NCBI RefSeq assembly: GCF_000003815.2 | Contig: NC_049980.1 | Span: 21,837,249 to 21,901,248, forward strand | DNA length: 64,000 nucleotides | Direction: 5' to 3' | Source of the DNA: Branchiostoma floridae | Taxonomy: Eukaryota > Chordata > Leptocardii > Amphioxiformes > Branchiostomatidae | In this document: positions 1 through 64,000 of the stretch, one piece after another | How the letters are laid out: every line of letters begins with the position of its first letter | Position numbering within the stretch: the stretch's first letter is position 1 | Made by a program: the position numbers and the translations under genes | The notes under the pieces: generated by a model | What the model was told of the DNA's origin: nothing | Database searches by the model: none | What the model saw: the letters and a program-made list of their open reading frames with translations, nothing else

Positions 1-1099
1 CGTTCCCTTTGCACATCCTTGGGTCCAGGAATAACAGTCACCGGCCTCAGCGTAAGACACATCGTTGTATCCTGTGCTCATGGAAAAGGTAGACATAAGA
101 CGATATTGCTCAACAGTGACGGGACCATAGAACGTAAAGTATGTAACAAACAACAAGGCGTTTTTAACCATGGTACCAGCAACACATTTTTACACTCTAA
201 GCATTAATGGATTACGCATCAATGGATTAAAGAACTCAAGGATTTTCTGCCGGCTCACTCCACTGTGTTCCCGCCGAGTGTTTTAATGCGAACGTGCCAT
301 CACTACATGTAACGTTACTAGTATATACTTGTAGATATACTGGTATCAGTGCAGCTCAACAGTTTGGAAGTAAAAACATAGACGGTGGTATGGAATAGTC
401 AAATGTTTGCCTACCATTGCTTTTGGCAAAGGTGAAGTCATCTCTTATCACCATGATTGTGTTGTTTTCAAACTTGATCCTGATCTTGTTGAACATCGTG
501 GTCCCGGCATCTGCAGATTGGTCCTTGAGATGAAATATACAAGGTGACCTTGCATTGTAATCAAAACACGTTTCTGTTGCACTTTGCGGTGCTTCCTGGT
601 GTTCCAAATCAACTAATGTCAATTTCTAACCACCACAATGTTTAGCAACTTTTTTCTTGGCTTGAAAGCTCATATGTCTCAAAAAAAGTCAGTGTAACTG
701 ATTCATCCTGAAGCACAGTTTAACCGTCCAACTCCAGTCTTCAGAATTGACAGAGGCTGCAATTGGAGGGTCAAAACATTGATCCACTTTTTGTGTTGAA
801 AATAGTTTAACTTTGACTCAGACTTTGTCTCGTGGTAAATAGTCCGCCATTTACCTGTAATGGGCCGTCACACAGATGTCCATGTATTAAGCGATCAGCA
901 AAGACGATTGCGTAGTTCTTCTCTGGGCCAGACGGCAGGGACAGGAACTCTTCCGGGTTTTCGGACGCCATATTGTGGCAATAGACGCTGATGGATACAT
1001 CTGTGCACGCCGTGAAAGGGTAGAGTGTGTACTCTCCATCGCCGCCTGTAGGATTCATAGCTTTCGCTTCATGGCACGTTGTAGCCCTGACATCTGTAG
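1..1099 (-). CDS. Mosaic lectin exons 20-22: GON domain (incomplete at window edge)
   Basis: Exons 1099-855 (phase 1-0), 625-415 (0-1) and 71-1 (1, continuing off the window) encode most of a GON domain, residues about 1233-1408. Motifs in order are [64 protein letters not shown] and [13 protein letters not shown], matching the order in the C-terminal GON domain of ADAMTS9 and ADAMTS20. The known context is metalloprotease plus thrombospondin repeats; none is visible here. The domain should end roughly 50-70 residues beyond the window, so the stop codon is probably close upstream of base 1. Confidence 0.82.
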
Positions 1100-4000
1100 C
1101 TGTGAAGGAAACGCATCGTATGAGGTTATGTTGATTCGAGCTTTTGTAAAGAAAATATATTATGATAAGACATTGCTTATATCTGGAGAATCTTTCGGGA
1201 AAATGACATATGTAAAAGGAAAATGTACTGTCGCTAACCTGGCGAAAACCGACACTAAAGGATTTTAAGAGAGAATATTGTCTTCAGCTGTATAGAACGA
1301 AGCGAGGACTATGTATGCAAACCGATACACTTGTAGAAACGCCATAACTGCACAGTATCTCAATAGGCACTGCCATTGCAGGGACTATGTGTAGGTAGGT
1401 AGGTTCTGTTCAATATGGCAACCTTGGTGCAATCAACGTCGCCCTTTTAAAAGCTTACAGCCTCAGGCCTTACCACATGTCGGTACGTCGCACAGCTCCC
1501 ATCTCGTGCTGGGATCCGTGGTGTAGCACCAAACTCCGGATTCGCCGTCAGGATTCCGGCAGTAGTTCTGCTCCAGTCCGGATGACGGTAGACGAGCAGT
1601 TATGTTGTTTGCATGTCTATGTGGTGTCTGACTGTCCCAGCGTTGACACGTCTTCCCTGTTTTGGTCGCAGAGACTGTTCCTCGATAGGATGCTCCATTT
1701 CCCTCCTGGCAGTATTCTGAAAAAACAAAACAGCATTTCCCACAGAAGTTGGGAACTGCAAGCTTACCTTACAATTCAACTTTAGCAAACATCAGGTAAG
1801 AGTAGATTTTCAACTTGCGAAAAAAGGCCCTCATTCATCATTCTCTCAGACATTTCAATCCCTAGAACACAATTGACACACCATATTCAAAGTAGATGAA
1901 CTGTATTGATATAGACATCTAACTCATCACCATTACCGGGGTACTAAAGTAAGGCCGAATAGCAAAGAAGATGGACGCTATTAAATAACGTTAGACATCT
2001 AATTCATCACCATTACAAGAGTAATACCGAATGGTAACAGATACCTGTTTGAGGTATTAAAAAAAAAGCAATATAGCAGCTATCTCTGTAAAGAAATGAA
2101 CATGCTGCCTGGATACATTGTCTCATTGCGAATCACTGTTTTTTTCACCTTCTGATGGTGTTGTCTGTACAGTTGGTGGAGGCTGCTCCAGCGGAGTTGT
2201 AAAGTGTCGGATTTCCTCCTCCTTCTGTTGAAGCTGAGTTGTGAAGGCTTGCATCCTGTCAGTTGTGTGCAGCAACAGGTCGTCATTCTGATGTGTAAAT
2301 TCTGCCGCGGTGTGCGGAGTGTTGTCGGGAAGCTCTCCGCTTGGTGATACTGGTAAGTCTGCAGAGTGTTTCAAAATGTTGGTGCGTCTCGATTCAGTTT
2401 TACACACAAAGAGGCACATGCACAGTCATTTACACACATATGCGTTATTTCTGGGTTGTGATATCTAGCCAGCAGAGGAGTTTTATTCCACCGCAGTTCC
2501 AAAACAACTTAAACTTATACCACTTACTCTCGGCATCAAGAGCTGTCTGCCACTCAAAAGTCATAGCCACAGCATGTTCAGAATACGAGATATCAAACCA
2601 GAAAGTTGCGCTGAAGTACCATAACAGGCTGCTAGGAGGGCCCCCAAAATCTAATCGTTTTCAGGTCTCATCAGGACCTACTAACATACCGAATATCAAT
2701 ACAATCCATCCAGGTGTTCTTGAGTTATGCTGGTCTTCTACATAACGTTACATACATACAAACATAACCTTCTTGGCGAAGGTAAATACGTGTAAGACGT
2801 TGCAATAGGGTCGTTTCCTGCAATATGGCATATCATAGCAACATTGAACCACATAATTTATGTATGCTGCAGAGACGTAACGTTAGTTTGCTGTGTTATA
2901 ACGCACGTACACACCCTATGGCACCATTTCCGTGTCAGAATTTCGTGTTATGTACCTTGCACAAGCGCTGGCTGATATATCAATACTTTGTTTCAACCCG
3001 TCGTTTGTTTCGACGCCTGCAAGCATTACCATAACAACAACAAGGCACACTTATCAACGAGTCCAAATACCATTGCGCTAATATTTACCTGTTCTCCCAT
3101 AATACACTTTGAAAATATCGATAATGACGGCATTTGTATTCTATCATATAAACTTCTTCTCTTTATGGAAAGGATATTTCGAATTCTTTCACACCTTTGT
3201 AAAATAGACATAAAATTGTCGAAAAGGTGAAGATGCACAGATGCCATGTTGCCGGTTTGATTTATTTGAGAGTTGTGGGCCAACAAACGTGATGCAGTTA
3301 GATGGAGCTGGACGTGAATGTAAATGTCTATCTTTTCTGATAACAAAGCGAGTAATGTACCTGTGTTTCTGTAGTCAACACAAGCCGGACAGTCACAGTG
3401 GTCTGCAGTGTTGCCGCACCAGTTGTGCTGGGAGCAGCATGGGACACCACCTGCCGGGTTGCATTCAGCAGGGTTACCGTCTTCAGCAGGGTAGCCTTGC
3501 CCGCAACGATGGTCATCACGCCACTTCTTAGGAGCTATCAGGACAAAATGCAGTTAGTCATTTATGGTTTCGCTTTATAATGATTTGTCATATATGTACA
3601 CGCAAATGTCAACCATAGCTATAGGAAGAGCCCTTTGATGTTAGACTCCTTATAATTTTGTTCTTGTTCTCAGTTAATTTCATTCTTTGTTCATTGTTCT
3701 CCACAGTAAATGATTTATTTCTACCCTGACACGTATGTACGCTTGTTTTATGATACACATTTTCATACTATATTTTGACACGGAAATTGTAAAGATGAAA
3801 AAGGGACATAAAGCCCCTTTCGCCCTTTCGCCCTACCAAAATGACGTTTTTATGCTATACTTGAAGCATTGCAGACACATTTACGTTCAGTTTCGTTTAT
3901 TCAGGGTACCTTTAACATACGAAATTTTGACTCGGAAGTGATGAAATAGTAATTTTTGTTTTGAGACGATATCGTATACAAAAAACCATATCGTTTTAAC

Positions 4001-7000
4001 CGGAAAAGAAGTTCGTAGACGCATGTTCGCTATTTTTCCGTGTCAAAATAACGTATCTAAAATGTCATACACGTCACCTTAGGAAAAGGACCCTAGGAAA
4101 GAGTGACGTATGCCCCAAGTAAGTGTGATGTGTTCGTAATTGGTCGGAGGTCACTTATTTTACGTCCCATATGCATGTGGCTTGAATTTAGCACTATACT
4201 GGACACAGCGGCACATCACGTCCACAATGCAAAGAACTATGACACACCTTTCTTATGGAAACACCACTTCATTGTTGGGACTGAGGAATCGAAACAGCAT
4301 CCTCGCTGGCGGCACTGGTGTTGGGTGATGCCTCCCCAGCCACATTCCTGCCGCAGTGACGGTTCCACCAGGCATTCTTCTGGTAACATTCCTGTTGTGA
4401 TGCAGATAACAACATTCAAAAAGATGATCAACCACGAAAACAGAAGTTCTGCATGCGTAGATAAAGTGACCCATCCTACTATAGGATATTTGGTTTGGTT
4501 TGAAGTATAGATGAGGCATGCTTTTTTTACCTAGAATGGCTCGTACTTAAGTACACATCTGAATTTAAGGCTTTTGGACATCCCAAAACAATGCAAGCAC
4601 GGAAAAAGATTGTTACGGAAAAACGACGTTTGAAAAACCAGGTAATTGAATACACATGTGGTTTGAAGTGAACGTAAAAGTAGACGCGCCAAAATACGCG
4701 CTTAGCACATACTGACCTGTAATCTGGTAGACCTCATTTGCCCATGGCCCGCCTTCGCCGTCCGCTGCACAGGCGATGGAAGGGCCGTACTTGGAGTGGG
4801 TGGTGTGCGCATCAGCTGACCCAGCACACCAGCCGCCAGCTTGCAGAGCAAACACGGGAAAACCACGGGAAAGTGCTACCTGGTAACACTTCTCTATGGG
4901 GTTGTTACGTGTAAAGAAGTCACCATCTAGGCGTGCATCTGTCTTCTCGAGGGTCGGAATGGCGCGGTCATAGGCGTCCTCCCAGCAACCCAGGCTGGTA
5001 TATCCGCGGCTTTCGCTTCCTGTATGAGAACGATAGGTATTACTGTACTGTAATCCTTTAGTGTACCTGGTTCGTTAGAGGTAAGGTCTTATCACAAATT
5101 AATTGACATAGTTTCTAATGTATGAACACATACAGTCAAATCCGGTAAGGCTGCCATCTGAAGAAGAATCTGCTTTTTTCCGGCTCTCCTCAAGTCCTGC
5201 CACAGTAACCTGGTATCCAGCCGTATTTTAACTCCCGAGAGTACTCTTCTGTTCTAGTATTTGTGGAAAGGATGGAAGAGACTCGGCGGCTATAATTATG
5301 ATAGGCTGCCCCCATAGACCACCCGATAAATTTAACTGCGACAAGCATGGTACGTAGCATTTTGACTGCATGAAATGAATGCTTGCTTTTAATTAATAAC
5401 AGGGGGCTACGGTATTTTTGTTGCAATAACTCTATTTGGGAAAATTAGCCGAAGAAAATGAGGTAAATGGATTGTCCTCTTTCAAATATGTGGAACAAAC
5501 GACCCTTCAGAACTGAAAATAGATATAAACATATCACAGAGTAGACACGATGCTGGAAACTACTTATCCTTCACCTGCTGGTGTCACTGGTGTCCCGACC
5601 TCTGTAGAAAACTGCTCGTTCTCCTCCTGCCTCTGTTGAAGGTGATTTGTCAGGTCTTGGATCTCCTTCTCCTTCTGTTGAAGTCGTATCTTAAGATCTT
5701 GGATTTCCTCATCCTTCCATTGAAGTTGGGTTGTAACGTCTTGGATCTCCTGATCTTTCCATTGGAGTTGAGTGGTAACGTCTTGGATCTCCTGATCCTT
5801 CCATTGAAGTCGAATGTTAACGTCTTGGATCTCCTCCTCTTTTTGATGAAGTCGAATGGTAACGTCTTGCATCTCCTCCTCCTTTTGATGAAGTCGAGTA
5901 GTAACGTCATGGATCTCCTCCTCCTTTTGATGAAGTCGAGTGGTAACATCATGGATCTCCTCGTCCTTTTGTTCAAGCTGAGCTGTAAGCTCTGTGATGG
6001 TCTGGGCTTGCTCCTGAACCTCTCTGTCTTTCTCATGCAGCTCCTGGATCCGCCACGTACAGCCATCTTCGTCTAGCCCAGGTGTGGTGTGTTGTTCGTG
6101 CCCTGCAAGCATGAATTCATTTGAGATTAATGTAACCATCACTGCTATTGCTATTTGCCGATGCTTTGAATTGAATCACTCGCCAAATCATACTGAGTAA
6201 GTTTAGCACTGATGACAGCCTGTATTGTAAGCACACGGCCAATACTTAAGGTTTACCCTAGTCATTGAAGATTGTACGAGATTTACCAGGATTATTGGAG
6301 GATTCTGTCTCCAAAGGTGGTGCCTCTGTCATCAACATGGTTTGGTCGGAGACTGAAGCTAACGCCACATCTGGAAGAAAACACAAGAGACCAAAATTAA
6401 ATCAAAGACTGAAAGACATAAAATCAAAAATATCCTTGCAATAGCAGACAAATGCATTTAGTGAGATGATAATTCTTTGAAAGGTTTTGGATTCGCTACA
6501 AACTGCATTGAGTTTTTATCATAATAACAGCACCATTTATTCTACACCATAGAATGCTGAAATTGGCAATCAAACATTAATGCAACCAATATGTGTACTA
6601 GTATCTATAGACCGCAAACGTTTGGTGACATGATATAACTAACAAGACCAACTTTTGGTATCTATGCTCTAGCTGCCAACGAAAGTTAGAATTTTTTTGA
6701 GAGAGACGACCTCTACATACATCTCTGTAGGTGGAATTAAAAAGCACTTTCTATCAAAGAGGAGAAGAGATTAATGATGATGATGATGATGATGATGAAT
6801 CCATGCATGTGTTATTTTGTATCATTGTTTAGTAACGGTGTTTTCCGTACCTTTCTCACATACAAAGTGCCGTTTCTTCCTACAGTCTACATCATTCCAC
6901 ATGTAGTCCAATTCCTGACGGATCTCCACGCAGTCTTCGCCGTCTCCAACTACCGCATTATCGGGGTTACCTGGGCGCCAGTGTGTGTAATCTGTATAAA

Positions 7001-10000
7001 ATAGAGATGCTAAAAATACCATACTGTACTGTAATGTTTCCGATGATGTCCCACTTCACAGCATTCTTGTGAACAATATTAAGTCATGCCAGGTATATTG
7101 TAAAATTTTATACATTCGTTTAATTCATAAAAGGTTTATTACCTATCATTATATTCTGATGCCAACAAGCAATATGTAAAAACTCACACAGAGTAACGAG
7201 GTACTTGAGAATTTCCTTAGGTATAAGTATGGAATCTTCCTACGAAGGTCTTTATGTTTGGTGTCGGATATGGCTCTGGGGAAACCAGGATCTGAAAATA
7301 TCCAACCTCTGTTACCTAATGAAGTCTAAAAGTAACCAAACATTCAAGAACGAATTATGATATCCAGATGCAAGGTGGGGCCATACGAAGGTATCAAACT
7401 ATAAAGATGATGAAGCTATGAAATCCTGGTAGTTTAGATGGAAGATCGATTAGAATGGCCCGTCTTCATTAATAGGGGACAGCAATGGCTTAGTACGCAG
7501 GTAAGCACACAGTACAGCTAGTAGGGAATTAATGTACATTCTGCTGAATGCTGACAAACTGATGATAGTTACCAGATGCAGTTAGTTCGGTTCCATCAGT
7601 CCACACAAACGTCCCCTCCTCCTGGGCATCACTTAGACCAATCCAGTAGCTCAGGGTACGTTCGTAGGGGAGTCTCCTACAAGTATACAGAATAATTTCA
7701 GTTGTATCTCATAATTCTATATGACAAGTATACAGAATAACGTCAGCTGTATCTCACAAGTCATCATTCTATCTGACATCTCTTACAAGAATACAAAATA
7801 GCTGCACTTATATCTTATCATTCTGACTGCCATCTCGGACTACAGTACAAAATAACATCTGCTGTAAGTTTTCGTTAAAGTCAGAGTAACTTCATACTTC
7901 TAGCTGACATTGTAATAAAGTTTAACACTCGCCAAACTGGAATTTTTTTCTTCATTCCTGTTTCTACAAAATAAAACACACCAACCTGATTTTCTTCCTG
8001 ATGAAGAGATCTGTTTCTTCGTCCTGGAGGACCGCAAGTCGCCCCCCGTCTTGCTCGCAGATGGTCTTGGCCCTCCTGAAGTTCGCTTTCTTTGTGGAGA
8101 GTCTAAAACACCTGTCTTTAAACCCCACCAAGTATAGAGGTGGACAGATCCATCGACTGATCTTTTCTGAAAAACAACAATGAAAGTTTCCATACTATGG
8201 TTATGAAACTTTACGATTTTTCAGGATCTTAATCTAGGGTTGCACGTGGCGGGTATCAAGGACAATTACATGAAATAGTCCAAAGCAAACCAAGTTCACC
8301 TTAAAACTACTATCAGCTACCTCATCAGCGACCACACTGTGTTTCGAGTTCCATTGAAGTTTGAAGTTTGATTGCAGACGAGGGATAAGCTGTTCTTACA
8401 CATGAACCCTTCATTTTATCCGTGTTTCCGAAGTTCGATCGTGCATCCAACCATCTTAAACCTTGACAAAGATTGTTGTAATGTTGGCCTAATGACGGTA
8501 TCATATGCGGAAGATTACCTTTCTCGCAAATGAAGTTCAACCTTGATGAACAAGGTGCATCATTCCAGTCATGGCCCACAGACATTTCTACACAGTCTTC
8601 CCCGCCACCGTTGTCAGGTTGGTGTGGGTACCAGTTGGTGTATGCTTTGTGTTAAATAAAGGAAATGGAATTGATAGTAATTATGCAATATACAATATGG
8701 TGTTGGCATACACACCAGGCATACACATCTAAGCGACGAGTACGTTTAAACTGTGATCCAAAGCAAGTACAAGCGAAGTGTGTGCAGATTGCAACTGTGC
8801 TTAGCAGTCTTGGTAAAATCTAAATTCCTGATCAAAGTCGAAGATGGCAAGAAGTAGCTTGACAACTTATAAATGGTTAAATGCCCTCTGCTTACAAAGG
8901 CTACACGGAACATTCGAAGACATCAGACACTAATACATTGTACTTGCTAGCGATAGTCTGTGGGAGCCGATTTCAGCATTTCAAATCTTTGACAACTTCT
9001 CAATACAAAAGTGCAAATTGCTGGAGCAGCTTTTGTGTTGAGTATCTCATTACCTAACCTTCATCAACGCATCGATAACTTCATTATAATCAACACCAAA
9101 TGTAATCTTTTTCTTGTGAGTTGCAAGTCATAACTAAAAAAAAATAAGTGCTGCATAATCATAAAGTTGTAGTACCTGCAGGAGATTCCGTCTCATCACT
9201 CCGCACGAACGTCCCTTCGCTGCGCACGTCTGTCAGTCCAATCCAATACGGCTTTCCATCAGCCCTGGGTGGTAACCATGAAGGCTTTATGTAGTGAACT
9301 TTCTGACTGCCCGGTAAACTTGACCCCAACATTGGGCCAGGTTCGCCTACCCGCTTACCTTACTCACATATAGACATGGCGGCACAAGGCAGTAACGGAT
9401 TGCCACCGGCAAAGCATATGGTATACACACAGTAGGGCAGGAACGCCTTAATCTTATCCCCGAACCATGTGTGGAAAAAACACCCAATCTACAAACGATA
9501 TCTCACAAATAAACCTGCGCACATGCAGGAGCACCATTCAACACTTTCATGTCATAAAAAAAGAAAAAGAAAAGAATGTCAAACCTTATTTTCTTCACAA
9601 CTAGGTGGTTGGTGTCTTGGGCATTGATGATCGCTAAAATTCCTCCATCGCGTTGACAAACGGCTTTGGCTTCACCAAATGTCATTTGCTCAGTTGACAA
9701 CTTGTAGCATTTGTTGTTGTACTCGGAGTAGCTATCGGGACAGGGCTGCAGTGGTAGCCCTGATGATAAAGGAAAACATACTATCAATGGTTTGATAAAC
9801 ATGACATGCTTTATCTAGTTAGTAGCATCCGTTTTTAGATCTCAATTCGTTGCATTTACTTTTTGGTCAAGATTGATATAGAATGAGAAATGTTCTTCTA
9901 AAGCATAACGGTGTCTTTGGTCCAGACTCCAGAAATATTTCTTTTGTGTGCCAAATCACCCCATAACTTTTCAATGCAGGCGCTCAATTGAAAGACGTTC

Positions 10001-13000
10001 GTTCGTTCCCTTTGGTCATCATAACACGTGGCACAACCAAGCCATCCAGAACTGCAGAAGAAAAGCAATGAAATTGTGCGTAAATCGTCTAACAGCTATA
10101 GATTTTTTGGAAGCGTATGTTGAAAACGTTTACCTAACCTGGTTTGGGAAAGCTGTTTGAATCTGCTGATGTCAAATCGTTGATTTTGTCCCACAAGGTG
10201 CTGATCGTTTCATCCTGTACCCTGGTCTTCTGCTTTTCCAGCTTCAGTAATTCGTAGAGCTTCTCGCTGCTTGTCTTGGTTGATAGCGGTTGCTCTGAAA
10301 TGTACATAGGAACGAATGAAGTGTCACCTCGTGTAAAGCCTCGTGTCTTCTCTTTACGTCCACAGGGTACAATCAGAAAGTGTGCCGAAATTTAATTATT
10401 AAATCCAGTATCTATACATCATCTCATGGAGTGAGTTGCCATTATATTAACTTATGATTATCCACAAGGTCAAAACTAGTACATTTATGGATGACGTTCT
10501 CTGCAGACTCCACATCCAACAAGGCCTAAGAAAATATCAAGATGGACAAAAAAAAGAGATGCCCACTTTTTAAAAATAGAGAGCATAAACGTTATAACAA
10601 CGACTGCAGCGAGAACATCGTAATATCACAACTAGTCTTTTATTACTGTCTTAAAGCCCCCTTTACAAATAAAGAATTTAGCTCGGCCGAGTTGTTGGCG
10701 AGCTCCAAATGGACATTTTCGGCCGGAGTATGACCGGCGTTTGGGCGATTATGCGGGCCTCGACCGATTTTTATACCCCCCTCACATTATATACGATCTT
10801 CGGACGTTCTTCGCGATCGCAGGAAGGTCGGCTGATTTTAAGATCTTAAGATGGTCTTGCGTATTTTTCGCCTCAAAACTGTCCCCCTCACATATACGCG
10901 AGGCTCGTGAGATCGACGGTGAATAAATCTATGATAATAAACCTCCCATGACCTCTTGCACGCGGACAAGGTAATACAAAACGTTCCTTAGAAAAGGCAA
11001 GAGATCAATAAATGTTGCTTATTTTGTTGTCGTAATCTTTTTAACCAATGAATGGAATGCGTGGGCATAATAGAAATGACGCAAGAAAAGAAAGTGTGTC
11101 ACAAAGCCAGCCTACATACTGCCACAGCGGCCACAATGTTAGAATTACCCTCACATTCCCAGAAATTCAATATTTGTAAACAAACGGAAGTCGGGCGAAC
11201 GTCGCCCGAACGTTGCCCAACTGACGGGCGTTCGCCATCCGATTTGCGCTCGATGATTAATAACTATGTCTTTGCTCGCCTATCGGTCTTCAATCGTTGG
11301 ATTGACGCAAGACTATTGACCGATACCCTTGCAAGGTACGCACGATTTGTACGCACAATCTGCGACTCGGTAACGAGCTGTGCGATTTTGGAGATTTCCT
11401 TCGACTAGTCGCATATGTTAAGAACATGTTTCGCTGCACCGCGACCGTCGTAAGACTCCTGAAAACTGCCGGCGATCCGTAAAAATCGCAAGATGATCGT
11501 GAGAACACCGGACGTCTTACTCACGAAAATATCATTCAGAGTTCGTAAACTAGTCTTCCGATCGAATCGCGCCTATTGTGAGGGGGGTATTAGCAGCTCG
11601 GCCGGCGTTTGCGGGGCACTTGCAGCTGCGCTTAATTTCAGCGAGGCCTCGGCGGCGAGCGTTGAGCTCGGAGAGCTCGTCAATGGGTTGCCTGTAGCTC
11701 GACCGGAGCTTGTCCGAGCAATGGCCAAGACTTGGCCAATACTCGGGCGGCAACCCGACGGTTTTTGACTCTCTCCTTTTCGGTCGGAGTTTGCCCGAAC
11801 TCTTTTGCCTCGCGCCAGACTCGTTCGGGCTTCCTGCAATAACCGGACGATATTCCGCCCGACTTTTAACAAGTTTATCATGCTTTGGGCGAGCGTTGTG
11901 CTGGTGTCGCTGGGAGGTCGGGAGGGCTCCGGCAGAATTTTAACTGTCACCTAATCAATTTGACACCTGTGTTGAACACGTGCCTTTGTTTTGGGCTTTC
12001 ATCTTTAGCAAACAGTTTGTTCCGAAATATAAGATAGATAAAGACTAACGTTACTGCATGAACTTTTCCAAGAAAGCTGCGTACCTTTTATAATGTAAGG
12101 CAATTGGACACGAAGGCAGTACTTCCTGTGTATTTGTTTTTGCTATTATATATACATATAGGTTTGTATGTGTGAGAGATCATATCTTCTTCATGTCTTA
12201 ACGGCTTCCAGTCTGAAACTCGGACGGCCTTTGCCGGCCTTCGCTCGAGGTTCGCCCAAGGTTCGCCCGAGGTTCGCCCGATTTCAGCTTTGTCAAAATT
12301 ATTGTATTATGTTGAATAAGACTGGTCTGTTCACTTTGTGGCCCTTGTGGTAGTTTTCGGATTGGTATATCACAACATTCTTGTTGATATTATTGTTTTC
12401 AGTGTGCCCGTCCACTCCACTCATGTCCTACATATATCCCGCAACTCAGAAATTAAATTTGACACGGATGTTGGCTTTTTACAAGGTTAGTCAGTTCTGA
12501 CTTCGTCCATGTTCAAGACATAGTACAATCTCATTAACAAACTATAATCAGTTGTGTTGAACGGACGTCGGACGGGCTCCGTCCATTGTAAAGGGGGCAG
12601 ATTTTCAGCGAAAAATACAGCCGATACTCACGCGATGATCACATTCGGCGAGCTCTGACCGAGCTACAAATTCGGCCGGCGTCCGCATGAATTGTAAAGC
12701 CGGCTTAAAGCCGGAGCCCGTCCGACGTCCGTTCAACACAACTGATTATAGTTTGTTAATGAGATTGTACTATGTCTTGAACATGGACGAAGTCAGAACT
12801 GACTAACCTTGTAAAAAGCCAATATCCGTGTCAAATTTAATTTCTGAGTTGCGGGATATATGTAGGACATGAGTGGAGTGGACGGGCACACTGAAAACAA
12901 TAATATCAACAAGAATGTTGTGATATACCAATCCGAAAACTACCACAAGGGCCACAAAGTGAACAGACCAGTCTTATTCAACATAATACAATAATTTTGA

Positions 13001-16000
13001 CAAAGCTGAAATCGGGCGAACCTCGGGCGAACCTTGGGCGAACCTCGAGCGAAGGCCGGCAAAGGCCGTCCGAGTTTCAGACTGGAAGCCGTTAAGACAT
13101 GAAGAAGATATGATCTCTCACACATACAAACCTATATGTATATATAATAGCAAAAACAAATACACAGGAAGTACTGCCTTCGTGTCCAATTGCCTTACAT
13201 TATAAAAGGTACGCAGCTTTCTTGGAAAAGTTCATGCAGTAACGTTAGTCTTTATCTATCTTATATTTCGGAACAAACTGTTTGCTAAAGATGAAAGCCC
13301 AAAACAAAGGCACGTGTTCAACACAGGTGTCAAATTGATTAGGTGACAGTTAAAATTCTGCCGGAGCCCTCCCGACCTCCCAGCGACACCAGCACAACGC
13401 TCGCCCAAAGCATGATAAACTTGTTAAAAGTCGGGCGGAATATCGTCCGGTTATTGCAGGAAGCCCGAACGAGTCTGGCGCGAGGCAAAAGAGTTCGGGC
13501 AAACTCCGACCGAAAAGGAGAGAGTCAAAAACCGTCGGGTTGCCGCCCGAGTATTGGCCAAGTCTTGGCCATTGCTCGGACAAGCTCCGGTCGAGCTACA
13601 GGCAACCCATTGACGAGCTCTCCGAGCTCAACGCTCGCCGCCGAGGCCTCGCTGAAATTAAGCGCAGCTGCAAGTGCCCCGCAAACGCCGGCCGAGCTGC
13701 TAAAAATCGGTCGAGGCCCGCATAATCGCCCAAACGCCGGTCATACTCCGGCCGAAAATGTCCATTTGGAGCTCGCCAACAACTCGGCCGAGCTAAATTC
13801 TTTATTTGTAAAGGGGGCTTTAAGACGTGACGCTAGTGTAGTAGTCCAGTGTCACGTACCAACTAATATTCAGGGCTACCACACTGGTATCACATCTTTA
13901 ACTGCTTCCACATGAGATATTTTCAAATTTTCGGTATTCGGTAAATCCTCAATCAAAATCTGAACTAAGTTTAGTGAGCACATGTCCCAGGCGCCCCTGT
14001 ATCGAATTCCAGGTCCTTTGATTTTGATACGAGCTAACAGGAGCCCAAGTAAAAATATATTTCCCTCCCATGCTTATGGTAGAGAGTGAAATACAAGCAT
14101 CGCTCACCTGAAAAGACTTGAACCTCACACAGTGTTAGTATTCGGGAGTGCCCAGGAAGACGAATGCCCACGTAGCGTCCCGTCATCCCCTGGCACAAAA
14201 TGGAAATGGACGGCTGGTTCACGTTGATTTGGTGATCACCTCCACACTTGGGGTTCGTGCTGACCTGGTCGGAATCCCCGATGTGGATGTTGAAGGGGTT
14301 GATTCGTTCGAAACAACAGTCCTGGCGGTTGAAGATGACCACTCTGTAGACGGTGTTAAAATGTAAGAGCAGATAAAACGTTATTTAATACAGTTTTAAA
14401 CACGCCACCATGCTATGAATGGTCGTTGGAATGAAAGGCTCAATGCCATGTTACACTTAGAAACTGTGATGTATCCGAAAGATGTATCCGAAAGCTGAAT
14501 TTTCTTTCAAATATCAAAGGGGTATAACGTTAATCTTGTAAGCTTAGGAAGTGAAGAAAGGTTTATCATTTCTTATTTTGACGCTGACCTACACGTACCT
14601 GTTGATCGTAAAGGATTTTCCGAGATCCACCCACCACATGGGGTTGTCCTCCATGCCATTGTGTTGACATGAGTTAGCGTAGTATTCAGTATTGGTGTTC
14701 CCGTCTACCGCAAGGCTGGCGCCCATGCCCCATGCGACGGTTGTTTGGAACGCCGGCTTGCCTTGAGCGATGTTTGTATCCGTTTCAGGCAAGGCGTCTG
14801 TAAAAAAAGACGTAGTTCCACAAACGTAACATTAGCTAGCAAATAGAGCACATTTACTCGCAAGACTGGGCTGTTTTGAATCATCCCTTTGCAAAAATAC
14901 ACCAACCCAAATTTATTTCTTGCGAGATATGGACTATTCCAACATCACTCCACTTCAACATAGAATTTTCCAATTTGACCTCCTCTTCCAAAAATACCCC
15001 TATGTGTACCGCTCCAATTGCCCTTTCCACTTCTCTTGTATGAAAGGTACCCCAAAATCAAACTTCAGGTCATTTGGCTTTCTTATGTAAGACATGTATG
15101 TACATTGTCAAAATGTTTGATAATGATTCTCTTCCTATTTCAAGCAAAAAGAATTGGGTGTCTGACTTCCAGCAGCGCAAGTTGACCCGCCACATCAGGT
15201 CAGGTCAATTGAACACGTTTTTTTCCTTCTCCCTTACCTAACATTACTGGGTGTCGCCTGCAAAGTAATGATCACAATAATTTGAATTTTGGTACATATT
15301 TATATAAGACTTTATACTTGGCATCTATGCTTCGAAATCTGAGCTGTGCTTATCATTTCTCGGTACAGCCGATGACTTATTGATAACTCACGTACATGTA
15401 TAAAGTCTTATATAAATGTGTACCAAAATTCAAATTATTGTGATCATTACATTGCAGGCGACACCCAGTAACGTTAGGTAAGGGATAACGAAAAAAAGTG
15501 GACAATTGATCTGCAACCTGAGGTGTGCGGGTCAAATTGTCTGATCACACTTTACCCTTCTTTTTTTCGCCACTTACCTTCTAATTTAGAAAACAACGAA
15601 TGCCTGGAAAGTAATGACTCCAATGATTTGTAATTTGGAGGATATTGATAAAAGGCTTCATACTATGAAGTTGTGCCTCAAAATTTGAGTTGTGCTTATC
15701 ATTTCTACGTGGGGCCGAGAACTTATTGATCACCCCCTCGTATGTGCATATGCCCAAGGTAATGTTACTCCAATACCACAATGTCAGCTCATTCGGTTTT
15801 AAAGCCTGAACATAGGAGCTCAAATTACACTGTTTTTCTGACAATAGCCCAAAATCTAAAATGGACATTCTTAAAGTGTATAGCAAACATTAAAAAAATA
15901 TGTATGCGAATGCCAGAAAACAGAAGTGACATGCGAACGTGTCATGGTCATCGGGACCAGATAAAAAGGCGAAAACTGCTTGCCTGATATTTGGCGCTGC

Positions 16001-19000
16001 CCCAACTTACTTATAATTTATAAATGCTGTAAGTATCCAGTCTCTTCATTTAGGACATGTTGATTTGATTGATATATAGATGGCATCATCCGTGAACCCC
16101 AAACGGATCCGAGCGTGCGAACAAAAAAAAAGTTTGGCCCCAAAATAGTTGTATTTAATATGAATTCTAAGTAATTAGGGAGGTTGAACGAATGAGTGAA
16201 CGCATAGGTGCAGGAAATGGCTGGTGCAGTCTGGTGTAGTCAGTGTTACATGTGACTCGTTAACGGTAACGATATAACAGCAATATGGACAGTGTTAGAA
16301 CCGTTAGTTGTCGCCATCATGAAAGATGAAAAACGAACCCGTGATTTGGTAAACTTGGTTTCCCCAAGGTCCTCCTTCGCCGTCCGTACCACAGCTTGTG
16401 GAGGGCCCGTACGTCTTGTAGGTTAGCCCCGCGCTGGCTGAAGAGCGACAGTGACCTCCATTTTGCAGCGCAAACACGGAGAAACCTCGTTCCTTGGCCA
16501 CCTGGTAGCACTTCTCAATGGCGTTCTTACGATCATGGTATCCTCCGTCCAGACGTGCATCGGTCCCTTCCAGGGTCGGGATGGCTCTGCCGGGATTCTT
16601 GTCCAGCCAGCAGCCAAGGCTTACAATATTCGGGATCGCAGCTGGTTTGGGAGCTGTAACGCGTCATATGTAAAGGTTTGTTTCTAACTAGAGGTAAGAT
16701 TGATAGATAATGATAAATGTATAGGTATAGAGGTCAGACCTCAACAGTGACAACGTACTATATAGTTTAGCATTGTTGGCTGAAGAGCGCCAATGAGGTC
16801 AATTCGGCTGTAAGTCTTACCTTCACTCTGCTCAGGTTGGTCTGTTGCCGTAATCGTGTCGTCAATGTCAGTCAGTTGCACGTCCTTCAGTTCGCCCTTG
16901 TCACACATTTGACCAGACAAATCCTTTGGTTCAAACTCCGCATAGATCCTGCATAAAAGCGGAAGCGTGCATTTTAGCCGCAGGTTTAGGCAGTGAATTA
17001 ATTTCTAAGTCTAAGAGACCCAACATGTTGACGGGGCAAAGTATGTCGGATACAAGACATCAATGTATGCTACATGATCGATGACAAACTTCGCCTCGTA
17101 GCGAGCGTGATTCAGAAAGTAATGCCACTGGTCTTATAACAGGACCATTTTTTTTCATCGAATGAGTTAAAATTTGGCAAAAGGGTAAAGGGGTATATCC
17201 TCTTGAGATTGAGATATCTCAATTTGTTGTTTAGGTTTTTATGAGTGACTGAGTTGAGTTCAAGATGACCACACCCTTGGTAGCGTGTACTAGTAATTCA
17301 CGTATTTGGCTGTTATTCAAACTGTCTGTCATATAGAAACTCCATCCATTCTAGCAGCTGTAAAAGAGGAACCATTGAGATTTCAGAAATGGAAATTGGC
17401 ATTTAACATATAAAGACACTCGCTATTATACAGATAGAAGTGGGTCAGATCTAAAGAAACTGATCTTCTGACAATCTTGCAAGGGTGTGGGCATCTTGAA
17501 ATCAACTCAGTTGCTCATAAAAATCTGAACAACAACTTGAGATATTTCAATCTCAGGAGGATATACCCCTCTACCTTTGTGCCAAATTTCATCTCATTAG
17601 ATGAAAACATGAGCCTGTTATTGCTTTCTGAACCACCCTGGTATGAACATTGTAGAGCAACGACTTCCGATCACAGAGTGAAGGAATTCTTGGATAGTCG
17701 CGCATATGTCATACAAAATCCAGCTGTTTTCTCACGGTCTTATGTCGCTGTCTATAGTTGCTATTGCTATAGCCTGTTTACGAAATCAAAATCGTATGAC
17801 GACCTACGACTGATGAATGCGCGCCGAAAAGTATCGATAAACGTAGCCAACCATGCCCTCCCGATTCCGAACTACATCTAACCTTCGCCCAATTAAATGG
17901 TTCTTGGGTAGGGGAGGGTATCGGTACGGTGTACCGGTACAAATCCGATTTTTCTTGTCGGACCGATCCGGAAAAACCGAACCTGAAAAAATTCATTGTA
18001 CCGGATGTTGGACCGATTCGAAAATGATCAAATTGTACCGGAAGGCGTTAACGTGTTCTGGGGCTTACAGGTCCAAGCAAACAACAAGGGCGAAGCAGAG
18101 GAGAGTTGATAGTCATTTTACCAGGTTTCCACTGTCAAACTTGGTCTAAGGCTCATTGATGAGTTTTCTCTTCCAATAGACTTCTATGTTATAATACGTG
18201 TTTTAGATGGGCGCGTTCATAATAAAGCAACTTGAAATATATATATATATATTTTCAAATCATATTGATATTATTCATTCTTTGTTGAGCACATTTACCC
18301 TTCATCATGTAAAAATATTCCCAACAACCTCTAGACATGCATTTTTTTACTGACTATTACAAAATGCAGTTCGCCAAGCATCGCAACACTTTTTAGCTGC
18401 CACCAGCCAACCGCACAACTCAGAACCCAGGACTGTGTACCTCCAACATAGCGCGCAGCTGCTAAACTTTACCTGCTAATTTCTTCAGTTAAAAACAAAC
18501 TTTCATCAATCTAACTTTTGAGATCAGTTCGGCTGACTAAAAGAGAATTTCCCACTGTCAAAAATATGCGTCTATGTAGCCGTTTAGTTTTTGGCTCGGA
18601 TCTCTTACCCACTCGGAGTAATACATCAAGGAGACCCTAAAACAGATGCAGTTAGTGTTGTTTACATGAAGATAGGATTTTAAAGCGCAATTGGACGTCG
18701 GATACTCCACCTAACAGAATCTTTTGTTAGCGAAATGGACCATTGTTTAGAGTATAATAAGTTCACAGATAATCAGGTTCAGGTCCGGACCTGGTTCTGA
18801 TCCTCTGGACCTGGACCGCACCTTGACTTAAATTTTCTATACCGGTACCCACCCCTATTCTTGGGTGTCGGTTGGAGGCAAGGTCGGCTGTGGCTGGTAG
18901 TTGGTTGGGGCTGTTCTCTACTAGCCGGCTGCGCCAGCCAAATGTTTCAAATGTTTAAAACATTCGGCTGTGGACGGAAGGTTTGGAATAGATTGGGACA

Positions 19001-20326
19001 CGGTTTGCGACTGGCAGTTGGGAGTAAGTCAGCAGTGCTCGGGGCGTGGTTCGGAGTAAAATGTGACTCGCAAACACGCTACAAACACTGCTGGTTGACT
19101 TCCAACCAGTTCGTACCCTACCCATAACTCACTCCAGATCCTTAGAAGAATGTCTCCTACGCTCGTAGCTCATTTCCAACCAAGGCGATTAAGACCTTCA
19201 CACAACCGACACACTACCAAAAACACATTAAAGGATTATAAAAGTCAGAAGTCGCATTGAAGCTTTGATCTCTCGGTGATATTTAGTATTGATTGCTGCG
19301 ACCAGTCTGCGGCTAGTTTACTGAGTGATTTAGAGTGGTATAAGTTAGAAAGCATCATTCGGGGATCGGTTTAAAGTGTGGGTGTCGCATGAAATGATTG
19401 GGACAGGATTGTCGCTAAAACATTGGCGTGGCCTAAAACCAGTCAGACGGTCCCTAACCTACGTCCTACACAGCCACCTGGATGGCTCGTAGTCAGGGGT
19501 GGTCCTGAATGTGTGGCCGGAGTTTAGAGTGGATACCGTAGTGACGTAAGCACAGTGCTGGGGGAGAGACACAAGAACTAAACCGGTGTCTGCATGAAAA
19601 TTTCTCCCAAGACTTTTGCTGTGTTGATTTTAGTTCCGTCTTCCTTTTAATTCATTTTGTGACAAAATCGTAACTTTTGACACTGCTTTTTGTCGACGAA
19701 TATTTTTTACAACATTATGCAGATACATTCATTGATGGTTTGTTGCACAGAGCTTATAACGCCGTAGTATAAAATGTACGGGTATATGATCTCCAAGCGG
19801 CGATTTACCGGTGACCAACTGGATACTGCTCTGCCCATTGTGATACATGTATATATTCATAGATGCTTGGAATAAATCATAAATATTTTCAAACAATCCG
19901 GTTATGTTCTGGACCACGATGAACATTTTATCACAGTGCATAACATGATCATTAAAGCGAAGAGTCCTGAAAAACCTCTTTGATTCAAGTTTTCGTAATA
20001 ATCACAAATGACTGCAGGAAGGTTAGTGACGTTTGTGCAAATGTACTCAATAAAGGAAATGAAAAAAGCACAATAAACAATATTTTTATCAGAAGTGAAA
20101 ATGCTGACAAACACTTGAATCTGAGGAAATCATTTAGCTGTTGTAAAATAACATTCTAACATTACCTGCAGCCGTCGTAGCGGAGTTGTGCCATTGTCCA
20201 GTTCGGGATGATGTCGTGCTTCAGGTCAGACATAGTCGTGGAAGGTTCTTGTTGGCGATGTACAGGAGTATGCGCTGCCACGGCGATAATAAGGAAAGGT
20301 AGTGCGATCATGGATAACTTCGCCAT
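1..20326 (-). CDS. Mosaic secreted lectin gene with F-type, C-type, trefoil, kringle and GON domains (3' partial)
   Basis: I do not recognise this architecture as a named gene. Exons (high to low coordinate): 20326-20166, 16948-16821, 16653-16339, 14797-14599, 14343-14108, 10294-10139, 9759-9585, 9264-9176, 8644-8519, 8166-7986, 7676-7573, 6991-6851, 6370-6287, 6102-5575, 5019-4717, 4391-4248, 3534-3361, 2358-2149, 1716-1474, 1099-855, 625-415, 71-1. All junctions have AG/GT borders and the phases run through without a stop, giving 1,408 codons, open at the window edge. Module borders are almost all phase 1, the signature of exon shuffling. A signal peptide and many disulphide-rich domains point to an extracellular or mucosal protein with glycan binding. 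What is seen: exons, phases, motifs. What is inferred: that all exons form one transcript. It could instead be two genes, but no internal stop, start or polyadenylation signal argues for that. The longest introns are 20165-16949 and 14107-10295; the latter holds a foldback transposon. Confidence 0.8.
1474..1716 (-). CDS. Mosaic lectin exon 19: kringle domain
   Basis: A single phase 1-1 exon of 81 codons (residues about 1152-1232) forming a whole kringle. It begins [18 protein letters not shown], keeps [27 protein letters not shown] and ends ELCDVPTCG, with the six kringle cysteines. The lysine-binding kringles of plasminogen use an Asp-x-Asp pair after NP; here the stretch is NPDGE, so lysine binding is uncertain. 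The TTTTTTCAG acceptor and GTAAGG donor are strong. Confidence 0.88.
2149..2358 (-). CDS. Mosaic lectin exon 18: short coiled coil related to exon 14
   Basis: A phase 1-1 exon of 70 codons (residues about 1082-1151). It contains [20 protein letters not shown], one clear unit of the 14-residue repeat seen nine times in exon 14, followed by a Pro/Thr-rich tail ending TTPSEG at a GTGAAA donor. Exon 14 ends in a similar Thr/Pro stretch before a GTGAAG donor. The two exons are therefore probably duplicates, the second not amplified. An acceptor nine bases downstream (start 2349) is also in frame. Confidence 0.65.
3361..3534 (-). CDS. Mosaic lectin exon 17: hevein-like cysteine domain
   Basis: A phase 1-1 exon of 58 codons (residues about 1024-1081), [20 protein letters not shown] at the start, then [25 protein letters not shown] and VDYR. 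The CCS..xWCG core is the hallmark of chitin-binding type 1 (hevein) domains, and this WRDDxRCGxGYxAxxG variant is one I associate with amphioxus extracellular proteins. Chitin or GlcNAc binding is an inference. It overlaps another open frame on the same strand that lacks cysteines and is not used. Confidence 0.75.
4248..4391 (-). CDS. Mosaic lectin exon 16: P-type trefoil domain
   Basis: A phase 1-1 exon of 48 codons (residues about 976-1023) that is one trefoil domain. All six cysteines are present in the family order (EEC, QEC, HQC, GCC, WCF), with CGWGGIT and RGCCFDSS near-diagnostic. Trefoil domains are protease-resistant and occur in mucin-associated proteins and zona pellucida proteins. 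An alternative acceptor 12 bases downstream (start at 4379) is also in frame. The donor is GTGTGT. Confidence 0.87.
4717..5019 (-). CDS. Mosaic lectin exon 15: second GCW/DGEGG cysteine module
   Basis: A phase 1-1 exon of 101 codons (residues about 875-975) closely similar to the module at 16339-16653. It has [44 protein letters not shown] and [14 protein letters not shown]. The acceptor is CATACAG and the donor GTCAGT. It is the better preserved copy. The shared start, length and phase mean that a complete exon was duplicated within the gene. Function is not known to me; the domain travels with lectin and kringle modules here. Confidence 0.75.
5575..6370 (-). CDS. Mosaic lectin exons 13-14: linker and nine-unit coiled coil
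   Basis: Exon 6370-6287 is a 28-codon Ser/Thr/Glu linker; exon 6102-5575 (176 codons, residues about 699-874) is a long coiled coil. The core is nine near-identical 14-residue units, consensus [14 protein letters not shown], that is two heptads each, encoded by a 42-base coding minisatellite. The exon ends at a GTGAAG donor in phase 1; reading straight on would hit a stop a few codons later, so the splice is needed to reach the next module. The coil probably multimerises the protein and spaces the lectin head from the C-terminal cysteine-rich modules. Unit number is likely polymorphic. The antisense frame is open but only a shadow of the repeat. Confidence 0.8.
6773..6797. repeat. (ATG)n microsatellite
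   Basis: Eight consecutive ATG units in the mosaic lectin intron just downstream of exon 12. It opens a meaningless poly-methionine frame on the plus strand. Confidence 0.9.
6851..8166 (-). CDS. Mosaic lectin exons 10-12: C-type lectin domain 2 (NPD type)
   Basis: Exons 8166-7986, 7676-7573 and 6991-6851 encode a second C-type lectin domain, residues about 529-670, with the same phases as the first. Motifs are [44 protein letters not shown] and FVCEKG. The sugar-contact tripeptide is NPD rather than the QPD of domain 1 or the EPN of mannose binders, so its ligand may differ; WND for calcium is kept. The first intron between these exons contains an irregular tandem repeat (7,680-7,880). Confidence 0.87.
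7680..7880. repeat. Degenerate tandem repeat in intron of C-type lectin domain 2
   Basis: About four irregular units of 45-60 bases, each containing ACAAGTATACAGAATAA-like and CAG(T/C)TGTATCTCA-like words, run through the intron between exons 10 and 11. Divergence between units is considerable. No coding potential. Confidence 0.55.
8519..9759 (-). CDS. Mosaic lectin exons 7-9: C-type lectin domain 1 (QPD type)
   Basis: Exons 9759-9585, 9264-9176 and 8644-8519 (phases 1-2, 2-1, 1-1) encode a complete long-form C-type lectin domain, residues about 399-528. It starts [17 protein letters not shown] with the extra N-terminal cysteine. It has the WIGL core (YWIGLTD), QPDN in the long loop, [11 protein letters not shown] (DWNDAPC) and a final FICEKG. 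In this family QPD plus WND usually means calcium-dependent binding of galactose-type sugars; specificity here is inference. Intron positions match the second domain (exons 10-12), so the two arose by tandem duplication of a three-exon cassette. Confidence 0.88.
10139..10294 (-). CDS. Mosaic lectin exon 6: short coiled coil
   Basis: A phase 1-1 exon of 52 codons (residues about 347-398) with a TTTCAG acceptor and GTTAGG donor. The middle ([12 protein letters not shown], then [12 protein letters not shown]) has Leu/Ile at heptad spacing and is rich in Lys/Glu, so a short trimerising or dimerising helix just before the first C-type lectin domain is likely, much like the neck of collectins. Its position, stranded between the foldback transposon and the lectin exons, makes it easy to miss; phase continuity supports it. 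Confidence 0.65.
10774..11589. mobile_element. PIF/Harbinger-like 816-bp element nested in the foldback
   Basis: The insertion has perfect 13-base terminal inverted repeats (TACCCCCCTCACA / TGTGAGGGGGGTA) and is flanked by TTA on both sides (10771-10773 and 11590-11592). The corresponding point in the right arm (around 13,705) has a single TTA, so the empty site is present in the same molecule. A 3-base TTA/TAA duplication is typical of PIF/Harbinger superfamily elements. No transposase is recognisable, so it is non-autonomous. Another CCCCCTCACATATAC near 10,881 repeats the terminal sequence internally. Confidence 0.8.
12236..12282. repeat. Short tandem repeat in foldback arm (mirror copy near 13,010-13,055)
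   Basis: The sequence GGTTCGCCC(A/G)A recurs three times in tandem with about 12-base spacing, and again in reverse complement on the other arm. CG-rich variants of the same word (GCCCGAAC, GGGCGAACG) are scattered over both arms and also in the nested 816-bp element, suggesting related binding sites or a common origin. Confidence 0.55.
14108..14797 (-). CDS. Mosaic lectin exons 4-5: F-type (fucolectin) lectin domain
   Basis: Exons 14797-14599 and 14343-14108 join in phase 2 to give a complete F-type lectin (FTP, SM00607-like) domain, residues about 202-346. Visible hallmarks are [10 protein letters not shown] at the start, [20 protein letters not shown] with the adjacent cysteines typical of F-lectins, and [10 protein letters not shown] before EVQVFSG at the end. 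The family's fucose-binding motif HX26RXDX4R is intact: a histidine in CQHNG, then exactly 26 residues to the Arg of RQDCCFER. Known members (eel agglutinin, tachylectin-4) bind fucose in a calcium-stabilised fold, so fucosylated glycan binding is a well-supported inference. Confidence 0.88.
15181..15540. mobile_element. Inverted-repeat (MITE-like) element
   Basis: Two arms of roughly 135-145 bases face each other: left from TGACCCGCC.. at 15,183 through CCTAACATTACTGG, AATTTGAATTTTGGTACA to about 15,316; right about 15,397 to 15,535. The pairing includes GGGTGTCGCCTG/CAGGCGACACCC. A diverged relative follows at about 15,550-15,780 with similar internal words (GAGTTGTGCTTATCATTTCT). The elements sit in the intron between mosaic lectin exons 3 and 4. 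Confidence 0.65.
16050..16240. mobile_element. Partial copy of the GTTGATTTGATTATATGGATG transposon family
   Basis: The stretch with ACATGTTGATTTGATTGATA, GATGGCATCATCC, CCGAGCGTGCGAAC and AAAAAAAAAGTTTGGCC parallels the left end of the element at 26,131-27,022. Only this end is recognisable; the matching right end is not seen nearby. Intronic (mosaic lectin gene). Confidence 0.5.
16339..16653 (-). CDS. Mosaic lectin exon 3: first GCW/DGEGG cysteine module
   Basis: A phase 1-1 exon of 105 codons (residues about 97-201). Key motifs are [20 protein letters not shown], then [11 protein letters not shown], then ALQNGGHC and [15 protein letters not shown] second copy of the module is at 4717-5019. 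I have seen this kind of module in invertebrate deuterostome and cnidarian extracellular proteins but cannot give a family name with certainty; it is loosely WSC-like in opening with GCW and having spaced cysteines. The donor is GTTCGT, weaker than usual, so the 3' border is less certain than the rest. Confidence 0.7.
16821..16948 (-). CDS. Mosaic lectin exon 2: linker
   Basis: A 128-base exon between a TTATGCAG acceptor and a GTAAGA donor, entering in phase 2 and leaving in phase 1. It encodes about 43 residues (about 54-96), starting [13 protein letters not shown], with one cysteine and an acidic Asp/Thr-rich tail. I recognise no domain. Its cysteine may pair with the one at the end of exon 1. 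It is the only exon before the repeated phase 1-1 modules begin. Confidence 0.65.
17108..17645. mobile_element. Element with about 155-bp terminal inverted repeats
   Basis: Left arm 17,108-17,272 and right arm 17,488-17,645 are inverted copies: GTTCAGAAAG..AATGAG(T/A)TAAAATTTGGC and GGTATATCCTC(T/C)TGAGATTGA(G/A)ATATCTCAA are clear in both. The 215-base middle has no open frame of note. Non-autonomous transposon in the first long intron of the mosaic lectin gene. Confidence 0.65.
17908..18857. mobile_element. Non-autonomous transposon with TAGGGG(A/T)GGGTA ends
   Basis: The ends read TAGGGGAGGGTATCGGTACG and, inverted, TAGGGGTGGGTACCGGTATA. The interior words (ATCCGGAAAAACCGAACCTG, GGTTTCCACTGTCAAA, CAGGTCCGGACCTGG) recur in the same order inside the element at 26,340-26,790, showing a dispersed family. 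No transposase seen. Confidence 0.6.
20166..20326 (-). CDS. Mosaic lectin exon 1: start codon and signal peptide
   Basis: The ATG at 20326-20324 opens a 53-codon exon ending in phase 2 at a GTAATG donor. Residues 1-19 begin [18 protein letters not shown], a short basic n-region, a hydrophobic core and small residues before the likely cleavage site: a classical signal peptide. The rest is short and hydrophilic with one N-glycosylation sequon (NWT) and leads to a cysteine. A longer reading frame starting at 20468 overlaps in another frame, but it has no signal peptide and does not join to downstream exons, so I chose this start. A TATA box lies about 145 bases upstream. Confidence 0.8.
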
Positions 20327-20471
20327 GGTCGACCACTAACACCTGGCTCGTGGTAACAATCGGTACTATATCACTCAGGGTGTCTTCGTTTTCCAACTTG
20401 CTCCAAAAAGCACGATCACACTCGTAGAAGGACGGGCCCTCGAATGGTCTGGGCGACTTCGGTGACATGTC

Positions 20472-20479
20472 CTTTTATA
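20472..20479 (-). promoter_or_regulatory. TATA box of the mosaic lectin gene
   Basis: On the minus strand the sequence reads TATAAAAG, an almost ideal TATA box. It lies about 150 bases upstream of the signal-peptide ATG, which would put transcription start near 20,445 and give a 5' leader of roughly 120 bases. A strong TATA box suggests tissue-restricted or inducible expression (inference). Confidence 0.6.
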
Positions 20480-22890
20480 GCATGCTAACGTAATGCACGT
20501 AATCTGCAGGGAAAGTTTTTGTTATGAATTTTCTCACCAGTAAGTTCCCCTGGGAAAGGTTCTCGTGGACTTAAGTCCCATTTTCCACGTTTGTTACTTG
20601 TGAATGAAGGGTTTTACTAGACGACTCTCTTGCTCAATATGGGCCTGTTAGTGCATTGTGCACTATTCCCTTGTAGGATCAGAGCTCTGTAAGTAAAATA
20701 AATGAAATAAGTGCACCAACTTCAACTGTCACTCATAGACGGATTACAAGTTGATGTGTTTGGGATCAACCTCCTGGCAACAACAGTGGCAGAGAACGTT
20801 CTGCTCAAGTCAATTACTTGTCTTCAATTATTGCAAAATCAGATTACATTTTATTCAAGCGGATAGAATAGAGTTCAAAAGTCGTTTTGTAACACAGAGC
20901 TTCAGCTGCATAACACAATCGCTATTCACGTTGCTCTCCAGGTTTGCTAAATGTTGGAACTTGATTATTTTCTTTTCATCGCTGATTATACGGAAATTAG
21001 GAAAGTGCCTGTCCATCACTTCCTAGTCCTACCAAATCTCCATGAGTACCTCTTGGGCACCGAAGTTTGTCAGTTGCAATATCAATCAAAATGATGATAT
21101 CTATTTGCAAAATCCTGCTCGAATGCTAATTGCATGAACATTCTCAAGAGAAAAGTAAATTAGTACATAACACTAATGTCTAATCAACTGTAGAGTTATC
21201 TCGAAAGTCGTTTTACACAAAATTGTTACTATAGAATGATTTAAAGTAAAGCCGTACGATTTCTCACGGGTCTTGTCTAACAACGGCTAGCGACGGTGGT
21301 TTGTTCTGGCAAGCACTTAGACCAGTGATCGAATGATAACTTGGTTGACAATACAGACGCCCGTGTGTGACCAGTGGAAACAACGTAAGCCTTCAGTCAT
21401 TCTACGCAGAAATCTGAGATACCAAGTGGCTTAAGCCGAAGCTTTTAAAGGTATGGACTCTAGTGACTGTTATGAATAAACTCAGGAAGGTTTATCCTCC
21501 TTGAAAAACTTCAAGAAGGCACAAACAAGAAATCTTTTTAAAAAAGCTGTGCCTTGCCGCGTATTTTATGTTATTTTGGTAAGATAGACTAGATTCTACG
21601 CTTAAAAATCCCGAGTTCCACATGTCGCCCCCTCCCCCCTCATTATCATAATTTATGTCAGATGAATTATTGGCACATTAAACAGGTTTTGTAAAACTTT
21701 TTGACCCACAATGAATATGCATTATTTTTTATTACAAACTAAGTTCCTTCTGATGCAATTTGTGATATATATTTATATAAACATGGTGAGTTAAAGCGTA
21801 GATTTATTACGCTGGACCACATACAGTAACATGCGTCTAGAAGAGCGTTTTAATACTCGCCTGGAATGTACTATTGTCTAACTAAGCCATGAAACTCGGC
21901 AAGGAAAGAAGGGCCTTTGGAAGGGGCTTTGGAAGGGCTGGGTTAAAAGGTCCGTCCATTGATCCATGGAAAAAAGCTGGCGTAAAGCCTTGCCTGGCGG
22001 CAAGGCAAAAAATGGAATAAAATTGGCGAACAGTCTTGAAGCATTAGTTGTCATGAATTATGTGAACTGTCATGAGTCACCCTGCTGTAGCATTGGTACC
22101 ATCCACCGTAACCGCTGGGTCAGATCTTCGGGGTGAGCGAGCGATTACTCAGCAGAATGGTAGCCAGGCTAACCCTACTGAATCCTCCCAAACATTTGTG
22201 TAAAACGTTACGTATGCTCAGGAATAGCCCGCGGAGGAAAACTCCATACTTGGAGGACAGTGTTCTAGTAATACAACATATTACAAGGGGATATTGAGCC
22301 GTGCTTACATAAATAGTCCTGTCGCGAAGATCCGGTGACAATGTTTCTACGCTTTTGTCTGAGTTCATGTCACCCGATATCGCTTTTCCGTCCGCAATCC
22401 CCGTGGACAGAAAAGGGATGATGAGAAAAATGTCACCGTTGAATTTCCCCCCGATCCCACCAACCAGTTACCTTGCATTCAATTCCACGCCGTGTATGTC
22501 GCCATGCAATAGGGTTGTGTTGATTCAACTTACGATGTAAAAATGACCAGAAGTTAATTCTGAAAATCGTACTGAATCTTCACATATTCCTGTTCGATCG
22601 GACGTCATTTGTCAAAGATCATTGCTCTTCTGAAGTCTGTCGGTTAGGTTGTAACCTTGTGCTCGATAGACATGATTCTAGGCTATTTCTTCGCCGTTGG
22701 TAGCCTCCAAGCAGAAATTTAGAGAATCTATAGCTAGGAAAACGTACCGATGTAGCCTCCCCAAACATTAGGTCAGCATTAATTCCTAGTTTCGAAACAG
22801 CGCGGGAGAAATATGCAGTTCTGATTGGGCTAAATACTCTCCGTCCTTGATTGGTTGAGAAGCGGGTCATAGATTACGCAACACATCGCC
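20480..22890. other. Intergenic region between mosaic lectin and ceramidase genes
   Basis: AT-rich DNA with no open frame over about 90 codons and none that resembles a protein family. It contains the upstream regions of two divergent genes. A GAAGGGCCTTTGGAAGGGGC-type short repeat lies near 21,905-21,945. I see no RNA gene here. Confidence 0.5.
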
Positions 22891-22896
22891 ATCCGG

Positions 22897-23079
22897 TATA
22901 TAGCGGATCCGTCACACATCAGATTTGTTCCAGCAGGAGAAGGACCAGCGGTGTCGTGGTGGATTTTTCCCAGGCCTTGTGAAAATCACATTCACTTCGG
23001 ATTCAGATTGTCCGACATTAGCCGCCATCAACACACGAAGTTCTGATCCAGAAGGCCACCTGCATCGTTCTAGATCTCG
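22897..23079 (+). promoter_or_regulatory. Candidate promoter and 5' untranslated exon of the ceramidase gene
   Basis: A TATATAG box at 22,897-22,903 is followed by about 150 bases ending at a good donor (CTCG|GTGAGT, exon end 23,079). The ceramidase start exon has an AG acceptor at 24,359-24,360 before its ATG, so at least one upstream non-coding exon is expected. This is the best candidate I see, but the link is inference. Minus-strand open frames across this region look like noise. Confidence 0.3.
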
Positions 23080-24000
23080 GTGAGTCCGATCCGAGCTGCT
23101 GTTGTGTCGGTTTCTTTGTTTACGTTCTGCGTTTTCACGGCCACAGTACGTACAGGTTATGAGCCGCGCAGATTTATAATGTTTACGCCGCGCCATGTTC
23201 GTCCTCTATTGCATCAGTGAGGTTAAATGCCCGTATGCTCACGCCAACAACATAACAATGCTTGATAAGGCGCCAGCAGACTTCTCCGCCGGTCCCCTTA
23301 CTGACTGACGTATTTGGAACACACACAGGGATTAGGTCATCTCCAAGCAGATGTTAGGGTGGATATTGTAACGTTTTCTGACAGCCTGGCTTCTCTGGCA
23401 GTAGTTGACCCACCCACCTTGAAGCCTGGCTGTTGACGGGGTCCCTGCTAACGTTATATTCAGGAATGCACAAGAAATAGGCCCTATATACATAAAGGTG
23501 GAGGGGTAGAAATCCACTGAAATACAATATATTTTGGTGAAACAAAATAGTGGCCAGAACAACAACACAATAGACTGTCAACATCAGTCAACTAGAGGGC
23601 ATCGTTTTAAGCTTACAGTGCCACTGGCCAAATCCATGGTTCGTCGTCAGTCGTTTGCAGTTTAAGGACAGTACAGAATTGGAACTCACTGCCAGTTGAG
23701 GTTCACGGTAGAGGCAGAATCTGTAAACAGCTTCAAGACGAGGTTGGATTTGTGTTGAAATGAGGAAGAAATACTGCGAGCGACAGGAGGGTGACTACAC
23801 AGGCACCGCCTACTTTACCTAGGCTAGACATCATCAGGTATCATCAGGACTAACAATACTGATAGAAGTGAGGAAAATGTCAAATTGCTATACATGTCAC
23901 CTACTCTCTAATAGATGCATTTGTATGGTCGTATTAAAAAAGTTACTGGAGAGCAATGTTTTTTGGTGAATTAAATAAAAAATCAGAGGTAACGTTATAT

Positions 24001-24090
24001 GTCTCTGTGGCCGAGTGGTAATGCAACCCTGCTGCTAGGCCATCTGGATCCAGTTTCATGGACCCATAGGCCTGAGTTTGGTGTCAGGGT
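24001..24090 (+). repeat. tRNA-like (Ser/Leu type) sequence, probably tRNA-derived repeat
   Basis: GTCTCTGTGGCCGAGTGGTA resembles the A-box end of a class II tRNA (serine or leucine). The expected T-arm consensus (GGTTCGAATCC) is not found at the right distance; a degenerate GAGTTTGGTGTC is the nearest. I therefore call a tRNA pseudogene or SINE head, not a functional tRNA. Confidence 0.35.
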
Positions 24091-24380
24091 GGGCTCAGCT
24101 CAGACATGTTGTAAAGGATTGCATTCGTCTTAATTTGTCCCCACGCAAAAAGGGGTGCTGTGTTGGAGGAGGTGCCTCAAGCTTGTATAAAAAATACCCA
24201 GCCTCATGACTCAAATTGGGTAGTAACTGACAGCAATAATGCATCATGGTGAATAATGATAGATCAGACAGAAAAACCCTAAAAACAACAGAGTTAGAAA
24301 GTTAAGTCAGTATGACACAACGTATGATGGCCCATAATTCCAGCCATTATGTTTTTTCAGGCCTATTTCTACAATCAGCC

Positions 24381-27300
24381 ATGTTGAAGGAGTTTGAGCG
24401 TGGCAGCTCTGACGTTGACTGGTGTGAGGCCAATTATGATATTGTCCCTGCCATTGCTGAGTTCTGGAACACAGTAAGTATGACTAAAAGCTACATATTA
24501 ATTTTTATGGCATTAGTCATGATCCTGTGATTTAGGTTCACTATTACGTCTGATGTCAGGTGTTGGCTGTAAAGGTCTCATATCTTCATGATACCACAAT
24601 ATATTCTTTTGCGTGCGAAATTTTTCATATCCATTTCTATGGTCTTCAAGTTTTCTGGATATTGCAGGTTTCAGGGAGTGGATATTTCAAACTTTCCAAA
24701 ATCCAGCCATGTATGTCCATCTGTGCACAAACTAAAGAATGCCATTATTGGATCAAAAGAGTTAGATTTAGAGTTACATTTAGCTACTTTACCACAGTCA
24801 GTCATTCCACATCATTATTGATTGTATTGATCGGTGGCATCTGGTCCCCAAACCTAGCAGCCCTGGTAATGGAATTGATGGGATGGGAAATAATCAAGGA
24901 TTGGCATTAGCTAAGACTTGATGTGTGTTTGAAAATAAAAGGAAGGTTAGAATAGAACGCAAACATCAGTGGTTAGATCAAATGTTAAGTATGGACGATG
25001 ATGACGTAATGCTAGCATTGAATCTCTTTGACAAAGAGGTGAGAATGCTACTAGTATAATGAACCGACAGCGCTTTGGCAAATGTAATGTTAAATAAACT
25101 GTATCGGCAGCAGCTGTTGAGGTGTATTGTACTGTTGTGCTAACTTGGTACACGGGTGAAAAAATGTCACCCATTGTCAATCTGAGGCATCAGTGAGTAA
25201 CTTGTTGTGTTGGTTCCCAGCCAGTTTGATGCACGCTGTTAAGTCATCATCCTGTTTGTTGTTGTTTACCCCCAACAGATCAGTAATTTCTTATTCATCG
25301 TGCTGCCACCTGTGCTGATGTACCTGTTCCGCCCGTATGCACGCCAGGTCAACGCTTCCATCAACCTCATCTGGTGGATGTTAGCGGTCGTAGGTAAAGT
25401 GCACACCACTCGCATTACTTCATATAGGAATGAATGAATAGATTTTCAGACTTCCATCTGATGCCTTTGTATTTGAATTACACTGCTTATCAATGCTATT
25501 CATGACAGAATTTTGTCCAACATGTTCCCCTCAGCTTGTACAAATGCAGTAACACTAAATCTCGTAATTCTATTGGGTGCCAGTATGCATAACAAAAAAT
25601 TATGCAATACAAAAAATACATGAATTTAAAATAATTTTGAGAGGTGTACCAATGCAGCATCAATGATCTTGAGAAGGCCTCTATAACTATCTTTGTTGAT
25701 GTGACCATATTATGGCACCCTGTGGAATTATTTATCTTTTTAATTATTATTATATTATTATAAGATATGCATGTCATTCCATCATGATGCTCATGATCAC
25801 TAACCAATGCTCGACTTGATACATGTTTTTTTCCTCTCTGCAGGTATATCATCAGCTTATTTCCATGCCACCCTAAGTCTGGTGGGCCAGCTGCTTGATG
25901 AGATTGCTATCCTGTGGGTAATCATAGCAGCCTGGGGTGTGTGGGCACCAAGACGTTTCTTCCCAAGGTTCTGCAATGAAAGCAGGTTTGCCCACTCCTT
26001 ATGTGCTTACTGGTATACACCATTAACACTAGAGGCTGTGACAGCTGAGCGACAAAACTTTCGACATATCGCTCAAGGAATTTTAGAGATAAAGAACAGA
26101 TCTTGGAGTTTTTTAGTGTTTTTTTTCTAATAAGGCCATGTTGATTTGATTATATGGATGACATCCTCCGGGAACTCCAAAACTGATGCGAGCGAGCGAA
26201 TAAAAAAAAAGTTTGGCCAAAAAAAAAAGTTGCCTTCAGTATGAAATCAAAGTGGCCAGGAAGGTTGAACATAGGACTAAACACACATAGTATGGTATAC
26301 CAACAGTTAGGTGTAGGGACCAGTACAGTACATCATACGGGTGCAAAACATTTTTTTCTTCTTGGACCAATCCGAAAAAAAACAGACCTGAAGAAAAAAC
26401 AGAGGAACATGTTTCGCCAATTACAAAATGGACACACTATGTCGGCAGCCATTTGGGGTCTAACCGGCCCGGGGGGCCAAGAATACAACAAAAGCGAAGT
26501 CAAGTAGAGTTTATAGTCAATTGCACCAAGTTTCTACAGTCAAAGGTACAGAGACAGTTAGCCTTTATTACATGGAGATGGGATTTTAAAATGCAGTGGG
26601 AGTCCAATAATCCACCAAACAGATTCCTTTGTAGCAAAATTGACCAATTACCATTGTTTTGAGTATTGCCAGTTCTCAAGTTTCCACAGACAATCAGGTC
26701 CAGGTTCATGTCCGGACCTGGAAATGATCCTCTGGAGTCTGGACCTGAATTTTCTGTACTGGTACCTCCCCCAACCAACAATAGATTTTTTTCTTTCTGT
26801 CCTTTCACATCTTATTCTTTGACTTAAGATTCATTTTGGCATTCTATGGCATTAGTTATCTGTTTTCTGATACTTTTTTTTCAATCTACGGAATATTTGT
26901 GCTCATTTTACAGCTGCTTTGCACAATTTATTGTGTGGTCGAAAATTTTTTTTTTTTTGGAAATGGCCGAAAATTGGTGCGAGCGCGGATGTCATCCATA
27001 TGATCAAATCAACGTGGCCTAAATCATTCTTATCATCAGACGTATTGAAATATAGTTCACCTTTATCTGCTGGGTAACCCATATCTGTGCTCTATGAAAC
27101 AGGGTTTTCAGGAAAGTCAAGTCAACGGACGGTGGTTTCAAGTTGCAAATTTTCAAATTATTGCAGTTTGAAACCACCGTACATTGACTTGATATGTTCA
27201 GTTTTTAACACAATGGACATAGGTTACCACAAGGATAAAGGTGAATCAGCATTTAAGAAAAATCAAGGTTCACGCAAATCCAATTTTGGTCACTCTATGC

Positions 27301-28692
27301 ACACTCATCAATCACTGTCTAGTGGAAAGGGGGCCTCGATAATATTCAATATGATCTAAAAGTGTTTCTGCCAAGTGTATATCGAAGTAGATTTTAGCTA
27401 TATATATGGCCTGCATCATTATTTACCTGTTGAAGATTGCCCTCTACACTTATGGCTATACATAGACTTCAAAGAACAATTGTCATCTAATCATTGAATC
27501 ACATTCTTACATTAATACATATGTTGACAAATATTGTACTTCTTTTTCATGTACAATGTAGCAGCCAATAAACAAAAGTTTAATTGCCCATAGCTGACTG
27601 ATGATTAGTGTTTTTGAATATCACTGTAAGTGTGATTCATTACAGTGAATGTTACATAGCACTGGACAGATTTGTCATGTATATGATGTGGAGTTTGCTG
27701 CAGTACTAGATTTGGCTGACAGGTGTTTTCTCCCCCTGACAGAAAGTCCTTTATGCTGTTGATGTTGGGGGCCGGTGCCATCACCACCATCCTAGCCTTC
27801 CTGCACCCTTCCATGAACCACTTCCTCCTCATGCCACTGGCCATCCCAAGTCTCATGTGTATGTTCAGTGAACTCAAAAGGTGAGAGGTCTTACTGTTTA
27901 CTGAATAATCCTGGTTCTAAGTCCAGGGAAGGTCCATGTAAAAACATTGGTTATGATGGACAAAAACACTCATTTTTTCATTTGGTTACTGCATTTAGGA
28001 GAAGAATTCACATGTCTAGAAATATGAAAGTGCTATGTATAGCTTCTGAAAGATAAGAAATTTAACCTTTGATTAGCTTAATAAATCTGATCCCTAAGTG
28101 ACGTATGTTCAATCTAATCCTTCTGATCCAGGTGTAACGACTGGCGCGTGATCCGCCTGGGCATTGCAGCCTTTGTCTGGTTCAGCCTGGCGCTGACCTG
28201 CTGGCTGAACGATCGGCTCTTCTGCCACATCTGGGAGTCTGTGTCCTTCCCATACCTCCACTCTGGCTGGTGAGTTCAGTAAGATGTATCTGTTGCATTT
28301 CCTAATAGATAAAAAAATTAATAAATAAAAACAACTTTACTTAGTTAACTCTGAGATGATCAGAATCACAGAATGTGGTGTGCTTTGAAAAGCTGGCTGT
28401 ACCAAAAGCATAGCATTGTCTATGTTATGTTCTTTAAAGTGTACAAGAATGGAGGAACTTGAATGTTCTAATTTTGATCTCTTAACAAGACCATTACCTT
28501 TCATTCCTTAGGCACATCTTCATTGCCATCGCCTCCTTTGAACTGTGTGTGGTTATGGCATACTTTGAGGCAGTTACCATGGCCCCTGAACGTGCACCGA
28601 CCTTGAAGTTCTGGCCCTACGACAGGTGTGACCTTGGAGTCCCTTATGTCAGCTTTAAATGTTCTGCTGCCAAACCCATAAAGGAGTGTTAG
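24381..28692 (+). CDS. ACER: Alkaline ceramidase (ACER1/2-like)
   Basis: Six exons: 24381-24473, 25279-25393, 25844-25985, 27743-27880, 28132-28269, 28512-28692 (phases 0,1,2,2,2), 268 aa, close to ACER1/ACER2 length. The family hydrolyses ceramide to sphingosine and fatty acid in ER/Golgi membranes through a zinc site in a seven-helix fold. The opening [20 protein letters not shown] and the core [18 protein letters not shown] match ACER1/2 closely. The expected catalytic residues are present: Ser and His in SAYFH, Asp eleven residues after that His, and the final His pair in HSGWH. Several hydrophobic helices follow ([28 protein letters not shown]). The C-terminus GVPYVSF before the stop parallels ACER1 GLPYVEI. 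The ATG lies 20 bases inside an exon with an upstream AG acceptor. Introns hold several transposons. Confidence 0.9.
25560..25735. mobile_element. MITE of the CATAATTCCACYGGGTGCC family (copy 1)
   Basis: Ends GTAATTCTATTGGGTGCCAG and, inverted, AATTCCACAGGGTGCCATAA frame about 175 bases. The right half (GATCTTGAGAAGG..) matches the right half of the element at 38,849-39,051. Located in ceramidase intron 2. Confidence 0.55.
26131..27022. mobile_element. Non-autonomous transposon, long inverted ends, with nested relative
   Basis: Left end TAAGGCCATGTTGATTTGAT then TATATGGATGACATCC; right end is the inverted equivalent. The ends continue with a shared GCGAGCG segment and A-tract. Between 26,340 and 26,790 lies sequence homologous to the element at 17,908-18,857 (GGTTCATGTCCGGACCTGG, TACTGGTACCTCCCCC), probably an insertion or shared interior. 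No coding capacity. In ceramidase intron 3. Confidence 0.6.
27115..27192. repeat. Short hairpin in ceramidase intron 3
   Basis: AGTCAAGTCAACGGACGGTG and GGTTTCAAGTTGCAA pair with TTGCAGTTTGAAACC and CACCGTACATTGACTTG, giving an imperfect stem of about 33 bases and a loop near 14 bases. It could be a miRNA-like fold or a tiny foldback repeat; nothing decides between them. Confidence 0.4.
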
Positions 28693-31563
28693 GTATTCAA
28701 CATGATATTGTAATCTTCTCTTTAAATTTGTCAATAGTTCCCATGTTACTATTTGTGGTTTGTGGAAATGAAGTGATGTAGTTTGATGCTCAACCATAAG
28801 TGACGAAACAGTTGATGACTAACCTACCTTAAGTAGTGAGTCTATTATGCATTGATCATAAAGAAAACTAAGACTGCAGGCTTTAGGCTTTAATTGCCTG
28901 TAACAAAGGTGCCGAATATCTGTACTGTTGTAGATGCTGGTCCTTTCTCAGGAATATCATCAGAAAACTATTATTGATTGATTATGGTTAGTAGTTACTT
29001 TAATGTCAGGGACTTTAATATTTGAATATGTAGGCCCTACATTTTTTCCCGTAATTTGCTGAGACCTTCCAAATTTCATTATGCAAACAAATTCTTCTGT
29101 GTCAAATTCAATGGTACAGAAATTCTTACAAGAAATTCTTTGAGTCAGTCATTGAGATAAATGTAGAGACATACCTATAAGATGTATTGCTAGATGCAAT
29201 TCTAAAGTTGTAGAGTCTGTATATAATGCCATGTGAAATGCATGGCTTTTAATACTACCTGATTTTAATAATCAATATTTCACAATGACAAAGATAGAAA
29301 GCTATTGACATGATTTTAGAGTTCATTCTTGAACTTCATTTGGCACAAAATCTTTGTTGTTGTTGCAGAGCACTGTGTTGGATATCTCTTGTAGAGCATA
29401 GAAACATCATGTCATTTTCCCCTTTTGATCCCAAGGGTGAACAATATGATGAGACATGAGGAAAACCCATGAAACGTCAGTACCAATGGAAGTTCAGATT
29501 TTGATTTGGTCAGATATAATCAAGTCTAGATCAGACTTAAAGTTTGATTCTTGACAAATCAGTTTATTGGCAGGTACTTGAGTGGGGATGGCTTTCTTTC
29601 CAGAAAAAAAACAACAACAAAAATCAAACATTACAGATTTTAAGCTCAACCTACCCCACATCATTTTCACAGAACTATGCAAATTAACCCTTATTTGCAT
29701 ATGTTACACTCATCACTACCTACAATGAAAAAGCCATAATGAGTGTACAGTTTTAAAGACTTTCATTATGATTCAACATAAAGAAATGCACCATATGTAT
29801 AGGAGAGAGAGAGAGAAAGAGAGAGGGAGAGAGAGACTTTTAACTGTATGGGTGAACTAAAGGAATGAACAGTCCCTCAGATGGAGATAAGACAAAATAC
29901 TTGAGATGCTCTTGTTGTGGATCAAATGAACTCTTACCAGATAGGACCACAATTATATCTGTAGTCCTTGTACTTCTAGTTTTACTCAGGGATCCTACAT
30001 GCAACAGATGCACAGCACTAACAGATGCAAAGCACTAACTGTATGTTGAAGGCTGCTCCTCAACAGAATAAACAAGGAATAAACAAAGAGAAACATTAAT
30101 ATGTTTGACGTATGTGTCAGATGATGGTCTTGTGATCACTGTACATAATATATGTATATGTACATCTTGTGGAATTGCATAAGCAACAACTATTTAGCAA
30201 CAACTATTTAGCAACAACTATAAAAGACTATTCTATGTATGAGAAGATCACACTTGTAACAATGTTTTGTCATTAACAATGCATGTACTACTAAAATGTT
30301 GTAATGTGGAAGATAAGTTATATATAGATGGACCAACATACTTAGGCAAATACAGGAGTTGGACATAATGGCAGATTATGCAAAGTACCAAACTGTACAT
30401 GGTTACTTGAAGTTGTTCTTAGATGTTATAGTATCAATGATTGTCTCTCTTTATTGTTAGTAGGGCAATACATGAACAATCTTAATATAACACTGAATTA
30501 GTATTGAAATTGTCATAGTTTTAGATCTCTTAAGATGTTATCTCGTATGACAATTCCCTTGTTGTCTCTAGTGATGAGACTCAAGTTTTATTCTTGTTGT
30601 GTACATCTTTAGAAAGGATGCTGGTTATCTTTTACTCTGTTTTGTTGAAGTGATGGCCAAACTTTCTGGCTATCAATAGTCCTTCATGGTCAAGTCATAG
30701 ATATTTCCTTCAACTTGAATATGGTGATTATGTACTGTTACAGAAAGGAATGTATCATTCTCATATTAGTAGTACTTGAATATCTATTTCTAAAACTGAA
30801 CCCTAGATTTTAAGATGCTTGTTACTAACATTGGAAAGAAAGCTTTATTTTCATGCATATGTTAACTTATTCAACATATAGAAGAAATGTTTAAGAAAGG
30901 TAACGTTATATGTGTATATGATGCTGTACACACAATGAATGTGAAACAACCATTCCAGTTCTGGCGCACATGTATATCTATCAGTGTGTTCACTGCAGGT
31001 TAGGACTTCCAATGTGTGTGGACTGCAGGCAGTAACAGAGCAATAAACTGTTGACAGTGTCAGTTCTGTGATGACTAATTGTGTATTCTTCTCCCATTGA
31101 TGGTGTTAAGCACCAGGTGTGTGTGCGTGGTGGTCACCACCAAGGACAGGTGTATTTGTGCATATGGCATTCAAAACCAAAGACAGGCATGTTTGTGGAT
31201 ACTGTTCAGCACCAAGGACAGCCTTGGTTGTACGGATAGTGTTCAGCACCAAGCCCAAGGACAGCCATAGTTGTGCAGGTAGTGTTCAGCACCAAGGACA
31301 GCCGTAGTTGTGCAGATAGTGTTCAGCATCAAGGACAGCCATAGTTGTGCAGATAGTGTTCAACACTAAGGACAGACGGAGTTGTATGGATAGTTTTTAG
31401 AAGCAAGGACAGTCATAGCGATCTGGTTCAGCACTGAGGACAGTCATAGTTCTAATGTTAAGCTGAAAGGAAAGACCTGTTTATGCGTGGCTAGTATTCA
31501 GCACCAAGGACAGGCATATTTGTGTGTGTGTGTATAGTGTTCAGCACCAAGGACAGGCATGTT

Positions 31564-31610
<47 letters not shown>

Positions 31611-32070
31611 ATAGTGTTCAACACCAAGGACAGGCGTGTTTGTGTGTTCCGGCATTTGTTTGCATGAATCGCGTTCACCACCAGGGACAGGTCAATGTCG
31701 TGTTTGCTGACAACCGACAATAGCGTCACCTGGCAACCCTTACTACAACTGCAAGACCAACTGCAAGAAGATCAAAACATTTTCAAAAGCCTCATCTAAC
31801 AATTCTTACTACAACTGTAACATTTTGTAACAGTACTCAAACTACGTACGATACAGGCTACACATTGTAATTTTTTAAAAATATTTTAAAATTGTTTTTT
31901 CAAATAAACAAAAACAGGTAGATGACCAAAAATTTCAAAATAAGCATATCTCAAACATACGAATAGTCATAACAGAAATTCAGGCTAAACATTATTAGCT
32001 TCCTATAGTTCCTTGTTATCTGTTATAATCTTACAGGAAGTGAAATATCGAGACATGCACGCAGATCCCG
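28693..32070. other. 3' flank of ceramidase and intergenic region
   Basis: No coding exon found. It includes the likely long 3' untranslated region of ACER; possible AATAAA signals are at about 30,067 and 31,042-31,047. A GA-rich microsatellite is at 29,800-29,835, and the tandem repeat listed separately occupies 31,110-31,700. A three-fold ACAACTATTTAGCA repeat lies near 30,185-30,220. Confidence 0.5.
31110..31700. repeat. Minisatellite with (GT)n core
   Basis: About ten diverged units of 45-60 bases sharing GTGTTCAGCACCAAGGACAG, often followed by C(C/G)ATAGTTGTGCAGATA, run head to tail; a pure GT run lies at about 31,565-31,608. Open frames through this region on either strand are by-products of the repeat. 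Confidence 0.75.
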
Positions 32071-34792
32071 TCAGATCCCAAAGACAAATTTGACAAAGAT
32101 GTCAAACATCTTACAGACGATGATTGCGAATACAACAGCAGCGAGTAGGTGTGCCATCTGTTCCTGGTGGTCCACAGGCAGCGGTCCTGCTGGAAGAAAA
32201 GTACACTCGGACTTACTGCACTGGAGTTAACGTGGAGAAAATTCATTCCACAGCCAGCTCCAGCTGTTCGTAGTCATTCGAAATCTAGGGATGCGAATAT
32301 AACGTACACTGTTCATCTCGATACTTTATTTTCAATGACTGTTTCATCCAGCAACTAATGCTAGAGATATTACGTAATCTAGCGATTTTGACAGTCTGTC
32401 TGGTGCCTAGGAAATTTCCGGATCCAATACTCGCCTTGCAGAGGTCAAGCTCCGTTTTTTCGTCTTAACGTTTTTGCCGGGTTTTCAATTTGTCATTCAA
32501 TCTTCTGCCGGCAGACGCAAGCATCAAAACCTTTTAAAACTCAAAACAGTCGTTTAACACGCGACGTAAGAAAAGTGCGTTGCAACTGAAACCTGTAAGA
32601 CAAACGACCAACCACATCAAGTCTTACCATTATCCCGCGGATTTTGTCGTAGTGCTTCACACTCGGACCTTGGCAATGGATTCGGGATGATGTCAGGCAT
32701 GTGTGTTCTCAATATCATGTCCAAACACCCATCAGGATCTAAAGTATAAAAATGTGATATGCATCTTGCATCTTGTTGAGTTTAAGGAGGGGGATTTGTC
32801 AACAGATTTTTTAGTATAATTTGAATTAAATTTACAATCACAGTAACGTGATTGATGACAAGTCCTATGATATTACAACAGAACATATATTATTTCGACA
32901 AAGTCCGATGTGACGGTTGGAAAATCAAGCGTCATAACAGTGGGATATGAGGAGCCATTATTTCGGTCGCATTCAAAAGACAGAGCCTTTGGATTGAACC
33001 ATTCCGCCCTGAAAGACTTGAAACCACTTACAGACGACGTTCAGTTGGTCTGCAATGTCGCTGGAGTCCGGAATGTCCAGCGCACCTAACAGTTTTCTCC
33101 AGAAGAACCTCCTGTGTAACCTGTCGGTACAGTTTAGCTGACACACGAGTTGATACTTCTGGGGTATCTGACAGGGCAGCAGTTGTATCGGCACCATACG
33201 GCCGCCGCTACGGAAACAGAAAATAGCAACAAGAATAGCGTGACGAGTAAATCATATTGCACAGATGACAGATGGTCTGTTCCCTTGTGCTGATACGTTA
33301 TCAATGTATTGAGTGGCATGTCAGTCATCGGCTGGTTCACAGCAGGAGTGGTAGTCGCCGAGATCATTTTTACCTTCTTCACGCAGTATCTAGATAATGT
33401 TACAACTATAAATGTAAATACATTTGTACACATGTACATTTCTGTGTTAGTGTTTGTGTGTGTCCGATAGCGCTCGCGTGTCACGGTGTGTGTGCGTATC
33501 CACATTGGAATACGAAATAAAATGTTATGCAGATGCTTTTTTTGTCTGTAACAATAGCATCGCTTGTAGATGATTTTGTTACCTGGGTTTTACGCCTTGC
33601 GCAACCATCGCCTCATACAGGTTCCATTCGGAGTGCAGGTAGTCCTCAGAGAAGCACACAGCCGTTTTCCTGCTCGACATGGCGGCGTTAAAGATGTTGT
33701 CAGCGATGGCGGTTCCGGGCTCGGAATCTCTCTCATATAGATACACCTGCGCCCAGTCATGTTACAGTGATTAGTGTATTAGCTCTTCTCATCCATGTTT
33801 TCTTCTCTGCATGTTTTCTTTTCATTCTGTGTCATCATTTGTTTTTAATTGTTGAATATGTACTGATGAATCAAAATAAAATCAAAAATGAAATAAAATA
33901 AATCAACTGCCCCACTGTTGCTCAATGTGAAAGTACTCCACATAGAATGTTCATCTTATGTCTTTTTGAAAGCAAAACCACAATGAGAGATCTTTACTTT
34001 ATGACTCTCTGTCCATTCGTGGGTGTTTCCATTCACGTGACTAGGGAGTGTGTATTGCCCGCCATGCTTGCCAGGTAAATTTGGATTTTGCTCATGGAAT
34101 TGCAGTCATGTTGATGACTTCATACAGGCAAGCAAATTACTTTCGTCACGATCAGAGACTTGAACGTGAAAATACCTTTTGGCCAATGTTCTCCAATGCC
34201 TTTGTCAAGACATCCACGACGTAGGGCAGCTGCTTGGGATGGCACGATATAAACACGTCCCATTCGTGTTCTGAGTCGTCGCCTGAATAACATGAGTAAC
34301 CTTATGTCACTTTTACATAACGTTAATAGATGCACACACTAAAGAAGTATTCTGGACTTGAAAGATGGGTTTTACATCTATTCAAACACATATCGTATTC
34401 CTGAAGCCTTTTCCAATCGTGAATACCAAGAAAGGGGTGAAAATATCAACGAAACCCGCTCATTGCACAACCCGGAAATAACATTGTCATTGCAGTCTGA
34501 AAGTTTCTATCGTGTGGATCTGAATCATCTCCCAATAGTTTTCTACAAAACTATGTATACTGAACAAGGCTTGTGCTGAAATTAAGATATTTTTTGGACA
34601 GGCCATAAAACACCAGCTCGGCAATCGGTGCGTCAAGCTAGCGTTGCTATAAATACACCAATATACATTCGTAGCGATGAAAAACATTAACGTTACCAAC
34701 ACTTTATTAACACTGTTCCACAGTAGCAGACATTCATGATCGTGTAACCCTAAAACACGATCGTTCGAACGGGACACCAAACCTGTAGCCAT
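32071..34792 (-). CDS. TIR-domain protein with C-terminal membrane anchor
   Basis: Exons 34792-34783, 34282-34176, 33746-33583, 33207-33032, 32738-32628, 32189-32071; phases 1,0,2,1,1; 228 aa. The TIR domain (about 7-150) has box 1 WDVFISC, box 2 RDSEPGTAI (the BB-loop RDxxPG), SRKTAVCFSEDYL, a WNLYE motif, and box 3 FFWRKLL. After a short linker the last exon encodes LLAAVVFAIIVCKMFDIFVK and stops, so the protein ends in a hydrophobic helix: a tail-anchored topology with the TIR domain in the cytoplasm. No death, leucine-rich repeat or SAM domain is seen. It is probably an innate-immune adaptor or regulator; enzymatic NAD cleavage is possible but unproven. The tiny first exon (M-A-T plus one base) is the weakest part, with a GTTTGG donor. 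Confidence 0.78.
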
Positions 34793-35116
34793 GAGGTCAG
34801 GAAAATGGGGGGATCTCTCCAAGATCTACGCTGTCGCCAAGGGAATATCCAGCGAACTTACAGGTATGAAGTTGCATGGTTTACACCTGCCTTTTTACAC
34901 ACGTCACTACTTGTGATAACTGTTACACCACAATCAGCAGCCAGGGGGCGTTATTGCAACAAAATACCCACAATTCTCCTGCACAGTGGCGAACAGAGGG
35001 CAGTCAGAGGTGTTGTAAATATTTATGCCAACTCTCCGAGTTATTCAGCGGGTTCATAGCAAGCCAGTGGATTCGATACTGTAAGTTTAGGTAAAGAAAC
35101 GCATTGCGTGGTTACC
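34793..35116. promoter_or_regulatory. Shared divergent promoter of the TIR gene and PRCC
   Basis: Only 324 bases separate the minus-strand TIR start codon from the plus-strand PRCC start codon. No TATA box is seen on either side. A bidirectional promoter is the simplest reading, provided the TIR start exon is right. Confidence 0.45.
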
Positions 35117-38100
35117 ATGGCGTTAGTGGCATATGGGAGTAGCGGCGAGAGCGGCAGCGATTCTGACGATGAGGAGGCTCAGCGCCCTCCCCCCTCCCTC
35201 GGCGCTGTGACAACATCCAAGCCAACAGCTACCAGGTCAACTCTCGGGCTCCCTCCTCCGAAAAACATTAGATCTGGAGAAGGAAGTGGGATGCGGCCAT
35301 TTGTTTCCGAGAATAAAGATGTAGAAGCCAAGAGAAAGGGCAGGATTGGGCTTCAGCTTCCTCCTCCAAAGACGCAGAACGCAGATCAGAACGCACCGAA
35401 GGCCTCCAGGTCGTCTCTTTTCTCCACACTCCCTCCTCCCAAGTCTTCAAACACAACAGCAGGCGTGCAGTCTTCACATGAGACAGGCAACAAAAGCAAA
35501 CGCGGGTCACTTGTAGGGCCCAAAAGGAGAGAACCTATCAAAATCGCCATCCCTGCTTTACCAGAGGTAAGAGTCATAATGTTACATTAAATGTCATAAT
35601 TTTACATTCTTGCAACGTTACAGGTAACGGGAGGGGGCCATACTTCGACACCTGTTCTAAGTGGATGCGCATGGCTTTTGTCATTGTACATTTTACAGTG
35701 AACTCATCAAAAACAAGTTAAGATCTTGTATGCATCCATATAACTGTTATTGAAGCTGTACAGATATATATTTCATTTAACAGTAGCGTTCCGCCTTGTA
35801 CTTTGACAGCGCACGAAACTTACGGCAGGTTTTCGGCTTGCGTCCTAGCAGAACGTTCCAACACAAAAAAGGGGTCCAAACTCCGACATAGTAACAAACA
35901 GACCATCGCCGTGTACTTTTAAACAACTTATGCAAATAGAATAGCACTAAAAGTCTTCATTATAATCTTTTTGTACCAAATATTTTGTATTACGCGACTT
36001 ATTCAAATACGGTGTGTTACAACGTTTACCTCTCACGGTGAGACCAACTTGCCGCAAAACGGCAGCGCATTGTTACGTCGGACTGTGATGGCATTTTCGC
36101 TTTTTGGCTTCCTTGATTGCCTTTTCATCCTGTCTTTTGGCAGCAGCAATGGCTACGGGATTTTTTAGTCGGTAGGGATCGATTTTTCTTGAATGTTTGT
36201 CGCTCGACGGACGGGTTGACTGAGTTCAATGTGTTGAGCATCGCTCGCCCGCCTTCGTGTGTGATAGTAAAATGGCGGGGCCCCGACTGCGTGAACATTG
36301 TGGCATCATTTTAGCTCCGTTTATCCAACCCAGTTAAAGGCAGAACAGAACACAGGTATTCTTTTTCGGAAGGCTAATAAACATCATTTCTATGTGTGGT
36401 GGTATTTTTTCACATGTCGTATTTTGCGAAGAATAATTCAAGAGTTTCCCGGGCCATGGTCTCGATACGTTCGCTCGTCAACTTGCACGGAAGGCGTCAA
36501 ACTTGTGCAAGTTTTTCAATCGTTATCTGTGGGACTTGCTAACTTCGACACATACCCCGCCTTTGTAGTTATTTACAACAAGGTTTAGTCTACAGCTAGT
36601 GTACTTCTCATGTGCAGGCATCTATGCATTTCTCCGCAACAATGATTTTTAAAACCTGTCGAAATTTGGACCCCTGTCGAAGTATGGCCCCCTCCCGTTA
36701 CGGTTTCCCCCTAACGACGTTTTGAACCAACCATAGCACAGCTTGGCCCCAAGTCGATCAGCACCAGACCTAGGGCAGTTTAGCAAGTCGTCCTAGTCCT
36801 GTGCCGAACAGTCCTGATTGGTTAGAGGCATAACTATCCATGCCACGGGCCGAAATATCCAGGTACCATTTTTCTCTTCGTATATTTTCCTTTCTTCCTG
36901 ACCCTATTCCCTTAAACTCTATCTCTTTTCCATTGCAGCCAGACTCAGATGAGGAGGATGAACCAGTACCAAAGAAACAGAAGGCATCAGTACAGGGCAG
37001 TGGTTTGGCATCTCTCCTCCCAGCCCCTAAAGGCAGTGCAGCTGCCTCCATCTTCAGCAAGAAGTCAGTAGCTTCATCAACAATAACAACAACAACATCA
37101 TCCAACACGAAAGAGAACACTACCATATTCAACAAGAAAGAGGACTTCGTCCCATATACCCTTACAAAGCAGAAGCCTCCAAGTACTACTGCTGGCATGT
37201 CTTCTACTAAAACACAATTTCAGAATTCTACAGCGTCTCCATCCACGGCAGTATCCAAGAAGAAAAATCCCGTCGGAGTTGGTCCTGCGGAACCCATACA
37301 GACAGCATCTGCAGCAAAACTTGCCAAACTCAACATGTTGAAAAAACTCACGAAGGAAGAAGAAAGTGCAAAGGATGATGGTAGTGATGATGAGGACCAG
37401 TCGACAAACTTCTTTTCTCTTGGAGACTCAAAAGATGCAGATGCCGGACTTGCCGACCCAAGCCCAGGCCCAGTTCCATTTTCTGTAGAACCCACGCTGA
37501 ACTACAGCACTGCTCCAGGTTATTCAAGTTCAGTGTCAACGAGTTCAACGTTCTCAGGTCCATATGTGGACCCTAACCAGTACAACCAATACAGTGAGGC
37601 AGGTGCCTACATGCAGTACAACCAACCGTACGACTACTCAGACTACAATCAGCAGGTACAACTTTCCACAAATCCACTTCAAATGAACTGGAATATGATT
37701 TGGTTGATGTTCTTTTGTTCACAATTGTTTTACGCCTCCAGAGTGAGTACAACGCGTGTACGTAGTGGTATGTAATGGGCTTTTAACATGTATTTTCAGC
37801 CTTGCAATGATGGCGCAGAGCAGGAGGGTTCCAGTCAGCAGCAGCTCCCATCACAGCCTGTAGCGGGGCCGTATGTCCAGGATGAAATGGTATGTGATAT
37901 GAAAGGAACAAATGGTTTGAGCATTTTCTAATTAGATGACAGATTAGGTAAACTTCTGGTAAACTTTACACTTTTCCACTTTTCCACTAACAAGTAATTA
38001 CTAACAAGTATTGAATTGATGTCAGTACCAAATATGCATCTGTTAGTAAGTGTTACATGCCTTACAGATTATTATTTTGGTATCTGAAACTTGGTGTTTT

Positions 38101-39207
38101 TCACCCCATTGGCATGTTCAACATTGAATGGTGTAGTATACTTGTAATCATAGCTCAGCAGACAGTAACTTGTATATAATTCAGCTCTACGGTTCAATTG
38201 TCACTTCTACAGTTTGTGAGGATGCAGGGAAAGAAAAACCGTGGCGAGGAAATCAAAATCATTGACGTCCACGAGGATAGTCAGCGTGCCAAGATGGAAG
38301 ACTGGAAAGTACAGATGGACGCAGAGGAAAGGGAGTTCATGCTGTCACGCTCAAAGGTCAGTACAACTTTCATTAGCTTTAAAAGCTGATTTTAGATACT
38401 AGTACTGAACAGGAAATGAGATTTTTGTCTAAAGTATATGCATTAAAAGCTCATTTGTCTCAGATTTTGTCCCCAAGTGAAATTTGTGATAGTGAATGTG
38501 CCCTTGATTGATATAATCCATTCCTGTTTGCTTTCCACACTTAGACAAAAGAGTGTCTTTGTTTTTTCAGAAATCGGGAAAGCTGCCATCTCGCCAACAG
38601 AGGAATAAACACCAGATCACGTACCTTGCCTTCCAGGTGAGTGTATATTACTAGGTGGTTTTCTCTTCTCCTGGATGGTCTTGTAGGTCATATTAAGGTG
38701 CTACTGGTAAATCTTTGCAAATGACAAAGCATAATATTGAGATCTCAGATCAACCTAATTCCATGTGTTGAAAGATGTAGTTGCCATATTTTTTATTGTC
38801 TGCAGCTAAATGCTTAGCTTTAATTTTCTGTTCCCTAACATTGACTATCATAATTCCACCGGGTTTCATTATACTGCCACCTCAAAAAGCGTTAGTACAG
38901 AGGTATTCCCATGATTGTCTTGAACACTAAATGTTAGATATCTTAAATGTAATACAATTCAGATATTTTGGTGTTGAAGACAATCTTGAGAAGGACTCAA
39001 TAACAACGTTTTTTGAGGTGGCGGTATAATGGCACCTAGTGGAATTATGAGAGTGTATGTTACCCAAAAGTCTGTACTTGTACTTGTGTTTTAAATCATG
39101 TTTCTTTTTTTTTGTCACAGGCAAAGGAGAGAGAACTGGAGTTGAAGAACCAGTGGTCACAAAATAGGATGACAAAAAGACAGACCCAGGCAAAGTATGG
39201 TTTCTGA
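35117..39207 (+). CDS. PRCC: PRCC (proline-rich, mitotic checkpoint/splicing-associated protein)
   Basis: Six exons, all phase 0: 35117-35566, 36939-37655, 37800-37889, 38213-38356, 38571-38636, 39121-39207; 517 aa versus about 490 in human. The start MALVAYGSSGES aligns with human PRCC MSLVAYASSDES; an in-frame GTG nine bases upstream is not the start, and ACCATGG is a good Kozak context. Residues 1-150 are Pro/Ser-rich with repeated LPPPK motifs; an acidic DSDEEDEP starts exon 2; the Tyr-rich stretch (YNQPYDYSDYNQQ) precedes the conserved C-terminus, with MQGKKNRGEEI, RNKHQITYLAFQAKERELEL and the final QTQAKYGF almost as in human. Known role: nuclear protein associated with splicing factors and MAD2L2, known from PRCC-TFE3 fusions. 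Intron 1 holds a transposon. Confidence 0.95.
35624..36701. mobile_element. 1.08-kb non-autonomous transposon in PRCC intron 1
   Basis: The ends are inverted copies of GTAACGGGAGGGGGCCATAC followed by TTCGACA, a 27-base match. A second inner pair (GAAATTTGGACCCC and GGGGTCCAAACTCC) also faces inwards. No transposase frame. Target duplication is not obvious. Confidence 0.75.
38849..39051. mobile_element. MITE of the CATAATTCCACYGGGTGCC family (copy 2)
   Basis: About 200 bases with inverted ends: CATAATTCCACCGGGTTTCA..GCCACCTCAAAAA on the left and TTTTTTGAGGTGGCGGTATA..CACCTAGTGGAATTATG on the right, plus inner TTGTCTTGAACAC/GTGTTGAAGACAA. It lies in PRCC intron 5. A related copy is at 25,560-25,735. 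Confidence 0.7.
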
Positions 39208-40679
39208 AAGTCAGAACTTTTGGAAAGGACCAGACTGTCATTCCTGAATCAGCTTGTAGTAACTGTTATCATGTAGTACTTGTGGTATATGTATCAAAAT
39301 CATTGTCCAGAAATTATAAAGAACAAGTGAGAATTTGAACTGTTTGGTTAGGCCTAGCTTGTGAATTTTGCGAAGCACAACTATCATCTTGTTAGACATT
39401 GTTTTTCATTATGTCCACACAAAAGCAATGTGGGCATGTGTTAGTTCTCCAGCTTGTTGGAGAGTATTATGAAACTCCAAACTACAATAAACACCGCTAT
39501 ATGTACATAAGCTTTGAGGACGTAGCAATGCCTTTGTAATACATGCACAGATAGACTTACAATTGACAATGAGGGGGATAGTTTTGAGATGATTGTTGTA
39601 AACCTAATGATTGTCATCTTATCAACTGTACATGTTGCCAGCACTGTCTCTTTTACCAACTAACCTGCATTAAAGGTACTCAATCAACCCCATGGCATTT
39701 CATAACAAAATTCAGGGAGTGAAAAATCATAGAAGCATAGAAAGGTGCAGAAAAGCTGTTGTTTGTTTTAATCTAGCTAGTAGTATATATTTATCATTGT
39801 CATTTCTCATGAGCAAACCCTGGTGTGCGTTGTTTTTCACAGGTTGTAAACACCTTTTGTTGACAACATGAAGATTTCCTTATCCAGAAATGCGCAGAAT
39901 ATTTTTATGTCTTTCTTAGATATCAAAATGCTGTTGTACATTTTTTGCTCAAAGTTGTCACTTTATACATGCTTGTATAAGTTACTTTCACCCTGCCTGT
40001 GTACTTCAACCCAAGAACGAAGCGATTAAAAACAAAATAACAGAGGTTAGGGTTAGACAAATCTTTATTTATACTGTGACATCTTAGCACATACCAACAT
40101 TCACAATAGAAAAAGTGGAATGGAAAAGATTTAGGAACAAAAATACAAAATGTTGCTTTGAACTCAAACTCTTTGCTGATTGTCTTAAACCTTTGCAGCT
40201 TTCCTTCTGCAAGAAAGACAATACCTTACCTTAACTTAGAAAAGAAAACTACCTGTACCTGTAATCAATAATCAGCTAGTACATGGATCATATTTTTCGT
40301 TCAATTTCTTGCCACAAATACATACATATAATTATTTTAATGTAAGAAGTTCCTGACCAAAAAATGAACATTGAAGTTGTAAGTAAAACTCTTCTATTTA
40401 GACCATATCTAAGCTAGTATTGCACATGATGCCTCAAATTTAACGGTTAAGTGGTTATACCCCCTGCCTAACTTTGTACATTGTACTGAGGTAATCTGAA
40501 AGTTTATCTAATACCCACCTTATTCATCAGTAATTTAGCTAGTCAGCTATAGGTGCACTTTGATCTGGGCTTATCTGCAAACCAGCTGCCATTTTTTAAC
40601 TTCTACATTATTAATGTCTTAACAGCACTCTTTACATCAACACCTAGGTCTAAACCATGTATAATGTAGTCAGTACACT
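39208..40679. other. Convergent 3' regions of PRCC and the alpha-crystallin gene
   Basis: The PRCC 3' untranslated region runs from 39,208 to a candidate ATTAAA signal at 40,025-40,030. The opposite gene has an AATAAA at 40,069-40,064 (minus strand), so the two transcripts end almost back to back or overlap slightly. A duplicated exon fragment lies at 40,172-40,216 (separate entry). Confidence 0.45.
40172..40216 (-). pseudogene. Duplicate of the start of alpha-crystallin exon 3
   Basis: About 45 bases, including the splice acceptor, repeat the 5' end of exon 3 (41,772-41,820) nearly exactly: TTGCAG then AAGGAAAGCTGCAAAGGTTT and CAGACAATCAGCAAAGA-like sequence. Similarity stops abruptly downstream. 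It sits in the 3' untranslated region, so it is either a partial duplication relic or an alternative terminal exon giving a short C-terminus instead of the alpha-crystallin domain. Confidence 0.55.
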
Positions 40680-43600
40680 TTACTCTTCCACTACCTCAAT
40701 TGTGACTCCATCATTCTCTTCCTCATCCTGGTACTTCTCAAACCTAGGCACATCTACTGTGGCATCAGCAGCAGTGGCACTTTTTCTCCTCTGTGCAGTT
40801 TTCCTTAACCTGAAGCCAGACTTCCTACCCCCACAAGTGGGATCTTCCACCTGAGGCCTCTGCCTCAACCCTACACCTTGTACTTCCACCCTTACATCAC
40901 TTGTTTGTGTGACTCCCCTGTACACACGTCCTTCCACTCTCAGCTGTCCATCACTGTTGAGAGTTGCTCGCAGACTTCGGGTGTCCAGTCCCCTTGGAAG
41001 TGCAAACTGGCGCTCAAACTCCTTTTCAAAGCATGGCTCGTCGCAGCGACAGGTCTGTTTACCGCTGATGATCAGTTGTTTGCCCTCAGTCCTAACTTGT
41101 ATGTTTTCAGGGTAGTAACCATTCACTTGTACAGAGGCAACCTCTGACATGGGTACTTTGAGAGGTGTTCGATGGGATGTTGGTTCACGAGTGTTGTGCA
41201 GGCTCTGTTGTCCAGCATGTGATCTCTGTTACATGATACACAAAAAAGACAAATCAGTCATCATCCTTTATTAAGAATTTGAAGAAAGAAAAACAGAGTA
41301 GCAAATTAGCAATACAGTAGAGATTTTGAGTCCTGTTGAATGGTAGTTTGTCTAAACAGGAAGCTCGTAGGGCGGAGAAGTAAGATAGATTGCATTTCTG
41401 CCATGATGTTTAAAAATACAATGTACATGTAGTAGGATTTACTTTGTTAACAGCCTTTTCATAAAATGTTCACTACCTTTGTTGCCTCTAAAGTAGTGGA
41501 GGAGTTCATGTTTACCTGTTGCATTTCTGACTGCCTCTGCTGTGTTCGCTGATGTGCTGCATCTCTTCTTGCTTGTGCCTCCTGTTCCCACTGCTGTCTC
41601 TCCTGTTGTGCCTTTATTCTCTCCCTATCTCTCCTGTCTCTTAACAGTTTGTCCTGCTGATTCTCGTATAGTCTCTTCCTCTCTCTGCTCAGATGCTCAT
41701 CTTTCCAATCCCTCCTCCCATCCTCTTCCACTTTTCTCTCGTGGTCTGTCTCTTCCAGAACCGCATGCAACGGCGAGTTCTTTGCTGATTGTCTGAAACC
41801 TTTGCAGCTTTCCTTCTACAAGAAAGACAAACAAAACCAACACAGATTTAGAGCATTGCCAAATTAAAATGAAACAACAGGGATCAAAATGTGTGGATCC
41901 GGAAACATGAGTCTGATCAAATATCTCATCGGTATTTTATTATTGATAATGACAATGACTTGAAAAATTGTGAAAAAACGATTTCTAGTGAGAAATTGTA
42001 AAAAAAAAACGTATCTGTAAGTTACGTATTCAAGTAGAAGAATCGATACTTGGTTTGTTAGTGTAATGTCAGTAGTGAAGGTGAGAAAGATAGTTTATGA
42101 GGACAAAACAAGACAGGAGGACCAGGAAAGACAGACATACCGCATTGATCTTGCGCCAGTTCTACTAGCGCCTGCAATGGTCTGAATAAGGACAGTCCAG
42201 GAGGGTATGGTGCTCATGAAGGTGTCCTACAGATGAGAACAGGAGGGAGAAATAAGGAGATTTGGAAATGGTGGACAGATGAATTTCATGGTGAGTTCCA
42301 CGGCTGTGAAGGGACTTATAAGTAAGCCCATCGCCATTTAAGCTCGTCACTTCCAGTGGCCATGATCATGGCCCGGCCACATACTTTGGAATTGGACATG
42401 GAATTGGACGTCGTTACTAACGCAACATTAAGCCTTAATCACTTCACAGTGGTGGAAATCAGCCAAAGCCTTGTACAAGGCTTAGGAAAGAACATAATAC
42501 ACGTCCGGAAAAAAAGCTTGTGGATGCCGCCCAATAGTTTTGACAAAAATTTGGTCCACATACCTGTATCATGTCCTCCATTTCCTCTTGCTGCTGGTCC
42601 TGTTGCTGCTCCTGTTGCTGCTGTCCATGTGCCGCACTGGAAGGCTCCGGTCTTCTTGCTCCCTTTTCTTCTTCACCCGGCATGGCTTGCTGCTGAGACG
42701 GGTTTTCGTCTTGTTGCCTTGATGTTGCCTCCTGTTTTACACTGGTTTGACAAGTGCACAGATGGGGGAACCCTGTGGCCATGTCGAAGTTCTGCATGAG
42801 GGACGAGCCCAACCCTGTGGCCATGTCAATGTCATTCAGGAGGGACGGACTCCACAGTAAGGGGTGCATGCGGAGTGAACGTGGGGTGATGACGCCATGG
42901 CCTGGGTGGTGACGCAAGGACAGCCAAGGGTGACGGTGCCATAGCATAGGGATGACGTCACCAGATGAACCTGTCTCGCTACTGAAAAAAGTCGACAGTG
43001 TCAGTGTGTATACATCGATAAGAATGGACAGTGTTGCAGTTCACCCGTATTTAGATGAGACATACGTCTCGCATTTTCCTGAATACGCCAAGGAAGATTC
43101 CAAACCTCACCGAGTCTGTTAAACTTAATGTACATGTAAGTGAGATGATAAACAGTTCAAACGCGATATGTAACGTTCTTTTGTAGACACGCTGCCCTGA
43201 CGTGTCCTTATTTTACGTCCCCTCAGAAGTATTACCTCAACGGAGATGCACTGACCAAGGATTCAACCGGGGTCTCCCATCAGTTACCAACTAATCCAGG
43301 AGCTCATTTGTGAAGATTCTACCAGTTGAGCTACATGGTCATTCCTGATAGCTAATTAGTAGAAATACCTTGTAAAAGCATTAAACTGTACCTCAAGCAT
43401 TGCACTTTGAGTATCATAACCTTTTCTTCATAGTGCATTATAAGTTGATGTCTTAAATCTTGCTTTTCTATCGACCTCATCTTTGATTCAACAAGTGTTG
43501 CCGTTGAAACAGGAGTGATTTATATAAATGAATAACGGATAAAACTTTTTAATGAAAGGATAGCAACGTTTACAGCAAAAGGACAAGTAGATAATGTGCA

Positions 43601-43702
43601 AACTCACCAAAAGGGGTTAGAGAACGGTTCCCATTGAGCATCTTGTCCACAGACAGCCGTCAAGACGAGCACGAGAGCTACCACCACCTCCTTCACTGCC
43701 AT
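40680..43702 (-). CDS. Alpha-crystallin domain (small heat shock) protein with predicted signal peptide
   Basis: Exons 43702-43608, 42981-42564, 41815-41516, 41225-40680 (phases 2,0,0); 452 aa, far longer than typical small heat shock proteins (150-250). Exon 1 encodes MAVKEVVVALVLVLTAVCGQ, a convincing signal peptide. Exon 2 has a WHRHPWLSLRHHPGHG segment, a repeated DMATG motif, then a Gln/Glu-rich stretch. Exon 3 is a highly charged Arg/Glu/Gln helix (about 172-271), probably coiled coil. Exon 4 contains the alpha-crystallin domain (about 293-380): VQVNGYYPENIQVRTEGKQL, ISGKQ, FERQFALPRGLD and LNSDGQLRVEG, followed by a basic then acidic tail (EEENDGVTIEVVEE). If the signal works, it is an ER or extracellular chaperone-like protein, unusual for the family. 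Phase continuity supports one transcript; I know of no direct named homologue. Confidence 0.8.
43253..43340 (-). repeat. tRNA-like sequence (probable tRNA-derived repeat)
   Basis: On the minus strand an 88-base segment starts GACCATGTAGCTCAACTGGT and ends GGTTGAATCC then TTGGTC: a good A box, a fair B box and ends that pair (GACCA with TGGTC). The D and anticodon stems are poor, so it is more likely a SINE head or pseudogene than a working tRNA. It lies in the first intron of the alpha-crystallin gene. Confidence 0.45.
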
Positions 43703-44529
43703 CCCTAAGAAACGGACGTCTTGGGTTCAACAAATACTTCACAAAATCTTAAAGTCGCCGTTTTTGATGCCACTTCACTGTGAGAGTCCGCGAGTATTGG
43801 AGTAGTGACGATTGACTTCAAGAAACACGTGAAAACGTTTCTGACCTCCAAGTAGACGACCAACTGTTGGTATGATTTTCCTCGAACGCTCCCCGAATAA
43901 ATAGAGGAAAAAGGACACGTCAGTATTAGGCTCCACACTGAAGTACACGTCACCTTTCCCTATATTCATAACTATACGTTTGTGGCTATTTGGAGTCACC
44001 GATTGCGTCACTCCATCGCCGAGATTTTTCGGTGGATGACTTGTTGATACAGGGTGACCCGGGGAAACACCCCTGATGACGCAATGCTAGTAGTTGGCGA
44101 AACCTGATTGGCTGTGAGAGAATCTTTGACAGATGACGAACTCTTTCTCAGACAAATGTCATAGGGGTGTATCTATGTTTCTACAAGGACGTTAAATATT
44201 TTGCCTAAAAAAAGTTTATGAATTGAGAATATGCTATATTTTATTTGCAATAATGAGATTCCCAATTTTAATCACTTCCGTGTTTGAAACTTCTTGTATT
44301 AATTGTACTGTTGTGGTTTTGTTTAAATTAATCAATTTGGTTCAATCAAATAATTCATTGTTTGATTCGTTTTCTTACGTAATACTTTACTTTATTGTCA
44401 GAGTTGTAGCCAATGACACTTTGACAAAAGCTGAAAAGTGGCGAAGTAAAAAGATCGAGTCTACGTGTACTTTTATGATAAGGCTTCCCCTTTCAAAGAA
44501 ATGGACTATCCCATCAAGTAGCATCCAAG
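43703..44529. promoter_or_regulatory. Divergent promoter region of the alpha-crystallin gene and IER3IP1
   Basis: 827 bases separate the two opposing start codons. I looked for heat-shock elements (alternating GAA/TTC): GTGAAAACGTTTCTG near 43,828 is only a partial match. No clear TATA box. Confidence 0.35.
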
Positions 44530-46380
44530 ATGGCGCTGGGTCTGTATTCGCTGATCGAAGCTGCACTGCTCTGTGTGAATGCGATTGCCGTGCTGAATGA
44601 GGAGAGATTCCTGTCTAAAGGTATTGGCTTTATGTTTTATAGTTAACGATGCATTACATGTACAGATGTAACACATATCGCTGTGTTGCTCCCTAGCTTC
44701 TTGTGCAAGGCCTGTCAGTTTTGGGGTTGACAACGCGGTGCCAAGTTGGCACTGGTCATGGGTGGAAATTTGCAAGAGGGTAGTCGTGGCCGTGGCGACT
44801 CTTGATGGGCGTCCTCTGCTCAGAAAGGCAGGAATGTAGACTGCAAGCAAAAGGCACCCCCTAGAAGTCACAACTATTACTGATAGGTCCACTCTTCAAG
44901 CAGAGGTTGGAAGTGGAGATCACACTTCTGAACACTCCTAACGTTAACGTTACTCTCCAAGCAGAGGTTAGGCTCAGGCTATTTTTTTTATCGCGGACGC
45001 GATACTATTAAAAAGAAAACTGACCGTTTAATGATACGGTCAATTATGGAGAATTCTGGCTCTTGGTCAGAATTCCCCGGAATTTGCTTTGTTCCTGGAG
45101 ACATCTAATTGCAATCTACATATTAATAACCTTTAATATATCATGCTTGCAAATGTCAATTCATGTGGTTAATCGTTTTTCAAATGATTTAGGTTTGTCT
45201 GGAATTAAACTGGAAGTCCAAAATTAACCTGGAGGGTGTTGGTACAAAACAGAAAGCCTGATAGAAATCATGCCTGAAAAACGTCTAAAAACTGCCGGAG
45301 CCTATCCTCTGCCCAACCTCTCAAATCTTTAAGAAAGCAGGGGTGAGGTGGGGTGGCTGTTTACCTTCTTCTGACTTTATGGACTTGGAAGTTGGATCAG
45401 TTTGGTGGGTGGGAGGTCGTCAATGTGCCCTACGTTTGTATTGTGATTTCGTTCTTTCTTTATAAGTAACGTCAAGTGGTTTGATTGATAATTGAAGATA
45501 AGTAACATTAACGTCAGCCCAGGTTTCTGGCCAAAGGGGAGTTGATGATAGATTCAACCATAATGGTTACAAAATGACAGCATTTTAGATAACCATTAAA
45601 AAGATAATCATGACTGGATACGCATTAAAAAGAAATCAGAAATTTTGTACTTTTATACAGCAAATTAAGTGTTTGAAAAACTTCCAATCTTTTCTCAGAG
45701 AATTCCGAATTCTCATAGATTCCAATCTCTGCCGTGACATTTATGTCACCTCAGATCAGTGTTAAGGCAAAGTCTAAAATCGTTGGCTCAATCTGAACAA
45801 GCAGTTCCTACCGAGGATGGTACCCAAGCTAAAGATGGATACTCACATGATGATGTGGCACAGATAATGTTAAGTTTGTCTGTAAGTATGTTACATGTAC
45901 ATGTTTGTATTGCAGTTGGATGGGCCACAGACACAGTCAGTGGGTTTGGTGAGCAGCCTGGGATGAAGTCACAGATCATCAACCTCATCAGATCAGTGCG
46001 CATGGTCATGAGGAGTAAGTATGATGTAATAATCAGCCTTCTCTGCACCCCCTCCTGTCAAGTCTGCATTTGGTATCACATCTACTACTGTAACATTTGG
46101 ATGGGACATTACAACAGAACCATACATGTGCATTAGTTATCCCCTGCTAAAGTAAAGTAAAGGACTAATTCATGCAGGGGCCTAGATTCATGTAGTTTTT
46201 CTTTGGCTACAGTAACTGTGTTGACATGCAGCTATCTGTTTTGTCATTTCATGTTTTGTTTGTGCCTTTATTTATAGCTTCTACACATGTTCATTTCTCA
46301 CAAATATTTTGTCTGTTTTTCCAGTACCCCTGATTATTGTGAACACTATAACTATAGTGCTTCTCCTGCTGTTTGGATAG
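44530..46380 (+). CDS. IER3IP1: IER3IP1 (YOS1 family, ER-Golgi transport)
   Basis: Exons 44530-44620, 45916-46014 and 46325-46380 (phases 1,1) give 81 aa; human IER3IP1 is 82 aa. The N-terminus MALGLYSLIEAALLCVNAIA then VLNEERFLSK and the middle GFGEQPGMKSQIINLIRSVR are nearly identical in kind to human IER3IP1, and the end PLIIVNTITIVLLLLFG is the expected second hydrophobic helix. Members are small two-helix ER/Golgi membrane proteins related to yeast Yos1p, needed for ER-to-Golgi vesicle traffic and, in humans, linked to microcephaly with neonatal diabetes. ATG context is CCAAGATGG. The start is 827 bases from the divergent alpha-crystallin gene. Confidence 0.95.
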
Positions 46381-48418
46381 CAGACATCTTGACATTTACA
46401 TTGTTACAAGACTTCGACCTGCTCCAAGATACAATAATCCCAGCCCATGAGCGTCTTCTATCCAAGTGGTGTGGGACAACATCTTTTCCCCTGGTTGAAT
46501 TCATACCACAACTCCTATCAATACAACCCTATGCTGGTGATACTGGGTTTGACACTAGTCTTGACCAAAATCATATAATGTATGTTCTTATAGTATATAA
46601 ATTTTCAGTTTTGGTAATGCATATTTTCATGTAGTAAATCTCTTCAATGTGTATGGTCTCTGTAACTTGTGTTTGCAAATGTCAAGCAAATGTCATTTCC
46701 CTGGTGGTGCAAGCTAATGTTACAAAGACATGACTTTATTGAGTTCAACTTACATCTGAAGGATTCAGAATGATCTGGGACATGTTTTTTCCACATAAGA
46801 TAATAAGTTAATAAGTATCTCAGATGAAGTTGTGTTTGTTGGGCTGAAATGTAGGTAAAAGCAAAACTGGCCTTGAAATGTGAATCTAGATGTGCAACTT
46901 GAGGCAAAGTTAACATTAGTGTTCGGTAAGGCTAGGAATTCACACAGAGACAACGTCAGCTTTTACACTGCCTTATTATGTAAAGTTTTTAAAGAGCACA
47001 TGTACAATGTCATGAACGTAACACTAACAGGATGGGCATTTGTATAGTTTTTCAAATATTCATGATTAAACACACATTAAGACATATGATAATCTTCATT
47101 CTCTTGTCTTACTTTTTCCATAGTTGATCACAAATACCAGGTAATGGGCTGAACACGCCCTAAAACCTCCCAAACTTATACAGGTCTCCTGAATTATGGA
47201 TTGCACATGCCAGATTCTCATACATGTCTCAATGTAAACTCCTCACTCTCCAAATCTGTATCAATCTTTTCCATAATGCTTCATACCAACACCGATGAAC
47301 TTTCATGCTAGTACATGTGTTGCCTTTTCAAGTAACATTCCTACATTGCACCTCTTCTTCACTGTTATCTGTCATTGCATCACATCTCGTACCTTCTGTA
47401 GCCTATTCACCTCTCATTATCAACTTTTCATGGCAATCATCAGCTTTTCAAGACATTAACGTTCTGCTTTATATAAAACAATATATAATATTTAAATATT
47501 TAACGTACCAAGGCTAGATTCAAACATAAATTGAGCTGCAATATTGAAGGATGCATTTCACATCACTTCTGTATCCCTGTTTGAATGTTAGAAAACAACA
47601 TTTCCCGTTATATTGTTACTTCATTATTACCCTTTCTTCCACAACAACTTGATCCACAAGTTAAATAAAATCTACAATATGCATACATTACAAACATTTA
47701 TATCTTAATAGATATTTCACATTAAAAGCAATAATTCCTTTAAAAACATACATGTTATTAAGTCTGTTATACAGAGATATTATACTATACTATAACCATA
47801 GATATGTAACTGTTACAGTAGAACACAACACATAAACAACATTCCTGTTTTCTGTCTTTTTCAACTGATATTTCCCTTCTTTTGACATTTTGGTAGCTAT
47901 TTGAATGTATATAGCACTTGAAAACCATACTATGACATGCTTGCACAAGACAACCTATACAATTATTTACAGTCATTTTAGAATTCCATAAGAAAGTACA
48001 AAACGGAATGATTCAAAACTAGACATTCAACAGACATATACAATTGTAAAGTGACACTGAATTAAACATTTTGAGAAGACAACTAGCAAGGAGATATTTT
48101 TCACTAACTGGATAAAGACTGGTTTGAAACCTGAGCCCTTTGTCCATTTTGTTTCCTTGCAAAGTAGATAATCTAAACAAGAACAAAGGAAAGAAGGTAA
48201 AGTCTAGTTGAAACATTGGGTTTCTGTTTCTTTCTCTGGTAAGAACAATGTTAGGAATGATCAAGTTCAACACTGGCTGAAGATGGCATCCACCTTGGGC
48301 ACTTTGTGTCCTTCAACTTTGAGTAAAAAAATTGCCACAGAGCACATTTTACAGATCTCATCTGTTCAGTCATATCTTATTCTACACGGCTCTAAAACAC
48401 GATCTATGGCATTTCCCA
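46381..48418. other. Convergent 3' regions of IER3IP1 and perilipin
   Basis: AT-rich sequence without coding exons. AATAAA on the plus strand at about 47,664 may end IER3IP1, although that would be a long 3' untranslated region. Open frames here look random. Confidence 0.4.
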
Positions 48419-49883
48419 TCATGCTCCATGTATAGGTCTCCTGGGATGGAAGTATGGCACATACACCCCTCCGCCGCCACCTCCGTCGTTCAGTTCTAAA
48501 TCCTCAAGTATTTCGTCAAAGCCGAAGTCTATATTTTCCAGATCAACTAAGCACACATCTGGAATCTGCAGGAATAAAACATTCAGCTCAGAAGGTCTGA
48601 ACAGAGAAGTATATGCAGGAAGATAAGGTACTTTGGGCATTGTCATAATGTAAGAGGATGTTTGTCTTCCACTCCAGGTTAAATACCACAGAATATACCT
48701 CTGTGGCCTCCAGAGTCTACTGTAGTTTGGGTACAAAGTGGTGTGAAAAACTTGTTGAAAGAATGAATGGCTCTGAGGCAGGACTTGTACAGCATGACAG
48801 AGGAATATGTCAGCTTTCAGATTGTACAAGTTGGATCCTGATGTTTGTCTGCTTTGTCATAGGTTTGCAATTGACTGACTTCTAGTTTTATTGGCTGCAG
48901 TTCACTTGACCTCTAGTGGATGCTTTGGAGCAAGTGTACTGGCAAATTTTTGTCTTTTTGGTTTGGGGCTGAACTGAAAGAACTCTATTTGTCATATTTC
49001 CCTAGTTTATTTACTTATTTACAGCTTGTTGTCCTTTTAAGTTCAAAATTAATCCTGATCGTGGAAATGCTGTGTCCTGCCAACTCAAGCGACAACAGGT
49101 GACTACAAAACAAGTACACTCCACTCACCAGCCACTGGAGAGGGGCCAGGTTAAGCATGTACTCTGTCACCGTTAGCAACGTGTCGGAAACTGTGTCCAG
49201 CTGGGCCCGAGCCAGGCCGAGAAGGCTACCTGGGAGGTCGGCGAAGGCTTCCGCCTACAGAAACACACAGAAGTCACCTTTAATGTGAATGTATTTGGCT
49301 GATCATGGATTTATTCAATGTATATTTAGATCTAATTATATTCTATTTGAATATATCCAATGATTATTTAATGATTCTAAAGGATATCCAAAATTTTAAG
49401 TTCATAACTACTAAAGAATATAACTTAGCTATTATCAAAAATCAGAGTCAACCTACACATTATAGAAGTGGGTCTTTCACTGCCTTCAATGGAGTCAGAC
49501 CTATGTTCTCAAAGAAATTGTCTTTGGGTGTGTGTGTCTGTATTTGTATGAACAAGATAACTTAGGTTAATGTAGTTAATATAGGAGTAACTTTCTGACA
49601 CTGGTGTACTTGCCCTCTTTTAATGTTGATGGACAACTCAAAGATGATATTAATATGACTGATTTTTTTAATGAGAGACTGTCATTATTGTAACGTTAGG
49701 TTGGAAATGAACTAGATCTGCTCAAAACATGATAAGGACCTAGAACATCTTAGATTCTAAGTTGGAAAGACCCTCTCCACCCAAGTTGTATAACCAACCA
49801 GCTTCATGGCAGATGGTGGCAGTTTCTAGTAATATTACACGAATATTAATTAAAATATTATAATCACTCAGACTTTTTCTGAT

Positions 49884-49916
<33 letters not shown>

Positions 49917-52900
49917 CACTACATGAAATAGTCAAATGGTTTAGATATTGATTATTCATTATCAACTTAACCACCAACACACTGTTGACATTTTTTTAGC
50001 TCATTTACACTGATTAATTGTCAGAAAATTCCATCACAGCAAGTTTTTACATCCTTTTTTTGGGTGAGATTTATTTATTGTAACTGCCCTAAGTAATATG
50101 GTATAAGACCAGTTGAAAACACTGGAGCCAAATGTTGTTTATTGTCATGAGTATCTCACACTGGTGACCCTTTGCCCTTTTGACCTGAAAACACTCTAAC
50201 ACAATCAGAGTCAACCAGCCAACACTCACAGTTCAATCTGTTAGTTTATTCTACAACATTCTACAGAATTTTACAGTCCAACTGTATCCAGAGTAGTAAA
50301 ATGGCCACACGATGGAATATTCCATCAGCCAGACGAGAACCCTGGTGGAGGCAGTGGAATATTCCATCACCTCTGAAAAGCATGTATGGAAAATTCCTAG
50401 ATCTCATAGGCCTGTGCATACCATATACCCAGTACTGTACATCTCTAGTCTTTTACAGTAGTTGTATTTCCATCACAAATTTCCAATGCATTATTAGAAT
50501 GCAGAATTATTTCAAACATGAATTCAAAACATCTAAATTAGTAACTTAGTCCCTGCTGAAGCGAAATAAAACCTCAAATGGAAATATATTTACAGAAACT
50601 AAACTGGGCTGGTAAACAAGTGCAGTCAGATAAGCTCCTGTAGTCTTTTCTACAGACTTAGAAACATGAACATATAGAGTCTAACATGATGCACAAATAA
50701 GTTAAGTGGGTACAGCTTTTATGTAAGAAATGACAGTTTACATTTTATGTGACACTGACATTTTAAACAGCATATAAATAAACATGAAAGCATAGTATCT
50801 ACATGTAAGTACTAGATTAACAAAACTCTTTGAAGCTTATTCACATGATAAACTGATTTTAAAATGACTGAAGTGTTGCTTAGAAAAGACTGGTGGCTAG
50901 AATGCATGCCCTCATGTTAACTTCAGCATAATGTCATGTTACAATGTCATTTTCATTCTCCATTATGCCTGGCAAAGTAAAAACATGTTAGGTTATCCCT
51001 CATTTTATATCATTACACATTGCAGTATCATAGTCCCAAATATCATTGCACAGCTATTGGATCCTCTTCATATAAAAGTGAGAGTTAAAATTAAAGATAA
51101 AACAAGTTAAAATTGAAAATATTGCACAACTGGAATAAAACGGATAAAACTGACAAATTACAAGTTAATACACAACATTTACAGACAATGATACATTACA
51201 TCAAATTATGTCTTGAAATATGGACCAGTAAAGCCAACCTGATGCCTGATGGTGCCTGGAAGGTACAACAGATACTTTTCCTGGCAAAGTAGGTACTTCT
51301 CTTGGAAAAACAGAGCATATTTCTGGTACAAGGCCACGGCCATGATGGCTCTCCCCAGCCTGACTAGCACGTACACGCTGTACAGCCAGGGGAAGGGCGG
51401 GAGCGTCCAGATGAAATCAGTCAGGGACACCAACGTGTTGATCACTCTATGGATCTGGCAGTGCAGGCACCCGAGCCCTGGCAATGCCTCCCCTCCACTG
51501 AGGCGCTGAGTCGGGGATGGACACAAAGACAGCACATCTTTACAACAACCGCTACTGAATCAGCCAGCTACATTTATAGAATGTCTGTTTGCAAGTTGGC
51601 CACACAGGGCAGGAATGATGAATAATTTGTAACACTAGCTGGCAGGACAACAGAGGGGAATGCCGCTGCACCCAGTAGGATGATGCAACATCTGGCTTGA
51701 GGATGTAAACAACCCAGTCCATCACTGCTTCCTGCTTTGCATGTTAATGCAGAAGACTCCACAGACATTATTTACATAGGGGCCACAGGGTGGTCATCCT
51801 TTTCTGAGGACAAATCTTTCTAAACTGAGCAGAAAAGAGCAATGATAATTTATAAATTCTAATGCATTCTGAAATAATAATTTCCTTACACCATTTCGCA
51901 TAGCTGACAGGAAATCTTTATCAGTTGATATGTTGTAAATCATTATAACCATTTTGAAGTAGGTTACATTGTTAGACTCCTTGTTACAGCCAAGGAGTTT
52001 TTTTAACATGCTTGTTGCAATAATATGTAGACGAATAACATAGGGTGATTCTGTAAGAACTCTTCTGCCATTCCACGATATGTCCCTCACCATTTTTGAA
52101 CAGTGGTACATCTCAGCCATGACATGAATATTGTATTATCGAGAAAAACATCAAAGGCCGGGTCAAAAACATGGATGCATGGAGAATGTCTTGTTGCTAG
52201 GCAGAACCTTCCATATGCCCAAGGGTGGGGGGACAGGGTGCCTGGCAGTACAGGTTTTCCCATGGAAACTTTCACTTCATACATGATGGAAATAAACTTT
52301 CAAATTTGAACTTGTCCCTTTGGACTACTAAAAGAAGGATCTTAAGGACAACCTCGTCACGAAATAATCAATATCAGGGACGTACTTATATTAGCATTTC
52401 TTCTGCTTTAATGTTAATGATGAGCAAAAATATACAAAACAAGAAAGCTTCTGAAAAAAGGTGCATATTTTGGAAAAAGCCTGGATGTTAAACAAAATCA
52501 CATGAAAAAGAGTTTTTAAACATCGAATTACTAAATTCAACAAAGAAGAAAAATTGTTACAAGTGGGGTTCGAACCCACGATCCATGGCTGCAAAAGCAA
52601 ATCGCTATATCCACCCAGCGCGTAGACTGCTCAGCCACGCTAACTCCATTGCGTAATCGTGCATATAGAAGGGCTATAAGAAGAGTTTGGTTAAATTGAC
52701 CGATCCATGCATCCGTGCATCCATGCAAACCAAACCGTTGAACAAACGGCTTCTCTCGCCTAAGCCTGCTACGCACCGGCAAAAATTAAGGAAAAGTACC
52801 AGTATATTCATATGCTAAATGTGGATGATGCACTAATTATAAGCAAGCTTATGTTATTAATATACCAGGGATGTACCCCTGCTATGTTAACATGATCATC

Positions 52901-54552
52901 AATGTCCTCTAAAAGACTGCAATCCATTTCAATGGCAAGCAGGCCATGAGCAAAAAAACAACCAGGGGTTTTGAAATCCAACCCAGAAGCAGGGACGCAA
53001 GTTGACCTGGTATATGATTTTCTAACTGCCTGTATTACCTAACATACATGTACATCTCAATAAACTATTAACTGCAAAAGATGACAGCTAGAAGTGAAAG
53101 TAACTACAGTAGTAAGTAATTTTCCTATGATAAACTAAAACTCAAGTTACCTGATGGAAGATATTCATTGTCTTGATGATTTTACACCATGGTGAGTCTT
53201 TTTCATTGGTTGCAAGATGCCTCCTTACAGATTCTAGAGCAGCTACCTTATGTTACATCAACATCCAGTTTGGCTATCCTAACCTGCATAACCAGTCTTT
53301 CAACATCAAATAGTTTGGTGCAGTTTAAGTAAACAGGTATGGGATAAACAACATATGGGAATACCAACAGGTGGTTGGTTTTAAAGTAAAACAGGTGTGT
53401 TTGATTTCATACCACCTGACAAACTACCTGGGGAACTTATGACCTAATCTTTGTCTATCTTTGTCTGATGATGTTAACCTTAGCAGAAAATGTATATATC
53501 ACAACAACTGTGGAATTGCCATAATTATTACTAAGATATCATAGAAATTACTTATCAGTCTTGCATCATATAAGTTGCTCATCTGCATAATTCTTAGACA
53601 TTAATGATTTTCCACATCCAAATCATATTCATGTATGTTGCAATTATGAAAGTCCAAAATAGGATTTTCTCACTTATTATGCAAATCATGGTCTGATTTG
53701 AATAGTCATTACCTAACATTCACACAACCTTTGTATAATTAATTATACCAACTACGTCCTGGTTTCCACAAGCAAAATCTATCAAAGGTCCTCTCTGAGT
53801 CAAATTCATGATAAATATGTCACATGTAGAAACCATCAGAGATTACATCAGATTACATTTCCTTATTTATTATGCAAATTAAGTCATACTTTGTATAATC
53901 AATATTCAATTGTGTCACCCAGCATCATAACCTTCTTGGCAAAAGTGAAAAAATGTAGGTATACAAACTGTACGTGCCACATGCTTTTGTTTAAAATAAT
54001 TGTAACATCGGTCTGATATTGACTTAAAAGGTCATCAGAAAATGCAAAGACAGACTCTTCACTGACCTTAGATGGAAACCTCTACCTCCTAACACCTGCT
54101 GAATCCCACCTGTGTTTGCTTCATGATTCAATAATAAAGGTCAGCAAAAACCTCCTGTAATGGTCCATGTAAACATGTATGACCTTTTCAACTCTAATCA
54201 ACAAAGAACATCTGTCACTGACACAGCTCTTCCAGCCACATTATATCATCAACAGATTGCAGCCAGATAATAAAAAAATGTCCCAAGTCCAATCATGCAG
54301 TCATCATCAACTGATGCTTTTTGCAAAAGCTAGTGCAAATGTAGTAGTACTAGTAGTACAAACTGATGCTGCTTTGCTACATCCTGTGCCCTTGAGTAGT
54401 TAGTCTTTCAAAGAATGCAAACATCCTCTACTAGCAACAAGGCCACATACCAGGGGGGCATAAATCAACCTTAACTTTCATCTTCCCATATGTCCCTATC
54501 CACTTACAAAATATCATTACAATCCATCGTTCTAAATTAATGTTGACCACAA

Positions 54553-54583
<31 letters not shown>

Positions 54584-57500
54584 AACACACACACATGCAC
54601 ACACACACACACACACACACAGATACATAAACAGACACACCCAAAACACTTATACCTCCATTTTTCATGGAGATATGTACCACACTTAAATAAACTAAGC
54701 ATGTGCCAGATTCAACTAAGGAAATGTCCCTACATAATATTCTTGATTCAACCAAGGAGGTTATATATGATTCAACAAACAAACAAATGATATGGAGGCT
54801 AATCATGCTAGTCGTCGAATTAACCTGGTACTCATCCAGCTGTAACCTGCTGACAGGCCCCATCCTTTACACTGTAGCTTCCATGGCAGGTTTGAACATG
54901 ACCACTCCCATGTATGTGAAAGCTAGTCCTGCACATCGCAAAACAATGAGGTCATCCTGCAAATGAGCTGGCCAGTCACACCACAACAGCTGTTTGAACA
55001 GCAGTAAGCTCTGTCAATACCAGCTATACTGAATTAGGTCAGTAATATATGAATGCTTGTGGTGTGCGGAAAATCCTAGGCTGGCTACTTATACCTAGTA
55101 CTAATTCAAAGAAAGACGAAGACAGTCCCCAAACCAAAGCCTTTTTTTTCTTCAAAATAGTACTTTTCAGTTCATTTTTTATGTTATTAGACTTGCCAAT
55201 TTAAATATTGTATGAAACAAGTGAACATGCCAAAACTGTAATGCTATTACTATGATGTCATTCTATATCATTCAGTGTCGTACATCGGAAAATGTTATTC
55301 CATGTAACGGTAATAGTGAACTGAAGAGTACTGAACAGTAAAATCCACTTCTATTATGAAATTTTACTGGCTTCATTACATACCTTACAGAAGCTGTCGT
55401 ACAGCTGGTCAGCCATTGCCTTGGCCTGTGTGATGTTGTCCTGCAGGTGCTGCGGCAGAGCCCACACCTGCAGCACCATCAGGCTGCAGATGGACCCAAC
55501 TTCCTGCAGCAGGCTGGCCACCACCTGCAGGCTCTGTCTCTCCAGACTCTGCAGGAAAAACAGAATAACTTTTCAATATCCTGGTTGGTTTGCCTGTTTG
55601 TGACTTCTGTAGCTGTACATTAAAATCAAAGAGTTCCAAATATACTTTTATAGGCCTACCAAGACCTGCAAAACAGGCTCATGTGGTGGCTTTTGGCGGG
55701 AATTTGTGATATTGATACCCATTGTTTCAGAAAAGGGGTGACCAAAAAAATAACTTAAATAAGATATCAAATTCACAGGTAACACTTCTGCCTTTAAAAT
55801 AGTAACAAAGCCTTTAGAATAAGAGGGGTTTCAATCCCACATAAACAAGTTTCATTGTAAGGAATAAAGGCAACCTGTTTTAGGACTCCCTTTGAATGTG
55901 TCTTACACACACACACACATATATGATATACATGTACATGTATTTACAATGTACCTATATGCTATCTATGAACCAAAATTTGTCAGCCATTAGGCTATTA
56001 CAAAAGGGAAAATGAGAAATAAAGATGTAATACGCTGTAACATTACCTCCTTGAGATATGTAGTTACTGTATTTTTCTGAATTTCTTTTTTTTTCCAAAG
56101 TAATATGATAAATTTTTCACTAATTCTGTCCGCATTTTCTTGCCTTCCTGTTTCATGTGGTACAAACTTTAGAAACCAGCACTCTCAACCTGCAATTTGC
56201 CCCCCCCCCTCCCAAACACAGGTGCAAGATATTTCATGGAGGGACAAATCATTGGAAAATCTCTTGATCTACCATGGAAATGTCTTGACATATTTGATGC
56301 CACTGACATTCAAAGTTCACCCACCTGTGTGTCCTCATCCTTGTCAGGCTCCTGACACACTGGATTGGACACCAACATCAGGTCGCCTTGAACCTCCATG
56401 TTTACTTCACCTTTTGCACGCTCAATCTGTACAAACATGACAACAATGAGAGATTAAAAACTTAATCACATTGTATAAAAGATAATCACAGACTTTTACA
56501 TTGAGTATCTAACAACTCAAACAAATTAAAAGTGTACTAACATTTTCTACAGTTGTATTGCAACTGTACACCTACCAGTTCCAGCATGTCCCTGAGTGTG
56601 TCTAGCAACTCTCTGCCACACCTCTGCACAGACTTCATCCTTATGCTGGCTCCTTCACTCAGCCTACTGTGAACCTTGTCTGTCAGGGTCGTTGCCCTCA
56701 CAAGAAGCGACTTTTCTGTCTCTGCAGCCTTAGGCACCTGTTCGACCTCTTTCTCATCATCTGAAAGAATCCCCATGAAAAATGCAACACTTAGTGACAC
56801 TGAATGTAATTGTGCTATTTGGTTGGTCCATAACAATTCCTTTAATGATTTTTGACATGAAGTTTAAAACAACCAAGTTTGTACCATCCATTAACCCTCT
56901 CAGCACGAGAAGCCACTATCGTGGCTTTCCCATAGGACGCGAGAAGCCACGATCGTGGCTTCAGGTTTAATTCCGGCGGGAAATTCAAACTGACTACTGT
57001 GAAATGGGAAATTTGGCAGAGTCTGCCAATCAGGATGCTTGTATCTTTGACCAACCAGAAGGGATGTAGCATTTGAGCCCTGTTTCTGAGGCCTCCAGCG
57101 TGTGTTTTGGCTTCAGTTTTCTACAGGTTTATTTAGTAAATTTAGCAGAAATGGAGACAATTTGGTGGATAATTTTGTTGGTGGCTTACAGGAGTGATGA
57201 CAGGGAAATCCTTGAGGGACAGCAAGGCAAACACCCAGCTGTTTTTGTTGAGATCAAATGAGCTGATATCACCGTGTCTAATGGGTTCTACATGCATGCT
57301 TCCTTGTTGTTTTTCTTGGGCATGAGGAGGACCAGGTCAGGTCAGAAAGGTCACTGGTCTCAATTGACATTTTAGATACTCTGATACCTGTTTCTCTACC
57401 CAAGTCATAAGTAATAGGATTTATTTGACTCCCTGATATGTGGAGAACATCCAGAAAAATAATTTGCCATTTAGCACAAGGCATATTCATTATTTCAATA

Positions 57501-59431
57501 GTACAACTACAGGTGTGGGGAGGGGGGCACAACTGTTTATTGGGGTGAACATTTGTTTATCAACACTGAACTTATTTGAAATCATGCTTTGATTTTTAGT
57601 TTTTGGTCATTCTAACAGCATACCAGCATTGTGTATGTATCATTGAGTATTTCTACATAGTTTTATGATAAATGACACAAAAAACTCAGTCCCTAGCCAA
57701 ATGTTTTCTTTTGTGAAGCTTTTTTTGAGAGTGTTGCAAATGTGTTTTTGAGTGGTTTCCATGACGATTGCTGTCCTCACATTGATGGTATGATATTTAT
57801 TTTGCTTGTTTTGGAAAGGCCATTCTGTGAGCTTTCCAGCAATATATAGTTTTCCTAGTCTACTCCTTACATAACAGCTGTAATAATAATACACAAAAAG
57901 TACTAATTGACACCTGTATAGACTGAAATTATATGTCGTATATGGTATACAGGAAAAAAATTTATGACGTGTTGAGAGGGTTAATGGGAAAACCAGAGAC
58001 ATTTCAATTTTTCAAATCATTAGTATGTAATACATGTAACCTAGCCTGCAACTATACCATCATAAGCACCTGTATTTCTACAGTTGCTGGGAGTGTTGCT
58101 TGAACACAAAGTTCATTGGCACACGCCAAGGCACTCTTATGGGTTTGGTTTCTTTTACCTTAGTTATACCATTGGAAAAGCTGACTGGAATTAGATAAGC
58201 TGACAGAAAAAGACCAATGCATTTTGCCAGCTGGTGCCAGCAAAACACCCTTAAAAGTTGAGGCCAGTCAGGCCACATATAACTATACCTTTCTTTCTGT
58301 TGGGAAGGTAATACTCCACACATCTCTCAGTGATGTCCAGTGCTGTGTCAGTTGTCCACCATATCACCTGCCCTAGGCTGGTCTGCAGGAGACGTTTGCT
58401 CCCAGCCTGCACTTTGCTGTCCACAGCTTTCTTAGTTTCCTCAACAATCTAAAGTTGAAGACATAGATAAAAGTCATTTTCAATGGCAAAAAGCAGGAAA
58501 GTTTCTCTGTAACAATTTTGTCCAAAACCATTATCTTTTTGTATACCAAGACCAACAACAATCTGTCCCCCTGTGGCATTGTCAAAAATATTAAGGCCAC
58601 TATTCAAGGTCCTGCACATAGAAATCTGAATTATATTCACCTGTCCTGGCTGTTTCGTGAGCAGTGGTACCTTCTCTTCCAGTACGTCGAGCCCACGGCA
58701 GGCATACTGATTGGCCATGGCCACGGTGCCATCAAAATCCATGCCCATTCTCTCCGCTACTGGCTTTGCTGTCCATGCTGCCATCTGCAGAGACCTTTCA
58801 GCCAAACCTAGCGTGCACCTGGCCACCCACCACCGCTCCTTAGTGCTGGAGTAAAGGGTTGACACCTGTGGACACAGAACACAGACACCTCTTATATATA
58901 GTTCGTGGTTGTAAAATATTATTCCACACTGAGGAAAAAAACCTTTGGGTGGAAGAAAATGAGTGATGTGGAACCAGTCTAGGGGGCTAATTCTTCCATC
59001 CCTCTGGTCGTGACTGAGAGGACTGATGCTATGTACATGTACTGTATTTTAATACAGGTTCATTGTATTGGGAAAATTCCCCTAGTTCTTTTAGACAAGA
59101 ACAATTAATAGTGGACCCATAGCATGCAAGTCAGGTGAGTGGCACAGCCGGAATCGAACTCACTGCATGCCTCTAGTTCCAGAGGCAGGGCAGCTAATAT
59201 AAACGCTCTGGGAAGTGAGTCTGACTCTAGCATGACTCTAATTGTGTGTGTTGTTATTCAAATAAACCAGCTCTTTCTATCTCTTTGCGTAAATGAATTA
59301 ACAGAACTACTAGCTTTGCGTAAATGAATTAACAGAACTACTAGTAATACCTGGTGAACTGTTGTGTTGACTATAGGAAGGCTGCCCATCCTCTCCACGA
59401 TGTTCTCCATGGTGTCATCGGTATTTGCCAT
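48419..59431 (-). CDS. PLIN: Perilipin (PAT family lipid-droplet coat protein)
   Basis: Exons 59431-59351, 58865-58641, 58448-58289, 56760-56576, 56426-56325, 55548-55384, 49254-49129, 48565-48419; phases 0,0,1,0,0,0,0; 396 aa (human PLIN2 437). The PAT domain (about 1-102) reads ENIVERMGSLPIVNTTV, VSTLYSSTKE, MANQYACRGLDVLEEKVPLL, closely following PLIN2/3. Residues 103-155 begin IVEETKKAVDS and contain VEYYLP, as in vertebrate perilipins. Later exons give an amphipathic four-helix-bundle region (DTLLTVTEYMLNLAPLQWL matches the PLIN2 LVNNTPLNWL region). The C-terminus is acidic then GGGGGG and ends RPIHGA. Known role: coats cytosolic lipid droplets and gates lipolysis. A 5' non-coding exon is expected upstream of 59,431. 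Confidence 0.92.
49890..49917. repeat. (CA)n/(TA)n microsatellite
   Basis: ACACACACACACATATATAT followed by more TA units, in perilipin intron 6. Confidence 0.8.
51206..51511 (-). CDS. Possible alternative exon of the perilipin gene
   Basis: Inside perilipin intron 6, a minus-strand frame opens after a CCCGACTCAG acceptor at 51,512 in phase 0, the phase of both neighbouring introns, and runs about 101 codons to TAA at 51,206. It begins RLSGGEALPGLGCLHCQIHR and contains WTLPPFPWLYSVYVLVRLGR, rich in GTG/CTG codons and hydrophobic segments, unlike the surrounding AT-rich intron. It could be a terminal exon giving a shorter membrane-binding isoform, or a cassette exon using a CAG|GTTGGC donor near 51,230. 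I know no homologue; it could also be chance. Confidence 0.4.
   Translation of the reverse strand, partial: TQRLSGGEALPGLGCLHCQIHRVINTLVSLTDFIWTLPPFPWLYSVYVLVRLGRAIMAVALYQKYALFFQEKYLLCQEKYLLYLPGTIRHQVGFTGPYFKT
52556..52644 (-). repeat. tRNA-Leu-like sequence (SINE or pseudogene)
   Basis: The minus strand starts GTTAGCGTGGCTGAGCAGTC and ends with a perfect T arm, GTGGGTTCGAACCCCAC, then TTGTAAC. A and B boxes are both strong and the overall pattern resembles tRNA-Leu. The acceptor stem pairs only at its outer four bases and the anticodon region is distorted, so a working tRNA is unlikely. The flanking 52,690-52,780 segment, with a CATCCATGCAAACC repeat, may be the tail of the same SINE. Confidence 0.5.
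54551..54620. repeat. (CA)n microsatellite
   Basis: Two runs of CA dinucleotides interrupted by ATATACAAA and ATG segments, in perilipin intron 6. Open frames that cross it on the minus strand are repeat artefacts. Confidence 0.85.
56895..57980. mobile_element. TTAA-flanked piggyBac-like non-autonomous element
   Basis: TTAA at 56,891-56,894 and 57,981-57,984 flanks 1,086 bases whose ends are CCCTCTCAGCACG and, inverted, CCCTCTCAACACG. Ends beginning CCC with a TTAA target duplication are typical of piggyBac-type elements. Just inside the left end lie two copies of a palindrome, the second being perfect, GAAGCCACGATCGTGGCTTC (56,944-56,963). No transposase is recognisable. It sits in perilipin intron 3. 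Confidence 0.75.
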
Positions 59432-61977
59432 TATTTGACCAACTCAGCTCAGGACTATGCTGTTCTTGTGGTGGCTAATCTCTGAGAAAGAGTTAACAAG
59501 TGTATCATGTTGTGTCAATAAGGAGGTGTTAATACACCTGCTGCTGCTTTACATAACAGTCAGGCCTAATAACAGTGACAAATCTCCCTGGCCGGGCCCC
59601 ACAGAATGCAGAATTCCCCAGGGCAAGTATGTGCGTATGCGGGCACATGGCTCTTTTATCGGCTTTAATAGATCTCAATACAGTGATGAGGCCAGGCATA
59701 ATATTTAGCAGCACACTGAGCCTGGGATACTTCTATAATAACGCTGTAATGTTCAGTGTATATGGGGCGACAATTTCAGGCCTCCAAACTCATGATTTTG
59801 GCAACGACATAACGTAAACAGCAACGTTAACCGTAAAGTTCGTTAGTCTTTGCTGCCTAACGTTACAGTGTAACAAGCTGTACCCGTGAGGTCGGAGTGT
59901 TAGGCAGGAAGCGTGTTATATGGGGGTCACTTATTCGGGTACAGAAAGTAGAATTTGTGAACACAAACCTTCCACCTTGCCTGGCCCTGGATCGATCCGG
60001 CCGGCATCTGTTTTTCTGTTGTCACACGTCAACTCCGTCACGTCACGCGTCACATGGCCTTTGACCTACTTTCATCAGGTTGTCTCATTCAAATCTAGGG
60101 GTGATTGAATTGATTTTATGTACAAAAGCTCCTTGAACATACTTACACTACAGGCTATATCCTTTCTTTCTTTCACAACAGCATGCATTGGGATTTTACC
60201 CTCAGTTTGCCATCCAGCAGTTTAAAAAAATGTTAACAACTAACAACTAAATTAGATTTGATGGCAAGTTTGTACAAAATACCAGCAACGTTATACTGCA
60301 GGTGCAAGGACAACCTGGAAACAGATAGTCATAATACCATTTCTTTTATTACCGGTAATCCTGTTCATATGTGTAAATGAATCACCCAATACAACAAAGC
60401 TTGGATATAGGGTAACCTGTAATATGTCATAATGCTATACATGCCATCTTCTGCTTGGAGATCATCATAAATTTCAGTGCAGGCAACTGTAACTTTCATG
60501 GAAATACACTATACTTGAAAGAAAGAAGTATCGAATTCATGGCAGTACATTTATGTTTGAGTGTTGACTACATTAGGCTGTCAGCTTTGAAGAGCTGATG
60601 AAGTATTTGTTTAACTCTTACACATTAACAGTGTTCTTACCCTTGACCGTGGGTAACAGTGCTCATACCACATTCTGCTTGACTTAATGTCCATATTTCA
60701 CCAAAAATAGCTGCAAGCATATAATTTGACTTCTTTTAGTCTACCTTTACTGTACCACACAGATACCCTCCCTTATGAAAATACCCAGCAATTTCTCTTA
60801 AATTCATAAAGGTTTGTCTTCCAAATTTTACACTTCAGGAACTCTGTACACTCTTTTTCCACAACTATTGTACAATTTTGAAACTTTGTTCCTATCACTA
60901 TCAAAGTCTGGATTACCATCTGACTTGCACAAAGCAGATGTAACCAAAGACTAGAATCCTACCTTAAACAACATTCAACATATCTGGCCAGTCTCTTATC
61001 CATCAATATGGCCTTTCTTTGGACGTTCTTGATCTAGCATATTGTACAACCATTCTAAATCTGACTGTGTTGTCATCAGTTACTAAAATCTTTCTCTTCA
61101 TTGTTGTATGATTTCTAATGAGGTAACCTACAAATATCTAAGAGAGTACCCTGTACTATTACATGCTTTGGAATTGGTGCCTTACTGTACAGCAAACACT
61201 CTTACTATGTGTTCTCTGCTATGAGTAACAGCATGTATTATAAGTTGTAGTCCGCACCTTCATTGCCGTATATATGATTGCAATTCATTTTGAAACATGT
61301 TAACGTTACCTGTCATCTATATCCAGGTAATGCAGTTTAGACTCACTCACTCACTGAGACTAGAGAGCATGCACAACCAAATGAGAATGCCAAGGACTAC
61401 ACTGAAACAATCAAAATTGTTAATTGAAAAATCGTGTCTTCTCTAGGCAACTGACAATGATCAGGTTATGTAATGTAACTGTTACATGCATTCATGTATA
61501 TTGCCATTTAGGAAGGGTTGGGTGATGAAAATTCTAGCTGAATTTTGGATTACAGTTATCAAGCTTAGTAAGCAAATATCTCTTGTAACACTATCTACAT
61601 ATACTATACATGATACTATACATGTGAACCCACCAAGTTACACATGTATACAAGTACAATGTACCTAACAATGTTAGCGAGTAATAATGTGTAACAGTTA
61701 ATGCTCCTTTCATCCAGGACTGTTAATCTTTAAGGCCTTAATACTTTTTTTGCACAGGTGTACATTACTCAATGATGAAGATTTGGCAATGCCTGATTGA
61801 ACGATAATAAATGAATTTTAGAGTGGCAAGCAAAGCACCTGGCTTTCTTTTTTAATAGCTTAACACATTTTTCTATACTAGGTGATGCTTACCAACATCT
61901 GAATCAAACATTTGCAGATTTTAGAGATTTAGAACAAAACGTTTAAACTTGCCAAGCTTTTAAATCAATCCATCTGT
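59432..61977. other. Region between perilipin start and IPO11 end
   Basis: Contains the perilipin 5' region (likely within about 59,800-60,070, where CG dinucleotides are denser) and the IPO11 3' flank. No coding exon seen. A 27-base tandem duplication (CTTTGCGTAAATGAATTAAC..) lies just inside perilipin intron 1 at 59,282-59,342. Confidence 0.45.
60027..60052 (-). promoter_or_regulatory. Cluster of four TGACG (CRE half-site) motifs near the perilipin promoter
   Basis: CGTCA occurs at 60,027, 60,036, 60,041 and 60,048, i.e. four TGACG motifs on the minus strand, one in the near-CRE TGACGTGA. CREB/ATF control of a lipid-droplet gene is plausible but not shown. Confidence 0.4.
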
Positions 61978-63805
61978 CTACTCAATAAATCTTTGCAATT
62001 GTTCCTTGATTTCAACGTCTACTGTGTCCATAAGAGTTTGGAAGCCATCTTGTCCGTGTGTCTGCTGACATTCGTGCAGCTTGGCTTGTACAAAGTCTCG
62101 CAGTGACACCGAGTGGACTGGATCTTTGATTGACAACTGGACATGGGAAAAAGTAATTGGACATTGGATAGGTCAATAACTTGTGATTTATATAACAGCT
62201 TAAATGACTGTGCAACAAGATGCAACATGAACATACGTTGTGCTTTAGATGGTTGAAATACAACGAGTGAAATGAGTATGTATTAGGTATCTCTCCTTAC
62301 CTGTCTTCTTCTTCTATCTTCTTCCATCTCCATCTCATCCTCAGGTTGTGGATCATTTTCTGTCATCAACAGGATGCTGAAAGTAAAGGACCATTGTAAG
62401 AAATCCAACATATTCAGGGCAGAATTGTGTGACAGTATGTGATGGACTCAGTGGTTCCATGGAAAACACTATAATCACACTGCATAAAACATTCCCAAGC
62501 ATAACTTTTAAACAACTATTAAACTAACCAACAAAGGAATATGTCAAGACAGGTGACACTCACTCTGAATAGTCCTCTCTGCAGCAATCATGTAGCACTT
62601 CGACACAACAATTCACGATGGCACAGAATCGCTCCAATATTACTCTGAAACACAAAATAGGATTGGGCAATTTTCTACATCAGGAATATTTCAATGTAGG
62701 TACATGTACAACATCTCTTATGATAGTAAATGATGGCACAAATCAAAGGAGAGTTACAAAAGTGACTAACTTTTCAGTTGAGACCAGGAGGGAGGCCAAA
62801 GCCAAAGCTGAGAGCTTTCTTCTCTCTGGTTGGCTGATGCAATCCAGTCTCTCCATCCAGATATCCAGTAATGTCCCTAACACCTCGCCAGGCTACCAGT
62901 GGAACAAGGGTAGATACACATGAGTACCACTTTCTACTTTGACTTTTAAAGGGACATAATGTAAAATTAAAGTCACTGTTTTCAGTCATTTCTCTACATA
63001 ATGAGTTGAGTCTACCTTATTACACTACACAGCAATATTTACAACGTATGAATACGACTTTGTTGAGCCGTGAGGATGTCTTGAAATATGCGTACTTCCC
63101 TCCGCCGCTCGAGTTGTCCGCCATTTTATTCAACTCGCCGGCGAGCCAAAGTGCGCTTTAGAACGCGTTCGGTGGTTCGCTCGAATCATTACTGAAGTTT
63201 GTTGAAAGTCCCGGATATCTACGGTCGGCTTACTTCCGGTAGGCTACCCGGAAGTAAGTGAATTTGGTCGTGGCTTACTTTGACGTTGTTAATTAGCACT
63301 AGAAATGTGATAAAATGACGTAGATAAGTTAGAAATAAGTTGCAAATGTCAATCTGAATGGAGATTTTCAAGTTCAGAACATTTGAAATTTTGGCATATT
63401 TCTACATTATGTCCCTTTAAAGGTTCAAAAGGCCATGGGTTTGAAAACAACAGCTACTGTATTTGATACTGCAATGATAGTTGATTACTAACGGAGATGA
63501 GACATGCACTATTACCATCCTTGTAGACCTTTTATGGCACATCACTTGCCTTTACTAGAATGTATGACAAAACATTCCCTTATCATAAAACAATGCATGA
63601 AGGAGTCTGGCAACAGCCCGACTGATCCTATATAGCTCCAAGCCCTTCATACTGACCCCTCTTGCTCAGACTCATGACCTTCCTAACATACCTGCAGCCC
63701 AAGTTTGGAGGCCAGGCTGGACAGGAAAGTGAAGAAGAAGGCATTGTTCTGTAACATCACGCGGGCTATCAGCACCAGGTACATGGACATCAGCTGTGGT
63801 AATTC
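61978..63805 (-). CDS. IPO11: Importin-11, C-terminal exons (5' part beyond the window)
   Basis: Five exons: 63805-63692, 62892-62771, 62644-62564, 62376-62301, 62136-61978; phases 0,2,2,0; 183 aa to the TAG. The order and spacing follow the human IPO11 C-terminus: LPQLMSMYLVLIARVMLQN, then TLLDIWMERLDCISQPERRK with LSALALASLL (human ITQPERRKLSALALLSLL), FCAIVNCCVEVLHD, an acidic/basic linker, and DPVHSVSLRDFVQAKLHECQ through GFQTLMDTVDVEI. IPO11 is a karyopherin-beta that imports UBE2E-class ubiquitin-conjugating enzymes and RPL12 into the nucleus; this part is the last HEAT repeats. The gene enters from the right edge. An intron holds a TTAA element. Confidence 0.93.
62950..63416. mobile_element. 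TTAA-flanked 467-bp MITE in IPO11 intron
   Basis: TTAA at 62,946-62,949 and 63,417-63,420 flanks ends AGGGACATAATGTA and, inverted, AGGGACATAATGTA. Inner parts show further palindromic sequence (CTTACTTCCGGTAGGCTACC then CGGAAGTAAG near 63,230-63,257). Kolobok-type non-autonomous element is the likeliest class. No coding capacity. Confidence 0.75.
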
Positions 63806-64000
63806 CTGGGGGAAAAAGCAACATCTTATTGCAATGTAGTAAAAAGACTTACTAATTCCTGTATACATTACAAGACTTAATCACTTTTTGGTAAGGGTGT
63901 CACCCGACATAAGTTTAGTCATTAAACACGAGTTTCCCACCATCTTTGTCATGTCTGTCTTATCAACTTAGAGATGATTACTGTTTCATACTTAAGAAAG

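What the first reader, a model, noticed from the sequence alone, without database searches (positions are those of the whole stretch)
1..20326. A single gene combining F-type lectin, two C-type lectins, trefoil, hevein-like, kringle and GON domains
Twenty-two exons join with consistent phases into one open frame of 1,408 codons. I know of no described protein with this combination. It merges fucose-type and galactose-type lectin heads, multimerising coils and protease-resistant mucosal modules, as expected of an extracellular pattern-recognition or mucus protein.
Basis: partly seen in the sequence, partly recalled or inferred. Interest (0 to 1): 0.9.

Follow-up and report, generated by a model that had tools for sequence, protein, structure and literature searches.

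The report
Giant shuffled multi-lectin gene in amphioxus
This amphioxus gene appears to encode one very large secreted protein stitched together from many reused exons, with four kinds of sugar-binding domain, and a related gene has the same intron without one of those exons.

Summary
The 22 exons join into 1,398 open codons, every intron GT/AG. The window cuts the gene: next door it runs on to a stop, giving 35 exons and 2,401 residues. Order: signal peptide, WSC, F-type lectin, linker, two C-type lectins, coil, WSC, trefoil, hevein-like, linker, kringle, GON, linker, kringle, glycine-rich domain with an F5/8C exon inside it, EGF-like, an unnamed three-exon domain, SUEL lectin.

I read it as a soluble multivalent lectin built by exon shuffling. 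All 21 introns between modules are phase 1. Seven module kinds belong to exon families of 15 to 150 or more places in the same genome. A paralogue on C4 has the glycine-rich domain without the F5/8C exon, an empty site.

It is not a new kind of protein: amphioxus exon shuffling is in print, fucolectin plus two C-type lectins is described in lancelet APEC proteins, and WSC-F-type-C-type paralogues exist here. The full order was not found. There is no RNA evidence, so the single transcript and the function are inferences.

The parts
20166..20326 (-). Exon 1: start codon and signal peptide; TATAAAAG 153 bases before the ATG
16821..16948 (-). Exon 2: N-terminal linker
16339..16653 (-).
   Evidence: 25.2 bits alone; 30.7 bits for the joined protein, cut-off 27.8
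14599..14797 (-). Exon 4: F-type lectin, first half, with the His of HX26RXDX4R
14108..14343 (-). Exon 5: F-type lectin, second half
10648..13826 (.). Intron 5 insertion: TTAA-flanked long inverted-repeat element with a nested TA-flanked element at about 10774-11589
10139..10294 (-). Exon 6: linker, possibly helical (heptad pattern weak, 0.4)
8519..9759 (-). Exons 7-9: C-type lectin domain 1 (9759-9585, 9264-9176, 8644-8519), QPD and WND
6851..8166 (-). Exons 10-12: C-type lectin domain 2 (8166-7986, 7676-7573, 6991-6851), NPD and WND
6287..6370 (-). Exon 13: linker
5575..6102 (-). Exon 14: coil, 8.5 tandem copies of a 42-bp (14-residue) unit; heptad pattern 0.71
4717..5019 (-).
4248..4391 (-). 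Exon 16: trefoil
3361..3534 (-). Exon 17: hevein-like chitin-binding domain, relative of the CBD of amphioxus PGRP3
2149..2358 (-). Exon 18: linker with one coil-like unit; with exon 19 duplicated downstream
1474..1716 (-). Exon 19: kringle 1
1..1099 (-). Exons 20-22 (1099-855, 595-415, 71 to beyond window position 1): GON domain, completed outside the window

Best explanation
A real single gene, 35 exons over about 31 kb (C2:21826442-21857574, minus strand), encoding a soluble secreted protein of 2,401 residues. It was assembled by exon shuffling in phase-1 introns from dispersed exon families. Its likely work is that of a multivalent extracellular agglutinin or pattern-recognition lectin: the heads bind fucose (F-type), galactose-like sugars (C-type 1), rhamnose or galactose (SUEL) and chitin or peptidoglycan (hevein-like); the coil multimerises chains; disulphide-rich modules stiffen the stalk and resist proteases; the product coats microbes or mucus. 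Shown: frame, splice signals, domains, sugar-site motifs, exon families, the cassette duplication, and a paralogue lacking one exon. Inferred: a single transcript, insertion (not loss) of that exon, sugar binding, multimerisation, tissue and immune role.
For: One open frame from signal peptide to stop across 34 introns, all GT/AG. Pfam; solved relatives for F-type, SUEL and hevein-like modules. 26 of 34 introns are phase 1, and 21 of 21 between modules; the other 8 lie inside a domain (7) or before the first module (1) (module borders assigned by me). 18 of 21 introns between modules are under 1.1 kb. Signal-peptide first-exon candidates over all 34 introns: 6 against 4.6 in resampled introns, exon 1 detected as control (but see against). 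Exon families, lower bounds, this gene included: WSC 134, F-type 149, kringle 41, GON 32 (hand-merged from 60 exon matches), hevein-like 15 places; F5/8C 151 and SUEL 103 matches. C4 paralogue without the F5/8C exon. Linker-kringle cassette duplicated at 87-88% identity, intron included. Sugar-site motifs.
Against: No transcript evidence. A published lancelet fusion of Lectin_C and fn2 domains, predicted alike in two species, was refuted by ESTs (PMC4967905). The 6 first-exon candidates sit in 4 introns where only 0.1-0.4 each were expected: E12/E13 (2), E17/E18 (1), E25/E26 (1, before the glycine-rich domain) and E29/E30 (2, in a frame open into the EGF-like exon). AATAAA occurs in 10 of 34 introns. 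One chitin-site Trp is His. C-type domain 2 has the unusual NPD. The linker shows no constraint between its two copies (dS 0.064, dN 0.059). No second amphioxus genome could be searched.
Confidence: 0.6

Rival explanations
1. Two or more adjacent genes read as one: an N-terminal lectin gene (signal peptide to GON or kringle 2) and a separate glycine-rich-EGF-X-SUEL gene.
For: EGF-X and glycine-rich-EGF-X blocks occur in other places (C7:3.957 Mb, C4:21.46 Mb). A comparable amphioxus fusion was shown false by ESTs (PMC4967905). A signal-peptide-like start is found in the 1,071-bp intron before the glycine-rich domain (1 against 0.1 expected) and two before the EGF-like exon (2 against 0.15). 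AATAAA lies in 10 of 34 introns.
Against: Over all introns such candidates are near chance (6 against 4.6), and some lie in simple repeats. Glycine-rich, EGF-like and X follow each other in the same order twice on C4, which speaks against a start before EGF. The GON to second-linker and kringle 2 to glycine-rich introns hold no AATAAA. The second linker and kringle are an internal duplicate with acceptor and donor. Phases agree throughout.
Confidence: 0.3
2. The exons are real, but the product is structural (mucus, matrix or egg coat) and its lectin heads bind self glycans, not microbes.
For: Trefoil, kringle and GON modules and the absence of any Pfam enzyme domain or membrane anchor fit a matrix protein.
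Against: Intact sugar-site motifs in three heads; the hevein-like exon is a relative of the chitin-binding domain that raises bacterial peptidoglycan cleavage in amphioxus PGRP3 (PMC4610682); lancelet fucolectin-CTLD-CTLD proteins are treated as defence genes (PMC12373286).
Confidence: 0.3
3. Assembly artefact: separate genes joined by mis-assembly around the long palindrome in intron 5.
For: A 992-nt inverted repeat with one mismatch sits in intron 5; no other listed copy of the element has so long a second arm.
Against: The contig is 35 Mb with no N in the region; WSC-FTL is followed by C-type exons at C7 (L071) as here, and by kringle then C-type exons at C13 (L070); phases match across the element.
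Confidence: 0.05

Closest known systems
Lancelet clade-I APEC proteins (PMC12373286, section read)
   Different: They go on to CUB and APEC; this gene has neither and goes on to WSC, trefoil, hevein-like, kringle, GON, glycine-rich, EGF-like, X and SUEL
WSC-FTL-CTLD and WSC-FTL-kringle-CTLD loci of the same genome (L071 on C7, L070 on C13)
   Same: WSC then F-type lectin then C-type lectin; exon 5 is 82-87% identical in protein
   Different: The other modules were not matched in the 10 kb read of each; L070 has a hydrophobic, anchor-like stretch upstream (seen in its open frames, not tested)
C4:21.457-21.464 Mb gene (L074)
   Same: Glycine-rich domain, EGF-like and domain X with the same exon phases; 86-90% protein identity in the glycine-rich exons
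   Different: No F5/8C exon inside the glycine-rich domain; goes on to Fz, not SUEL
Amphioxus PGRP3 (BbtPGRP3; PMC4610682)
   Same: Its N-terminal hevein-like domain is the best solved relative of exon 17
   Different: There it is fused to a peptidoglycan amidase; here no enzyme domain was found, and W53 is His
Drosophila furrowed and CG9095 (PMC5712786, section read)
   Same: F-type and C-type lectin domains in one protein
   Different: They have CCP repeats and a predicted membrane segment; the other modules are not named there

Membership tests
F-type lectin | Homology to solved fucolectins | tested here: met
   6 distinct PDB sequences at E<=0.01, best FBP32 4.8e-44
F-type lectin | Fucose motif HX26RXDX4R/K (recalled) | tested here: met
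   From residue 247, HNG...RQDCCFER
C-type lectin domain | Pfam Lectin_C over cut-off, two copies | tested here: met
   154.9 bits, two stretches
C-type lectin domain | EPN or QPD plus WND for calcium-dependent sugar binding (recalled) | tested here: inconclusive
   Domain 1 QPD and WND; domain 2 NPD and WND
WSC domain | Pfam WSC gathering score | tested here: inconclusive
   30.7 bits on the joined protein, over the 27.8 cut-off; each exon alone 21-25 bits, below it; 14 of 14 aligned members, two from this gene, match at E<=0.01; a genome search with the WSC profile listed 74 matches but not this gene's exons; no PDB hit; 2-row fold model pLDDT 47, not used
Hevein / Chitin_bind_1 | Pfam gathering score | tested here: not met
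   22.9 bits against 27.8
Amphioxus PGRP3-type CBD | Homology to 4z8i/4zxm | tested here: met
   6e-15 over residues 3-56
Amphioxus PGRP3-type CBD | Two chitin-binding tryptophans (W53, W55) | tested here: not met
   Alignment, numbered by me: W53 is His, W55 kept; roles from PMC4610682
SUEL / rhamnose-binding lectin | Pfam SUEL_Lectin; YGR, DPC, KYL motifs (motifs recalled) | tested here: met
   66.4 bits, cut-off 31.4; YGR, DPC, KFL; 5h4s 3e-50
Kringle | Pfam Kringle, six cysteines | tested here: met
   1.5e-27 and 3.1e-28; 6 Cys each
GON domain | Pfam GON, most of the model covered | tested here: met
   Model 2-137 in the window and 139-194 beyond it, of 199
F5/8 type C (exon 27) | Pfam gathering score | tested here: not met
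   F5_F8_type_C 27.7 bits against 28.2; F5_F8_type_C_2 26.6 against 27.8
EGF-like (exon 30) | Pfam match | tested here: not met
   No match at E<=1; the label is mine, from its cysteines
Lancelet APEC clade-I proteins | CUB and APEC after the lectin heads | tested here: not met
   Neither in the two halves scanned
Single transcript | cDNA spanning the modules | not testable with these tools
   No RNA data held

The most novel reading that the evidence does not exclude
Amphioxus keeps a genome-wide stock of phase 1-1 domain exons that are copied one exon at a time between secreted-protein genes, by insertion and by exon-bounded gene conversion, and this gene is a collecting point of that traffic: a many-headed lectin whose make-up is still changing.
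Probability: 0.3. Interest if true: 0.82.

Novelty: new variant of a known kind. Interest (0 to 1): 0.62.

Why it matters
Whether amphioxus really builds new domain combinations at a record pace (Huang 2014, PMC4284660) or whether many are prediction errors (Banyai and Patthy, PMC4967905 and PMC6071037) is disputed. The comparison of a glycine-rich domain with and without an F5/8C exon in its intron does not rest on automated gene prediction, since the flanking exons are parts of one domain in both places. If one transcript is confirmed, this would be one of the most mixed lectin chains known to me, and a test case for exon shuffling in innate immunity.

Tried and rejected
A separate downstream gene was sought by scanning introns for signal-peptide first exons. 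The first version missed its own positive control, exon 1, so only the second version is used.

Recent spread of all exons was rejected: Nei-Gojobori dS of exon 15 to its relatives is 0.32-0.97 over 19 rows, of which L013, L019 and L072 are one place.

Homology confined to exons holds for WSC in the 7 places compared of those fetched (to 5 nt past the exon, from 9-35 nt before it) and for F-type exon 5 in 4 of 4 compared (from 7-21 nt before the exon to at most 2 nt past its end), but not for the kringle: 3 of 4 compared run 24-112 nt into the intron.

Not all family members are intact: 4 of the 20 loci fetched for the WSC query have a stop inside the match (L022, L023, L024, L028).

The WSC fold model was too poor to compare (pLDDT 47). 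The WSC profile and domain X found nothing in the PDB. The glycine-rich query gave 3 PDB hits at E 0.14-0.95, taken as chance. C-type and coil exons were not searched for in the genome.

Papers, what I saw: PMC4284660 passages and section 14; PMC4967905 abstract, outline and section 12; PMC6071037 abstract, outline and section 13; PMC5712786 passages and section 13; PMC4610682 passages and section 8; PMC12373286 passages and section 10; PMC2575513 passages. The rest are search listings. Bishnoi 2015 on F-type lectins was not held.

Full report
Where it lies. The window is C2:21837249-21901248 of a held genome of 513 Mb in 431 contigs.

The gene. Position 1 falls inside the GON domain. I fetched 30 kb beyond it and continued by hand: 13 more exons, ending in a TAG stop, with AATAAA about 790 bases later. 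The whole is 35 exons, C2:21826442-21857574, 2,401 residues. A TATAAAAG lies 153 bases before the ATG. A bHLH frame lies about 6 kb downstream.

Domains. Pfam over cut-off in the window part: Lectin_C twice, GON, kringle, F5_F8_type_C_2, F5_F8_type_C, trefoil and, summed over two stretches, WSC. Beyond the window: kringle, SUEL lectin and the end of GON; the F5/8C models score just under their cut-offs (27.7 of 28.2 and 26.6 of 27.8 bits), and Gly_rich_2 is weak (E 0.013). The EGF-like label is mine; Pfam matched nothing there. Domain X (exons 31-33) matches nothing in Pfam or the PDB. The hevein-like exon is below Pfam's cut-off but is a clear relative of the chitin-binding domain of amphioxus PGRP3. 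The long coil is encoded by 8.5 copies of a 42-bp tandem unit. No strongly hydrophobic segment is seen apart from the signal peptide.

Is it one gene? For: one frame through 34 introns; 26 phase-1 introns, including 21 of 21 between modules; 18 of those 21 under 1.1 kb; coding GC 0.54 against 0.41 in introns. Mixed: signal-peptide-like first exons in introns are near chance in total (6 against 4.6), but they fall in four introns with 0.1-0.4 expected each, among them the introns before the glycine-rich domain and before the EGF-like exon; on C4 the glycine-rich, EGF-like and X blocks follow each other twice in that order, which speaks against a start at the latter. Against: there is no RNA, and a published lancelet lectin fusion predicted in two species was shown false by ESTs (PMC4967905). 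I put one transcript at about 0.7; kringle 2 to glycine-rich is the weakest joint.

Where the exons come from. In the same genome I found, as lower bounds and with this gene included, 134 places for WSC, 149 F-type, 41 kringle, 32 GON (hand-merged from 60 exon matches) and 15 hevein-like, 151 matches for the F5/8C exon and 103 for SUEL, on many chromosomes. Domain X has four other places. Of 29 clusters with at least two of the five listed module kinds, neighbours within 15 kb on one strand, this locus alone has more than two kinds (five); 13 clusters are a WSC followed by an F-type lectin. Most of these lists are capped at the best candidates, so absence elsewhere is weak evidence. WSC homology stops 5 nt past the donor and 9-35 nt before the acceptor in 7 of 7 places compared; kringle homology runs further in 3 of 4.

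An empty site. The glycine-rich domain is coded by exons 26, 28 and 29, and a 447-bp phase 1-1 F5/8C exon (27) sits between 26 and 28. On C4 the same three exons are 86-90% identical in protein (dS 0.48-0.71), in the same phases, with a 287-bp intron and no F5/8C match in the 7.5 kb read (parts of which are N). After EGF-like and X that gene goes on to Fz, where ours goes on to a Ser/Thr stretch and SUEL. Insertion here is the simpler reading, since the exon belongs to a family with 150 other matches, most of them one open exon; loss on C4 is not excluded, because there is no outgroup. Intron sequence outside the exons did not align, so no breakpoint can be shown.

A duplicated cassette. The linker-kringle pair before GON recurs after it at 87-88% identity over 987 bases, intron included. 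Identity is patchy: a run of 200 intron positions differs at one, while kringle windows after the first run from 74% to 89%, which suggests partial conversion. No other listed match reached the linker (40 of 185 candidates scored).

Exon-level discordance. Against the same four two-exon F-type loci, exon 4 has dS 1.28-1.95 but exon 5 has 0.43-0.52; three single-exon loci are distant for both exons (exon 5 dS 1.25-1.76; exon 4 saturated). Conversion or separate shuffling of exon 5 would explain this; uneven alignment quality is a rival.

What it probably does. F-type, first C-type and SUEL sites carry their known motifs (motifs recalled). In PGRP3 the hevein-like domain raised cleavage of S. 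aureus peptidoglycan about five-fold (PMC4610682); here one of its two tryptophans is replaced, so chitin binding may be weaker. With a coil for multimers and no enzyme domain or membrane anchor found, a soluble agglutinin or opsonin on mucosal surfaces is the best reading. A structural mucus or coat role is the main rival.

Known and new. Exon shuffling with 1-1 phase bias in lancelets is described (PMC4284660) and its extent disputed (PMC4967905, PMC6071037). Fucolectin plus two C-type lectins in lancelet APEC proteins is described (PMC12373286). Over 70 F-type sequence clusters in B. floridae are reported (PMC5712786). No paper in the open library holds both 'WSC domain' and 'F-type lectin', or all of amphioxus, domain, kringle and F-type lectin; subscription journals are mostly missing from it. 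The full order, the domain X family and the empty site are what I believe to be new.

Noticed in passing
window 10648-13826: Intron 5 holds a TTAA-flanked element with 992-nt inverted arms (1 mismatch) and a nested TA-flanked element at about 10774-11589. One search lists 45 other matches (capped; mostly 85-93%); three places have a short opposed second piece (about 130-360 bp), none a 992-nt one: a very recent fold-back or an assembly artefact.
   Followed up: partly
L009 about 5620-4290 (intron 28, outside the window): Another insertion with inverted ends (GGGTCACAATTGG... / ...GAATTGTGACC) in the intron between two glycine-rich exons (read).
   Followed up: no
exon 4 (14797-14599) against exon 5 (14343-14108): The two halves of the F-type lectin have very different synonymous divergence from the same four paralogues (1.28-1.95 against 0.43-0.52), as if exon 5 were exchanged or converted separately.
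   Followed up: partly
G000 C16:15.07-15.22 Mb: A dense cluster of WSC exons with GON and SUEL exons nearby: likely a family of related mosaic genes.
   Followed up: no
L009, exons 31-33: A three-exon extracellular domain (X) with no Pfam or PDB match, present in four other places, three of them on C4; in the three copies read (one in L073, two in L074) it follows an EGF-like exon.
   Followed up: partly
L070:362-733 (C13): A hydrophobic, anchor-like stretch upstream of a WSC-FTL-kringle-CTLD locus: possible membrane-bound relatives of this secreted protein.
   Followed up: no
L009 3349-3771 (-): An open frame of 140 codons runs from inside intron 29 straight into the EGF-like exon, with hydrophobic starts upstream: a possible alternative start or chance.
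   Followed up: partly
window 25804-26130 (+), 40680-41228 (-), L010:2587-3183 (-): Neighbours: a ceramidase-family frame, an Hsp20/alpha-crystallin frame and a bHLH frame. The frame at 35060-35590 (+) looks to me like PRCC (recalled; no Pfam match).
   Followed up: partly
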